Source of the DNA: an uncultured Bacteroidales bacterium
GTDB lineage: Bacteria > Bacteroidota > Bacteroidia > Bacteroidales > UBA932
Length of the DNA stretch: 49,912 nt
Assembly: GCA_900317845.1 (NCBI GenBank)
Contig: ONII01000017.1
Span: forward strand, 1-49,912
Reading direction: 5' to 3'
Shown: positions 1 through 49,912 of the stretch, one piece after another
How the letters are laid out: every line of letters begins with the position of its first letter
Position numbering within the stretch: position 1 is the stretch's first letter
The notes under the pieces: model-generated
What the model was told of the DNA's origin: nothing
The model's input: the letters and a program-made list of their open reading frames with translations, nothing else
Database searches by the model: none
Position numbers and translations under genes: made by a program

Positions 1-2
1 TC

Positions 3-581
3 TGCACCAACAAAACCACCAAGGAAAAGTTCCTCTGCGAGATGCAGCGACTCCCGGAATCGGACATGGACGACCGCCTGCTCTTCTACGGCTGCTCCCT
101 CATCCAGAAGCAGATCAAGCGAAAGGACAAAAAGTACATTCTGAACACGGTATACGTCATTTGCGTTGCCGATTACGAACGGGCTCATCCTACGCCAGTC
201 CCGGCCGATGACTTCTTGTTCAAGTATCGCCTCAGGGATGAGCGGTGGCCGGAGGATGTCATGACCACCAAGCTCCAATTCTACTACCTGGAACTGCCCC
301 GCTTCCAGAAAGGATGGGAGGCGGCGCAAACAAATGCGGAACGATGGTGCTATCTTTTCAGAAATTTGTATAAATTTGCAGGTGTCCCCCACGATGCATC
401 CGATTTTGAGCCCATCTTCGAGATTGCACGCACGGAACAATTTGAGGAGGAACAACTAAAAGTATATCTCAACGCCATGGTTACAGACTACGAAAAACTG
501 GTCATCGGTGAATACCTGTTGCGAAGAAACTGCGCGAAATGGGAGTGGATGAACAAAGCATCCGCCAAGCGACGGGCTTGA
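3..581 (+). CDS. Rpn-family recombination-promoting nuclease / PD-(D/E)XK putative transposase, 5'-truncated
   Basis: The reading frame is open from base 3, so the gene starts before the window; the first internal ATG is at 42. Visible near the start is a KEKFLCEMQ segment, matching the E-x-Q part of the PD-(D/E)XK catalytic core of the Rpn/PDDEXK_2 transposase-like family. It is followed by the family's typical helical stretch (LLFYGCSLIQKQI), a LNTVYVICVADY strand, and an ELPRF...WCYLFRNLYKF region. These proteins are DNA endonucleases linked to RecA-independent recombination and are scattered as multicopy genes in Bacteroidota. The N-terminal catalytic Asp lies outside the window. The C-terminus is short and basic (NKASAKRRA) and lacks the long coiled tail many relatives carry. 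A terminator follows. Family is fairly sure; activity is not known. Confidence 0.75.
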   Translation, partial: CTNKTTKEKFLCEMQRLPESDMDDRLLFYGCSLIQKQIKRKDKKYILNTVYVICVADYERAHPTPVPADDFLFKYRLRDERWPEDVMTTKLQFYYLELPRFQKGWEAAQTNAERWCYLFRNLYKFAGVPHDASDFEPIFEIARTEQFEEEQLKVYLNAMVTDYEKLVIGEYLLRRNCAKWEWMNKASAKRRA

Positions 582-634
582 CTCCACCACAGAATGATTC
601 ATCGCAGTTGTAATGATTGATCCCGATTTTTTCC

Positions 635-667
635 AGCCCGAGGCTCCGCCGAGTCCCGGGCTTTTTT
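635..667 (+). terminator. Rho-independent terminator after the Rpn-like gene
   Basis: AGCCCG (635-640) pairs with CGGGCT (657-662). An inner CTC/GAG pairing surrounds a CGCC loop, and a run of T follows (662-667). It lies 54 bases after the stop codon on the same strand, as expected for an intrinsic terminator. Confidence 0.75.
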
Positions 668-678
668 CGCACTCGCCC

Positions 679-774
679 CTCTCGTCCTTGTTTTGGGCCG
701 ATCTTGAGGACGAGGACAGACGCCCTGCAGCGGTGGGGCAGAGCGAGGCTGGCCGTAAGCATCTTGCCTTTTTA
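679..774. repeat. 96-base intergenic repeat, copy 1
   Basis: A near copy of 1067-1163, starting CTCTCGTCCTTG and ending near TTGCCTTTTTA. It contains an inverted repeat, CTCGTCCTT (681-689) against GAGGACGAG, which in copy 2 becomes a fully Watson-Crick CTCGTCCTT/AAGGACGAG pair. The middle part (CGCCCTGCAGCGGTGGGGCAG) can also fold through GCCC/GGGC. The two copies differ by a handful of substitutions and small indels. It may be a structured RNA, a small mobile repeat or a protein-binding site; no family is recognised. Confidence 0.6.
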
Positions 775-778
775 TAGT

Positions 779-887
779 GGGCAAGGTGGTGGCACCTTGC
801 CCATTCGTACCCACCACCTTGCCCGTTCGCTCCTACTTATCCCACCCCACACCACCTCCCCGGCCATCCACAGTAACCACCTTGCCC
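779..887. repeat. Cluster of four GGGCAAGGTGG / CCACCTTGCCC motifs
   Basis: GGGCAAGGTGG lies at 779-789, CACCTTGCCC at 793-802, and CCACCTTGCCC at 814-824 and 877-887. The first two make a perfect 10-base hairpin with a 4-base loop (789-792). The same motif occurs five more times at 48960-49091, in both orientations. The copies are intergenic and not obviously tied to a promoter or terminator (no T run). Function unknown. Confidence 0.75.
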
Positions 888-994
888 ACTCGCACCTACC
901 TCCTTCCCCCATTTGGGACCACACAGGCTTTTGCCGTGTAGACGGCCAGGACACCGTGACAGCTAAAATACTGACCAACAGCAACTTACAACAC

Positions 995-1023
995 AATCCT
1001 CGTTCAAAATCTGAACGAGGATT
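995..1023. repeat. Perfect 12-base inverted repeat (hairpin)
   Basis: AATCCTCGTTCA (995-1006) is followed by a 5-base loop and TGAACGAGGATT (1012-1023). There is no T run on either side, so it is not a standard terminator. It sits between the two 96-base repeats. A smaller TGCTGA/TCAGCA hairpin follows at about 1034-1048. Confidence 0.7.
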
Positions 1024-1066
1024 ATTAGCATCTTGCTGAGAATCAGCAGCTTAGCGACCAGCGGAG

Positions 1067-1163
1067 CTCTCGTCCTTGTTTGGGCCCGATTTTAAGGACG
1101 AGGCGCAGACGCCCTGCAGCGGTGGGGCAGAGCGAGGCTGGCCGTAAGCACCTTGCCTTTTTA
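1067..1163. repeat. 96-base intergenic repeat, copy 2
   Basis: Second copy of the element at 679-774, in the same orientation 388 bases away. Its terminal inverted repeat CTCGTCCTT/AAGGACGAG is perfect here, whereas copy 1 has one wobble position; this is a small hint that RNA pairing is kept. Its right end carries CACCTTGCC, resembling the GGGCAAGGTGG-type motif. Confidence 0.6.
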
Positions 1164-1167
1164 CAGA

Positions 1168-1202
1168 ATCCCCACATCTTCAGCGATGGAAGATGTGGGG
1201 AT
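1168..1202. repeat. Perfect 14-base inverted repeat downstream of the fimbrillin-like gene
   Basis: ATCCCCACATCTTC (1168-1181), a 7-base loop, then GAAGATGTGGGGAT (1189-1202). It lies 38 bases beyond the stop codon of the minus-strand gene ending at 1240, so it could end that transcript or protect its 3' end. No T run follows on the minus strand (TCTGTAAAAAGG), so an intrinsic terminator is not proven. Confidence 0.65.
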
Positions 1203-1239
1203 GAGTTATTGGATGTGGAGTAAAGATCCGGTGCGTGAG

Positions 1240-3195
1240 CTAATTCAGAATAAACATTATGCTGTTCACTCTTGACTGGTCGAGCCAGTTGTCGCTGTCA
1301 AATAGAGACACCGTACTTGCATTGCCTGTCCAGGTGACTTTATATCCAGTCATGTAATCGCCACTAACCGTCCAGTTGGTACCCAAAGTTACATAGGTCC
1401 ATTGATAGCCATCATTGCCGGGGTCTATTTCTATCTTGGTGAAGTTCTTACTGAGCGAATTGGAGAATACAAAGTTACCTTCAGCGCCATAATGGCTACA
1501 CACTATTGTGGCATTTCCCCAATAACTAATACCGAATACAGCATTTCCGTTCATAGTCAAAGTAATGTTGTTATTGGTATAAGGCCTTCCTTGTTGATAG
1601 CTATATTCGCTACCCCAATTGCTTTCATCCCATACAATCGCACCTTCCGGATAAACTGTAATCGAGCAGGTGGCCGTTGCACCACCGCCGTCGTTGGCGG
1701 TAGCGGTGATGGTGGCGGTGCCGCCAGCCACGGCGGTAACTTCACCCGTAGAGGCATTGACGGTGGCGACAGAGGTATTGCTACTGCTCCAGCTCACTGT
1801 CTTATCTACGGCATCTGAAGGGGAAGAGTATGAAACGGAAAGCGTTACGGTGCCTCCGATAAGCAGGTTGGCTGATGTCTTATTCAAGTTGATGTATGAC
1901 AATTTCTTCGCATTCATCGGCACACGGATGTCGTAGTATTTGCCATTTTCGAAGGTAATGCCGCTCTTGCTGAAAGTATAGGTAGCACCTCCGACGGTTG
2001 CCGTCAGGGTGTATGTATCGGCGCCGGCGTTCTCGTTACGCAGAGCCACGGTGAGTTCGCTTGCAGCGGCACCGGGCGTTACGGTAATATTGCCATAAGA
2101 GGTTCCTTGACCAAAGCCGGCATACTTGAACAGCCGCATTTCCGAGAGCTGCATAGCTCCGCCATTTCCTTTGTTGTTGCTTATTTCAAGGCGGAAATAG
2201 CGGTACTCTCCGGGAGTAGCCACATCAAAGTCCGTCTCTGTATTATTTGCATTGGGCAGGTCATTGTTGTTGACTTTCGTATCGATGACAGTCCAACTGT
2301 CCCCACTGTTCTTTTTGGCTTTCAGCACCCAGTCTGTAGGATTTCGATTAGATTGCCCCCCCGTGTCATTACCGGTTCTGAGCATATATCCTTCCACCTG
2401 GATGGCGCTGGCGGTGTGGAACTCGATATACCAGCCACCATCGGGCTTGTTCTGGCACCATTTGGTGTTCAGCTTATTGTCAACCAACTTATTGTGCACC
2501 TCGTCGTCATTAAATCCTCCCGAACCTGCATCCACGGTGTAGTATCCGTCTCCGGAATAGTAGGTCTTGGGCTCCAATCCCCGGTAACTCTTATTAGTTA
2601 CCAACTTGCCACTGTTAGCACTGATTGTCAAACTATTAACTGCAACGGGGCTGACGCCATCGGTCAGGCGGAACTTCACGATAGCCTGCTGGCTGGTGAA
2701 GTTGGCCGTATTGGTGGTAATGGTGGTGCCAACTACCTCACTCACCGTCACCTGGGCCGCGGCGTAGTCGTATTTCTTCTCGATGGAGTTCTCGTCGCTC
2801 AGGAGAATACCCTTCTGGCCGGTGTAGCTCCATTCGGCACGGGGGAAGAGGAAGTTCAGATTATCATCTATTTTGGCACCGGTGACGGCGCCCGTCAGGG
2901 TGGTGCTGCCGGTTTCGCTGGCGGCGGCAGTCAGGGTGCCCATCGGATCACCGCTCCAGTCTCCGGCGAAAACGCTCACCTGGTCGGTGGCGGCCCACTT
3001 CACGTTCAGGGCCTGGCCGTCCAGGGACAGCGCCTTGGTATCTTCACCCTTGGTGGCGTCCACGGTAAGGGTGTACGTTTTTGCCGACGGCTGCTCGGGA
3101 GCAGGAGCAACGACAGGAGTCATTTCTTTTTGGCAGGAGGCCAGGGCTGCGATGCTGGCAGCACTCAGGCATAACTTGTTCAGAATGCTTTTCAT
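1240..3195 (-). CDS. Fimbrillin-like surface lipoprotein with F5/8 type C (discoidin) and BIG_2 domains
   Basis: 651 residues from the ATG at 3195. This start is chosen because an AAGGAGG ribosome site sits 7-8 bases upstream and the protein then opens with a lipoprotein signal ending LASC (Cys 20). The next region (YTLTVDATKGEDTKALS...VKWAATDQVSVF) resembles the N-terminal domain of Bacteroidales fimbrillin/Mfa-like proteins. Inside it is a discoidin-like segment (DNKLNTKWCQNK...EYRYFRLEISNNKGNG...LSEMRLF). A BIG_2 Ig-like repeat follows (SYINLNKTSANLLIGGTVTL...ATITATANDGGG) and then an unassigned aromatic C-terminal module. A surface adhesin or glycan-binding protein is the likely role. Its promoter shares upstream elements with the one before the gene starting at 19312. 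Longer upstream in-frame starts were rejected because they lack a signal peptide. Confidence 0.75.
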   Translation of the reverse strand: MKSILNKLCLSAASIAALASCQKEMTPVVAPAPEQPSAKTYTLTVDATKGEDTKALSLDGQALNVKWAATDQVSVFAGDWSGDPMGTLTAAASETGSTTLTGAVTGAKIDDNLNFLFPRAEWSYTGQKGILLSDENSIEKKYDYAAAQVTVSEVVGTTITTNTANFTSQQAIVKFRLTDGVSPVAVNSLTISANSGKLVTNKSYRGLEPKTYYSGDGYYTVDAGSGGFNDDEVHNKLVDNKLNTKWCQNKPDGGWYIEFHTASAIQVEGYMLRTGNDTGGQSNRNPTDWVLKAKKNSGDSWTVIDTKVNNNDLPNANNTETDFDVATPGEYRYFRLEISNNKGNGGAMQLSEMRLFKYAGFGQGTSYGNITVTPGAAASELTVALRNENAGADTYTLTATVGGATYTFSKSGITFENGKYYDIRVPMNAKKLSYINLNKTSANLLIGGTVTLSVSYSSPSDAVDKTVSWSSSNTSVATVNASTGEVTAVAGGTATITATANDGGGATATCSITVYPEGAIVWDESNWGSEYSYQQGRPYTNNNITLTMNGNAVFGISYWGNATIVCSHYGAEGNFVFSNSLSKNFTKIEIDPGNDGYQWTYVTLGTNWTVSGDYMTGYKVTWTGNASTVSLFDSDNWLDQSRVNSIMFILN

Positions 3196-3211
3196 GATGC
3201 TTCCCTCCTTG

Positions 3212-3374
3212 TTACCAGTTCCAAATACCACCGTCCAGCAAGCTGGAGTCAATCCCGTCGTTGGCGTTTCCGTACGAGCCACGCAGTCCGCTCTCGCAGA
3301 CAACGCCTTCAGCCTTCACCTCCACAGTCTCCGCCGTGGGGGGGGCATAAATGATTTTGTTCTTTGTTTCCATT
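3212..3374 (-). pseudogene. Small companion protein (about 53 aa), reading frame broken near an 8-C run
   Basis: A start ATG at 3374 opens a frame that stops after about 21 codons. The neighbouring frame ending at 3212 encodes a coherent tail: YAPPTAETVEVKAEGVVC, then ESGLRGSYGNANDGID, then SSLLDGGIWNW. Short proteins of this style (AP...EVVEV...EG) often precede surface lipoproteins in Bacteroidales. On the coding strand a run of eight C (3345-3338) lies between start and tail; seven C would join them into 53 codons. This could be slipped-strand phase variation, a real frameshift or a sequencing error. The tail's stop codon is 16 bases upstream of the lipoprotein start, implying one transcript. 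Confidence 0.5.
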
Positions 3375-3416
3375 TATTGTTGTGTATTAAGATGTTACTC
3401 CCTATGCGAATCGAGC

Positions 3417-3449
3417 AAATGTAATAAAAAAATACTGCTCGGACACAAC
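3417..3449 (-). promoter_or_regulatory. Bacteroidota-type promoter for the small gene / fimbrillin-like lipoprotein
   Basis: On the minus strand TACATTTG (3424-3417) matches the TAnnTTTG -7 consensus exactly. A TTG (3449-3447) lies 22 bases upstream as a possible -33 element, slightly farther than usual. The predicted leader to the ATG at 3374 is about 35-40 bases. Confidence 0.6.
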
Positions 3450-3464
3450 TGCCCGGGCAGATTT

Positions 3465-3503
3465 TGACGCAGAATGTCTTTTTTGGCGTAATTTTTTACG
3501 CAG
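3465..3503 (-). promoter_or_regulatory. Direct-repeat operator candidate (CTGCGTMAA x2)
   Basis: On the minus strand CTGCGTA (3503-3497) and CTGCGTC (3473-3467) are direct repeats 30 bases apart, about three helical turns, just upstream of the promoter at 3417-3449. The plus-strand sequences TTGACGCAGA (3465-3474) and AATTTTTTAC (3490-3499) recur with nearly the same spacing at 19383-19418 before another promoter. The spacing suits an AraC-type activator; the gene at 3496-4638 is an obvious candidate, but binding is inferred. Confidence 0.45.
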
Positions 3504-4638
3504 GATTACATTTTTTATACCATTCGCGGGGCGAAAGGCCTTCCTCGCGGGTGAAGACATTGGAGAAAACCGTGCGGGAAGAGAAGCCGCAGCGCGCGGC
3601 AATCTCGTCCATTTTCAGATCCGGCTGCTCCAGTTTCAGGCGCTTGGCCTCTGCCACGCGATACCGGTTCACAAACTGATAAAACGTGCAACCATATTCC
3701 GCCTTGATAAACTGGGAAAGGTAGGTCCGGTTCATGGGCAGGACCGCCCCCAGGTCCGACAGCTGGAAGGCCGGATTGACATAGGGCTTTTCCTCCTCCA
3801 TCCACAGGTCCAGCTTTTGGCGAAGTTCACTGTTCTCGGGCGAGGGCGCGGGTTCCGTCATGGCCTCCGGCGCCGGTTCCTCTGCCTTTTCCCGCCCACG
3901 CACCATCTCCCAAGGGTCCTTGCGGTAAAGGATTTGTTCCGTACTGTAGGCGAACATGAAAATGGTGAACCACAGCTGGGTAAAGCCGCGCGCCGGGGCC
4001 TGGGTGACGCAGATGAAAATATAATTGACGCCCACCAGTGTTACCATCCACAGGTAGTGGACAATCCACTGGACATCAAACGCGTCCAGGGTGGAGAAAT
4101 TCTCTTCACACCAGTTTTTATACGTGCGGACATGGGTAATAAGCAGCGGAATGAGCGCAAAAGGATATAACGCGATAAGGGGCCTCAGGCTTAGGGGAAT
4201 CAGGTAATCCAGGCCTACCAGCACATAGATGGGAAGAAATTGCCATAGCCCGGTTTTGACCGACAGCCATCCGGGCCGAACGGCTTCCGTAGGATACATC
4301 AGCAGCACCCAGCCCAGCAGGTTGCCCAAAAACAGCTCTATGGTAGAGATATGCTGGGCGCCCATATCCATTATCTGAGAATGGGCAAATATATCGCCGG
4401 CAAGATAGATGAAGTCGATTAGACCCCAGATGAGGAGCGTCCAGCCCCATACTCTCCGGATACGCAGGCCGTCCGCATGTTTGAAAACAAGGAATGAGCC
4501 GAAAAACGCCACGGTAACCGTGATGGTAAACAGGAGCGGAGAAAGGATCTCTTCGAAGGCACCAGCAGGGATATAGCGCGAAAGCCACAGGCTAAGCGCT
4601 ACGCAAACGGTGGTAATGATGAAAAAACCTTGTTTCAC
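3496..4638 (-). CDS. Membrane-embedded AraC-family transcriptional regulator
   Basis: 380 residues from a GTG start at 4638. The first about 235 residues hold seven or eight hydrophobic segments (about 3-19, 32-50, 63-81, 99-115, 131-168, 190-210, 216-234). A charged Pro/Glu-rich linker (EEPAPEAMTEPAPSPE) leads to a C-terminal AraC/XylS helix-turn-helix domain (about 275-378; LSQFIKAEYGCTFYQFVNRYR and MDEIAARCGFSSRTVFSNVF). The sensing part is in the inner membrane and the DNA-binding part in the cytoplasm. The start codon is four bases past a TAAATTTG -7 box, so the message may be leaderless. It lies between the lipoprotein array and the fimbrillin-like gene on the same strand and probably controls one or both. 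The ligand is unknown. Confidence 0.85.
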   Translation of the reverse strand: MKQGFFIITTVCVALSLWLSRYIPAGAFEEILSPLLFTITVTVAFFGSFLVFKHADGLRIRRVWGWTLLIWGLIDFIYLAGDIFAHSQIMDMGAQHISTIELFLGNLLGWVLLMYPTEAVRPGWLSVKTGLWQFLPIYVLVGLDYLIPLSLRPLIALYPFALIPLLITHVRTYKNWCEENFSTLDAFDVQWIVHYLWMVTLVGVNYIFICVTQAPARGFTQLWFTIFMFAYSTEQILYRKDPWEMVRGREKAEEPAPEAMTEPAPSPENSELRQKLDLWMEEEKPYVNPAFQLSDLGAVLPMNRTYLSQFIKAEYGCTFYQFVNRYRVAEAKRLKLEQPDLKMDEIAARCGFSSRTVFSNVFTREEGLSPREWYKKCNPA

Positions 4639-4642
4639 AATA

Positions 4643-4674
4643 CAAATTTACAGAATCCTCTGCAAAAAGTGAAA
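4643..4674 (-). promoter_or_regulatory. Promoter of the membrane AraC gene
   Basis: On the minus strand TTTC (4674-4671), 20 bases, then TAAATTTG (4650-4643), an exact TAnnTTTG -7 box. The GTG start begins at 4638, so transcription should begin at or next to the start codon. Confidence 0.6.
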
Positions 4675-4690
4675 CAGACGGCCCAAAAAT

Positions 4691-6445
4691 TTACCGAATT
4701 TCGTTGGCGTTGTAAATGTAGGTATAGTCCGGATTCCGGCTAAAAAGCCAGCGGTCTGCGGCTACGGTGGTATATGTATCCCAGCCCACAATGTTCTCCG
4801 GGCGGGCCGAGGCCTGCACCGGCATGACAAAATGCCCCTCCTCCCGGAAGACGCTGAAGGGGCGGGAGGCATAGCTGCCGTCGGAGCGGATACCACCGCT
4901 GAGCTCGATATAGGGCAGCGCACGTCCCGGGGCGTAAACCACATCCTCCACGGACTCTACACCCACGCCTCCGGCGGTGATGTAGAACGTATCGCCGGCC
5001 GTAACCCCTGCCTGATAGGTGAGCGTGGGGGTATCCCCTATCCAGCGTACCTTGAACACGCTGTTATTCTCTTCTACGCCCAGCCCGCAGGCCATCTTCA
5101 CCTTCCCTTCATAGATGGGATAGCACACCCAAAGGTCGTGCCCGTCAATTTGCTCGTGGCAGACGGTGGCGACATAGCGGCCACCGCTTTCAATGTTCAC
5201 CACCTGCGGAGTGTCATCGGCATCGACCCGTGTAAAGGTTTCCCAAGTGGCCGTGTCCTTTCTCCACTGGCAGGAGGCCGAAGGATAACGGATGGGGAAA
5301 GCAGCGTTAAAGAAGTTGGCGTCCCCCAGCAGCTTTTGCATGAGGGCGGCATCCTGGGTGATGGCGGCCTTGATGCGCATGGCCTGCCACTTGTCCACCA
5401 CAGCGGCAAACTCCCAGATGGGAACTACCGCCATATCAATAAGTTCCACGTTGGAATTGAGCTCGTCCGCCGGATTATAGACCAGCGACCTTCTCCAGGC
5501 CGATATCCCATCCAGCGAAAACGTGCGCGTGCCGTCCGGCTTGTGCTCCCCCAGGAGGCCGGTCAGGTGGCTCTGGTCCCCTCCCCAGGCCTGGAGCTTG
5601 AGGCGGCAGTCTTTCATCCATACAAACTCTTCCTCCACACGGGACTTCTGCTTGTTTTCCACTGCCTTCAAGAATTCCTGGGTGCTCCATGCCTCTTCGC
5701 TGGCGCGGTCATTGTAACGCCACATGCTGTTCATCAGGTCCACCCGGAGACGCCCGCCCAGACTGGCGCTTACAATGACATGAGTACCCCACACTTTAAT
5801 CATGGAGTCCACCGCAGCCACATTGTCGTCGGGGGTAAGCCGCAGGTGCTCCACGGCATTGCGGAAACTCTGGGTGAACACGTTCCGGTTCCGGGAATAG
5901 CGGGCCAGGACGCTGGCGTAGTTAATGTAGCTGTCCACCATAAGTTCTTTTTCCTCCAGGGTGTAGTAAAAGGATTCCTGAATGCCATTTTCCAGGAAAT
6001 ACTGCCGATTGCGTTTCTCGTTCTTGTACAGGCCTAAATCAATCTTCTGTTTGGTTTCTACGGCCACGTTGGCTACATAGTCCCGGAAGGAATAGCTGAA
6101 CTCCGAGGCCACGGAGGATTCCCTGGCAGTGTTCTCCGCCATGAGTATCTCGCCGCTGGCCGCCTGCATATTCTCCAGGAAATAGCGGTTGAGGACCTGG
6201 CAGCGGATGTCTTTCCAGTTGCAGTAGTCCCCGCGTACGGCATTGTACGAGTACCCCAGCCCGTAGTTTCGGCGGAACAGCTCGCGGGTTTCCACATCTT
6301 CGGCCTTTACCCAGTTGTAGCCCCCTTCCGGCATCCATTCGGGGGCCTGGTTCTCTGCGGAAGAGGGGGGCATCTCCAGGCCCCGGCAGCTCCATACAAG
6401 AGCGGCCAGGCCCAGGAGGCAGGTCATATGAAGGAACCTTTTCAC
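4691..6445 (-). CDS. MACPF-domain lipoprotein (pore-former family)
   Basis: 584 residues from a GTG start, with a lipoprotein signal ending VWSC (Cys 20). A segment YGLGYSYNAVRGDYC (about 61-75) matches the start of Bacteroidales MACPF domains, and WGTHVIVSASLGG (219-231) is the MACPF signature ([YWF]-G-T-H-x6-G-G). The domain closes with a VELIDMAVVPIWEF-type strand. The C-terminal about 200 residues include WVCYPIYEGKVKMACGLG, a trailing module also seen in the 821-residue relative upstream. Known relatives include Bacteroidales secreted antimicrobial proteins (BSAPs), which kill related strains; others have no known target. It is the last gene of the array, three bases after the preceding stop, with the AraC gene 52 bases further on. 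The killing role is inference; the domain call is solid. Confidence 0.85.
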   Translation of the reverse strand: MKRFLHMTCLLGLAALVWSCRGLEMPPSSAENQAPEWMPEGGYNWVKAEDVETRELFRRNYGLGYSYNAVRGDYCNWKDIRCQVLNRYFLENMQAASGEILMAENTARESSVASEFSYSFRDYVANVAVETKQKIDLGLYKNEKRNRQYFLENGIQESFYYTLEEKELMVDSYINYASVLARYSRNRNVFTQSFRNAVEHLRLTPDDNVAAVDSMIKVWGTHVIVSASLGGRLRVDLMNSMWRYNDRASEEAWSTQEFLKAVENKQKSRVEEEFVWMKDCRLKLQAWGGDQSHLTGLLGEHKPDGTRTFSLDGISAWRRSLVYNPADELNSNVELIDMAVVPIWEFAAVVDKWQAMRIKAAITQDAALMQKLLGDANFFNAAFPIRYPSASCQWRKDTATWETFTRVDADDTPQVVNIESGGRYVATVCHEQIDGHDLWVCYPIYEGKVKMACGLGVEENNSVFKVRWIGDTPTLTYQAGVTAGDTFYITAGGVGVESVEDVVYAPGRALPYIELSGGIRSDGSYASRPFSVFREEGHFVMPVQASARPENIVGWDTYTTVAADRWLFSRNPDYTYIYNANEIR

Positions 6446-6448
6446 GCA

Positions 6449-7633
6449 CTAAATATTGACAAGGGTAAAGCCCTGAGGCACTTTATCCGTAAAATGCACG
6501 CTGTTCATGGTATAAACAAAGCATTCGTTCAGGAAATCGTAGAGATTGCCCTTCCCACCGTTTCCGTAGTAGCCTTTATCGTCATAGGAATACCCGTTGT
6601 TATTGATGCACTGCGGAGCAATGCGGACATACTGGCAATAGCGCTTTTTGCCTTTGAGGAATTTGTACGACCCGTGCTCGGCCCCCAGTACCATGATTAC
6701 CTTTTTGTATCGGTCCAACGAATAGTCGCTCCAGTGGCTATAGTCGTCTTTATTTGTTGCGAACCCATCCTTGCCCAAAGTGGGAAAATCTTGATTTTCG
6801 GCGTCCCTGGAATAGCAGGCAAAAGGGAACACCTCACCGGGGAACCGATCCACAATCTTCTGCTTCTTGCGGGCGTAGATTTTGCTGTCTGCGCACAGCA
6901 GAAGGTAGTCGCTGATGTCATTGATGCGGCAGCTTTTGTCATGGCCGCTACCATGCTTGGGATCCCACAGTTCGCTCCATCTGTTGTTGAATAACCGGCC
7001 TTTTCCGGCACCCATGTTAACCAGCGTTCCCGGACTGCTGGTACTCCGGCTTTCCTTTACGCACACCCAGTACACGCCCTCGCCAAAGTACACGTCTCCC
7101 CGGCGACAGGGGGAAGAAAAGCTGTTGGTACCCCACTGGTCTGACGTACGGTAGATGATTTTGGTAAGATGGGGGACGCAGGGAATCTCCACGCTGACAT
7201 AGCCGGAGTTGTTCCCATCCCCTTGGCGGTGGAAAGTGAGTTTTCCCAGTTTGAGGTGCGTAAGGTCTATCACCAGCCCATCCGCTGTCTCCGAGACAAA
7301 GCGGTTGTCTCCTACCAGTGAACGGAAATACGATTCACTCAGAGAAGCTTCTTCTACGAATACGCTTCTCTCGGAGGGTGCATTCGCATCCAGGACTTCG
7401 CCAATGGTGGGCTCGAAGGTTTTCCCTTCGAACACAAAGTCAGTCTCCTCATCGTTGTCAAAGACCACGTCGGTCAGCGCTTCCAGCACATTCTGGATGG
7501 CTAAAGCTTCGCGTTCCTTCTGCTCTTCGGCCGCTTCCGTCTCTTCCGCATTGTCCTTCCGGCAGCCCGCGACTACGGACAGCGCCAGAGCGGCCATCAG
7601 GCAAAACAGGATGCATTTCTTACTAGTCCACAT
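6449..7633 (-). CDS. Lipoprotein of the array-specific 'FEPxIG / PHLxKIIYR' family, short form
   Basis: 394 residues, lipoprotein signal ending VAGC (Cys 24), then a Glu-rich linker. Shared family landmarks are GKTFEPTIG, a SYFRSLVGD segment, LGKLTFHR, VEIPCVPHLTKIIYRTSDQ and GVYWVCVKE. The second half is diverged and rich in Tyr, Asp and Lys (KGKKRYCQYVRIAPQC, YGNGGKGNLYDFLNECF). I do not recognise a named domain. It lies between two MACPF genes, overlapping the upstream one by 11 bases and ending three bases before the next start, so it is translated with them and may act with them at the surface. It is the most divergent of the five members in the window. Confidence 0.65.
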   Translation of the reverse strand: MWTSKKCILFCLMAALALSVVAGCRKDNAEETEAAEEQKEREALAIQNVLEALTDVVFDNDEETDFVFEGKTFEPTIGEVLDANAPSERSVFVEEASLSESYFRSLVGDNRFVSETADGLVIDLTHLKLGKLTFHRQGDGNNSGYVSVEIPCVPHLTKIIYRTSDQWGTNSFSSPCRRGDVYFGEGVYWVCVKESRSTSSPGTLVNMGAGKGRLFNNRWSELWDPKHGSGHDKSCRINDISDYLLLCADSKIYARKKQKIVDRFPGEVFPFACYSRDAENQDFPTLGKDGFATNKDDYSHWSDYSLDRYKKVIMVLGAEHGSYKFLKGKKRYCQYVRIAPQCINNNGYSYDDKGYYGNGGKGNLYDFLNECFVYTMNSVHFTDKVPQGFTLVNI

Positions 7634-10088
7634 AACGTTTAATTACCTCCAACTTAGGATATTCGAACTTGTAGTTTCGCACAGGACGTACGGGATAATA
7701 GTCCTCGTGCCAGTCGCCCAATACGTCGTAACGAATGAGACGATAGTTGTTGTCCAGCACCAGCAGCTGGGGGTCGTCGCCGCCGTTATCCATCACGGAG
7801 AACAGGTGGAGCTGCCCTTTGTAGCGGAGCGCCAGGCGATTGTCCGGGAAGGTGGCACGTCCGTTCAGCACGTCGCTGATGCCCCAATAGCCATTGAAGC
7901 GGGCGTCGAAGCCGGAAAGCTGCCCCGGGAACAGGGCCTTGGGATTGAAGCCCAGGAAGGCTTCCAGGCCCCTCACCTCGTCCGATGTAGGCATGTACCA
8001 GCGCCGCTCATTGCCCCAGGTCCAGTCATTGTCTTCCATGATGATGTCGTTAATCTGGAAGTCGAAGCGGGTGTAAAGGACGCCCTCCTCCACCTGCTCG
8101 TCAAAGTACAGGTAGCCGGAATGCGGGTCTTCGCAGAAGCCCATGGGGTGGTCAATATCGGCCCGCGTCCAGAAATTGCTCCCCACTTTCACAATGGGGT
8201 GGCTGTAGGCCTTGCGCGGGTCCAGGAAGTAGAACGCATCGTCCCGCACCTCCCGGCCTTTCTGGCCGTAAGAAGGAAGGTCCACCGGACTTTCCGGCAT
8301 CAGGCTGCCGTTCACATACCAGAAACGGGTGAGCACGGAGTCCGGAGCCATGTCCGGGAAGGGATTCACGTAACAGTCTCCTCCGCTAAAGGCCACAAAG
8401 GCAGGCCGATGGGTGCCGTCGCCCGGGAAAAGGCCCTGATTCAGGCGGATGCCTTGCTGGTAGATGGGATAGGCAATGGTGACGCGCTTGTCGGAGCGGA
8501 TGGCGGGCACATACTCGGAGCACACCTCCAGTATGGGCATTCCTGCCATGTACAAGATGCGGCATAGGCTGCCCTTCCCTTCCTCGGGGAAAGTAAAGAG
8601 TGCCTTGTCTGCGCCCTGCGGGTCTATCGGGTAGATATCCATTCCGGTGAAGCTGTCCTCAAGGACATTGTCCGAGCGCTGACCCAGGTCAAACGTAACG
8701 CGCATAAAGTCCTCACGGACATCTTCCGTCACCAGGTCCCACAAGGGAATGAGCTCGAAATGAATCACGTCCAGCGAAGGGTCTCCCTGGAAATGCGGGC
8801 TGTAATTAATGGAGGCCAGCCAGTCCGTAATACGGGCCGGGTCGATTTGTCCGTTGGCGGACAGTTCGCTTATCTCCTTCTCCAGCGCCTGCACCTGGGC
8901 CGCACCGCCGCCGCGCACCTCAATGGCGCTTATGGCCTCCCCCTGCGAGGTAACCACAGGCGACTTGGGTGTGGACGGTTCGCGGTTCATGCCCGTACGG
9001 TCCCCGTCGGCAATCTGCCCCAGCGTGAAGTTCACCTCCTGCTCTATCTCTTCCCGGGAGTTGAAGCTGGCCGACTTACGCATGGTGAAAGAATAGTCTA
9101 TCCGGCCGCCCAGGTCCACCTGCAGAATCACATGCGTGCCAAACTGCGTAAGCACGGACTCGATGAGCTGCCGGCGGGTTTCACCGCTGGCCCGACGGCA
9201 ATAGAAAAGGTACGTGGAGAACTCCTCCGAATAGGGCACTCTCCCCTCCCGCTTCAGGTCCAGGAGGGCAGCCCGGTCAATGATGCGCGACGCAACGGCC
9301 TTTTCCAGGGAGCCATGGCCATAATTTTGCTGGTCCAGTCCCTCGCTGGAGGATTTCAGCAATTTCACAAGCGTGTTGCAGTTGTCCAGGCAGCCTTCAA
9401 AGATATTGTCTTTGTCTTCCGTCTGCAGCTGGCTCAGGCCCTGTCCATAGGCATGGATATTCCCGGCGTTCACGTGGTTTACATCCAGACGGCTCAGGTG
9501 GCAGTCCTGGACGAGCTGGTATTTTTCGGCCAGGTTGAGTTGCCGGGCCATGTAGGGATAGTCCAGCACGGGCATACGCACGCGCACGGCCATGGGGCTT
9601 TCCAGGGCCTTGTAGATGTCGTACCCATACCCCACATACAACTGCTCCCGGGCGGCGTCGGCATTTTGGTCCAAATCGCTGGAGGAAAGCTGCACCAGGC
9701 GCAGCTGCGCCGTACGCGTGGGATTGGCGGCATCCGTAAAAGTAAGGATGGCTTCCCGCCGCTGCTCACTCAGGTTGGCCTGGGTCTTGAGGGACACCAT
9801 GCCATCCGCAGCCAAGGTTCCGGTCGATACTACCAGCCAGCGGACATTACTCCGCACATAGATTTCTCCCGTGGAGGCATCCCGGCCGCTCAGGGCCACC
9901 TTCAACGACTCATAGCTGGCCCGGAAAGGCAGGAGCGGGACGCCGTTTTCCTGAGCGGGAGAGCCGTCCAGGAAAACCACGTCCAGCTTCTTTTCCTCCT
10001 GCGCAGCAGGGGGCTCCTTCCGGCAGCACAGGCACAGGCCTGCCACCAGAAGAAGTCCTGCAAGGGCGATATGCCGGGGAGCCCGCAT
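7623..10088 (-). CDS. BACON-MACPF-FISUMP lipoprotein
   Basis: 821 residues. Signal peptide with adjacent Cys 21/22 as lipidation candidates. A BACON-like beta domain (about 60-135; VRWLVVSTGTLAADGMVSLK) precedes a MACPF domain that opens with VGYGYDIYKALESP (about 152-165), carries the signature FGTHVILQVDLGG (316-328) and ends near FELIPLWDLV. A MACPF-associated C-terminal part follows (ITIAYPIYQQGIRLNQGLFP). The last about 185 residues look like a FISUMP domain (VGSNFWTRADID...RRWYMPTSDEVRGLEAFLG...GYWGISDV). MACPF proteins oligomerise into membrane pores; BACON and FISUMP modules are usually glycan-binding or surface modules and could set the target. It begins six bases after the preceding stop. 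Confidence 0.82.
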   Translation of the reverse strand: MRAPRHIALAGLLLVAGLCLCCRKEPPAAQEEKKLDVVFLDGSPAQENGVPLLPFRASYESLKVALSGRDASTGEIYVRSNVRWLVVSTGTLAADGMVSLKTQANLSEQRREAILTFTDAANPTRTAQLRLVQLSSSDLDQNADAAREQLYVGYGYDIYKALESPMAVRVRMPVLDYPYMARQLNLAEKYQLVQDCHLSRLDVNHVNAGNIHAYGQGLSQLQTEDKDNIFEGCLDNCNTLVKLLKSSSEGLDQQNYGHGSLEKAVASRIIDRAALLDLKREGRVPYSEEFSTYLFYCRRASGETRRQLIESVLTQFGTHVILQVDLGGRIDYSFTMRKSASFNSREEIEQEVNFTLGQIADGDRTGMNREPSTPKSPVVTSQGEAISAIEVRGGGAAQVQALEKEISELSANGQIDPARITDWLASINYSPHFQGDPSLDVIHFELIPLWDLVTEDVREDFMRVTFDLGQRSDNVLEDSFTGMDIYPIDPQGADKALFTFPEEGKGSLCRILYMAGMPILEVCSEYVPAIRSDKRVTIAYPIYQQGIRLNQGLFPGDGTHRPAFVAFSGGDCYVNPFPDMAPDSVLTRFWYVNGSLMPESPVDLPSYGQKGREVRDDAFYFLDPRKAYSHPIVKVGSNFWTRADIDHPMGFCEDPHSGYLYFDEQVEEGVLYTRFDFQINDIIMEDNDWTWGNERRWYMPTSDEVRGLEAFLGFNPKALFPGQLSGFDARFNGYWGISDVLNGRATFPDNRLALRYKGQLHLFSVMDNGGDDPQLLVLDNNYRLIRYDVLGDWHEDYYPVRPVRNYKFEYPKLEVIKRYVD

Positions 10089-10094
10089 GGCGGA

Positions 10095-11834
10095 TTACTC
10101 GTCCCAATACCCCTTGTAAAGGTTCATGAAATTCTCTGCACCCGGATTATCGGAACCCTCCATGATGCCAAAGTAGTTACCAATGCCACGTTCTTTGTAG
10201 GCCGCCATGAAGTAGTCTTTTACGTACTTTTGGATTTCGGCCTCGCGGATGAAGGTCCAGATGGGCGTAATGGTAAAGGAGATGGGCACGGCCTTGCTCA
10301 CATTGGGCTTACCGCTGAAAGGGTTGTCGGGGCTGCCGTCGGAATACATGGACTGCACCCATTCCATCAGGATTTGCTGCCAGTTGCCCAGGGCCGTGGC
10401 ATTTCCGCTGGTAATGATATCCATCATCTTGTCGGTCGTCTCATTGGCGTTGCCGCCCAGAATCTGAATGTCCGTATTGGAGTCGCGAAGCAGGCTGTAA
10501 CCATCTTCCGTGTATTCCACACCGCCTTCAATACTGCCGATTCCTTCCACTTCGGCAGCAAGCTTTGTATCAAATTTAGCATGGCCTTCCAGCTTCATGG
10601 TATCAATCTCGCAGTGGAGGAACATGGCTCCGCCGTAGTCGCCGCCCGCAATGATAAACGGACCGAACTCGCTGTCCAGCGCACCCAGGATGGGCTCCAG
10701 CTCTTCCATGTTCACTTCCTTACCCTGGTTTTTGCGGCGGACAATGGCGTTGTAAAGCTCGTTGTAGCGCTCGTTGAAGGCGGTGGAATAGACGCCGGCA
10801 TGGTCGTAGCGGAGGTTGATGGACGCCTCCATGTTGCTCACCTCAATCTCCTGGTCCTCGGTAAGGCCGCGGTAGTTGAGGTTGGTTTTCTTGGTGCGCT
10901 GATTGTAGCGCTGGTACCGCAGGATGGTCTCATCAATCTGGGCAAAGGCGGCATCATCGGCATCGAAATCCACCTTGTTGTAACGGGCGTCGCTTGCGAA
11001 GGCCGAAAGCTCTGCAGGAGAGAGATACACGTTGTACATGGGCGCGTGCCGGATGATGGAGTAGTCCACATGGGCGCGCGATTCATCTTTGGTGGAATCG
11101 TACTCGCCGTGTCCCTTTACGGTAAGCGGGCCGAATTCGACACTAAGGTCCAAGCTCACTTTCAGATGCTTGCTCTGCACCAGGCAGCTGTCAAGGAGCA
11201 CGGCCTGCAGATTGGACACCGGGATGGGGGCCTCCACGTAGGTAGACTTTTGCATAATCCCCCTTGCCATCCAGTCCTCAATACGGGCAAAATTGAGCAC
11301 GTTGTTCAGCAGATGCACCTTGGAAGCCTGGTATTCATTGGGATTCATGGTGACCATCTTCTTCACGTTCAGGGCATAGTCGTAGGCAAGGGCGGTGCCC
11401 AGACCTTTGTCGGCGAAGGCCTGGCCGCTACCGTTGGTAGGTGCCTGTCCTTCGTAATTGTAGAACTGGGTAACCGGGATGGTCTGTACCAGTTCACCCA
11501 CATTGTTGGTAATCCGGAGCATGGCGCTGCGGTCCACCTTGGAGAGGTTCTCGTCAATAATGAGCGTAAGGGTGGCATTGCCCTTGTACACGACTTGCCA
11601 GCCCTCGATGCGCAGCCAGTGGGGCTTACTCTGGGTAACAGTGACATGCCACTCTCCGTCGCACTTGACGGGGACCTCTTTCACGGTGCTCTGCATATCG
11701 GTCTCTACGCCATGGGCGACGAGCTCCTTGTCCACATTCACCGTGCTGGGGGTGTCCTCCTTCTGGCAGGAGAACAGGGCCGCGGCAGCCAGAAGCATGG
11801 CTGCGGCAGCAAGTGTTTGGTTAAAAAGTTTCAT
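10095..11834 (-). CDS. BACON plus divergent MACPF-like lipoprotein
   Basis: 579 residues, lipoprotein signal ending LFSC (Cys 23). Residues about 45-124 form a BACON domain (KCDGEWHVTVTQSKPHWLRI...AMLRITNNVGELVQTIPVTQ). The rest resembles the MACPF proteins downstream: GLGTALAYDYALNVKKM fits the domain start, and SEFGPFIIAGGDYGG (388-402) aligns with the [YWF]-G-T-H-x6-G-G signature but with the Thr-His pair replaced by Pro-Phe. The domain end is kept (ISFTITPIWTFI). It lacks the C-terminal module of the other two. It may be a non-pore-forming partner or regulatory subunit, as in other two-component MACPF systems; that is inference. Operon position: 21 bases after the upstream stop and six before the next start. 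Confidence 0.7.
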   Translation of the reverse strand: MKLFNQTLAAAAMLLAAAALFSCQKEDTPSTVNVDKELVAHGVETDMQSTVKEVPVKCDGEWHVTVTQSKPHWLRIEGWQVVYKGNATLTLIIDENLSKVDRSAMLRITNNVGELVQTIPVTQFYNYEGQAPTNGSGQAFADKGLGTALAYDYALNVKKMVTMNPNEYQASKVHLLNNVLNFARIEDWMARGIMQKSTYVEAPIPVSNLQAVLLDSCLVQSKHLKVSLDLSVEFGPLTVKGHGEYDSTKDESRAHVDYSIIRHAPMYNVYLSPAELSAFASDARYNKVDFDADDAAFAQIDETILRYQRYNQRTKKTNLNYRGLTEDQEIEVSNMEASINLRYDHAGVYSTAFNERYNELYNAIVRRKNQGKEVNMEELEPILGALDSEFGPFIIAGGDYGGAMFLHCEIDTMKLEGHAKFDTKLAAEVEGIGSIEGGVEYTEDGYSLLRDSNTDIQILGGNANETTDKMMDIITSGNATALGNWQQILMEWVQSMYSDGSPDNPFSGKPNVSKAVPISFTITPIWTFIREAEIQKYVKDYFMAAYKERGIGNYFGIMEGSDNPGAENFMNLYKGYWDE

Positions 11835-11855
11835 ATCTATTCTGTTTTAGTTAAT

Positions 11856-14342
11856 TTATCGGGTAATCCATACACTCATCCAAGACGGATACGAACTTGG
11901 CTGTCCATCCACATGAATGTTGGCTCTATCTAGCCAAATAGTTGCCTTGAAGTCATAAAGACTGCTCACAGTTTGCGCTATCACCTCCTTCCGTCTATAC
12001 GCACTGGCGGTCTCGGGCACAGCGTAGTCCAAGGGGAATTCCTTCACCAGCGTGAGTGTATGACCATTCACCGTTTTAGTGGCATACTCATCCCCACGGT
12101 CATAAACGGCATCGGCACGGAACATCAATACGGGCTCGTTCCACATATCCGTGGGGAACCTGTAGTCCTGCCATGCATTGAAATTGTAGAAATATTTTTC
12201 AGGGTACTCCGCGCTCGGGTCCGGCTGGGTGCGGTAGGGCCTGTCGGCTTCCGATCCCTGCGCGGGATGGAACCCTCTGGTAGCATACAGGTCTTTACCG
12301 TACTTCGCCACCTTATCTGCATCGGCTACGTCCTGAAGGAAGATCGTCTCCCCACTAAAGGAGGAATAGGACTCGGCCGTCGCACTGGGACTGCTTGGAT
12401 AATGCTTCCAGAAAAAACGCGGCGGGCTTAAATTACTGATGTCATTCACATACAGGAAACGTCCTACAGGCTGACCGACAGCATTGCCGGCCGGATCGCT
12501 ATAGGCAAAACCGGTCATGCTCGTGTAGTTACGATCGACCAGGCCGTAGGGACGAACAAACTGGAAAAAGCGAGAGGTATTGACCAATGCATTTTCTGTC
12601 AGGAAACGGACGATAGCGGACGAGAGACCCAGATTCTGCATTTCTCCGTCGGCCTGGAATATTTGAGGGACATCATTCACAAGAAGATTGTGCATGGCAA
12701 GAATGGCTCGCAGCGCCTGTCCATACGTAGGCAGGTCTTCCACATAGCGGGCACTCAGCAGGCGGTGCAATCCACGGAAGGAGACCAGTTCCGAGTATGG
12801 CGAGGATTCACACCAATCGCTACTATTATTATTTGTACCCGACATGTTCACGACAAACCAGAGTTCTTTATTTTCATCCGCGTAAATATCACCTGTCTTG
12901 TAGTGGGCGCTCCCCGTGAAACTGGACGGGTTCTGATGCGTGTAGTCGTTAACAATTTTGGTATCAGTAATTTCCGGCTCATGGTCCGCCATGTTTTCCA
13001 CAGGCACCACATCCCGGTAATAGCGGTACACATCCCAGACGCCGGGAATGGCGTGGTGCACATCGGTATACTTTCCGGTATCGGAAAGCTCGGCGCCGGT
13101 GGCATAACGGACGATGTAGCGGGGACTGGAGTCTCCAAAGAAAGCCGGGTTCACCACATACTTCTTATTGCGCACGTCAAACTCCACGTCCTTTTGCGGG
13201 TCATCATTGACCATTAGCGCCTTGGGTTCCGTGTAAGGACTTTTTGTCTGCATGTTGGCGTTAACGCCACCCGGCGTATTCACAAACCGGGCCTGATACA
13301 CCTTGGCATAGTTGGTCCACGACGTCACCCAGGAATACCCCTTGTACAGGAAATGAAGGCCGGCACCCTCTATCTCACGGGAAATCTCATCCAGACTACG
13401 TCCCATGATTAGCCTGTCAATATCATTTTCACGCCAGGCATCAGCCACATTGTTCCAGAATTTGGCATTATGGTACGTGGCGTTGTTCGGGCTGAAATCG
13501 TGGAAGATGGGAAGGCCGGAAGGGCCAAAAACGCCCACTTTGCTATAATTGAAAACGTTATCCGCCCACTTGTCCGGGAAACAGATGGCAAACAGCATCT
13601 CTGCCAGGTTTTGCATGTGTTCCTTGCTATACTTGAGCTCCGTGGGGAAACAATACTCTTTTCCGTGACTGCTCGTGTAGAGCCACCAGTTATAAGGCGG
13701 CAAATAATCCATGCTCATCCAGTGCGTCTCCCCCTTCCCCTCCGGGTTAAAGGCCGGACGCACGCACACCCAATATTCCGGTATCTGACCATCCTCACCC
13801 GTAAGAGCGATTACATCGCCAAAACGATAGTAGGCGCTGCCGGCAAAGGAGGCGTTGGTGTCCCCTTGCTCCGCACTGCGGTAGATGAGTTTGGAAAGGT
13901 GCGGGACGGAAGGGATATCTACCTTTACCTCTGCCCACGCAGTGCCACTCATTTTGGTATAAGTGAGCGTACCTACTTCCGGATTACTCCAGGTATAACC
14001 GGGCGTATTCTCGTCAATGGAGTCCACGCCAACCAGGTTGGCAAAACTCCGGGCAGCGGCTGCAGCGGAGTTGGTGGGCACAATGCGCGCCTGCGGGTCC
14101 GACGCATCCGCAACACCTATCACCGGCTCAAAAGTTTTTCCCTTGTAGTCCGGAGTGATGTCCGAGCCCGCGACCAGCTGCCCCACCACATCCCAGAACT
14201 GGTCCGTTTTTTCGGTCTTTTCCTGCTCCTGCTGCGCCTTCTGCTCCTCCGGGCCCGGTCCCTTCTCGCAAGAGGACAGGGCGGCGGCAGCCACAAGAAT
14301 GGCTGCAGCAGCGGGCAATAGGTTCAATAGAAATCTGTTCAT
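11856..14342 (-). CDS. Array-specific long lipoprotein, paralogue A
   Basis: 828 residues, lipoprotein signal ending LSSC (Cys 25), followed by an EEQKAQQEQEKTEKTDQFWD linker. Family landmarks in order: GKTFEPVIGVADASDPQAR, FANLVGVDSIDENTPGYTWS, VPHLSKLIYRSAEQGDTNAS, YYRFGDV, EYWVCVRPAFNPEGK, LAEMLFAICFPDKW, LPIFHDFSPNNATYHN, LHFLYKGYSW, SPRYIVRYATGAEL. After PEITDTKIVND a second half begins with YKTGDIYADENKELWFVV, echoing the first half's YYRFGDV...YWVCV and suggesting internal duplication. The protein ends with WNEPVLMFRADAVYDRG and a short basic tail. No known domain is recognised. Its first 100 residues are almost the same as paralogue B, pointing to recent duplication or gene conversion. 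Confidence 0.65.
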   Translation of the reverse strand: MNRFLLNLLPAAAAILVAAAALSSCEKGPGPEEQKAQQEQEKTEKTDQFWDVVGQLVAGSDITPDYKGKTFEPVIGVADASDPQARIVPTNSAAAAARSFANLVGVDSIDENTPGYTWSNPEVGTLTYTKMSGTAWAEVKVDIPSVPHLSKLIYRSAEQGDTNASFAGSAYYRFGDVIALTGEDGQIPEYWVCVRPAFNPEGKGETHWMSMDYLPPYNWWLYTSSHGKEYCFPTELKYSKEHMQNLAEMLFAICFPDKWADNVFNYSKVGVFGPSGLPIFHDFSPNNATYHNAKFWNNVADAWRENDIDRLIMGRSLDEISREIEGAGLHFLYKGYSWVTSWTNYAKVYQARFVNTPGGVNANMQTKSPYTEPKALMVNDDPQKDVEFDVRNKKYVVNPAFFGDSSPRYIVRYATGAELSDTGKYTDVHHAIPGVWDVYRYYRDVVPVENMADHEPEITDTKIVNDYTHQNPSSFTGSAHYKTGDIYADENKELWFVVNMSGTNNNSSDWCESSPYSELVSFRGLHRLLSARYVEDLPTYGQALRAILAMHNLLVNDVPQIFQADGEMQNLGLSSAIVRFLTENALVNTSRFFQFVRPYGLVDRNYTSMTGFAYSDPAGNAVGQPVGRFLYVNDISNLSPPRFFWKHYPSSPSATAESYSSFSGETIFLQDVADADKVAKYGKDLYATRGFHPAQGSEADRPYRTQPDPSAEYPEKYFYNFNAWQDYRFPTDMWNEPVLMFRADAVYDRGDEYATKTVNGHTLTLVKEFPLDYAVPETASAYRRKEVIAQTVSSLYDFKATIWLDRANIHVDGQPSSYPSWMSVWITR

Positions 14343-14355
14343 CCTGATTTTTTGT

Positions 14356-16833
14356 CTAACGTCGTCCCCAGACTCTCATCCAATCCGGATACTGATACTT
14401 TTCCCCATCCTCGGTAATGACGTCCCGAGAGAATACTTGTAGGGCATAAAATGCTTGCAGGACTGTCTTTTCTTCCTTTATTCGCGCCGCCTCATCGGCG
14501 GGATCGGGCAGCCCATAGCCCAAGGGGAATTCTTTCACCGGGGTGAGTTTGTGCCCATTCACCGTGATGGTGGAGTACTCTTCACCACGGTCATAGACGG
14601 CATCTGCGCGGAACATCAGGACGGGCTCGTTCCACATATCGCCGGGATACGCATATTTCTCCCACTGGTCGAAACGGTACAGATAGGATTCAGGAAACTG
14701 CGCTAAAGACTCCGGCTGGGTACGGAAGGGTCTTTTTGCCGTCGTCCTTCCATCAGTGGCCTGATCGGGATGGAATCCCATGGTAGCGTATAAGTCGGGA
14801 CCGTATTTCTTCACTTTTTCCCCATCCGCCACATCCTGAAGGAACATGGTCTCGTTACTAAAATCGTTGTATAATGTGGCCGTCACATTGGGATTGCGGG
14901 GATAATGCTTCCAGAGGAAGTGCGGCAGGTCTGCGTTACTGATTTCGGTCGGGAACAAGTACCTGCCCACAGGCTGACCGGTAGTGTTGACTGACGGGTC
15001 ACTATAGGCAAACCCCGCCATGTGCGTGAAGTTTTTATCACCCCCTGAGAGGGGTTGCACCACCTGGAACAAACGCAGAATATTGACGCGGGCATTCTCT
15101 GAGATAAAACGTATCACAGCGGTTGAAGGATGGAGATCCTCCCAATCATAGTTCCATTCGTTTATATATGCAAAGCCGTTAACAAAGATAGAATGGAGGG
15201 CGATGACGGCTCGTACGGCCTGTTCATAGGTGGGCAGGCCGGCAAGATAATGGGAACCCTCCATGCGCGACAGTCCACTGAAGGAGACCAGTTCCGAGTA
15301 AGGTGAGGGCTCACACAGCCCTTCCACGTTATTGGAACCTGCCATGCTTACCACAAACCACAGATCGTCCTTTTCATCTTTGTAGATATTCCCGGTCTTG
15401 TAGTAGGCAACACCGTTAAAATTGGACAGCGTCTGCTTGTTACGATCGTCCACAATTTTAGTCAACGTAATCTCCGGCGCATGTTCTTCCAGATCTTCCA
15501 CCGGCACCACATCCCTGTAATAGCGGTAAACATCTTTCGTCCCGGGAATGGCATTGTGCACATCGGAATACTTACCGGTATTGGAAAGCTCGGCGCCGGT
15601 GGCATAACGCAGAATGTAACGGGGACTGGTGTCTCCAAAGAACGGCATATTCTCCACATACCTTTTATTGCGCACGTCAAACTCCACATCCTTTTGCGGC
15701 TGATTCTTGTAAATCATCTGCACTTTTTGGTCTGTGTAAGGTTTTTTTGTCTGCATGTTGGCGTTTACGCCGTCAGGACTATTCACAAATTTGGCCTGGT
15801 ACACTGTGGCATAATTGGATGTTGATGTCCACCAGGAGTAGCCTTTGTACAGGAAGTGAAGGCCATTATTTGCTATCTCTTCGGAAATGGCATCCAGAGT
15901 ACGTCCCATGATTAGCTGGTCAATGCCCTTTTCACGCCAGGCAACGGCTACATTGTTCCAGAAACTGGCATTGTGGTACTTGACATTGCTCCGGTGAAAA
16001 TCGTGGAAGATGGGAAGGCCGGAGGGACCAAACAAGCCTTCTTCGCTATAATACAGAATGTTCTGTTCCCACTGTGTAGGATAGCACATGGCATAGAGCA
16101 TTTCCGCCAGATTCTGCATGTGCTCCTTGCTGAACTTGAGCTCTGTAGGGAAATAATACTCTTTTTTATTACTGCCAGTGTAGTGCCACAAGTTCTCGCT
16201 GGGCAAACATCCAACGCTCATCCAGTGCGTCTCCCCCTTCCCCTCCGGGTCGAAGGCCGGACGCACGCACACCCAGTATTCTGTTTTATCGTCTGAGTTT
16301 GTACGACTGATGACATCGCCAAAACGGTAGTAGGCACTGCCTGCAAAGGAGGCGTTGGTATCTCCCTGCTGTGCGCTGCGGTAGATGATTTTTGAAAGGT
16401 GAGGAACGGACGGTATCTTCACCTCTACCTCTGCCCATGCGGCATCGCTCACTTTGGTATAGGTGAGCGTGCCTATCTCCGGGTTACTCCAGGTGTAGGT
16501 TGGGGTGTTCTCGTCAATGGTGTCCACGCCAACCAGATTGGCAAAACTCCTGGCTGCGGCTGCAGCGGAGTTGGTGGGCACAATGCGCGCCTGCGGGTCC
16601 GACGCATCCGCAATGCCAATCACCGGCTCAAAGGTCTTTCCCTTATAATCCGTAGTGAAGTCAGAGGCCGCTACCAGTTGCCCAACCACGTCCCAGAACT
16701 GGTCCGCTTTTTCGGTCTTTTCCTGCTCCTGCTGCGCCTGCTGCTCTTCCGGACCGGGCCCCTTCTGGCAAGCGCCCATGACCACGGCCACGGTTGCCAG
16801 CAAAACAATGTGTAATACTATCTTTCTCATCAT
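14356..16833 (-). CDS. Array-specific long lipoprotein, paralogue B
   Basis: 825 residues, lipoprotein signal ending MGAC (Cys 22; a second Met directly follows the first, so the start may be 3 bases later). Same organisation as its neighbours: QEQEK linker, GKTFEPVIGIADASDPQAR, PHLSKIIYRSAQQGDTNAS, YYRFGDV, LAEMLYAMCYPTQW, GPSGLPIFHDF, LHFLYKGYSWWTSTSNYATV, and a second half starting YYKTGNIYKDEKDDLWFVV. The DNA is mosaic. The N-terminal coding part is close to paralogue A, while the central part (15700-16080) is nearly identical to paralogue C (18165-18545), including about 170 bases around the YSWWTSTSNYATVYQAKF codons. Function unknown. The 13-base gaps on both sides mean co-transcription. 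Confidence 0.65.
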   Translation of the reverse strand: MMRKIVLHIVLLATVAVVMGACQKGPGPEEQQAQQEQEKTEKADQFWDVVGQLVAASDFTTDYKGKTFEPVIGIADASDPQARIVPTNSAAAAARSFANLVGVDTIDENTPTYTWSNPEIGTLTYTKVSDAAWAEVEVKIPSVPHLSKIIYRSAQQGDTNASFAGSAYYRFGDVISRTNSDDKTEYWVCVRPAFDPEGKGETHWMSVGCLPSENLWHYTGSNKKEYYFPTELKFSKEHMQNLAEMLYAMCYPTQWEQNILYYSEEGLFGPSGLPIFHDFHRSNVKYHNASFWNNVAVAWREKGIDQLIMGRTLDAISEEIANNGLHFLYKGYSWWTSTSNYATVYQAKFVNSPDGVNANMQTKKPYTDQKVQMIYKNQPQKDVEFDVRNKRYVENMPFFGDTSPRYILRYATGAELSNTGKYSDVHNAIPGTKDVYRYYRDVVPVEDLEEHAPEITLTKIVDDRNKQTLSNFNGVAYYKTGNIYKDEKDDLWFVVSMAGSNNVEGLCEPSPYSELVSFSGLSRMEGSHYLAGLPTYEQAVRAVIALHSIFVNGFAYINEWNYDWEDLHPSTAVIRFISENARVNILRLFQVVQPLSGGDKNFTHMAGFAYSDPSVNTTGQPVGRYLFPTEISNADLPHFLWKHYPRNPNVTATLYNDFSNETMFLQDVADGEKVKKYGPDLYATMGFHPDQATDGRTTAKRPFRTQPESLAQFPESYLYRFDQWEKYAYPGDMWNEPVLMFRADAVYDRGEEYSTITVNGHKLTPVKEFPLGYGLPDPADEAARIKEEKTVLQAFYALQVFSRDVITEDGEKYQYPDWMRVWGRR

Positions 16834-16846
16834 TCTATGTCAGTTA

Positions 16847-19312
16847 TTAATTCCAGTTTACATTCCAGGCCTCCCGCCAAGTCGGAACTCTATAGGTTTT
16901 GCCATCCAGTTTCATGTGACCATCGCGCCATTCCTTGTCGTTGGCATTTTTAAACGAATAAACTTCTATTAAATCGCCTTTTAGCGCATCCGCGTTCAAA
17001 GGACTGGCAAAACATTTTAATTCTGCCACAAGGGTTAGCCTGTGACCGTCGAATGTGGTGGTGGCATACTCTGTCCCACGGTCGTATACCGCATCTACGC
17101 GGTACATCAGGATGGGCTCGTTCCACATATCCAAATGGTTTTTCCAATCGGCCGAACCATAAAGAAAGGCCCCGACGTTGTTGACGGCCGCATCATCCGT
17201 CTGGGTGCGGATATTTCTATCCGTATCCGTATTCTCGAGCGGCTGCGTGGCATAAAAATCCGTCGCATAGTAACCAACCAATTGCGAATTGGCAAGATCC
17301 TGAAGCGTAATGAGGTCGGAGGAAAAGACATCGTAAGACTTTGCCGTCAGGTCCGGAGAGACAGGGTAATGTTGCCAGAAGAAGTAAGGTGTATGTGCGT
17401 TATCCAGACTGATGGGATACAGGAAACGGAAGAGAGGCTGCTTTCCTTTGTAATATTGCTCAGGCTCAGGCTCGTAATAGGCGACACTGAACGCCTGGGT
17501 CAAATTGCGAGCATCGCCCCATCCCTTGGTTGCCTGAACCATATCCAGAAGATTCCAGCCTGTATGGTCCTTCACGTGTTTTACCACCTTCTCGGCAATC
17601 TTCCTGTCATCTTCATCTATTTGCGCAAAAGCATTTCGGCCGTTTCCATAATAGTTGCGAATATAAGTAGCGGCACGGATGGCCTGGTCAAAAGTAGACA
17701 GTCCGTACACTTGTTTCCCATCAGGACTTAATCCATCAAAGGATACCAGTTCCGCTATCGGGGCGGCTTCACAATCGTAATCCATATTAAGTCCATTTCC
17801 CTGGCCCGCCACATTCATGACAACCCAAAGCTTTTCTTTCTCATCTTTTAAAATGCTTCCTATGGAATAATGGCCAATACCCCCGAAGTTCCTGAGATCC
17901 TGGCTCTGACGGTCGTTGACAATCATCCCCTCCGTAATTTCCGGCTGGTGTTCTTTTACATTGGCAATCGGAAGCAAGTCGCTATAGTAACGATACACCT
18001 CCTCGGTACCGGGAATGGGCTGGTCCACTGCCGGCGTTTTCCCGTCTCTGGCAAGGTCTGAAGCAATGGCGTAACGCACAATGTAACGGGGGCTGCTGTC
18101 TCCAAAGAAGTCTTGATAGATGACGGATTTCTTGTTTCTCACATCAAACTCCTGGATGTCCTTGGCCGGCTGATTCTTGTAAATCATCTGCACTTTTTGG
18201 TCTGTGTAAGGAGTTTTTGTCTGCATGTTGGCGTTTACGCCGCCAGGATTATTCACAAATTTGGCCTGGTACACAGTGGCATAATTGGATGTTGATGTCC
18301 ACCAGGAGTAGCCTTTGTACAGGAAATGGATACCGGCGCCGTTAATCTGCTGGGCAATATTGTCCAGGGAAGTACCTAACACCAGGTTATCGATGCCCTT
18401 TTCTTTCCATACCACCGCCACATTGTTCCAGAAACTGGCATTGTTATACTTGACATTGCTCTGGTGAAAATCGTGGAAGATGGGAAGGCCGGAGGGACCG
18501 AACAAGCCTTCTTCGCTATAATACAGAATGTTCTGTTCCCACTGCTTGGGATAGCACATGGCATAAAGCATTTCCGCAAAATTCTGCATGTGCTCTTTGC
18601 TGTTCTTAAGCCCGGTAGGGAAAGCATACTCCTTCTTGTTGCTTCCGGTGTATGTCCATATGTTCTTCTGGGGAAGCGAGCCCACGCACATCCAGTGGGA
18701 ATCCTCCTTACCCTCGGGACCAAATGCGGGGCGTACGCATACCCAGTATTCCTCGATGCCGCCGTCGTTGGTACGCTTGACCACATCACCAAAACGATAA
18801 TAGGCGGCATGCGAGAAAGAGCCGTTCTCTCCGCTCTGTTCCACAGAACGGTAGATAATCTTGGAAAGGTGCGGGATGGTAGGAATCTTCACCGTTACCT
18901 CCGCCCAAGACGAGGTGCCATCCGTCTTGGTATAGGTAAGCGTACCCACCTCCGAGTTACTCCAGGTGTAGGTTGGGGTGTCCTCATCAATGGTGTCCAC
19001 GCCAACCAGATTGGCAAAGCTTTGGGCGGCCGCAGCGGCGGAGTTGCTCTTCACGATACGGGCCTGGGCGTCGGATGCGTCCGCAATGCCAATCACCGGC
19101 TCAAAGGTTTTGCCTTCGTAGTCCTGACCGATATCCGAGGCCGCTACCAGCTGCCCCACCACGTCCCAGAACTGCTCTGTCTTCTGGGCTTGCTCCTGTT
19201 CCTTCTTCGCCTGCTCCTCAGGGCTCAATGTCTCCTTTTTGCAGGAGAGCGCAAACAGTCCCGTGGCGCATACCAGCGCTGCCAGGAACAAATACTTACA
19301 TACGGTTTTCAT
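16847..19312 (-). CDS. Array-specific long lipoprotein, paralogue C
   Basis: 821 residues from the ATG at 19312. This start gives a proper lipoprotein signal (MKTVCKYLFL... ending ALSC, Cys 24) and lies downstream of the promoter -7 box at 19335-19342, so the earlier in-frame TTG cannot be used from that promoter. Same two-part architecture as paralogues A and B: EEQAKKEQEQAQKTEQFWD linker, GKTFEPVIGIADASDAQAR, PHLSKIIYRSVEQSGENGS, YYRFGDV, LYAMCYPKQWEQNILYYSEE, WWTSTSNYATVYQAKF. The C-terminal half is the most diverged of the three (ends YRVPTWREAWNVNWN). It is the first gene behind the internal promoter, so it and everything down to 4691 may form a separately controlled transcript. No domain recognised. 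Confidence 0.65.
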   Translation of the reverse strand: MKTVCKYLFLAALVCATGLFALSCKKETLSPEEQAKKEQEQAQKTEQFWDVVGQLVAASDIGQDYEGKTFEPVIGIADASDAQARIVKSNSAAAAAQSFANLVGVDTIDEDTPTYTWSNSEVGTLTYTKTDGTSSWAEVTVKIPTIPHLSKIIYRSVEQSGENGSFSHAAYYRFGDVVKRTNDGGIEEYWVCVRPAFGPEGKEDSHWMCVGSLPQKNIWTYTGSNKKEYAFPTGLKNSKEHMQNFAEMLYAMCYPKQWEQNILYYSEEGLFGPSGLPIFHDFHQSNVKYNNASFWNNVAVVWKEKGIDNLVLGTSLDNIAQQINGAGIHFLYKGYSWWTSTSNYATVYQAKFVNNPGGVNANMQTKTPYTDQKVQMIYKNQPAKDIQEFDVRNKKSVIYQDFFGDSSPRYIVRYAIASDLARDGKTPAVDQPIPGTEEVYRYYSDLLPIANVKEHQPEITEGMIVNDRQSQDLRNFGGIGHYSIGSILKDEKEKLWVVMNVAGQGNGLNMDYDCEAAPIAELVSFDGLSPDGKQVYGLSTFDQAIRAATYIRNYYGNGRNAFAQIDEDDRKIAEKVVKHVKDHTGWNLLDMVQATKGWGDARNLTQAFSVAYYEPEPEQYYKGKQPLFRFLYPISLDNAHTPYFFWQHYPVSPDLTAKSYDVFSSDLITLQDLANSQLVGYYATDFYATQPLENTDTDRNIRTQTDDAAVNNVGAFLYGSADWKNHLDMWNEPILMYRVDAVYDRGTEYATTTFDGHRLTLVAELKCFASPLNADALKGDLIEVYSFKNANDKEWRDGHMKLDGKTYRVPTWREAWNVNWN

Positions 19313-19334
19313 ATAGCGTTGTATTAAAATTGAC

Positions 19335-19366
19335 AAAAATAAGGTAAATAAACCCCCATATCCAAT
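19335..19366 (-). promoter_or_regulatory. Internal promoter of the lipoprotein array
   Basis: On the minus strand TTG (19366-19364), 21 bases, then TATTTTTG (19342-19335), an exact TAnnTTTG -7 box. The predicted start is about 15 bases before the ATG at 19312. It lies in the only sizeable gap (129 bases) inside the array. Confidence 0.65.
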
Positions 19367-19382
19367 ACCCCCGGGGTAAAAA

Positions 19383-19422
19383 TTGACGCAGAGTTACAAA
19401 AATGCCCCAATTTTTTACTCAA
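19383..19422 (-). promoter_or_regulatory. Operator candidate shared with the 3465-3503 site
   Basis: Plus-strand TTGACGCAGA (19383-19392) and AATTTTTTAC (19409-19418) repeat the elements at 3465-3474 and 3490-3499, with 16 versus 15 bases between. The second half-site here is degenerate (TACTCAA against TACGCAG). A further shared stretch, TGTCTTTTTTGACGGAATT (19425-19443), resembles TGTCTTTTTGGCGTAATT at the first site. Both sites sit about 25-27 bases upstream of the -33 region. A common activator is the simplest explanation. Confidence 0.45.
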
Positions 19423-19441
19423 AGTGTCTTTTTTGACGGAA

Positions 19442-20791
19442 TTACTCGTCGGGCGTGGTAATTTCGGGCTCTGCATCCAAGTTTACGGGGCCATAGAAAG
19501 CGTTGTACCTGTACACCTCCGTAAAGCCGCTAATGGCGTACTTGACATGGAAGCGGTGGTCGGAGGCAAGATCGGCCCCGGAGGAGTGGCGAATCACCCA
19601 GCGGTATGCGCCGTCGTTGTTGAAAAAGCGCATGTAATTGCCCGTATTGCCGCTCATGGAACGGCAATCCAGCACCATGTTACTGACCTCCTGCTCCCGG
19701 GTAGGATACTCGGCAAGGTGCATATTGTGCTCCTTGTCACCGGTTCCTTCTTTATACACGGCTTCAAACAAGGTACAGTTATAGGTAGAAGCATACCACC
19801 GGTTCCCCCGGAACAGCAGGTGAAGGCCGTCGGCATCCAGGCGGCGAAGGAAGTCTGCTTCATCTACCCCGAAGACTGTCCGGAAAATGCCCCTCTCTGT
19901 CCAGGCCCTGTGCACCCTTTCCCAGAAATAGCGGTTGTGGTAGTCAAGATTGGTTTTTTTGAAATCCGTAAAGAACGGCATACCTACATTATACCACGCC
20001 TGCGAATCATCATGATATGTATTGACGTTTTCTTCCCACTGGTCAGGATGTGCAATAGCGTATAACATTTCCGCCAGGTTCTGCATGTTCTCGTTATCCC
20101 GGCTGATGCCGCTGTTGGGGACGTACCATTCCCGGCCCGAACCAGAAAGATTGGTAACAAACTTGTCCGGAACCGTGTTGACGCATATCCAGCGCGAGAT
20201 TTGCTTATTCTCGGGGCCGAAAGCCGGTCGTACGCACACCCAGTACTCCGTTTTTCCTTCCGGCAGGGTGCGGGAGATGACATCGCCAAAGCGATAATAG
20301 GCGGCGCCACGGAACGCAGGGGCGTTATAGCCCATTTGCTTGGCTGTCCTATATATAATATTGGTCAAATGGGGCATTTGCTTGATACTCACTTTTACCG
20401 ATGCCAGGGAGCTTCCGTCTTTGCTTTGGGTATAAGTGAGGGTGCCCACCGCCGGGTGCGAAAAGGTATAAGTGGCGGTTTGGGGATCAAAATTCTCCAG
20501 GCCCACAAGATTGGCGAAACGCAAGGCTGCAGAGGCCTGGTCATTGGTTTCCACTTCACGGTCGTAGGAACCCTCCACGGCCGTACCTAAAGTGGGCTCA
20601 AAGGTTTTGTCCAGGTAATCCGGCGTGTAGTTGTCCGGATTGGTGAGCTGCCCCACAATGCCCCAGAAAACTTGTTCGTCATCGGTTTCCTGCCCGGATA
20701 CAGGAGTGGGATCGGGGGTCTTTTTGCAGGAGACGGCAAGCAGGGTCGCCGTCATCACCAGGATGCTGATTGCAAGATTGTGTATTTTCAT
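19442..20791 (-). CDS. Array-specific lipoprotein, single-module paralogue D
   Basis: 449 residues, lipoprotein signal ending AVSC (Cys 22). It contains only the first half of the long paralogues: FWGIVGQLTNPDNY, KTFEPTLGTAVEGS, FANLVGLENFDPQTATYTFS, PHLTNIIYRTAKQMGYN, YYRFGDVISRTLPEGKTEYW, LAEMLYAIAHPDQW, FFTDFKKTNLDYHNRYFWERV, LHLLFRGNRWYASTYN, YRWVIRHSSGADL, EVYRYNAFYGPV. It stops at AEPEITTPDE, exactly where the long forms continue into their second half after PEIT. It may represent the ancestral unit or a truncated copy. It starts 14 bases after the preceding peptidase gene. Function unknown. Confidence 0.65.
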   Translation of the reverse strand: MKIHNLAISILVMTATLLAVSCKKTPDPTPVSGQETDDEQVFWGIVGQLTNPDNYTPDYLDKTFEPTLGTAVEGSYDREVETNDQASAALRFANLVGLENFDPQTATYTFSHPAVGTLTYTQSKDGSSLASVKVSIKQMPHLTNIIYRTAKQMGYNAPAFRGAAYYRFGDVISRTLPEGKTEYWVCVRPAFGPENKQISRWICVNTVPDKFVTNLSGSGREWYVPNSGISRDNENMQNLAEMLYAIAHPDQWEENVNTYHDDSQAWYNVGMPFFTDFKKTNLDYHNRYFWERVHRAWTERGIFRTVFGVDEADFLRRLDADGLHLLFRGNRWYASTYNCTLFEAVYKEGTGDKEHNMHLAEYPTREQEVSNMVLDCRSMSGNTGNYMRFFNNDGAYRWVIRHSSGADLASDHRFHVKYAISGFTEVYRYNAFYGPVNLDAEPEITTPDE

Positions 20792-20805
20792 ATCGCTCTA
20801 GTTTT

Positions 20806-23043
20806 TTATTCTCGCCACAGGAAGTAGTCTTCCATATTCTCCGTGTACACGGAGCCGTATTGAGCATGGTTATAGATAGATACATGGGAGCCGTTGGTGG
20901 TACTGGCCAGCTCCTTATATAAGTCGTATATCGTGATTCGGTTGTCTGCCACGATGCAGTCGCGGAACGTTCGCGCAAAAGCGTTGGAAAGGTACACGCC
21001 CAGCTCCCGGCTGTGGACATCGGCCTTGCTGCTCTCGTAGGGATTGGCGGCCGTGAGCACCAGCACATCCGGAATCCCCCTCAGGGCCTCTCCCCAGCGT
21101 CCGCTGTAGCAGGTCTCGATGGCAAAAAACATCCGGCGGTACTTGTTCTGCTCGTGCAGAGCAGTGACGATATCCTTGATTCGCTGCTTGCCAAAATATT
21201 CCCGAGCGTCTTCATCGCCCCAAAGCGGACCCTCTTTATCTCCTCCATGGCCGCTCCAGAAGAAGAAGATATTGGAGCCTTCGTCCGGGTAAATGACCTG
21301 CGGCAAGCGCTCGCTGACTTGTCCTGTCATGATGCCGGCCACGTCTTCCGGCCTAAGGTCTGTAAAATGATAGTCCACCACCGCGCCTTTGCGGACATCC
21401 TCTCCCATGATGCCGGCATCCCCGTCCGCGCCACCGCCCCGTTCCACGAAGATCTGGCCGGGATAAATGTTCCGCGGATTGTCATACAGGTTGTCTTCCA
21501 CGATAAGGACGATGTGGTCGTCTTCATAGCCGCTGCGGCGCAGCAGCTGGTACATGGCAAAAGCATCGGCCTGGTGCCGATAATTGCTCCAAGTGGTGGA
21601 AGGACTCAGCACCACCGCCCAGCGGCTGGTGATGGGCCCCAGGTCGTGATCTACAGGGGTATCGCTGAACACCTGCTCCCACTGTTTGTCCCGCTCCCAC
21701 ATGGCGGTAACGGACGCCTCCGTATTGCTGCCCGCTGCGGAAAGGTAGCAGACGGGTTCCACTTTGTCCGCACCATCGCCCATGGACCAGAGCATGTAGG
21801 TGGTGTTCAGGATGCTGGTATAGTTGCCCTGGGCGAATGTAAGGTGGCCGGTGGCGCCGCTCAGGGACACCGGTTTACCGGCTCGGATTTGCGTAAATGC
21901 CGTGGTGAGACCGGCGGCATCCCACTGGGTAGCCTCCCCTTCAGTAGAAGCCACCAGGGAGCGCATATGGTCCGTGAGGCCAATGGTATAGGGACTCTGC
22001 AGATACTCCACTTGCTTGCCATCGATTATGCAGCGATCCCCGTTCACCATCTGGTGCGTCTTGCCCAGCGCCAGCAGGCAAAGGGCATCGTACACCTGCG
22101 CCTCCCCCCTGTAGGGCAGGCGGCCATAGAGTTCCTTATAGCTTTGCGGATATCCCAGGTTCATGGAGCCCACAGGCGTTACGCCCAGGTAGAAAGTATG
22201 CCTGTCGTCCCAGGAATTGATGAAGCGGGACTCATAGCAGTCATCGGCACAGATGGGGTAAATGTGGGGGAAATCCACCAGCTGGCGGCATACTTCCTCA
22301 TACAGGCTGGCATCCGACAGGGCGATAAGCAAAAACACCTTCTCCCCCTGGGCGGCTTCGCTGGCCTCCTGCAGGAAAGGACGCAAATCCTGTCCTTTGG
22401 CATAGGTTAAGGGCGCCTCTACGGCCATGTGGATTTCCTGCTCGGTGGCATAGAACGCGAACCAGTCCTTGAACGACTGCCCGTAGGTATCGTTGCTGTA
22501 TACCATGGCCACGTCCGTAGCGCCCACTGCACGGGCAGCCCCAATCATAATCTCGCACTGGGTAATGTCACTTTCCGTGAAGAACCACGCATAGGTTTCC
22601 TGGGCGTAAATGCGCTGCAATTCCACACTGGTGCAGGTGGGCATCAGAACCGGCAGACGGTCCTCGCGCGCGTAGCGAAGAATGTGCTGCGCGTTGTAGG
22701 AATAGTACGGGCCCACCACGGCATGGCAGGTGTCTGCGCCCTCCTCCGGATGGGTGAGCGCGTAGCCCAGGGCGTCCAGGTCTTCCGTTTCCTCATTGTG
22801 ATAACGAAGGTTCAGCCTTACAGGGTTATCCACGCGGTTCTGCGCCAGCGCAATGGCCTTCTGCGCCAGCCCTATACTCTCTGTCCACTGTTCTTTAATT
22901 GCCTGGGGAGCAATCACGTCCACATTCAGGACTACCTCTTTCCCCGCCGGCTCCACGGGAAGCGGATCCGGCGTCTTGCTGCAGGAGAGGACGCCAAGGC
23001 TCACGATTAAAAAAAGCAATATGACAATCTTCGTCCGTTTCAT
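20806..23043 (-). CDS. Lipoprotein fusion: type 1 periplasmic-binding domain plus legumain-like C13 cysteine peptidase (unit 2)
   Basis: 745 residues, lipoprotein signal ending LSC (Cys 21). Residues about 35-400 resemble LivK/ANF-receptor type 1 binding proteins (CHAVVGPYYSYNAQHILRYA, RLPVLMPTCTSVELQRIYA, ATDVAMVYSNDTYGQSFKDW). From about 473 a peptidase family C13 domain follows: RWAVVLSPSTTWSNYRHQAD is the legumain/GPI8 opening motif. The catalytic pair is visible as SGHGG (His 599) and FAIETCYSG (Cys 645). Family C13 enzymes cut after Asn/Asp or act as transamidases; they belong to clan CD with caspases and gingipains. A ligand-gated protease in the periplasm or at the surface is a reasonable reading. 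It starts three bases after the BMP-like gene upstream and repeats the pairing seen at 24096-27315. Confidence 0.82.
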   Translation of the reverse strand: MKRTKIVILLFLIVSLGVLSCSKTPDPLPVEPAGKEVVLNVDVIAPQAIKEQWTESIGLAQKAIALAQNRVDNPVRLNLRYHNEETEDLDALGYALTHPEEGADTCHAVVGPYYSYNAQHILRYAREDRLPVLMPTCTSVELQRIYAQETYAWFFTESDITQCEIMIGAARAVGATDVAMVYSNDTYGQSFKDWFAFYATEQEIHMAVEAPLTYAKGQDLRPFLQEASEAAQGEKVFLLIALSDASLYEEVCRQLVDFPHIYPICADDCYESRFINSWDDRHTFYLGVTPVGSMNLGYPQSYKELYGRLPYRGEAQVYDALCLLALGKTHQMVNGDRCIIDGKQVEYLQSPYTIGLTDHMRSLVASTEGEATQWDAAGLTTAFTQIRAGKPVSLSGATGHLTFAQGNYTSILNTTYMLWSMGDGADKVEPVCYLSAAGSNTEASVTAMWERDKQWEQVFSDTPVDHDLGPITSRWAVVLSPSTTWSNYRHQADAFAMYQLLRRSGYEDDHIVLIVEDNLYDNPRNIYPGQIFVERGGGADGDAGIMGEDVRKGAVVDYHFTDLRPEDVAGIMTGQVSERLPQVIYPDEGSNIFFFWSGHGGDKEGPLWGDEDAREYFGKQRIKDIVTALHEQNKYRRMFFAIETCYSGRWGEALRGIPDVLVLTAANPYESSKADVHSRELGVYLSNAFARTFRDCIVADNRITIYDLYKELASTTNGSHVSIYNHAQYGSVYTENMEDYFLWRE

Positions 23044-23046
23044 ACA

Positions 23047-24099
23047 TCACTGGTTTCTAGGGATGTTATCTGTGCAGTACCCGTCCCAAGCACCGTGTTC
23101 CTCCATCAGGGGCATCTGCTCTCCCCGGGCCCAGCGGACGCACCACCCGCACAAGGCTTTGCCAAAGTCGCGTGTGATGAAAAACCGGCTGGCCAGGGAC
23201 ATCTGACGGGCATCCATCAAAAGGGAGGTGAAGGTTTTTTCGGGCGCGTCCAGCAGGAAATAGTCCCACCCCGCATTCGCGGCCCCCAAGTCCACCACCG
23301 CAAAGGAATTCAGCGCATAATTGAATGCATTCTGCATCATATTGGCCCACTGGAAGGCCGACTCCAGCGCCGTGGTTTCAAAGGTAGTGGAGAAAATCCC
23401 TTCGCTGGCATCCGTGGAAAGAGGGGTAAGATAAATGGCATCTTCCCCGCCCAGCTCCCGGGAGAAAACTTCATAGAGGCTATCCCGGTAGGTGACAATG
23501 TCCTCCGAGTACAGCCGGAAGAAAGGAAGGGTGTGCTCGTCCGGCTTTTCCGCCTTCATATACCGGCAGAAAGCCCGGGCCGATGCGGCGGCCGATATAT
23601 TGAGCCCGTGGATTCTCTCTCCAAGGACGTAGTCCTCGGCGGCTATCCGGACATCATCTTCGTTCATCTTCAGGACCAGGACCTCATCGGTATCTCCCAG
23701 CTGCGCGTACAATTCGTCGAACCACTCCAGCATGTAAGGCTCCGTAATCACCACCAGCCGGCGCTTATAGGGTTTTCCATAGAACGGGTTGCTGCTGTTT
23801 TTGAGCCAGGAGGCCAATTGGTTATTGGTCTCCGTATAGGTATCGGCTGATATGAAACGTACATCCAGGGAATCTGCATCCGGAAGCGTGCCCTCCCTCT
23901 TAAGGGAATACAAGCCGCTCATCACGGAGTCTGCGTAGCCATTGTCTCCCAGTTGTCCGGGGCCGAACAGCGCCATCACCTGCATAGGGGCACCGGTGGC
24001 TTCCGCGGCCGGCTGTTCCGGCTGCTGCGGCTGCGCGGGTTGCTTGCTGCAGGAAAGGACCATCAGAAGCATGGCGGCGATATAAAGGGTCTTTCTCAC
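23047..24099 (-). CDS. BMP/PnrA-like substrate-binding lipoprotein (unit 2)
   Basis: 350 residues from a GTG start at 24099 that overlaps the previous stop (GTGA). Lipoprotein signal ending LSC (Cys 17), then a Gln/Pro/Glu-rich linker. The core begins VMALFGPGQLGDNGYADSVMSGLYSL, which fits the first strand and helix of basic-membrane-protein (BMP/PnrA/Med) binding proteins, where a GDN/S-F motif recurs. The rest (KRRLVVITEPYMLEWFDELY, FNYALNSFAVVDLGAANAGWDYF) is compatible with the fold but diverged. It is translationally coupled to both neighbouring PBP-C13 peptidase genes, suggesting a sensory partner rather than a transporter part; no ABC transporter genes lie nearby. Family assignment is moderate. 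Confidence 0.6.
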   Translation of the reverse strand: MRKTLYIAAMLLMVLSCSKQPAQPQQPEQPAAEATGAPMQVMALFGPGQLGDNGYADSVMSGLYSLKREGTLPDADSLDVRFISADTYTETNNQLASWLKNSSNPFYGKPYKRRLVVITEPYMLEWFDELYAQLGDTDEVLVLKMNEDDVRIAAEDYVLGERIHGLNISAAASARAFCRYMKAEKPDEHTLPFFRLYSEDIVTYRDSLYEVFSRELGGEDAIYLTPLSTDASEGIFSTTFETTALESAFQWANMMQNAFNYALNSFAVVDLGAANAGWDYFLLDAPEKTFTSLLMDARQMSLASRFFITRDFGKALCGWCVRWARGEQMPLMEEHGAWDGYCTDNIPRNQ

Positions 24100-26270
24100 T
24101 GCTGTTCAGTTTTAAAATACTCCGCAAGAGTATTGTCGGTTACGCTTCCGTACCAGTCGTAATTGTACATCATGGCATGGGAGGCGGTGGTGTGCCGGGC
24201 CAGTTCCGTGTATAAATCGTAAATGGAGATATCCGGATTCTTCTCTATCTCTTCCCGGAATACGCGGGTGAAGGCGTTGGAAAGGTAAGTGGGGCCCTCC
24301 AGGACGTCTGCGTGCGACTTCTCGCCCGGGGAACAAGCCGTGAGGGTGAGCAGGCCGGGGAATCCGCAACAGAACTCCCCTACGGACCCGCTGTAGCAGG
24401 CCTCCATGACAAACAGGAGCTTACGGAAATTATCCTGGGCGCCCTCCAGCATGGAACGGATTTGGCCCGATGTGACACTGTCATCGGCCCAGGCCATGAG
24501 GTTGTCGTCCAGCCCATGGCCGCTCCAGAAGAAGAGCACGTTGGTGTTTTTGCTGCCATGGACCACCTCCGGGGTGCGCTCCGTGACGGTACCGGAAAGA
24601 ATATTCCCCAGGTCCGCCGGGGTAAGCTGGCTTATTTTGTAGTCGTTCACCACTCCCTGGTACAGATTTTCGCCGTCCGGAAGCACGTGTACCACGCCCG
24701 GATGCGGGTTTTCAGGGTTCCGGGCCAGGTCGTCTTCCGTAATGAGGACTATATGGTCGTCCGGGTAGCCCGCCTTCTTGAGCATACGGTAGATGTCCAG
24801 GGCATCCGCCTGGTGGCGGTAGTTGTCCCAGCCCGTAGAGGTGGCCATCACCACGGCGTAGCGGTCCTGAAGGGGTTCATACTGAACATGTTTGTCCTTT
24901 TGCAAATCAATTATGCCTATGACGGGTATCTCCTGGTTCCACAACTGGTCCATGGACGCTTTCTTGGCGTGGTCGCTGCGGGTAAGGTACTCCACAAAAT
25001 GGAAGGCACCGTCATAGAAACGCCAATGGCCATACCAGGTACCCAGCTGGCTGATGTGCGTATTCCGGTCAAAGACCCAACTGCCGGAAGCGCCCGCCAT
25101 ATTGGGGAGCTCACCGGAGCGGATGCTGCGGAAGCCGCCGGCAAGGCCCTCCGCCGTCCAGGACAGGTCGTTCGCCTCTCCGTCACAGGCATCCATCACC
25201 GCCACAATGGCCTCCCGGACCGTCTCCAGGCCGGCTTTCTCCTTATGCGCCAAGGCAAGGGCCAACAGGGTAAAACTATCGTACAGTTGGGCGGAGCCGC
25301 TGTGAATCTCCCTGCCGGTGAGGCCCTTTTGAACCGCCGGGAAACCGCTTTCCGGACTGCCGGAAAGGGCAACGCCCTCATATTCGTTCTGCAGCACACC
25401 CTCCAAGGAGGCATCACAAGCCATTTCCGTACAGTAAATGCGCGGGAAGAGGGCGTATCTCCCAACATCCTTAATCGTAAAGCCTTGCGTATCTATCCCT
25501 TCTTCCGTAAGAATCTGATCCAGCCACAGTATATCTTCAATAGAGGAAGGGACAAAGAAGACACTGCTGAAGAAATTGTAGACGGGATCGTCGCTATCAA
25601 TTGTGAGGATTTGCTCCCGCATGCTTTCTTTGTCCGTATAGGGGAAGAAGGACACGCTCCCGATCTTGAACTCCGTGGCCAGGAAAGGCAGATAGCCGTT
25701 GAACGTGCTTGCGTAGTCGTCGGAATCGTCGCGGCGCGAAAGGACATAGACGTAGGTAATCCCCAATTTCCGGGACATAGTGGTAAGGAGAGCCTGACAC
25801 TGGGAAAGGTCACTCTCCGACATAAAGAAAATGTTGGGATCCGTTTTGTTGCTGCCCGAATAAATGCGCTGGACCTCTGCCGATGTAACACTGGGCATGA
25901 TGACGGGCATGCGCAGGGCCAGGCTTTCCTTGGCTACCAGACGGGCGTGGCGGCTAAATTTGGGCCCCACCACGGCTGCATAACTCGCATCGTGCGTAAC
26001 CCGGCGTACTTCTTCCTCCAAATTGGGGATGTCCTCGTCTATCCACTCCAGTTCCAGTTTGACGCGTTCCCCAAGCCCCTCCTGGGCCTTTTCCAGATTC
26101 TGCAGGGCCTGCTGGGCGATGGGCTTTTCAGTGGCCCAAATGCGCTGGGGCATAATCACCGCCACTTTGTAGGTGGTGGTGCGTGCCTCCTGCGGCAGAA
26201 CTTCTTTTCCGCTGCAGGAACACAGCAGGAGGGCGGCCGCCAGCGATATGAGCACATTTCTAATACGCAT
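24096..26270 (-). CDS. Lipoprotein fusion: type 1 periplasmic-binding domain plus legumain-like C13 cysteine peptidase (unit 1)
   Basis: 724 residues, lipoprotein signal with LCSC (Cys 17/19). The N-terminal half is a diverged type 1 binding-protein domain (YAAVVGPKFSRHARLVAKES, RMPVIMPSVTSAEVQRIYSG). The C-terminal C13 domain starts at about 469 (RYAVVMATSTGWDNYRHQAD) and is strikingly legumain-like (NPENPHPGVVHVLPDG, LYQGVVNDY). The catalytic residues are SGHG (His 585) and VMEACYSG (Cys 625). Compared with the second copy at 20806-23043 it keeps all landmarks but differs along most of its length, so the duplication is old. It overlaps the upstream BMP-like gene by 11 bases. Substrate unknown; MACPF proteins of the same array are candidates for processing, by inference. 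Confidence 0.82.
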   Translation of the reverse strand: MRIRNVLISLAAALLLCSCSGKEVLPQEARTTTYKVAVIMPQRIWATEKPIAQQALQNLEKAQEGLGERVKLELEWIDEDIPNLEEEVRRVTHDASYAAVVGPKFSRHARLVAKESLALRMPVIMPSVTSAEVQRIYSGSNKTDPNIFFMSESDLSQCQALLTTMSRKLGITYVYVLSRRDDSDDYASTFNGYLPFLATEFKIGSVSFFPYTDKESMREQILTIDSDDPVYNFFSSVFFVPSSIEDILWLDQILTEEGIDTQGFTIKDVGRYALFPRIYCTEMACDASLEGVLQNEYEGVALSGSPESGFPAVQKGLTGREIHSGSAQLYDSFTLLALALAHKEKAGLETVREAIVAVMDACDGEANDLSWTAEGLAGGFRSIRSGELPNMAGASGSWVFDRNTHISQLGTWYGHWRFYDGAFHFVEYLTRSDHAKKASMDQLWNQEIPVIGIIDLQKDKHVQYEPLQDRYAVVMATSTGWDNYRHQADALDIYRMLKKAGYPDDHIVLITEDDLARNPENPHPGVVHVLPDGENLYQGVVNDYKISQLTPADLGNILSGTVTERTPEVVHGSKNTNVLFFWSGHGLDDNLMAWADDSVTSGQIRSMLEGAQDNFRKLLFVMEACYSGSVGEFCCGFPGLLTLTACSPGEKSHADVLEGPTYLSNAFTRVFREEIEKNPDISIYDLYTELARHTTASHAMMYNYDWYGSVTDNTLAEYFKTEQQ

Positions 26271-27315
26271 GGCTGGCCTCCTGTTCTAAAGCAATGGGTC
26301 TATACCGGGCTTCCCATTCCATGTACTGCTCCTGCGTGAACATGTAGGGGAGCTCCTCCATCCAAAGTAGAAGCTGCTTAGGGCTCAGTTCAAAATAACG
26401 TGCATTGTACTGGATGTACACATGGCCCGTTGACAGGCCAAAATCCTGATGGGCCGGCCAGGGTTCCCCTTCCAGCCACTGGCCAATGTAGTCTTTGACA
26501 ATGCTTCCCAGGTCATACACCAGCGAGAAGGGCAGGATGTCGGAAAAGGGACTGCAGTCTTCTCCGACGCCGATGGAGAAATAATAGCAGTTGTTCGAGA
26601 ACATGTAGGCGCCCGTCCGGGATGCGCCGCACACCGGCACCAGCATATCGGCACGTTCCGGCCCCATCTCACCTTCCGCATGAGTGTACAGATAAGTGAA
26701 AAGCTCGTCCGGCATATTGACTCCCTTGTAGCTGTCCGAGAGGACCAGTTTCCCGGCTTCCACGTTGGCGGTGTCTTCAAAGCCTGCCTGGATGCCGTCC
26801 GCTACGGTATCCATCATGCGGTCTCCGTCCAGGGCCTTGATGATATACACATTAGGAAAGCCCCCACACAGGGCCCCCGCAAGGTAAGCGCCGCCATAGC
26901 GCTTGAGTTGTAAGGTGGCAACGCCGTTTTCCAGGGTTTGACGGCTGTCCAGCAGCAGGACACGGCCCTTGCCCGGAGAAAGGGATGGGGCCAGGGCCTC
27001 ATACTGGACGCCACAAAGCAGCAGCATGCTGCGCTCCCCTGCACTTTCCTGCCACTGCTGGGCCATGCCGCGGGCCTGGTCCAGGGTTTCCGGCCGAAGC
27101 AGGGAATGGTTTACCTGAGGATGCTCCGCCATGCTCTCCACCACAGCCTTGAGGATGGCATCATCGTAGCCGGCGCCGCTAAAGCTGACACCGGGCGAAA
27201 ACAGCACGGTAAGTTCCCGCTTGGGCTGCGCCTGTTCCCCGGAAGGGTTTTCCTTGCCGCAAGCACAGAGGACAAGGGCCACAAAAAGCCCGGATATGAT
27301 GGTTGACTTACCCAT
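26260..27315 (-). CDS. BMP/PnrA-like substrate-binding lipoprotein (unit 1)
   Basis: 351 residues, signal with LCAC (Cys 17/19). The start LTVLFSPGVSFSGAGYDDAILKAVVES matches the BMP/PnrA first strand-loop-helix. Later YGGAYLAGALCGGFPNVYII and MMDTVADGIQAGFED resemble the family's Y-x-A-G and D-A-x-x-A-G-F elements. Such proteins bind nucleosides or related small molecules. It overlaps the preceding AraC-type regulator by eight bases and the following peptidase fusion by eleven, so the three are translated together. With its partner at 24096-26270 it forms a two-gene unit repeated at 20806-24099. Confidence 0.65.
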   Translation of the reverse strand: MGKSTIISGLFVALVLCACGKENPSGEQAQPKRELTVLFSPGVSFSGAGYDDAILKAVVESMAEHPQVNHSLLRPETLDQARGMAQQWQESAGERSMLLLCGVQYEALAPSLSPGKGRVLLLDSRQTLENGVATLQLKRYGGAYLAGALCGGFPNVYIIKALDGDRMMDTVADGIQAGFEDTANVEAGKLVLSDSYKGVNMPDELFTYLYTHAEGEMGPERADMLVPVCGASRTGAYMFSNNCYYFSIGVGEDCSPFSDILPFSLVYDLGSIVKDYIGQWLEGEPWPAHQDFGLSTGHVYIQYNARYFELSPKQLLLWMEELPYMFTQEQYMEWEARYRPIALEQEASHAY

Positions 27316-27787
27316 GCTGCTCCCTGTACTGCGACGGCGTAAGGCCGTACTTGTTTTTGAAATCTACGGTGAAAGTGGTGGCATGCAGGAAGCCGGAGGC
27401 ATCGGCAATCTCTGCAAAAGTAAGGTCCGGACGCGCTGCAATGAGGTTTTTGGCATATTCCAGGCGACAGTCCCGGATGAACTCCGGAACGGAGGTGCCG
27501 GCCTCGGAGAACAGGGCGCCAATCTGCCGGTTGGTAAGCCCGAAGCGCTGCACCAGCTCCTTCCGGCCCAGCCCGGGGGTGAGGAAGAGTTTTTCCTCAC
27601 GGATGATGCGCGTAATCCGGTCAAAAGGTTCTTCCGTCCTCGTGGACTCCACGTTTGCCGCAGCAGGGGAAGCAAGTAAGGCCGGTTCCTGCTGCGACCC
27701 GTACCTGCGCCTGTCAAAGGCCCTGACGACAAAGAATGTCACCACGGCTGTAAGTGCACAGGGCAGTATGGTTGTCAGAAGCAGCAA
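27308..27787 (-). CDS. Short membrane-anchored AraC-family regulator heading the array
   Basis: About 159 residues: one N-terminal membrane segment (about 4-22), a short linker, then an AraC-type helix-turn-helix domain (about 55-157; TEEPFDRITRIIREEKLFL, LVQRFGLTNRQIGALFSEAG, FAEIADASGFLHATTF). It resembles the C-terminal part of the TPR regulator at 27940-29640 without its TPR region. The start is uncertain. A TTG at 27787 is the best in-frame option; the ATG at 27808 is followed within two codons by a stop and overlaps the -7 box, and the ATG at 27792 is out of frame by one base. The gene overlaps the first lipoprotein gene by eight bases, so it is part of the array operon. Confidence 0.7.
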   Translation of the reverse strand: MLLLTTILPCALTAVVTFFVVRAFDRRRYGSQQEPALLASPAAANVESTRTEEPFDRITRIIREEKLFLTPGLGRKELVQRFGLTNRQIGALFSEAGTSVPEFIRDCRLEYAKNLIAARPDLTFAEIADASGFLHATTFTVDFKNKYGLTPSQYREQHG

Positions 27788-27809
27788 ATCATCGGGCTTT
27801 TAATTCATG

Positions 27810-27840
27810 CTAAATTAATCCAAAAGCCTCGCGTGCACAA
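27810..27840 (-). promoter_or_regulatory. Main promoter candidate of the lipoprotein array
   Basis: On the minus strand TTG (27840-27838), 20 bases, then TAATTTAG (27817-27810), one mismatch from TAnnTTTG. It lies downstream of the terminator ending the TPR-regulator gene, so it probably drives the array starting at 27787. Confidence 0.5.
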
Positions 27841-27884
27841 TAGGCGCACACGATGCAAAAAGACTTTTGGCACGTTTCCAAAAG

Positions 27885-27911
27885 AAAAACACGAATCCGA
27901 AAGGACCCGTG
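27885..27911 (-). terminator. Rho-independent terminator after the TPR-AraC gene
   Basis: On the minus strand CACGGGTCC (27911-27903) pairs with GGATTCGTG (27898-27890) around a TTTC loop, with two G-T pairs, followed by TTTTT (27889-27885). A weaker AAAGGG/CCCTTT hairpin (27941-27926) with a T run overlaps the stop codon just before it. Confidence 0.7.
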
Positions 27912-27939
27912 TCACAAAACCCAAAAAAGGGTGTACCCT

Positions 27940-29640
27940 TTATTTCCCCGCCTGCAATTTCCTGAATTCGGAAGGGGTCATGGTGTATTTGCTCTTGAAA
28001 TCCGTGCTGTAGGTGCTGGCATACTGGAAGCCGGATTTGGCGGCCACCTCCTTGATGGACAGCTCCGGGTGTTCCGTGAGCAGGCGGCAGGAGTATTCCA
28101 GGCGGCAGTCCCGGATAAAATCCGACAGGCTGCAGAACTCACTTCCCTGCGAGAAGGCGGCCCCCACCTGCCGGTTGGAAAGGTGGAACAGTTCCGTGAG
28201 TTTTTGCCGGTCAAAGGCCGGATCCAGAAACAGACGGTCCCGCTTGATGGCCAGGCGCAGCTGCTCAAAAAGGTCGGTGGGTTCTTCCGGCAGCTGAAGC
28301 TGCTCCTTGTATTTGAGGGTGTCGGCAATCTGGGCGGCCAGGGCGCAGTTTTTCCGCTCCAACTCGCGTTTTTGCCAGAGAAACAGCACAGTCGCGGCCA
28401 GGTCGACAATCAGCAGAAGGGCAATCAGCAGAAGGATGATTCCCCTCACCCGGCTTTTGTCCTGTGCACTCTGGATGGCCAGTTCCTGCTCCTTGGCACG
28501 ATAACGGGCGGCGTATTCCTGCGCCTCGCACGCCTGCAAATTGTCTGAGAGCTCACGGGTGAGCGCCGCATAACGCCACATGTAGCCATAGGCCTCTTCG
28601 GGCCTTCCGAGTGCCTTGGCGGCAATGGCGCGGTCTCGCAGCAGGAGGGCATAGTCGGAGTGGAGGGTATCGGCCCCCATCTGCTTTTCCACCTGCGCGT
28701 AAGTGGCCAGCGCCTCCTTGTACATGCCCAGTTCCATCTGGGCGGGAACAATGAGCTTTCTGGCGCCAAGGGACTGGCCGTAATGGGTTTGCGACAGTTT
28801 CTGAAGATAGAAAAGGGCCGAATCCCTGCGCCGGGGGGCATAGGCGACGGCCAGGTTGGCATAGGCCTGGCCCCGGGTGAAGTCCAGGTAACGCTCCCTG
28901 TCGGCCGGACGCTTGCTCCAGGAGAGGCGGTAGCTGTCTTCGGCATAGGCGCCCGGATGTTTCTGGTAGTGGTCCAGGCGGGCCAGGACGCGCCGGGCCA
29001 CGGAGGCCGCCTCTTCCTGCCGTCCTTCCTGCTTCAAGACGTATATCTTGCGTTTGGCGGCTATGCTCAGGGCATCCATCCGGTTGATGCTTCCGGGCTT
29101 GTCCAGTTCCCGGATGACACCGTCCAGCAGGGCCAGCGCCTCGTCCCTCTGCCCCAGCGCGGCCATGGCGGCGCCAATTTCCGCCCGGGTGCGAAGGGCC
29201 TCCACCTCGTCGCCCATTTCACGGCACAATTCGGCCTTTTGCGAGGCCCAGCGGATGTAGGCCTCGTTGTCGTCCTTCATGTTGCTGGTATAAATCAGGA
29301 GGTCCAGCACAGCCGATTGGCGCTGCGGCACGCCCACCACGGAATCGTGCTGCAAGAGGCTCCGGCAGAGGGTTTCGGCCTGGTCCAGGCGGCGGCTCTC
29401 CGGCGAACGGCTGTAAATGGTGGCCCGGGCAAGGAGGGCATGATACGGATCTATATTCCCCAGCAGGATGGCCGAATCCAAGAGCGCCAGCGCCCGCTCC
29501 GGGTTGCGTGCATAGGTCATCCGGATGGTGTCTTCCTGATAAGGCGTGCCGCCCAGGTTTTTGATTTGATGCACCCGGGGTGTCCGGTTGCAGGCCGCAA
29601 GAAGGAGCAAGCCGGCAAGGATAATGGTCTGTTTTTTCAT
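27940..29640 (-). CDS. TPR-TM-AraC transmembrane transcriptional regulator with N-terminal lipobox
   Basis: 566 residues. The N-terminus has a lipoprotein-type signal (LLLLAAC, Cys 17). Residues about 35-390 are helical TPR-like repeats (ALALLDSAILLGNIDPYHAL, LGQRDEALALLDG, ELGMYKEALATYAQV). One membrane helix (about 401-423) is followed by a coiled linker and an AraC helix-turn-helix domain (about 463-564; LTELFHLSNRQVGAAFSQGS, IKEVAAKSGFQYASTYSTDF). The TPR part should face the periplasm and the DNA-binding part the cytoplasm. Regulators of this build are common in Bacteroidales and replace classical sensors. It is divergent from the GH3 gene (97-base gap) and upstream of the array regulator, so it could control either. 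The start codon is about eight bases after its -7 box. Confidence 0.85.
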   Translation of the reverse strand: MKKQTIILAGLLLLAACNRTPRVHQIKNLGGTPYQEDTIRMTYARNPERALALLDSAILLGNIDPYHALLARATIYSRSPESRRLDQAETLCRSLLQHDSVVGVPQRQSAVLDLLIYTSNMKDDNEAYIRWASQKAELCREMGDEVEALRTRAEIGAAMAALGQRDEALALLDGVIRELDKPGSINRMDALSIAAKRKIYVLKQEGRQEEAASVARRVLARLDHYQKHPGAYAEDSYRLSWSKRPADRERYLDFTRGQAYANLAVAYAPRRRDSALFYLQKLSQTHYGQSLGARKLIVPAQMELGMYKEALATYAQVEKQMGADTLHSDYALLLRDRAIAAKALGRPEEAYGYMWRYAALTRELSDNLQACEAQEYAARYRAKEQELAIQSAQDKSRVRGIILLLIALLLIVDLAATVLFLWQKRELERKNCALAAQIADTLKYKEQLQLPEEPTDLFEQLRLAIKRDRLFLDPAFDRQKLTELFHLSNRQVGAAFSQGSEFCSLSDFIRDCRLEYSCRLLTEHPELSIKEVAAKSGFQYASTYSTDFKSKYTMTPSEFRKLQAGK

Positions 29641-29647
29641 GGCGATA

Positions 29648-29678
29648 CAAGATTATGAAAAAACTCTGACATTACAAA
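29648..29678 (-). promoter_or_regulatory. Promoter of the TPR-AraC gene
   Basis: On the minus strand TTTG (29678-29675), 19 bases, then TAATCTTG (29655-29648), one mismatch from TAnnTTTG. The ATG at 29640 follows seven bases later, implying a leaderless or nearly leaderless message. The plus strand of the same gap holds two TCTGAC direct repeats (about 29665 and 29684). Confidence 0.6.
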
Positions 29679-29699
29679 AAATTTCTGACCGCCGGAATA

Positions 29700-29731
29700 T
29701 TTGCGGGTGTCCCGTATTTTGCGTAATTTTG
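29700..29731 (+). promoter_or_regulatory. Promoter of the GH3 gene
   Basis: TTTG (29700-29703), 20 bases, then TAATTTTG (29724-29731): exact matches to both Bacteroidota promoter elements. The ATG at 29738 follows after six bases, so the transcript likely starts at the start codon. Confidence 0.75.
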
Positions 29732-29737
29732 TGGAGT

Positions 29738-32116
29738 ATGAAAAACTCCATTTCCGGTCTGTCTTTATTGAAGACTGTGGCAACCGCTCTCCTGGCCGCC
29801 GCGCTTTTGTTTTCCTGCACTTCCCAAACGCCCTTATACAAAGACGCTTCTAAGCCCGCTTCCAAGAGGGCGGACGACCTCATCGCCCGGATGAGCGTAG
29901 AGGAAAAAATCGGGCAGCTGCTGTGTCCGCTGGGCTGGCCCATGTACGAAAAAGTGACCCCCGATCAGGTCGGGGGTGACGTCATGCCCGGCACCGACCG
30001 GGCATCTGTCCGTATCTCGGACAATTACCGCAAATTCATCCAAGAGCAGCACGGAGGCATGTTGTGGGCCACGTTCCGGGCCGATCCCTGGACCCGCAAG
30101 ACCTTGGAAACCGGCCTGAATCCCCAGCTCTCCGCCCGGGCCTACAACGCCCTCCAGCACTATGCCATGGACTCCACCCGCCTGGGTATTCCCATCCTCC
30201 TGGCGGAGGAAGCCCCTCACGGGCACATGGCCATCGGCACCACCGTATTCCCTACCTCCATCGGCCTCAGCGCCAGCTGGGACACTGAACTGCTGGAAGA
30301 GGTGGGACAGGTTATCGGGGCGGAACTGACGGCCCAGGGCGCCACCATCGGCTACGGACCGGTCATTGACCTTTCCCGCGAGCCCCGCTGGTCCCGCGTG
30401 GAAGAAACGTATGGAGAAGATGTTTATCTGACCTCGCAGCTGGCATCGGCCATGGTGAGGGGAACGTCCTCGAAGGGCGTTATCTCCACCCTCAAGCATT
30501 TTGTCGCGTACGGCATTCCCGAGGGCGGGCACAATGGCAGCCCTTCCCATATCGGCCCCAGGGACCTGGAAGAGAATATGCTTCCTGCCTTCAAGGCGGC
30601 CATCGACGACGGCGCCCTGTCGGTCATGACCAGCTACAACACCATTGACGGCATTCCCTCCACCAGCAACGGGGCCCTGCTCACCGGCGTGCTGCACAAT
30701 CGCTGGAACTTCCAGGGCTTTGTGGTAAGCGACCTGGAGAGCATTGACGGCATCTATGCCAGCCACCATGTAGCCTCCAGCCTGCAGGAAGCCGCAGAAA
30801 TGGCCCTGAACGCAGGCGTGGACGTAGATTTGGGCGCCCACTGCTATCCCCTCCTCAAAGAATCGGTGGAAGCCGGGCGCATTTCCATGGCCACCCTGGA
30901 CCGTGCCGTCAAACGCGTCCTTCTCCGGAAATTCGAGGCCGGTCTCTTTGACCATCCCTACCTTCCGGAAGGCTCGGCCAACGAAGTCCGTTCCCCCGGG
31001 CATGTCGCTCTCGCAGCTCAGGCCGCCCGTGAAAGTGTAACGCTGCTGAAAAACAACGGGGTCCTGCCTCTGCGCGCTGGAACGCGCATTGCCCTGGTGG
31101 GGCCCAACGCAGACAACCTGTATAACCAGCTGGGAGACTATACCGCCCCGCAGGCACCGGAGCACGTGGTCACCATGCTTCGCGGGCTCAAGGAAGCCGG
31201 CGCCGAGGTTACCTACGTAAAAGGCTGTGCTATCCGCGACACCCGCACTTCCTCCATTCCCGAAGCCGTCCAGGCCGCCCGCCGCGCCGACGTGGTGGTG
31301 GCCGTGGTGGGCGGTTCATCGGCCCGGGATTTCCGTACCAGATACATCGACACCGGTGCCGCCGTAGTGGACCAGACCGCCGTTTCCGACATGGAGGCGG
31401 GCGAAGGATTCGACCGCAGCACCCTGGACCTGCTGGGCCTGCAGCTGCCTCTTCTCAAGGAGCTCAAGGCCACCGGCAAACCGCTGGTGGTGGTCTATAT
31501 AGAAGGCCGTCCGCTGGACAAGCAATGGGCCGATGAAAACGCCGACGCCCTCCTCACCCTCTGGTATCCCGGTGGGGAAGGCGGTACGGCCCTGGCCGAT
31601 GTCCTTTTGGGACGCTATAACCCCGCCGGGCGCCTGAGCGTGAGCGTACCCCGCAGCGTGGGGCAGCTCCCCGTCTATTACAACAGGAAGGTGCCCTACA
31701 GCCATGACTATGTGGAAGAGAGCGCCGCGCCGCTGTACCCGTTTGGCTACGGACTCAGCTACTCCCCCTTTGCCTATGGCGACCTCCGCATAGAAGGGAC
31801 CGTGCCGGATGAAGTGTGCGTAAAAGTGGACGTGACCAACACCGGCAGCATGGCCGGAGACGAGGTAGTACAGGTGTACATCCGGGACCTGACGGCCTCC
31901 ACCGCCCGCCCCCGCAAGCAGCTCTGCGCCTTCCGCCGCGTCAAGGCCATCGGCCCGGGAGAAACCGTCACCGTGAGCCTGCCGCTGCAGCGCAGTGCCT
32001 TCGAGCTGGTGAATCCAGCCATGGAACGGGTTGTGGAGCCCGGTGACTTCGAAATCCAGGTGGGCGCCTCCTCGGAAGACATCCGCCTCAAAACTACCCT
32101 TCAATATCAGCAATAA
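29738..32116 (+). CDS. Glycoside hydrolase family 3 lipoprotein (beta-glucosidase/beta-xylosidase type)
   Basis: 792 residues from the ATG at 29738; the signal ends LFSC (Cys 27), which rules out the longer upstream frame. GH3 landmarks: GPVIDLSREPRWSRVEETYGEDVY (209-230 region), KHFVAYG with the substrate-contacting Lys-His (253-254), and GFVVSDLESIDG with the nucleophile Asp 332. The second domain contains VALVGPNADN-like and VVGGSSARDF strands, then MEAGEGFDRSTLDLLGLQ around the acid/base region. A fibronectin type III-like domain ends the protein (VKVDVTNTGSMAGDEVVQVY). It removes terminal beta-linked sugars outside the inner membrane. It opens a three-gene group with GH29 and DUF1573 genes. 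Exact sugar specificity cannot be read from sequence. Confidence 0.9.
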   Translation: MKNSISGLSLLKTVATALLAAALLFSCTSQTPLYKDASKPASKRADDLIARMSVEEKIGQLLCPLGWPMYEKVTPDQVGGDVMPGTDRASVRISDNYRKFIQEQHGGMLWATFRADPWTRKTLETGLNPQLSARAYNALQHYAMDSTRLGIPILLAEEAPHGHMAIGTTVFPTSIGLSASWDTELLEEVGQVIGAELTAQGATIGYGPVIDLSREPRWSRVEETYGEDVYLTSQLASAMVRGTSSKGVISTLKHFVAYGIPEGGHNGSPSHIGPRDLEENMLPAFKAAIDDGALSVMTSYNTIDGIPSTSNGALLTGVLHNRWNFQGFVVSDLESIDGIYASHHVASSLQEAAEMALNAGVDVDLGAHCYPLLKESVEAGRISMATLDRAVKRVLLRKFEAGLFDHPYLPEGSANEVRSPGHVALAAQAARESVTLLKNNGVLPLRAGTRIALVGPNADNLYNQLGDYTAPQAPEHVVTMLRGLKEAGAEVTYVKGCAIRDTRTSSIPEAVQAARRADVVVAVVGGSSARDFRTRYIDTGAAVVDQTAVSDMEAGEGFDRSTLDLLGLQLPLLKELKATGKPLVVVYIEGRPLDKQWADENADALLTLWYPGGEGGTALADVLLGRYNPAGRLSVSVPRSVGQLPVYYNRKVPYSHDYVEESAAPLYPFGYGLSYSPFAYGDLRIEGTVPDEVCVKVDVTNTGSMAGDEVVQVYIRDLTASTARPRKQLCAFRRVKAIGPGETVTVSLPLQRSAFELVNPAMERVVEPGDFEIQVGASSEDIRLKTTLQYQQ

Positions 32117-32130
32117 TACCTTACTTATAT

Positions 32131-33945
32131 ATGAAAACTTTGAAGTTCCTGTCCTGTTGGGCTATGGGCATTGCCCTCAGCTGCACCTGCACGCCCAAAG
32201 CAGCCCCCGACACAACCAAAGACACCATTCCCGTCAGCGGCGTAACCATCAGCCGCACGGAGATCTCGGTCCGGGCCGGTGATGCCTTCACCCTGGCCGC
32301 CAAGGTCCAGCCGTACAATGCCGACAACCAGACCGTAAGCTGGAGCACCGCCAACCCGGAACTGGTGAGCATCAACGCCCAAAGCGGAGCCGCCAAAGCC
32401 CTCGCGGAAGGCAATACAACCGTCACCGTCACCACCCAGGAGGGGGCCTTCACGGCGTCCTGCGCCGTCACCATTTCGTCCTCCACACAGCAGACCGAGC
32501 CCGGTCCCGGGCCGGACGGACCGGACCAGCCCGGCGATCCCGGTGCCCCTGCCGCCTACGGCGCCGTGCCTACGGCCGGACAGCTGGCCTGGCAGCGGCA
32601 GGAACTGCTGATGTTCTACCACTACGGACAGGCCACCTTCTCCGGCTGGGACGGGGAGAACGCGAACTGCAACGGCAAGCCGTGGAGCGAAAGCCTGCTG
32701 CTGCAGAACTACGTTCCTTCCACCATCGACGCCGACCAGTGGGTGAAAAACGCAGCGGACAACGGCTTCAAGGAAGTCATCCTCACCGCCAAGCACCACG
32801 ACGGTTTTTGCCTCTGGGACAACCCGGAAAGCACGACGGACGTAGCCAACGACGCCTGCAAGAACCACACGGACGTGGTAAAAGCCGTTCGTGACGCCTG
32901 CAACAAGTACGGGGTGAACATGGGCATTTATCTCTCCCCCTGGGACCGTATGATTGAAGTGAGCGGCAAGAGCACCGCCCAGTACGAGACCATGTACAAG
33001 AACGCCCTCAAGGACCTCATGACCCGGTATGCCCCCGTGGTGGAAATGTGGTTCGACGGCAACCACGCCGGGAATTTCGATTGGGAAAGCGTGAACCGGG
33101 TGGTGTTTGACGCCAATCCGGACTGCGTGATTTTCTCCAACGGCGGCCCCGGCTGCCGCTGGGTGGGCAACGAGAACGGCGATGCCGGACAGACCAACTG
33201 GGGTACCATCAACCTCCGGGGCCGCGGGCTCTCCCCGAGCAACCTGCCTGGCAATTACGAGGACTACCTGGCCCACGGTGACCGGAACGGCGACAGTTGG
33301 TGCCCGGCCGAATGCGATTTCTCCATCCAGCAGATCGGAGACCACAACGGCTGGTTCTACGGCGCCGCCGATTCCCGGAAAACCGCCCGGGAACTCATGC
33401 AGCTCTATTACGAGAGCGTGGGCCGCAACGGCGTGTTCCTGATGAACGTACCGCCGTCCGACCAGGGCGTCATCGACAGCAAGGAAGTGAAGATTATCGA
33501 GGAATTCACGACCATGCGGAATGCCGTCTTCGCCACGAACCTGGCCGACGGCGCCACCGCCTCCAGTACGGCCGTGCGCGGTGGTTACACCCAGGGTTAC
33601 GGGGCGCAGCACCTTCTCGACAACAAGTATGACACCTATTTTGCCACCGACGACAACGTGACGACGGCCGATATCGACATTGTCCTTGACGGCAGCAAGA
33701 CCTTCAACCGCGTGCTGCTGCAGGAGTATATTCCGCTTGGGCAGCGCGTGGAATCCTTCACCATCCAGTACCGGAAAAACGGGAGCTGGACGGACTGGAA
33801 GAGCGGCACCACCATCGGCCACAAGCGCATCCTCCTGGGGAACAGCGTCACCGCCGATGCCGTCCGCATCCGCATCACCTCCTCCCTCGCCTGTCCCGTG
33901 CTGAACGGCTTCGGTTTGTATAACGATACGGTTTCCGGCTTATGA
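32131..33945 (+). CDS. GH29 alpha-L-fucosidase lipoprotein with BIG_2 and F5/8 type C domains
   Basis: 604 residues. Signal with CTC (Cys 18/20); BIG_2 Ig-like domain (about 34-115; GVTISRTEISVRAGDAFTL); Gly/Pro-rich linker (about 120-142); then the GH29 barrel: RQELLMFYHYGQATFSGWD, ILTAKHHDGFCLWD, and VVEMWFDGNHAG with the likely nucleophile Asp 309. A C-terminal discoidin-like domain (about 505-600; GYGAQHLLDNKYDTYFATDD) should bind glycan. GH29 enzymes remove alpha-linked fucose with retention. The gene starts 14 bases after the GH3 stop and overlaps the next gene by four bases (ATGA), so the three form an operon. The general acid/base residue was not identified. The substrate, possibly fucosylated N-glycan, is inferred from the neighbouring locus. 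Confidence 0.9.
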   Translation: MKTLKFLSCWAMGIALSCTCTPKAAPDTTKDTIPVSGVTISRTEISVRAGDAFTLAAKVQPYNADNQTVSWSTANPELVSINAQSGAAKALAEGNTTVTVTTQEGAFTASCAVTISSSTQQTEPGPGPDGPDQPGDPGAPAAYGAVPTAGQLAWQRQELLMFYHYGQATFSGWDGENANCNGKPWSESLLLQNYVPSTIDADQWVKNAADNGFKEVILTAKHHDGFCLWDNPESTTDVANDACKNHTDVVKAVRDACNKYGVNMGIYLSPWDRMIEVSGKSTAQYETMYKNALKDLMTRYAPVVEMWFDGNHAGNFDWESVNRVVFDANPDCVIFSNGGPGCRWVGNENGDAGQTNWGTINLRGRGLSPSNLPGNYEDYLAHGDRNGDSWCPAECDFSIQQIGDHNGWFYGAADSRKTARELMQLYYESVGRNGVFLMNVPPSDQGVIDSKEVKIIEEFTTMRNAVFATNLADGATASSTAVRGGYTQGYGAQHLLDNKYDTYFATDDNVTTADIDIVLDGSKTFNRVLLQEYIPLGQRVESFTIQYRKNGSWTDWKSGTTIGHKRILLGNSVTADAVRIRITSSLACPVLNGFGLYNDTVSGL

Positions 33946-34679
33946 GAAAAACGCTTGTGACGATGGCAGGGTGCCTCCTTCTTCTGGCATCCTGCGCCCC
34001 CAAAGACGGTATTCGGACCATCCGGGCCACCACGGATACGGAAGCCGATCTGGGACGCATCAAGGAAATAGACGGTCCGGTGACGGTCCGGCTGCTGGTC
34101 AGGAACGACTATCCGGACACCCTGCATCCGGTAGAGCTCTATACGCCCTGCCGCTGTACGAAGGTCCACTTCAGCCACGACCCCGTACCTCCGGGAGCGG
34201 ACGAAGTGCTGGAAGTTACGTACAACCCTGCTTATCGGCCCGGTCCCATGATGGAGCAAATCAGCATTTATTACCTGCATTCTCCGGTGAAGGTAAGAAG
34301 CCTGGTCATTAAGGGAGAAGTGATAGGCTACAACCATCCGATCGAGGAAGACCGGCCTTACGACTTTGGGGAAGGCCTTTTCATGAGCCACAAAGTCCTG
34401 GGGTTCGGAGCCCTGGCTCCCGGGCAGACGCGGGATGTCTTTTTCCGCCACGGAAACGGCAACAAACGGAAAGCCGATATCCGCTTCGAGGTCCCTCAAG
34501 AATGGGAGCCGTTCCTGAGGCTGCGACAGCCCGGGAAGATGAAGGCCGACGAAAGGGACACCCTCCATGTCCGGTTCACCATGCCGGAAGGAGTTGATAC
34601 TGTGGACTTCTGGGTACAGCCCCGCGTGAACGGAAAACCCACCCGTGAAAAAATTCGGATTAAAGCTTCTAAAAAGTAA
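33942..34679 (+). CDS. DUF1573 lipoprotein
   Basis: 245 residues, signal ending LLASC (Cys 18). The core fits DUF1573: ADLGRIKEIDGPVTVRLLVRN, TPCRCTKVHFSHDPVPPGAD (the family's C-x-C-T...P-x-x-PG element) and EVTYNPAYRPGPMMEQISIYY. A second Ig-like half follows (DFGEGLFMSHKVLGFGALAP). DUF1573 proteins are common Bacteroidales envelope proteins of unknown role. Coupled by a four-base overlap to the fucosidase gene. Confidence 0.8.
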   Translation: MRKTLVTMAGCLLLLASCAPKDGIRTIRATTDTEADLGRIKEIDGPVTVRLLVRNDYPDTLHPVELYTPCRCTKVHFSHDPVPPGADEVLEVTYNPAYRPGPMMEQISIYYLHSPVKVRSLVIKGEVIGYNHPIEEDRPYDFGEGLFMSHKVLGFGALAPGQTRDVFFRHGNGNKRKADIRFEVPQEWEPFLRLRQPGKMKADERDTLHVRFTMPEGVDTVDFWVQPRVNGKPTREKIRIKASKK

Positions 34680-34690
34680 TTTTTTTTCAC

Positions 34691-34698
34691 TAACTTTG
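34691..34698 (+). promoter_or_regulatory. -7 box of the SusC promoter
   Basis: TAACTTTG matches TAnnTTTG exactly. It begins 12 bases after the DUF1573 stop. No clear TTTG -33 element is visible at the expected distance (TTCT at about 34667-34670), as is common for regulated promoters. Transcription would start near 34705, leaving a leader of about 130 bases. Confidence 0.55.
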
Positions 34699-34717
34699 CC
34701 GTCCAAAAACTTAAAAT

Positions 34718-34795
34718 ATGAAAGATAAACAACCTAAACAGCTAATAATCCGTAAGTATAGAAGCCTAAAGGCTAACAATCTTAAAGAATTGTAA
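34718..34795 (+). CDS. Possible 25-residue upstream ORF in the SusC leader
   Basis: An ATG at 34718 opens 25 codons (MKDKQPKQLIIRKYRSLKAN then NLKEL) ending TAA at 34793-34795, 41 bases before the SusC start. It is strongly basic and A/T-rich, and lies wholly in the predicted leader along with a small AGCC/GGCT hairpin. It could be a regulatory leader peptide or chance. No ribosome site is obvious, but Bacteroidota often lack one. Confidence 0.3.
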   Translation: MKDKQPKQLIIRKYRSLKANNLKEL

Positions 34796-34836
34796 ATCAA
34801 TTCAATACACTACTAACCACCAATTTTCAACAACCT

Positions 34837-37800
34837 ATGAGTTATCATCTTAACAACGTTCTGACAAGAGCGTTAGCCGCCCTTGTCGGACTGTTTGTCG
34901 CAGGAGGACTCGCCATGGCCCAGAACCGGACCGTCACGGGAACTGTCCTGGATGACTACGGTGAACCGCTCATCGGCGCCAGCGTAACCGCTGAAGGTGT
35001 CACTCCTCCTCTGGGTGTAATCACCGACCTCGACGGACACTATGAAATCTCCGTACCGGCCGGCGTTGCCCAGCTGAGGTTCTCCTTCATCGGCCAGGAA
35101 GACGCCCTTGAAACGATTGGGAACCGTTCTGTCATCAATGTAACCCTGGCCAGCGCCAACATTGCGCTCAACGCAACCGTCGTTACGGCCATGGGTATCA
35201 AAAAAGAGGAAAAATCCCTCTCCTACAATGTACAGCAGACCAAGCTGGAGAGCGTCTCTCCGGTGGGTTCGTTCGTCAACAGCCTGAACGGCAAGGTGGC
35301 GGGCGTTTCCATTAATCAGTCCTCTACCGGCGTGGGCGGTGCCTCGCGTATCGTGATGCGCGGCTCCAAGTCCATCTCCAACAACAACAACGCCTTGTAC
35401 GTCATTGACGGTATTCCCATGCAGTCGCTGCGCGGGACCCAGCCGGAAGGCGTATTCGCCGGTGCCGGACAAACGGGTGACGTACTGGGTTCCCTGAACC
35501 AGGAGGACATCGAGAGCATTTCCGTGCTTTCCGGCCCTTCCGCCGCCGCCCTGTATGGTGCCAATGCCGCCAACGGTGTCATCATCATCACCACCAAGAA
35601 GGGAGGAAAAGACCGTCTGGACATTGACTACAGCAACAGCACCATGTTCTCCCGCGCATACATCATGCCGGAATTCCAGAACACCTATGGCGCCACCAGC
35701 CCGGGTTCCTACTACAGCTGGGGACAGAAACTGGCCACGCCTTCCAAGTATAACCCGCGCGACTTTTTCCAGACCGGATTCAACGAAGTGAACTCCCTGG
35801 GAATCTCCACCGGAACGGAACGCAGCCAGACTTATCTGTCGGCCGCCATCGCCAACGCCCGCGGCATTGTCCACAACAACAACCTGGGCCGCTACAACCT
35901 CAGTTTCCGCAACACCACGGACATCCTCAAGGACATCCTGACCCTGGACGTGAACATCACCTACGGTCGCGTGAACGAGCAAAACATGATTGCCCAGGGT
36001 GAATACGGCAACCCCATTGTTCCGGTTTACCTGTTTCCGGCCGGCGAAGACTGGTCCAAAGTGGAAGTATACGAACGCTACGACACCGGTCGTGGCATCA
36101 AGACCCAGTTCTGGCCCTATGATTTCGAGCATTCCATGCAGAACCCCTACTGGATTACGGAACACCAAAAGTGGCAGAATACCAAGAGCCGCCTGATGGG
36201 CAGCGCCCAAATCTCCTACAAACCGCTCAAATGGCTCACGCTCAGTGCCCGTGCCAAATATGACCGCACCGACGAAGTGCAGGAGCAGAAATTCGACGCC
36301 GGCACCAACACCCTCTTTACGGAAGGCTCCAAGCATGGTAAATACAGCCGCAACAACCAGTACACCGAGCAGGCGTTCGGAGAGGTTCTGGCCACCTTCA
36401 ATAAATACTTCGGAGACAATGTGGTGAACCTGTCCGGCGTGGTGGGTGCCAATATTGACAATGTGGTATTCCGCACGGACTTTGCCGGCGGCCCCCTCAT
36501 CCAGGTAAACAACAAATTCGACCTGAACAACATTGACCGGGCCAGTTCCAACGCCGCCATCGGCTCGGACGGGTACCGCTATCAGAACCAGTCGGTCTTT
36601 GCCAATGCCCAGGCGGGCTACCGCAGCAAGGTCTATCTGGACCTGACCTTCCGCGCCGACTGGAACTCCGCCCTCTGGACAGCTGGTGCCATCACCTATC
36701 CTACCGTGGGTCTGTCCGGTATCATGACGGAACTCATTCCCGGCATGAAAACTCGCTTCTTCCCGTATTGGAAAATCCGCGCATCCTACTCCGAGGTAGG
36801 TAACGCGCCCAATCCGGCCCTGTACCTGCTGGATCCCCGCGGCACCCAAATCAACGGCACCATCGCCCGTAACACGCGCCGCGCCAACAAGGACCTCAAA
36901 CCGGAACGCACCAAGTCCTGGGAAGTAGGTACCAATATCCATTTCTTTGACAGCAAACTCCAGTTGGACGCCACTTACTACAAGGCCAGCACGTACAACC
37001 AGTTTTACAACCCGCGCCTGTCCTCCACTTCCACCAACAGCAACATTTACCTCAATGGCGGCCAGGTGGACAACTGGGGCGTGGAAATGGCCCTGCGTTA
37101 CGACGACAGCGCCGGCAAGTTCAACTGGGGCACGTACGTCACATGGACCTGGAACCAGAACAAGATTGTGGACCTGCACTTCAAGGATCCCGTCACCGGG
37201 GAAGTGTACGACGGCAACGGCCTGCCGATGGGCGGCTTTGGCGGCGTCAACACCTTCCTGCACGAAGGCGGCACCCTGGGCGATGTGTACGTAACCACCA
37301 TCGCCACCGACGAAAAAGGCTTCTACAAACTCAATGCGGCCGGCATGATCCAGGCCAATTACAACGAAAGCGACATGATTTTCGCCGGCACCACCGATGC
37401 CAAGCATCGCCTGAGCTGGGGCGGTCACTTCGGTTACGCCGGTTTCAAGGCCAGCTTCCTCATCACAGCCCGTCTGGGCGGTGTAGCCATTTCCAAGACC
37501 CAGCCCATCCTGGACTACTACGGTGTGTCCAAGGATTCGGCCGATGCCCGCGACAAAGGCTACTTTGACTTCAACGGCATGCGCACCTACGATGTCCAGG
37601 GGTACTACCAGACCCTGGGCGTGCGCGACGGCATCATGAGCCAGTATGTTTACGACGCCACCAACGTCCGCCTGGCGGAAGTGTCCCTGGGATACGACTT
37701 CCCCGTAGAAAAATGGGGCAAGTGGATCAAGGGCCTGAATGTATCCGTCGTGGGCAACAACCTGGCGATGCTCTTCCTCAGAGCACCCTTCGACCCTGAA

Positions 37801-38370
37801 ATGACCTCCAACGTGGGCACCTACAACCAGGGCGTAGACTACTTCATGCAGCCCTCCACCCGCAGCCTGGGCTTCTCCGTAAAGGTAAAATTCGGCGGCA
37901 GCACCGCTTCCAAGGCTCCCGCTTCCGTCCCCAACTACGTAGAACCTTACGTCCCCGAAAAAGTGGTGGAGAAGGTGGTTGAGAAAGAAGTGATCAAGGA
38001 AGTGCCCGTAGAGGTAATCAAGGAAGTGAAAGTGCCCGCCAAGCTGGAAGGCACCTACGAGGATGACCTCTACTTCATCATCGGCAAAACCGAAATTCGT
38101 CCCGAACAGGCGTTCAAACTGGGACAGATTGCCCAGATCCTGAAGGAGAATCCGGACGCCACCATTACCATCAGCGGTTATGCAGACAGCGCCACCGGCA
38201 ATGCCTCCATTAACCAGACCCTCTCCGAGCAGCGCGCTGCCAAGGTGAAGGAAATGCTCATGGCGGCAGGCATTAGCGAAAGCCGCATCAGCATCCACGC
38301 TACCGGCTCTGACCGCAATGCCTCCCAGAGTCCCGAATCCAACCGTGTTGCCGTGTGCATCGTAAAATAA
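34837..38370 (+). CDS. susC: SusC/RagA-type TonB-dependent transporter with C-terminal OmpA-like domain
   Basis: 1177 residues with a Sec signal (ending LAMAQ). A carboxypeptidase-like regulatory domain (TVTGTVLDDYGEPLIGASV) is followed by a plug (SFVNSLNGKVAGVSINQSST, ALYVIDGIPM, GANAANGVIIITTKKGG) and a 22-strand-type barrel ending FSVKVKFGG at about 1021. An extension then follows: a Val/Glu/Lys-rich linker (about 1040-1066) and an OmpA-like peptidoglycan-binding domain (about 1076-1177). The latter has ISGYADSATGNASINQTLSE and RAAKVKEML, with the usual peptidoglycan-contact Asp (about 1117) and Arg (about 1133). SusC proteins import glycans with their SusD lid; an attached OmpA domain would tether the transporter to the cell wall and is unusual. 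First gene of the 34837-44380 locus. Confidence 0.93.
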   Translation: MSYHLNNVLTRALAALVGLFVAGGLAMAQNRTVTGTVLDDYGEPLIGASVTAEGVTPPLGVITDLDGHYEISVPAGVAQLRFSFIGQEDALETIGNRSVINVTLASANIALNATVVTAMGIKKEEKSLSYNVQQTKLESVSPVGSFVNSLNGKVAGVSINQSSTGVGGASRIVMRGSKSISNNNNALYVIDGIPMQSLRGTQPEGVFAGAGQTGDVLGSLNQEDIESISVLSGPSAAALYGANAANGVIIITTKKGGKDRLDIDYSNSTMFSRAYIMPEFQNTYGATSPGSYYSWGQKLATPSKYNPRDFFQTGFNEVNSLGISTGTERSQTYLSAAIANARGIVHNNNLGRYNLSFRNTTDILKDILTLDVNITYGRVNEQNMIAQGEYGNPIVPVYLFPAGEDWSKVEVYERYDTGRGIKTQFWPYDFEHSMQNPYWITEHQKWQNTKSRLMGSAQISYKPLKWLTLSARAKYDRTDEVQEQKFDAGTNTLFTEGSKHGKYSRNNQYTEQAFGEVLATFNKYFGDNVVNLSGVVGANIDNVVFRTDFAGGPLIQVNNKFDLNNIDRASSNAAIGSDGYRYQNQSVFANAQAGYRSKVYLDLTFRADWNSALWTAGAITYPTVGLSGIMTELIPGMKTRFFPYWKIRASYSEVGNAPNPALYLLDPRGTQINGTIARNTRRANKDLKPERTKSWEVGTNIHFFDSKLQLDATYYKASTYNQFYNPRLSSTSTNSNIYLNGGQVDNWGVEMALRYDDSAGKFNWGTYVTWTWNQNKIVDLHFKDPVTGEVYDGNGLPMGGFGGVNTFLHEGGTLGDVYVTTIATDEKGFYKLNAAGMIQANYNESDMIFAGTTDAKHRLSWGGHFGYAGFKASFLITARLGGVAISKTQPILDYYGVSKDSADARDKGYFDFNGMRTYDVQGYYQTLGVRDGIMSQYVYDATNVRLAEVSLGYDFPVEKWGKWIKGLNVSVVGNNLAMLFLRAPFDPEMTSNVGTYNQGVDYFMQPSTRSLGFSVKVKFGGSTASKAPASVPNYVEPYVPEKVVEKVVEKEVIKEVPVEVIKEVKVPAKLEGTYEDDLYFIIGKTEIRPEQAFKLGQIAQILKENPDATITISGYADSATGNASINQTLSEQRAAKVKEMLMAAGISESRISIHATGSDRNASQSPESNRVAVCIVK

Positions 38371-38386
38371 TAAGGAGGACACGAGT

Positions 38387-39961
38387 ATGAAAAAGATATG
38401 CAAAGCAATGGTTCTCGCGGCCGTTTCGGCATTCCTTCTTGCGGGATGCACCAAAGGTTTCGAGAATATGAACAAGAACGTGTACGGCGTTAGCGACGAG
38501 CAAATGGCCCAGGACGGTCTGGCCCTGGGTGGTATGCTCCAGCAGCTGGAACGCTCCGTGATTGTCTTCCGCGACGGAACCTATCTGGACTCCGACTACC
38601 AGATTATGTACAACCTTTGTGCAGAAACCTGGTGCGGGTACATGGCTCCTACCCTGTCCGACGGGCACAATGCCGGCTGGGACGTAAACGACGGATGGCA
38701 CCGCCGCATGTTTACCGTCAAATACGAGTACGGCATGGGCGGTTACATGGATTTTGAGAAAGCGGCCGTAGAACTGGGCATGAACAACGAACTGGCGCTG
38801 GCCCGCGTACTCAAAGTGGCCACCATGCACCAGGTAGCGGACTATTACGGTCCCATCGCCTATTCCCACTACGGAGAGCTCACCAACCTGTACGACCCGC
38901 TGGACGAGGTTTATGCCCAATTCTTCAAAGAACTGGACGGCGCCATTGAGACGCTGGAAAAAGTTGCCGCTTCCGGCTCCAAACTGCTGGAAGACTACGA
39001 CCTGGTTTACGGCGGCGACGTCACCCGCTGGGTCAAGTTCGCCAACTCCCTGCGGCTGCGCCTTGCCATGCGCGTCCGTTTTGCCAACGCCGAGCTGGCC
39101 CGCACCGAGGCGGAGAAGTCGTTCGCAAGCCCCTTCGGCCTCATTGACAGCAACAACGACAATGCCGTCATGAGCGGCGTGGATCACCACCCCATTTACG
39201 AAATCAACGTAAACTTCAACGATGCCGATACCCAGGTGGGCGCCTCCCTGGATTCCTACCTCAACGGCTACAACGACCCTCGTCGCTTCCTGTATGCCAA
39301 GCCGGCCGGTGACGGTAACCTCCACGGCGTGCGTCCGGGCATCGCCCCTGCCGCATGGACCAGTTACAAAAACGCGGCTGCCAAAGTATCGGCCCCCAAT
39401 GCCGGCCTGTACAAGATTTGCTGGCTCAACGCAGCGGAAGTGGCCTTCCTAAAAGCGGAAGCCGCGCTCGTTGGCTGGAACGCCGGCGGAACCGCCCAGG
39501 ATTTCTACGAGCAGGGCATCCGGCTCTCCTTCGAGGAATGGGGAGCAGAAGGTGCCGCCAACTACCTGGCCAACAGCAGCGCCCAACCGGCCGCCTTCAA
39601 GGATAATGTGGGCCGCGCCAACGCCGCCGCCCCTTCCGATGTCACCATCGCCTGGAGCGAGGCCGACAACCTGGAGCGCAAGCTCGAGAAGATTGGCACC
39701 CAGAAATGGCTGGCCCTGTTCCCCAACAGCTGCGAAGCCTGGGCAGAGTACCGCCGTCTGCACTATCCCGTGCTCATTGCGCCGGCGACCAACTTCTCTA
39801 ACGGAGTGGTCAATACGGCTCAAGGCATCCGCCGTGTTCCCTACCCCGTGTCCGAACAGACCGACAATGCGGAAGGATATGCTTCCGGCGTAACGGCCCT
39901 GGGTGGCAGCGACAATGCCGGCGTAAGACTCTGGTGGGACCAGAAACCGTTTAACAATTAA
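38387..39961 (+). CDS. susD: SusD/RagB-family surface glycan-binding lipoprotein
   Basis: 524 residues, lipoprotein signal ending LLAGC (Cys 21), strong AAGGAGG site upstream (about 38372). The helical TPR-like SusD fold is suggested by FENMNKNVYGVSDEQM, VLKVATMHQVADYYGPIAYS, LDEVYAQFFKELDGAIETL, WVKFANSLRLRLAMR and the C-terminal QKWLALFPNSCEAWAEYRR. The YYGPIAYS and LRLAMR motifs are typical. It forms the extracellular lid over SusC at 34837-38370 and captures glycan; the pair are 16 bases apart. Confidence 0.92.
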   Translation: MKKICKAMVLAAVSAFLLAGCTKGFENMNKNVYGVSDEQMAQDGLALGGMLQQLERSVIVFRDGTYLDSDYQIMYNLCAETWCGYMAPTLSDGHNAGWDVNDGWHRRMFTVKYEYGMGGYMDFEKAAVELGMNNELALARVLKVATMHQVADYYGPIAYSHYGELTNLYDPLDEVYAQFFKELDGAIETLEKVAASGSKLLEDYDLVYGGDVTRWVKFANSLRLRLAMRVRFANAELARTEAEKSFASPFGLIDSNNDNAVMSGVDHHPIYEINVNFNDADTQVGASLDSYLNGYNDPRRFLYAKPAGDGNLHGVRPGIAPAAWTSYKNAAAKVSAPNAGLYKICWLNAAEVAFLKAEAALVGWNAGGTAQDFYEQGIRLSFEEWGAEGAANYLANSSAQPAAFKDNVGRANAAAPSDVTIAWSEADNLERKLEKIGTQKWLALFPNSCEAWAEYRRLHYPVLIAPATNFSNGVVNTAQGIRRVPYPVSEQTDNAEGYASGVTALGGSDNAGVRLWWDQKPFNN

Positions 39962-39972
39962 AGACGGCAGAG

Positions 39973-41121
39973 ATGAAAACAATCAACTATATCCTATCTG
40001 TTGCACTTGCTGCAGCCTGCTTGTCGGCCTGTGACACCCAGGTTCAGAAACTTCAGCTGCAGCACTTCAAAAATTACTCGCTGGACGAGAACAACCTCTC
40101 GGCCGAAGACCAGGCTTACTATAAGAACCTCCGGGAATGGAAGGCCTCCAAGCACACCATTTCCTATGTCTATTTTGCCGCCTGGGCACCGCCGGAAGGC
40201 TCTACCAGCCTCTTTATCGAGTACAAGAACATGAAGCCCCGTTTCATGTCCCTGCCGGATTCCCTGGACATTGTGAACCTGTGGATGGGTACGCCCATGA
40301 AGGAGGAGTACACCGACGCCTGCTTCTACGGCAATGTCAAGAACGAGGAGACCGGCGAGATTGAGCGCGCCCCCATGCACACCTACGACTACTCTCCCAA
40401 CGCCTACTTCGACCTGGAGTACTGCCAGAAGTTCAAGGGCACCCGCTTTGTGATGCACGCCGATGCCTCCCACTACGGCCAGGAGTTCGAACTGGACGGT
40501 CAGTACTACAAGGTGAGCGGCGATGACGAAGCCTCCATCCGCGCCTACGGCCGTCTGGTGGTGGATATCGTCAATACCCACGGCCTGGACGGTGTGGACT
40601 TTGACTACGAAGGCTGGGGCGCCCAGCAGCTTTTCTGGGTGATTGACGAAGTGGGCAAATCCTTCGGCCCCAAAGGAACCAACCCCGAAAAACTCCTGAT
40701 TGTGGACTACTTCGGCGGTTATCCCGACGGCAACGTGGAGCCCTACATTGACTACCTGGTGAAGCAGGCCTATGCTGCACAGGGCGCCGGCGTGGGCGGT
40801 CCCTCCTGGTGCCCCGCGGAGAAGATGGTGTACTGCGACCAGTACGAGCAGTCTTCCTCCGAAGGTCCCAACTACCTCAACGGCGGCTACCCCACCAACA
40901 TGACCAATCCGGAAGGCGAAAAGATGTATATGCTGGAATACTATGCCCGCTATGCATCCGAAGCGGCGGAAGGCCAGGGCGGCGGTTTTGGCGCCTACTA
41001 CATTGACAATGATTATGACAACGGTGTCACGGCCCTGCAGAACAAAGGCTACGCCAACTGCAACTACGAAACGTATGGCTTCCTGCGCCGCGCCATCCAA
41101 ATTATCAACCCCCACAAATAG
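39973..41121 (+). CDS. GH18 endo-beta-N-acetylglucosaminidase-type lipoprotein
   Basis: 382 residues, signal ending LSAC (Cys 20). The GH18 catalytic motif DGVDFDYE (206-213) is intact: the catalytic acid is Glu 213 and the assisting Asp residues are 209 and 211. Barrel strands TISYVYFAAW, GTRFVMHADAS and KLLIVDYFGGY fit the family. Position directly after SusD, followed by DUF1735 and LamG lipoproteins, is the classical arrangement of Bacteroides N-glycan loci, where GH18 enzymes cut the chitobiose core of N-glycans. With GH92, GH125 and GH130 downstream, activity on high-mannose or related N-glycans is likely, though not provable here. Confidence 0.88.
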   Translation: MKTINYILSVALAAACLSACDTQVQKLQLQHFKNYSLDENNLSAEDQAYYKNLREWKASKHTISYVYFAAWAPPEGSTSLFIEYKNMKPRFMSLPDSLDIVNLWMGTPMKEEYTDACFYGNVKNEETGEIERAPMHTYDYSPNAYFDLEYCQKFKGTRFVMHADASHYGQEFELDGQYYKVSGDDEASIRAYGRLVVDIVNTHGLDGVDFDYEGWGAQQLFWVIDEVGKSFGPKGTNPEKLLIVDYFGGYPDGNVEPYIDYLVKQAYAAQGAGVGGPSWCPAEKMVYCDQYEQSSSEGPNYLNGGYPTNMTNPEGEKMYMLEYYARYASEAAEGQGGGFGAYYIDNDYDNGVTALQNKGYANCNYETYGFLRRAIQIINPHK

Positions 41122-41130
41122 ACCCCGATC

Positions 41131-42381
41131 ATGAAAAAATACATTTTCCTCACTATTGTGGCGGCGCTGAGCCTTGTGGCTTGCAACAAGGCGGACAAGT
41201 TCCAATACGGCAAGGAGATTGCCCTGATTACCGGCACGGACTTTTCGCCCATCACCAAAGACCAGATTCTGGCCGACCAGATTCCCATCAGTTACAACTA
41301 TTCGGTCTCTATCACCGGACCGGCCAAGGAAGACATGAAGGTGCACATCCAGTATGACTCCCTGGCCCTGGTAAAGTACAACGAGGCCAATAAGACCAGC
41401 TATGTGAATGTTCCCCGGAACGTAGTGGTGGTCAACGACGAGTTTGTGACCATCTCCAAAGGCAGCGCCACTTCTTCCATGACTTCTGTCACCATGCTGG
41501 ACAACAGCTTCATCCAGGAAGGTGTCATTTACGTGATTCCCCTGTCGGTAGCGTATCTGGACAACGGTGGCAACACCAGCATTCTAGAAGCCTCCAAGAG
41601 CCTGTTCATCAAGGTGGGCAAGACCATGGAGAGTTTCTCGCTGGATATTCCGAACACCGGCGTATACAGCACCTACGACCTGGGCGCCGGCAAGTACAAC
41701 CTGGACACCTGGACCCTGGAAATCAAGGCCCATCCCTACAACATGAAGTCCCGCGGAGCGGATCAGCTGTGCCGACTGGCCTGCTGGAACGAAGACGGCG
41801 GCGGACAGGTGCTCCTCCGTTTCAATGAAAACGGTAAACCCTGGAAAACGCTGGACATCGTCTCCGTGAACGGCCGTTATGTAACGGGCGCCACCGGCGA
41901 GGGCGACAGCGCAACGGGCGCTTTTGAGCCCAACGCCTGGTACATGATTTCCATCGTGTGGAACGGCAACGACCTGTCCGTGTATATCAACGGTGAGAAA
42001 GATACGCCCTGGCAGAACACCATTTCCGGCAGCCAGGCGTTCAACCTGAACCGTTTCGAGATTGGCATGTCCTGGGGTGGTTACGGCGGCTCCCAGAGCT
42101 ACACCGGCCGCATGGCCGAGATGCGCATCTGGAACATTGCCCGCAGCCAGAGCGACATTGCTTCTACCCTCTGTTCCGTAGACGCTTCCTCCGAAGGTCT
42201 CCTGGGATACTGGAAGATGAACGAAGGCGAAGGCCACATCTTCCACGATTCGGTGGCCGGCAACGACATGGACTGGGACAAGTCCCAGCGCCAGAAAGAC
42301 GAGGCCAACTATACCCCCACCCCGGAAGCCGGCGATGCTATTGTCTGGGTAAAGGACGAGAAAAACAAGTGTGCACAATAA
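41131..42381 (+). CDS. DUF1735 plus LamG/concanavalin-like surface lipoprotein
   Basis: 416 residues, signal ending LVAC (Cys 18). The N-terminal half (IPISYNYSVSITGPAKEDMK, VPRNVVVVNDEFVTISKGSA, EGVIYVIPLSVAYLDNGG) matches DUF1735, a beta domain in glycan-binding lipoproteins of Sus-like loci. The C-terminal half is a LamG-type lectin fold (DTWTLEIKAHPYN, YMISIVWNGNDLSVYINGE, GYGGSQSYTGRMAEMRIWN, EGLLGYWKMNEGEGH). Probably a surface glycan-binding protein working with SusD and the GH18 enzyme; starts nine bases after the GH18 stop. Confidence 0.85.
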   Translation: MKKYIFLTIVAALSLVACNKADKFQYGKEIALITGTDFSPITKDQILADQIPISYNYSVSITGPAKEDMKVHIQYDSLALVKYNEANKTSYVNVPRNVVVVNDEFVTISKGSATSSMTSVTMLDNSFIQEGVIYVIPLSVAYLDNGGNTSILEASKSLFIKVGKTMESFSLDIPNTGVYSTYDLGAGKYNLDTWTLEIKAHPYNMKSRGADQLCRLACWNEDGGGQVLLRFNENGKPWKTLDIVSVNGRYVTGATGEGDSATGAFEPNAWYMISIVWNGNDLSVYINGEKDTPWQNTISGSQAFNLNRFEIGMSWGGYGGSQSYTGRMAEMRIWNIARSQSDIASTLCSVDASSEGLLGYWKMNEGEGHIFHDSVAGNDMDWDKSQRQKDEANYTPTPEAGDAIVWVKDEKNKCAQ

Positions 42382-42404
42382 TAACAACTAAATACTAATA
42401 AAAA

Positions 42405-44380
42405 ATGAAAAAGTTACTCACTGCTTTTGCCATGGCCCTGCTCCTGGTGGGCTGTGCCAAAGAGTACGATGACACTGAACTCAAGAACCGGGTCACCACG
42501 CTCGAAACCAAGATGGACAACCTGGTTGCTCAGATGCAAGTCGTCCAAAAGGTTGCCCTGGGCCAGTTTGTCCAGAAGGTAGAAGAAACCACCGACGGAC
42601 TTACCATTACCTACGGAGACGGAACCGTCCTCACGGTCCATGTGTCCACCGGCAGCGGTGCGGGCACCCTGTCCGTTGTGAAAAACGCCGCCGGCGACCT
42701 CTGCTGGGCCATTGACGGAGTCATTCTTCAGTACGAAGGAAAGGACCTGCTTGTGGGTGCCGTTTCCAACATCTACGTAGAAAACGGGAAACTCTACGCC
42801 GTCATTAACGGCCAGGCCAAGGAACTGGGCGGCTTCAGCGGCGGCTCCGAACTCAAGGACGGCATTTTCACCGCCATTGCCGTAACCGACGAGGCCGTTG
42901 TGCTTACCCTTTCCGACAATTCCACCATCAAGCTTCCCCTGGCCAATGCCTTCAAGCTGGTGATTGCCAAGACCAAGTATGCCGTAACCACCACCGACCC
43001 GTTCGACGTGCCCTACACCGTGCAGGCCAAGACCAACAACACGGTGGTTGACATCTTTACGGACGGCAACTTTAGCGCCACGGTAGAGGCCGACAAATTT
43101 GTCATCACCCCCAAGGCCGTAGTGGAAGGTTCCGCCCTGGCCTATGCGGATTCCCAGGTGGGTCTCACCTCCATTGTGAAACTCAACTTTGGTGCAGAAG
43201 GCGAACAGGACTATGCCACCATTACCGACGAACCCTATTCCGAGGAAATTGACTACTTGGGAGAAGCCGCCAACGGCACCGTCGAGGCCCACGTGGTTTC
43301 CAACGCATCCATTGATGTAAAGTCCGAAACCTCCTGGATCAGCGTGGTTAGCGTGAAGGCCACCACCTACACCGTCACCCTCAAGCTGGAAGACAACACC
43401 ACCGACGAAATCCGTACCGGCGAAGTGAAGGTTTATGCCGCCGGCACCGAGACCGTCCTGCAAACCATCAAGGTTGCCCAGAAAGCCTCCGAGATTAAGT
43501 ACGAGCACTACAACCCCGCCGGCTGGAACAAGGTGTTCAACATGGCCGACTACAACACCAACAGCACCTTCATCTGGAGCCAGGGCATGTCCCTGAACCC
43601 TTCCGCCGTCACCCTCCAGTGGAAATTCTACGCCAACAAGTGGAACAACCACAAGTTCACCGACAAGGACGAGAAAGGAAACACCCTCTACTCCAACCGT
43701 CTGGGCGAATTCGCCAATGCCGATGAAAGCAAGTCCGTGCTCTTCCGTTTCTCCAACGACGGCGACGTGGACGGACAGCTCTGCCTCAACGCCGGTGCCC
43801 TGGGCCTGAGCCAGGTACAGGTGGGCAAGGATGGCAAGCCCTACGCATGGCCCGCGCAGGAATGGGTGGTAATGACCATCGTCAGCGACGGTTCCAAGGT
43901 GCATGTGTACCAGGACAACACCCTCCTGGGCTCCTATGACGCCAATCCCGGCGCATCCTGGGATCTGGAGCGCGTAGACCTCTCCATGACCTGGGACGAC
44001 GGTTCCAACTGGCCGCGGAGCGCGTAGACCTCTCCATGACCTGGGACGACGGTTCCAACTGGCCGCTCGCACAGGCCTTCAACGGCTACACCGCCTACAT
44101 CCGCGTGTGGAGCAAAGCCCTGGCTGCTTCCGAGATTGCCGCCACCCTGTGCGAAGTCCCGGCCCAGTACCAGGACGGCCTGGAAGCCTGCTGGAACTTT
44201 GACGGTTCCACCGACAAGTGGGTGGAGAACAGCGTGGACAAGGACATCGACTATGCCCTTGACTTCACCTCCTGCTTCGACGGTAACGGCAATGCCAAGG
44301 ACAAAGGCGATGCCGCCGCAGCCGCTTGGGTGACCCTTTCCGGTTCCGAACTGCCCGGTATCTGCTACAATGTTGAGTAG
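42405..44380 (+). pseudogene. DUF4988/BACON/LamG surface lipoprotein, frameshifted by a 50-base tandem duplication
   Basis: As it stands the frame stops at 44027 after 540 residues (ending GSNWPRSA). The remaining coding sequence (LAQAFNGYTAYIRVWSKALA... to 44380) is in another frame. Removing one copy of the 50-base duplication (43967-44016 or 44017-44066) restores 641 residues. Order of parts: signal ending LVGC (Cys 17), short coiled coil (LKNRVTTLETKMDNLVAQMQ), DUF4988-like domain (TITYGDGTVLTVHV, LCWAIDGVI), BACON-like domain (HVVSNASIDVKSETSWISVV), then a LamG-type lectin domain. The duplication removes the last part of the lectin fold. Role in life would be surface glycan binding. The break may be real, reversible by recombination, or an assembly error. 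Confidence 0.75.
43967..44066 (+). repeat. Perfect 50-base tandem duplication inside the LamG gene
   Basis: GGAGCGCGTAGACCTCTCC... through ...AACTGGCCGC occurs twice back to back (43967-44016 and 44017-44066) without a visible difference. Fifty is not a multiple of three, so the downstream reading frame is lost and TAG of the second copy's GCGTAG becomes a stop. Confidence 0.9.
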
Positions 44381-44395
44381 CTACCCGCATCGTGC

Positions 44396-44427
44396 AAAAA
44401 AAGAGATCCTTCGGGGTCTCTTTTTTT
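44396..44427 (+). terminator. Rho-independent terminator of the SusCD operon
   Basis: A7, then GAGATCC (44403-44409), TTCG tetraloop, GGGTCTC (44414-44420), T7 (44421-44427). Strong stem with one wobble pair, located 16 bases after the last codon; the A run would also allow some termination from the other strand. Confidence 0.9.
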
Positions 44428-44456
44428 GCTCTTTTGCCGGATTTTAGCGAACTTTG
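44425..44456 (+). promoter_or_regulatory. Promoter of the GH130/GH92-GH125 pair
   Basis: TTTG (44425-44428), 20 bases, then GAACTTTG (44449-44456), one mismatch from TAnnTTTG. The -33 element overlaps the T run of the preceding terminator. The predicted leader to the ATG at 44479 is about 17 bases. Confidence 0.5.
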
Positions 44457-44478
44457 AAAAAACAAGCAAGCCCCTCTT

Positions 44479-45477
44479 ATGAGCCATCTAATCATTCAAG
44501 GAACACCCCTGCCCAACCTTCCCTGGGAAGAGCGTCCCGCGGGCAGTAAAGCGCCCCTGTGGAGATACTGCGCCAATCCCGTGATTCCCCGGGACCTGCT
44601 CCCGGACTCCAATAGCATCTTCAACAGTGCCGTCGTCCCTTTCCGAGACGGATTCGCCGGCGTATTCCGCTGCGACGACACCAACCGCCGCATGACCCTC
44701 CATGCCGGATTCTCCAAGGACGGCATCCACTGGGACATTGAACCGGAGACCATCCGTTTCCAGGATGGCGGCCCCGAGGTCGGTCAGTGGGTCTACGGCT
44801 ATGACCCGCGCGTAGCCTTCATCGACGGAAAATACTGGGTGACCTGGTGCAACGGCTATCACGGCCCCACCATCGGCGTGGCCTGGACCGAGGATTTCAA
44901 GATTTTCCACCAAAAGGAAAACGCCTTCCTGCCCTACAACCGGAACGGCGTACTCTTCCCCCGCAAAATCAGTGGCCGATATGCCATGCTCTCCCGCCCC
45001 TCCGACACCGGTCATACCGCCTTCGGAGACATCTTTTACAGCGAATCCCCGGACATGGAATTCTGGGGACACCATCGTCACGTGATGGCGCCCGCCCCCT
45101 TCGAGGTAAGCGCCTGGCAGTGCATGAAAATTGGCGCCGGCCCCGTTCCCATCGAAACCTCGGAAGGCTGGCTGCTGCTGTACCACGGGGTGCTCCGCTC
45201 CTGCAACGGCTATGTCTATGCCTTCGGAAGCGCCCTCCTGGACCTGGAGCAGCCCTGGAAAGTGCTTGCCCGCAGCGGACAGTATCTGATCAGCCCCAGA
45301 GAAATCTATGAACTCACCGGCGACGTTCCCAATGTCACCTTTCCCTGCGCGGCGCTGCACGATTCCGCTACCGGCCGCATGGCCGTATATTACGGCTGCG
45401 CCGACACCGTGACCGGCATGGCCTTCGGGTATATTCCGGAAATTATCGACTTCACCAAAAAGACCAGCATCGTATGA
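44479..45477 (+). CDS. GH130 mannoside phosphorylase or mannosidase
   Basis: 332 residues with no signal peptide, so cytoplasmic. The five-bladed propeller of GH130 is indicated by [80 protein letters not shown] and [22 protein letters not shown]130 enzymes phosphorolyse or hydrolyse beta-mannosides; the form in Bacteroides N-glycan loci acts on Man-beta-1,4-GlcNAc left after alpha-mannose trimming. This fits the GH18, GH92 and GH125 neighbours. Overlaps the next gene by four bases (ATGA). Phosphorylase versus hydrolase was not settled from residues. Confidence 0.88.
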
Positions 45478-48400
45478 GATTCTCCGCACTTGTTGCCGTC
45501 ATTGCCGGCCTTACCGGCAATCTGTTCACCGCATGCACGTCAAAGCCTGCGGAAGACCTTGTTTCCTGCGTGGACACGCGCATCGGGACCGGAGGACACG
45601 GACACGTGTTCGTGGGGGCCGATGTCCCCTTCGGAATGGTACAGCTGGGTCCCACCAGCATCCCGCAAACGTGGGACTGGTGCTCGGGCTACCACGCCTC
45701 GGACTCTACCGTGATCGGATTCAGCCACACGCACCTTTCCGGGACGGGCATAGGCGACCTGTTCGACGTTACCGTCATGCCGGTAGTCGGTGAGGTAGCT
45801 TACGCCCGGGACGGGATGTGGTCCTATGCAGACCGCACAAAGGAAGTCACCGAGCCCGGCTATTACAGCGTTCCGCTGCTTCGCTACGGCATTACGGCGG
45901 AGCTCAGCGCTACGGAACGCGTGGGCATCCACCGCTACACCTTCCCCGCATCGGAAGAAGCGGCCCTCGTCTTTGACCTGGAGAACGGCGGCTGCTGGGA
46001 CAAGGCCACGGATACGCACGTTGAGGTGCTGGACGCGTGCACCCTCCAGGGCTGGCGACATTCCACCGGCTGGGCCAAAGACCAGAAGCAGTTCTTCTAT
46101 GCCGTCTTTTCCAAACCCGTGAGCGTGAAAGAGGAAGGGATGTATGCCCGCTGCTCCTTCACGGCCGCGGAAGGAGAAAAAGTGCTGCTGAAAGTGGCTT
46201 TATCGGCCCATAGCTGCGCCGCCGCCCGGGAAGCCATGCAAGCGGAGCTCCCGGGATGGAACTTTGACGCCGTCCGGAAAGAGGCCCGCGTCAAGTGGAA
46301 CAACGCCTTGTCCAAGGTGCACATCGACACGGACGATGCCGCCGCCCGGAAAGTGTTCTACACGGCCCTCTACCATACGATGATTGCGCCGTCGCTGTTC
46401 TCGGACATCGGAGAGAAGCCTTCCTATACCACCTATTCGCTCTGGGACACCTACCGCGCCGCCATGCCGTTATACTACATCCTTCACCCGGAGCTCCGGG
46501 CCGACGTAGTGAACACCATGCTGGACATCTTCGACGCGCAGGGAAAACTCCCCGTCTGGCATCTGGTGGGGAACGAGACCGACTGCATGGTGGGAAATCC
46601 CGGCGTCATTTCCGTGGCCGACGCCATCGTCAAACAGCTTCCCGGCATTGACTATGAGCGGGCCTACGCCGCCTGCAAGGCCTCCGTCATGCTGGACGAG
46701 CGCGGCCAGGGGCTTCGCAAGCAGTATGGCTACATCCCCTGCGACCTTTACGGCGAAGCCTGCGGCAACGACATGGAATATGCCATTGCCGATGCCGCTG
46801 TAGCCCATGCCGCAGCAGTGCTTGGCTATACCCAGGACGCTGCTTTCTTTACCGAAAGGAGCCACAGCTGGAGACATTACTTTGACCCGTCGACGGGATT
46901 TGTGCGCGGACGTACGGCCTCCGGCGGCTGGCGCACGCCCTTCGATCCTTTCACTACCGGCCACCTGGGCAAGGACTACACGGAAGGGAATGCCTGGCAA
47001 TACACCTGGCTGGTTCCGCAGGATCTGAAAGGCCTGATGGACTGCTTCGGCGGGCGGAATGCCACGCTGGCGCAGCTGGATTCGCTCTTCACTGCGCCCG
47101 AAAAGGTAGGACCCGAGGCCCCGCCGGACATTACCGGTCTCATCGGCCAATATGTCCACGGCAACGAGCCCAGCCACCACATTGCCTATTTCTATACCAT
47201 GCTGGGGCAGCCCTGGAAGACCGCAGATCTGGTACGGAAAATCCTTTCCGAGCAGTATGGTACCGGCTATGACGGGCTTGCCGGCAACGAAGATGTAGGG
47301 CAGATGAGCGCCTGGTACGTCCTTTCTTCGCTGGGCTTCTATCAGGTGGAACCGGCCTGCCAACGCTTCTGGTTTGGCTCGCCCCTCTTCCGGAAAGCGG
47401 AAATTGCCGTGTCCGGCGGCACCTTCACCATCGAGGCCCCTGCCACCAGCGAAACCAACCGCTACATCCAGCGCATCTTCCTGAACGGGAAGCTGTACAC
47501 CAAACCTTATATCGACTTTGCCGATATTGATGCGGGCGGCACGCTCCGCTTCGAAATGGGCGCCAAGCCCGTTGTCTGGTATGCCTGGGAAGACTATTTC
47601 AACGGGACGCCGGACCGCAGGCCCGCCCCCGAAAAGCGCCTGTTCACCTCAGACGCCGTGGAAAAAACCCTTACGGAAACGGCCGCGCTGCTGGAGAATC
47701 CCAAACTTCGGCAGATGTTTATCAACTGCTTCCCCAATACCCTGGACACCACGGTCCACTTTGACCGGGATGAGGATGGGAACCCCGACACCTTTGTGTG
47801 GACCGGCGACATTCCGGCCATGTGGCTGCGGGACTCCGGGGCACAAGTGTGGCACTACGTGCAGCTCGCTTCGCAGGACGCCCACCTGGCAGACATGATC
47901 AAGGGCACCCTCCTCCGCCAGTTCAAATGCCTGGTGATAGACCCGTATGCCAATGCCTTCAATCCGGGGCCCACGAATGATGGCTGGCACGAGGACAACA
48001 CCTACATGGTCCCGGACGTGTTCGAACGCAAGTGGGAGCTGGACTCTGAATGCTACCCTATCCGGCTGGCCTATGCCTACTGGAAAGAAACCGGAGACAC
48101 TTCGGTGTTCGGCGACCTCTGGATTGCGGCCATGCGGACGGTCCTTGGCGTCATGCGGGAGCAGCAGAAATACGATGGCCTGGGCAAGTACTGCTTCTCC
48201 CGGCAGACAGACCGCCAGTTCGACACCAAGGGCTGGGACGGCTACGGCGCGCCCCTGAAGCCCTGCGGGCTCATTGCATCGGCCTTCCGTCCCTCCGACG
48301 ACAGCACTGTCCTGGATTTCCTGATTCCGTCCAACTTTATGGCTGTGAGCAGCTTACGCAAGGCGGCCGAAATCCTTTCAACGGTCAATGGGGAAAGCGG

Positions 48401-48947
48401 CCTTGCCGCCGAATGCACCGCCCTGGCAGACCAGGTAGAGGCCGCCCTCAAGGCGAATGCCATTGTGAATCACCCGGTCTTCGGCCCCATCTATGCCTAT
48501 GAAGCGGACGGCTTTGGGAACACCCTCCTGCAGGACGATTCCAACGTCCCCAGCCTGTTGTCGCTGGCCTATCTCATTCCCGAGATGGCGTCCGACCCGG
48601 TGTGGCAGAATACCCGCCGCTTTGTCCTGAGCGAGTACAATCCCTGCTTTTTCAGCGGCGCTGCCGGGGAGGGCGTGGGCGGCCCGCATATCGGCTACGA
48701 CATGGTCTGGCCCATGTCCATCATGATGCGCGCCTTCACCGCCACGGACGACGAAGAGCTCCGGGACTGCATTGCCATGCTCCTTGCCACCGACGCCGGC
48801 ACCGGCTTCATCCACGAGTCCTTCCACAAGGACAACGCGTCCTATTTTACCCGCGAATGGTTTGCCTGGCAGAACAGCCTGTTTGGCGAACTCATCCTCA
48901 AGCTGGTGAATGACGGTAAACTGGAACTGTTAAACTCCATCCGATAA
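45474..48947 (+). CDS. GH92-GH125 fusion alpha-mannosidase lipoprotein
   Basis: 1157 residues, signal ending FTAC (Cys 21). Residues about 30-715 are GH92: [75 protein letters not shown] (catalytic Glu region) and [20 protein letters not shown] (catalytic Asp region). From about 725 a complete GH125 domain follows ([76 protein letters not shown]). GH92 are calcium-dependent exo-alpha-mannosidases acting on alpha-1,2/1,3 and other linkages; GH125 are exo-alpha-1,6-mannosidases. The two usually come as separate genes. Together they could strip branched high-mannose glycan in the periplasm or at the surface. No stop or gap separates the halves. Confidence 0.9.
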
Positions 48948-48959
48948 CGCGCCCTTAGC

Positions 48960-49091
48960 GGGCAAGGTGGTCCCCCTAAACGGGCAAGGTGGGAAACCGC
49001 CCCCACCACCTTGCCCACGTAATCACAGCCACAATACCCTCTAACCCATTTTCCCCGGGCAAGGTGGTCCCCCTCAAATCCCACCTTGCCC
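48960..49091. repeat. Cluster of five GGGCAAGGTGG / CCACCTTGCCC motifs
   Basis: GGGCAAGGTGG at 48960-48970, 48982-48992 and 49057-49067; CCACCTTGCCC at 49006-49016 and 49081-49091. Pairs 48982/49006 and 49057/49081 form perfect 11-base hairpins with 13-base loops. The cluster begins 13 bases after the GH92-GH125 stop and precedes a convergent tRNA gene, so it might end or stabilise the message; no T run. Same motif as at 779-887. Confidence 0.8.
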
Positions 49092-49156
49092 ACTTCTACA
49101 CTCTGATGCCCTCAAAGTAACGATTTTTGGGATACGATTTGGGATATAAAAGAAGA

Positions 49157-49188
49157 AAACCGCCTCTGAACATATTCAGAAGCGGTTT
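49157..49188 (-). terminator. Terminator of the tRNA-Ala gene
   Basis: On the minus strand AAAACCGCTTCTGAA, a short loop, then TTCAGAGGCGGTTTT followed by CTTCTTTTA; one mismatch in a long stem. It begins five bases after the tRNA 3' end. The plus strand also ends in TTTTTT, so it may work both ways and also stop transcripts from the GH92-GH125 gene. Confidence 0.75.
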
Positions 49189-49192
49189 TTTG

Positions 49193-49265
49193 TGGAGGTA
49201 GTCGGATTCGAACCGGCGACCCCATGCTTGCAAAGCATGTGCTCTACCAGCTGAGCTATACCCCC
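49193..49265 (-). tRNA. tRNA-Ala (anticodon TGC)
   Basis: 73 bases on the minus strand. Acceptor stem GGGGGTA/TACCTCC (one G-T pair); D arm with AGCTCAGCTGGTAGAGC; anticodon stem CATGC/GCATG with loop TTTGCAA (anticodon TGC); T arm GCCGGTTCGAATCCGAC; discriminator A. The 3' CCA is not encoded. Confidence 0.95.
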
Positions 49266-49329
49266 GAAGAGCGGGTGCAAAGGTAGATAAAAAAATCAAT
49301 ATTCCAAATCCCGAACCGCCGGAAATACG

Positions 49330-49337
49330 TATATTTG
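49330..49337 (+). promoter_or_regulatory. -7 box of the flippase gene
   Basis: TATATTTG, exact TAnnTTTG match, four bases before the ATG at 49342, implying a leaderless transcript. No clear -33 TTTG is seen upstream. Confidence 0.5.
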
Positions 49338-49341
49338 TGCT

Positions 49342-49587
49342 ATGAATCTCAAGTCATTGGCGAAAGATACGGCCATCTACGGCCTCAGCAGCATAGTAGG
49401 GCGCTTCCTGAATTACCTGCTCGTCCCGCTGTACACGACGAAGATCGCGGCGGAAAGCGGAGGCTACGGCATCGTCACAAACCTCTATGCCTACACCGCA
49501 TTCTTCCTTGCCCTGCTGACTTTCGGGATGGAAACGACCCTCTCGGCGCGCGCGGCGCATTCCGCCACAAACGGCGAATCCTCGTAG
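49342..49587 (+). pseudogene. Polysaccharide flippase (Wzx/MATE-like) gene, N-terminal fragment
   Basis: The first about 65 residues are a normal start of a polysaccharide biosynthesis flippase: SLAKDTAIYGLSSIVGRFLN, YLLVPLYTTKI, YGIVTNLYAYTAFFLALLTF, GMETT. After that the frame runs into unrelated sequence (LSARAAHSATNGESS) that reads sensibly only on the other strand as a glycosyltransferase. A full flippase is about 480 residues. The gene is therefore cut at about 49535, by a rearrangement or an assembly join. Confidence 0.7.
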
Positions 49588-49912
49588 AGCCGCAGGTTTT
49601 CGTCGAAGCGGATCGTGTACCGCTCCAGGAAGTCGCGGCGGAACACGCACCGCCACACCCCGCCCTGCTCGCGGCGCTCATGAAGGTCTCCGCCGGCGTT
49701 CCAGCGCCGCACGTCGTCGAAAGAGTAGCCGAAGAACGCCGGCAGCATCGCCTCGCGTATGGCCTCGTTGCCGGATATGTCGTAGTCGCGCTTGAGCGGG
49801 GCGTAGTCGAACGACGAGAGAGCGAAGTCGGCATGCCCCCCTTCCAGCGCCGAGACGAGCCTGCGGAAGAAATCCGGCTTCACGGTGTCGTCCGCGTCTA
49901 CGAAGAAGATCG
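49491..49912 (-). CDS. GT2-family glycosyltransferase fragment
   Basis: Open from the window edge. Codons read on the minus strand give IFFVDADDTVKPDFFRRLVS, with the GT-A D-x-D type motif (VDADD) that binds the nucleotide sugar and metal. They continue with HADFALSSFDYAPLKRDYDI, WRCVFRRDFLERYTIRFDEN and LYEDSPFVAECAARAERVVS. Family 2 transferases add sugars during capsule or O-antigen synthesis. The N-terminus is outside the window; the last about 12-15 residues (IPKVSRARKNAV) are the antisense of the flippase gene, so the true C-terminus is missing. Its end-to-end collision with the flippase fragment marks the junction. Base composition is more GC-rich than the flippase part. Confidence 0.7.
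   Translation of the reverse strand, partial: IFFVDADDTVKPDFFRRLVSALEGGHADFALSSFDYAPLKRDYDISGNEAIREAMLPAFFGYSFDDVRRWNAGGDLHERREQGGVWRCVFRRDFLERYTIRFDENLRLYEDSPFVAECAARAERVVSIPKVSRARKNAV

What the first reader, a model, noticed from the sequence alone, without database searches (positions are those of the whole stretch)
4691..27787. Twelve-gene lipoprotein array pairing MACPF pore-formers with legumain-like proteases and binding proteins
Seen: twelve consecutive minus-strand genes all start with lipoprotein signals. Gaps are 3-21 bases or overlaps, apart from one promoter-bearing gap. They encode two BMP-like proteins, two binding-protein/C13 peptidase fusions, five members of an unrecognised family and three MACPF proteins, led by a membrane-tethered AraC regulator. 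Known: MACPF proteins form pores and some (BSAPs) kill related Bacteroidales; C13 enzymes are clan CD proteases like caspases. Inferred: a ligand-sensing, protease-controlled surface pore system, a possible outside-the-cell analogue of protease-activated pore defence. I do not know a described system with this composition.
Basis: partly seen in the sequence, partly recalled or inferred. Interest (0 to 1): 0.88.

Follow-up and report, generated by a model that had tools for sequence, protein, structure and literature searches.

The report
Sensor-protease operon with three pore proteins
Gut Bacteroidales carry a recurring set of cell-surface genes that joins different complement-like pore proteins to a sensor fused with a cutting enzyme, which suggests a many-part pore weapon switched on by a signal, although nothing has yet been tested at the bench.

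Summary
The array is real: twelve head-to-tail lipoprotein genes (two BMP-like, two binding-protein/C13 fusions, five of an unnamed "FAM" family, three MACPF). It is no local oddity. Among relatives, BMP lies directly upstream of the C13 fusion in 61 of 77 loci; MACPF genes sit beside the fusion in 33 of 48 decidable sequence clusters. In 15 genomes carrying both, 38 of 38 Pfam MACPF matches lie within 7.3 kb of a C13 fusion. The MACPFs fall into three clades, alpha, beta and gamma; 16 operons hold exactly one of each. Catalytic His and Cys persist in 88 of 92 fusions. The window's island is composite: its first BMP/C13 pair belongs to a branch mostly without MACPF, with a sister copy apparently just off the window's edge. 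Best reading: a surface-displayed, multi-subunit, complement-like pore system with its own ligand-sensing legumain-type protease, probably used against other cells. The conserved neighbourhood is shown; cleavage, pore formation, ligand and target are inferred. Most Bacteroidales MACPF genomes lack the fusion (18 of 21). Eight literature searches listed no description of it.

The parts
27940..29640 (-). P0014, lipoprotein with AraC-type HTH, probable regulator
   Evidence: HTH_18 E 3e-14; relatives lie beside BMP/C13 fusion loci in L140 and L151
27308..27787 (-). P0013, small AraC-type HTH protein, overlaps BMP1 by 8 bases; not conserved in position
   Evidence: HTH_18 E 1e-18; overlap
26260..27315 (-). 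P0012, BMP1, BMP-like lipoprotein
24096..26270 (-). P0011, C13PBP1, type I binding-protein domain fused to C13 peptidase; groups with fusions mostly lacking MACPF
23047..24099 (-). P0010, BMP2, BMP-like lipoprotein
20806..23043 (-). P0009, C13PBP2, type I binding-protein domain fused to C13 peptidase; groups with MACPF-linked fusions
19442..20791 (-). P0008, FAM1 (449 aa)
19334..19341 (-). -7-like TATTTTTG in the largest gap; promoter not shown
   Evidence: and no full -33/-7 match here
16847..19336 (-). P0007, FAM2 (829 aa; ATG start would be at 19312)
14356..16833 (-). P0006, FAM3 (825 aa); AlphaFold2 model mean pLDDT 84.7
11856..14342 (-). P0005, FAM4 (828 aa)
10095..11834 (-). P0004, MACPF alpha subunit: BACON plus MACPF with degenerate signature, no long C-terminus
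7623..10088 (-). P0003, MACPF beta subunit: MACPF plus long C-terminus (BACON below cut-off)
7989..8699 (-). C-terminal stretch of beta that holds the domain shared with gamma and with most other long-tailed C13-linked MACPFs
6449..7633 (-). P0002, small FAM (394 aa)
4691..6445 (-). P0001, MACPF gamma subunit
3496..4638 (-). P0015, AraC-type HTH protein with hydrophobic N-terminal part, probable regulator
   Evidence: HTH_18 E 1e-18; full-length relatives at 50-56% near BMP/C13 fusion loci in L062, L073, L078, L080

Best explanation
The array encodes a surface-anchored, multi-subunit pore system carrying its own ligand-sensing protease. SHOWN: a BMP-like lipoprotein, a lipoprotein fusing a type I binding-protein domain to a legumain-type C13 peptidase with intact active site, and often a FAM lipoprotein recur together across Bacteroidales. 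In most decidable clusters they come with MACPF proteins, in 16 operons as one alpha, one beta and one gamma subunit. INFERRED: the BMP and C13-fusion proteins form a receptor-protease pair that responds to a small ligand; the protease, cutting after Asn/Asp as legumain does, releases or matures MACPF subunits (or a FAM partner); alpha, beta and gamma then build one mixed ring, much as different complement proteins build one pore; the long beta and gamma C-termini select the target; FAM proteins act as partners or protect the producer. The probable target is another cell in the gut or rumen, most likely a competing Bacteroidales strain. AraC-type regulators control expression.
For: Conserved neighbourhood: BMP directly upstream in 61 of 77 loci; MACPF-linked in 33 of 48 decidable clusters, 5 label changes on the tree against a mean of 13 in shuffles; 38 of 38 Pfam MACPF matches (37 over the family's cut-off) in 15 genomes within 10 kb of a C13 fusion, largest distance 7,255 bases, including five MACPF loci through which the genomes had not been chosen. 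In draws of 295 Bacteroidales genomes both occur in 3, each time in one operon. Three subunits: three clades each with SH-aLRT 99, 16 operons with one of each; distinct architectures. Protease: catalytic pair in 88 of 92 sequences, near-copies included; legumain match E 2.3e-30 with GWDNYRHQADA against GWYNYRHQADA. Shared C-terminal domain in beta, gamma and 15 of 22 other linked MACPFs (two weakly), in 0 of 9 unlinked ones. FAM found beyond the window's genus with a profile built only from that genus's islands, shuffled decoys no better than E 0.92. Precedent in print: C11 surface proteases activate CDCL pores (PMC11169675, passages) and Fab1 (PMC8406203, passages).
Against: No cleavage, pore, ligand or killing has been measured. 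In one starred branch of C13 fusions 10 of 11 decidable clusters are labelled without MACPF (one, L098_6, wrongly, since its island is split over contigs) and the eleventh is the window's own C13PBP1; so the protease need not serve pores. One fusion (L070) has lost both catalytic residues. Of 21 MACPF genomes in the 295-genome draw, 18 have no C13 fusion. BSAP-2 kills without the other genes of its operon (PMC4999547, passages), so a partner is not a general need of MACPFs. The shared C-terminal domain is missing from 7 of 22 other linked MACPFs and from all of genome G505, and also occurs away from MACPF matches in two genomes of one genus (G364, G258). The genomes were chosen because they hold a C13 fusion.
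Confidence: 0.5

Rival explanations
1. The C13 fusion and BMP form a sensing or processing module of their own (for example cutting FAM or a peptide and signalling to the AraC-type regulators), and MACPF genes are one of several cargoes that it controls by expression, not by cutting them.
For: A branch of BMP/C13 fusion loci has no MACPF but other lipoproteins; FAM-like proteins occur there too, by one distant profile match; AraC-type regulators recur beside the loci.
Against: MACPF linkage is kept across deep branches with few changes and linked MACPFs mostly share a C-terminal domain.
Confidence: 0.22
2. The pores are aimed at eukaryotic cells of the gut or rumen (protozoa, fungi) or at prey for feeding, not at rival bacteria.
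For: Many record titles name rumen and other animal gut samples; a glycan-use locus borders the island (by eye); MACPFs in general also attack eukaryotic membranes (recalled; the best solved-structure match of beta is titled an insecticidal protein).
Against: Characterised Bacteroidales MACPF toxins kill related Bacteroidales (PMC4999547 and PMC12853789, passages and section 9).
Confidence: 0.15
3. A self-directed or anti-phage system in which the protease turns the pores on the producer.
For: A weak PADLOC caspase match for P0011 (E 0.0012); several defence systems couple proteases to pores (recalled).
Against: Nine of the ten proteins scanned have no PADLOC match; signal peptides place the parts outside the cytoplasm.
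Confidence: 0.07

Closest known systems
BSAP MACPF toxins of Bacteroidales (BSAP-1, BSAP-2 and others)
   Same: Lipoprotein MACPF proteins, some with an N-terminal BACON domain, variable C-terminal domains (PMC12853789, section 9)
   Different: BSAP-2 is the only gene of its operon needed for killing (PMC4999547, passages); here three distinct subunits occur together with a C13 fusion, BMP and FAM
Two-component CDC-like toxins (CDCL) with C11 protease activation and the BcdI immunity lipoprotein
   Same: More than one pore subunit, surface cysteine protease as activator, a surface lipoprotein in the operon (PMC11169675, passages)
   Different: There the activator is a C11 protease, required on the target cell, and the operon passage names CDCL genes, a lipoprotein and a porin; here the protease is C13, fused to a binding-protein domain and in the operon, and the pore proteins are MACPF with up to three subunits
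B. thetaiotaomicron BT_3433-BT_3442 MACPF lipoprotein cluster
   Same: A MACPF pair among clustered lipoprotein genes (PMC2954219, section 9)
   Different: The section describes trefoil, porin, inner-membrane, Ig-like and TPR proteins; it mentions no C13 peptidase or binding-protein fusion (one homologous pair, BT_3436/BT_3438, is not described)
Legumain / asparaginyl endopeptidase, family C13
   Same: Catalytic His and Cys and the NYRHQAD stretch
   Different: Fused behind a type I binding-protein domain, with a lipoprotein signal
Vertebrate complement membrane attack complex
   Same: Several different MACPF subunits; the beta profile reaches complement C6 at E 7e-8, after an insecticidal protein at 1e-8
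   Different: No evidence of closer kinship than the MACPF domain; assembly not tested

Membership tests
Peptidase family C13 (legumain) | C13 domain match | tested here: met
   PF01650 E 1.5e-41 and 4.7e-44
Peptidase family C13 (legumain) | Catalytic His and Cys present | tested here: met
   88 of 92 sequences; three of the other four are truncated or split pieces, one (L070) is a true loss
Peptidase family C13 (legumain) | Cleaves after Asn/Asp | not testable with these tools
   The NYRHQADA stretch matches legumain; that its Arg and His line the S1 pocket is recalled
MACPF superfamily | MACPF domain in each of the three proteins | tested here: met
   beta 17/17, gamma 17/17, alpha 7/16 Pfam matches at E <= 0.01; P0004 itself E 0.082; alpha supported by profile comparison
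BSAP | Lipoprotein MACPF of Bacteroidales | tested here: met
   (P0004 through its clade)
BSAP | Kills related strains through a specific surface receptor | not testable with these tools
   no assay
BSAP | Acts as a single toxin gene | tested here: inconclusive
   One alpha, beta and gamma co-occur in 16 operons, which argues for joint action but does not show it
CDCL two-component toxin | CDC-like rather than MACPF pore domain | not tested
   The CDCL motif was not looked for; Pfam reports MACPF
CDCL two-component toxin | Activation by a surface protease | not testable with these tools
   A C13 fusion lies in the operon; cleavage not measured
Known anti-phage defence system | Clear match to a PADLOC model | tested here: not met
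   Ten proteins scanned; only a weak caspase match, E 0.0012, for P0011
Bacterial gasdermin system | Gasdermin fold of the pore protein | not tested
   The pore proteins match MACPF; no gasdermin comparison was made
A named family for FAM (Pfam, NCBIfam) | Match above a curated cut-off | tested here: not met
   Five proteins in Pfam, four of five in NCBIfam
A known fold for FAM | Clear structural match | tested here: inconclusive
   See Tried and rejected

The most novel reading that the evidence does not exclude
A bacterial complement-like cascade: a two-protein surface receptor (BMP plus binding-protein/legumain fusion) senses a small molecule, its protease licenses a three-subunit MACPF ring, and the same receptor-protease core, with FAM proteins, is used in other loci with quite different effectors, making a general sense-and-cut platform on the Bacteroidales surface.
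Probability: 0.33. Interest if true: 0.92.

Novelty: new variant of a known kind. Interest (0 to 1): 0.8.

Why it matters
MACPF genes are common in Bacteroidetes, yet several that were tested singly showed no antimicrobial activity (PMC4999547, passages). A conserved set of three different MACPF subunits plus an operon-encoded sensor-protease offers a simple, testable reason: some of these proteins may need partners and a cut. If true, bacteria would have a complement-like, signal-triggered pore machine with its trigger, protease and pore in one operon, in culturable species such as Paraprevotella xylaniphila YIT 11841, Parabacteroides distasonis An897 and Prevotella communis E15-14, and a marker (the C13 fusion) for finding more.

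Tried and rejected

The 781-aa protein of the neighbouring locus (L056) gave a useless model (mean pLDDT 37.8); I could not test whether it is another pore former.

Solved-structure searches with FAM, BMP, P0003, P0001 and the shared C-terminal stretch found nothing at the E limits used; the beta and gamma profiles did find MACPF structures.

I first took the shared C-terminal domain as a mark of C13-linked MACPFs only. One search narrowed this: the second half of the model matches weakly in 60 further genomes of 295 (a Fib_succ_major-like region, my reading), and two genomes of one genus (G364, G258) hold a stronger match in an open frame away from any MACPF match and have no C13-fusion match. 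Genome G505, which has a MACPF-linked C13 fusion, has no match. The claim kept is: 15 of 22 further linked MACPFs and 0 of 9 unlinked ones match.

I first took Prevotella communis (L074, G495) as a genome with unlinked MACPFs. One search showed a second C13 fusion 4.7 kb from them.

FAM in loci without MACPF (such as L056_5) came first from an iterated profile that could have drifted. A profile built only from islands of the window's genus scores these loci mostly at E 0.002-3, so the claim for them rests on one profile-profile match (96.5%, E 9e-10) that includes the signal peptide; it is moderate.

Dropped or not labelled: L086, L101 and L138 had no usable C13-fusion call; 13 of 61 clusters were undecidable because contigs end; L098_6 is labelled 'none' only because that genome's island is split over contigs; P0009 and P0011 of the window count as two linked clusters. 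Only 80 of 325 matching stretches were kept by the tool. Genes were called with a simple codon-usage script of mine, so start positions are rough. Both trees are quick trees without bootstrap. At the end of L056 a stretch also matches window 877-1055, a repeat that makes the inferred contig order less certain. No plasmid match for P0009. The window's genus is probably Cryptobacteroides; that is recalled and comes from no call.
Full report
OBSERVATION. The window is one whole contig (G000:C37) of a 2.4 Mb genome in 39 contigs. Twelve minus-strand genes from 27315 down to 4691 are present as described. Each translation starts with a signal peptide and a lipobox cysteine, by eye, with gaps of -11 to 21 bases apart from one of 105 or 129 bases. 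Pfam gives C13 peptidase plus ANF_receptor in P0009 and P0011 (ANF_receptor below cut-off in P0011) and MACPF in P0001 and P0003. P0004 is below the MACPF cut-off (E 0.082), and the BMP-like and FAM proteins have no Pfam match above a cut-off. In NCBIfam none of the ten proteins given, of 16 translated, has a match above a cut-off.

SAME ISLAND IN CLOSE RELATIVES. Among 200 genomes drawn from the genus, a FAM profile matches in 9, six of them strongly, the window's own included. G005 has the same genes in the same order over three contigs, with at least seven FAM genes. G079 has an orthologous island split over contigs. G071 has a divergent one on a single contig: one BMP/C13 pair, all three MACPFs and 12 FAM genes, with a second C13 fusion on another contig. 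G061 keeps only the end of the island: relative to the window about 34 kb are missing, with the start of the beta gene, and no C13 fusion is found in that genome. G191 has FAM genes on two contigs but no MACPF or C13-fusion match. Between window and G005 the proteins differ unevenly: C13PBP2 97.7% identical, MACPF gamma 96.6%, but BMP1 77.9%, small FAM 74.4%, FAM3 80.9%. In C13PBP1 two blocks of the ligand part are at 63-64% (a third, at 30%, holds unknown letters) while the last four blocks, in the protease part, are at 92-100%.

A SYSTEM ACROSS BACTEROIDALES. A scan of the species-level genome collection gave 325 stretches that encode C13-fusion relatives; the best 80 were kept. In 77 with a usable C13-fusion call, a BMP gene lies directly upstream on the same strand in 61, and in 56 of the 67 with at least 1.2 kb upstream; the two often overlap, most often by 11 bases as BMP1 and C13PBP1 do in the window. 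MACPF is in the same-strand run in 29 of 77, and in 15 of 34 with at least 4 kb on both sides. With loci of other calls and the window added, 87 sequences cluster at 85% identity into 61: MACPF-linked 33, not linked 15, undecidable 13. The label changes 5 times on the tree against a mean of 13 in shuffles.

CONTROLS. In draws of 295 Bacteroidales genomes, Pfam MACPF occurs in 21 (18 over the cut-off) and the C13 fusion in 7, one of them (G488) only a 24-position match. Both occur in 3 (the window's genome, G307, G489), each time in one operon. Fisher's test gives p = 0.009, or 0.04 without the window's genome and the weak match. In 23 genomes chosen from the loci, 7 of the 8 chosen from loci without MACPF have no MACPF match at all. 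In the 15 genomes with MACPF that were searched again for the C13 fusion, 38 of 38 Pfam MACPF matches (37 over the cut-off) lie within 10 kb of a C13 fusion, the farthest at 7,255 bases. G503, with 2 matches, was not searched again; its locus L097 shows the linkage. Five of those MACPF loci (G495, G509 twice, G510, G511) were not the ones through which the genomes were chosen. The reverse does not hold: 18 of the 21 MACPF genomes in the draw have no C13-fusion match.

THREE SUBUNITS. A tree of 79 MACPF domains has three clades with SH-aLRT 99: alpha with P0004 (16 rows), beta with P0003 (18), gamma with P0001 (19). Sixteen operons hold exactly one of each, among them the window, G071 and Paraprevotella xylaniphila YIT 11841. 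Three further operons (L067, L103, L106) form a second trio lineage. The other rows form a clade found mostly as one or two MACPFs per operon, one operon (L112) having three. The subunits differ in build. Alpha ends within 45 residues of the MACPF domain, has BACON in 12 of 16, and never shows the GTH signature by my pattern (0 of 16, against 12 of 18 beta and 14 of 19 gamma). Beta has BACON in 13 of 17 and 330-372 residues after the domain. Gamma has 211-256 in 17 of 19 and about 835 in two. Beta and gamma share a C-terminal domain (97.3% profile probability). It is found in 15 of the 22 other linked MACPFs tested, two of these weakly, and in none of nine unlinked MACPFs. In whole genomes it matches in 13 of 14 chosen from MACPF-linked loci and in 1 of 7 chosen from loci without MACPF, there beside a second, MACPF-linked fusion. 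It is not unique to MACPFs.

PROTEASE AND FAM. Catalytic His and Cys are kept in 88 of 92 C13 fusions, near-copies included; three exceptions are truncated or split pieces and one is a true loss. The legumain match of P0011 is E 2.3e-30 with GWDNYRHQADA against GWYNYRHQADA. FAM is not confined to the window's genus: a profile made only from islands of that genus finds 37 of 67 further members at E < 1e-3, including the small lipoprotein in MACPF operons of Prevotella- and Bacteroides-like MAGs and of Paraprevotella, while shuffled decoys (three per protein) reach only E 0.92 and no other real protein falls below 0.01. For the loci without MACPF the relation is distant.

A COMPOSITE ISLAND. C13PBP2 groups with MACPF-linked fusions, C13PBP1 with fusions mostly labelled without MACPF. 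A third fusion of that second kind, with its BMP, lies at the end of contig C28. Alignments to G061 place that end about 230 bases from the window's left end, so three C13 fusions seem to sit in one hot spot; contig order is inferred. Regulators of the P0015 type (50-56% identical, full length) lie within two genes of BMP in L062, L073, L078 and L080, and relatives of P0014 beside BMP in L140 and L151.

MECHANISM AND NOVELTY. The chain 'ligand, protease, three-subunit pore, target cell' is inference. It rests on the conserved partnership, the intact active site, subunit specialisation and the precedent of surface proteases that activate Bacteroidales toxins (passages of PMC11169675 and PMC8406203). 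Eight searches of open papers listed no paper that, by title and start of abstract, describes a C13/binding-protein fusion with MACPF; subscription journals are mostly not held and listings were capped. I file it as a new variant of pore-forming surface systems. If the receptor-protease core proves general, it would be a new kind.

Noticed in passing
L056:4440-12393 (G000:C28, apparently just left of the window): A related locus without MACPF: BMP, C13 fusion, then lipoproteins of about 781, 312 and 433 aa; the same layout in L073-L076 and L085. The large protein has no Pfam match and may be another effector.
   Followed up: partly
L060:6643-6654 against window 9910 and 44076: Relative to the window G061 lacks about 34 kb between these points, leaving a remnant island with a beta gene that lacks its start.
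   Followed up: yes
L064:10036-11268 and L065:943-1539 (G191): FAM genes in a genome without a MACPF or C13-fusion match, as an orphan partner or protector would be.
   Followed up: partly
L070:8376-10556: A C13 fusion whose catalytic His and Cys are both replaced, next to a TonB-dependent receptor gene.
   Followed up: no
L149 (MAG named Fibrobacter succinogenes RUG14497): A MACPF-BMP-C13 fusion operon in a record labelled Fibrobacterota; transfer or a binning error.
   Followed up: no
window 29891-48947: A probable glycan-use locus (SusC/D-like, GH3-, GH130- and GH92-like, by eye only) borders the island; in G005 and G061 parts of it are joined to the island at other points.
   Followed up: partly
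G364:C1:344049-344669 (L166) and G258:C26:14090-14584 (L167): The C-terminal domain of linked MACPFs in an open frame of about 630 aa away from any MACPF match.
   Followed up: no
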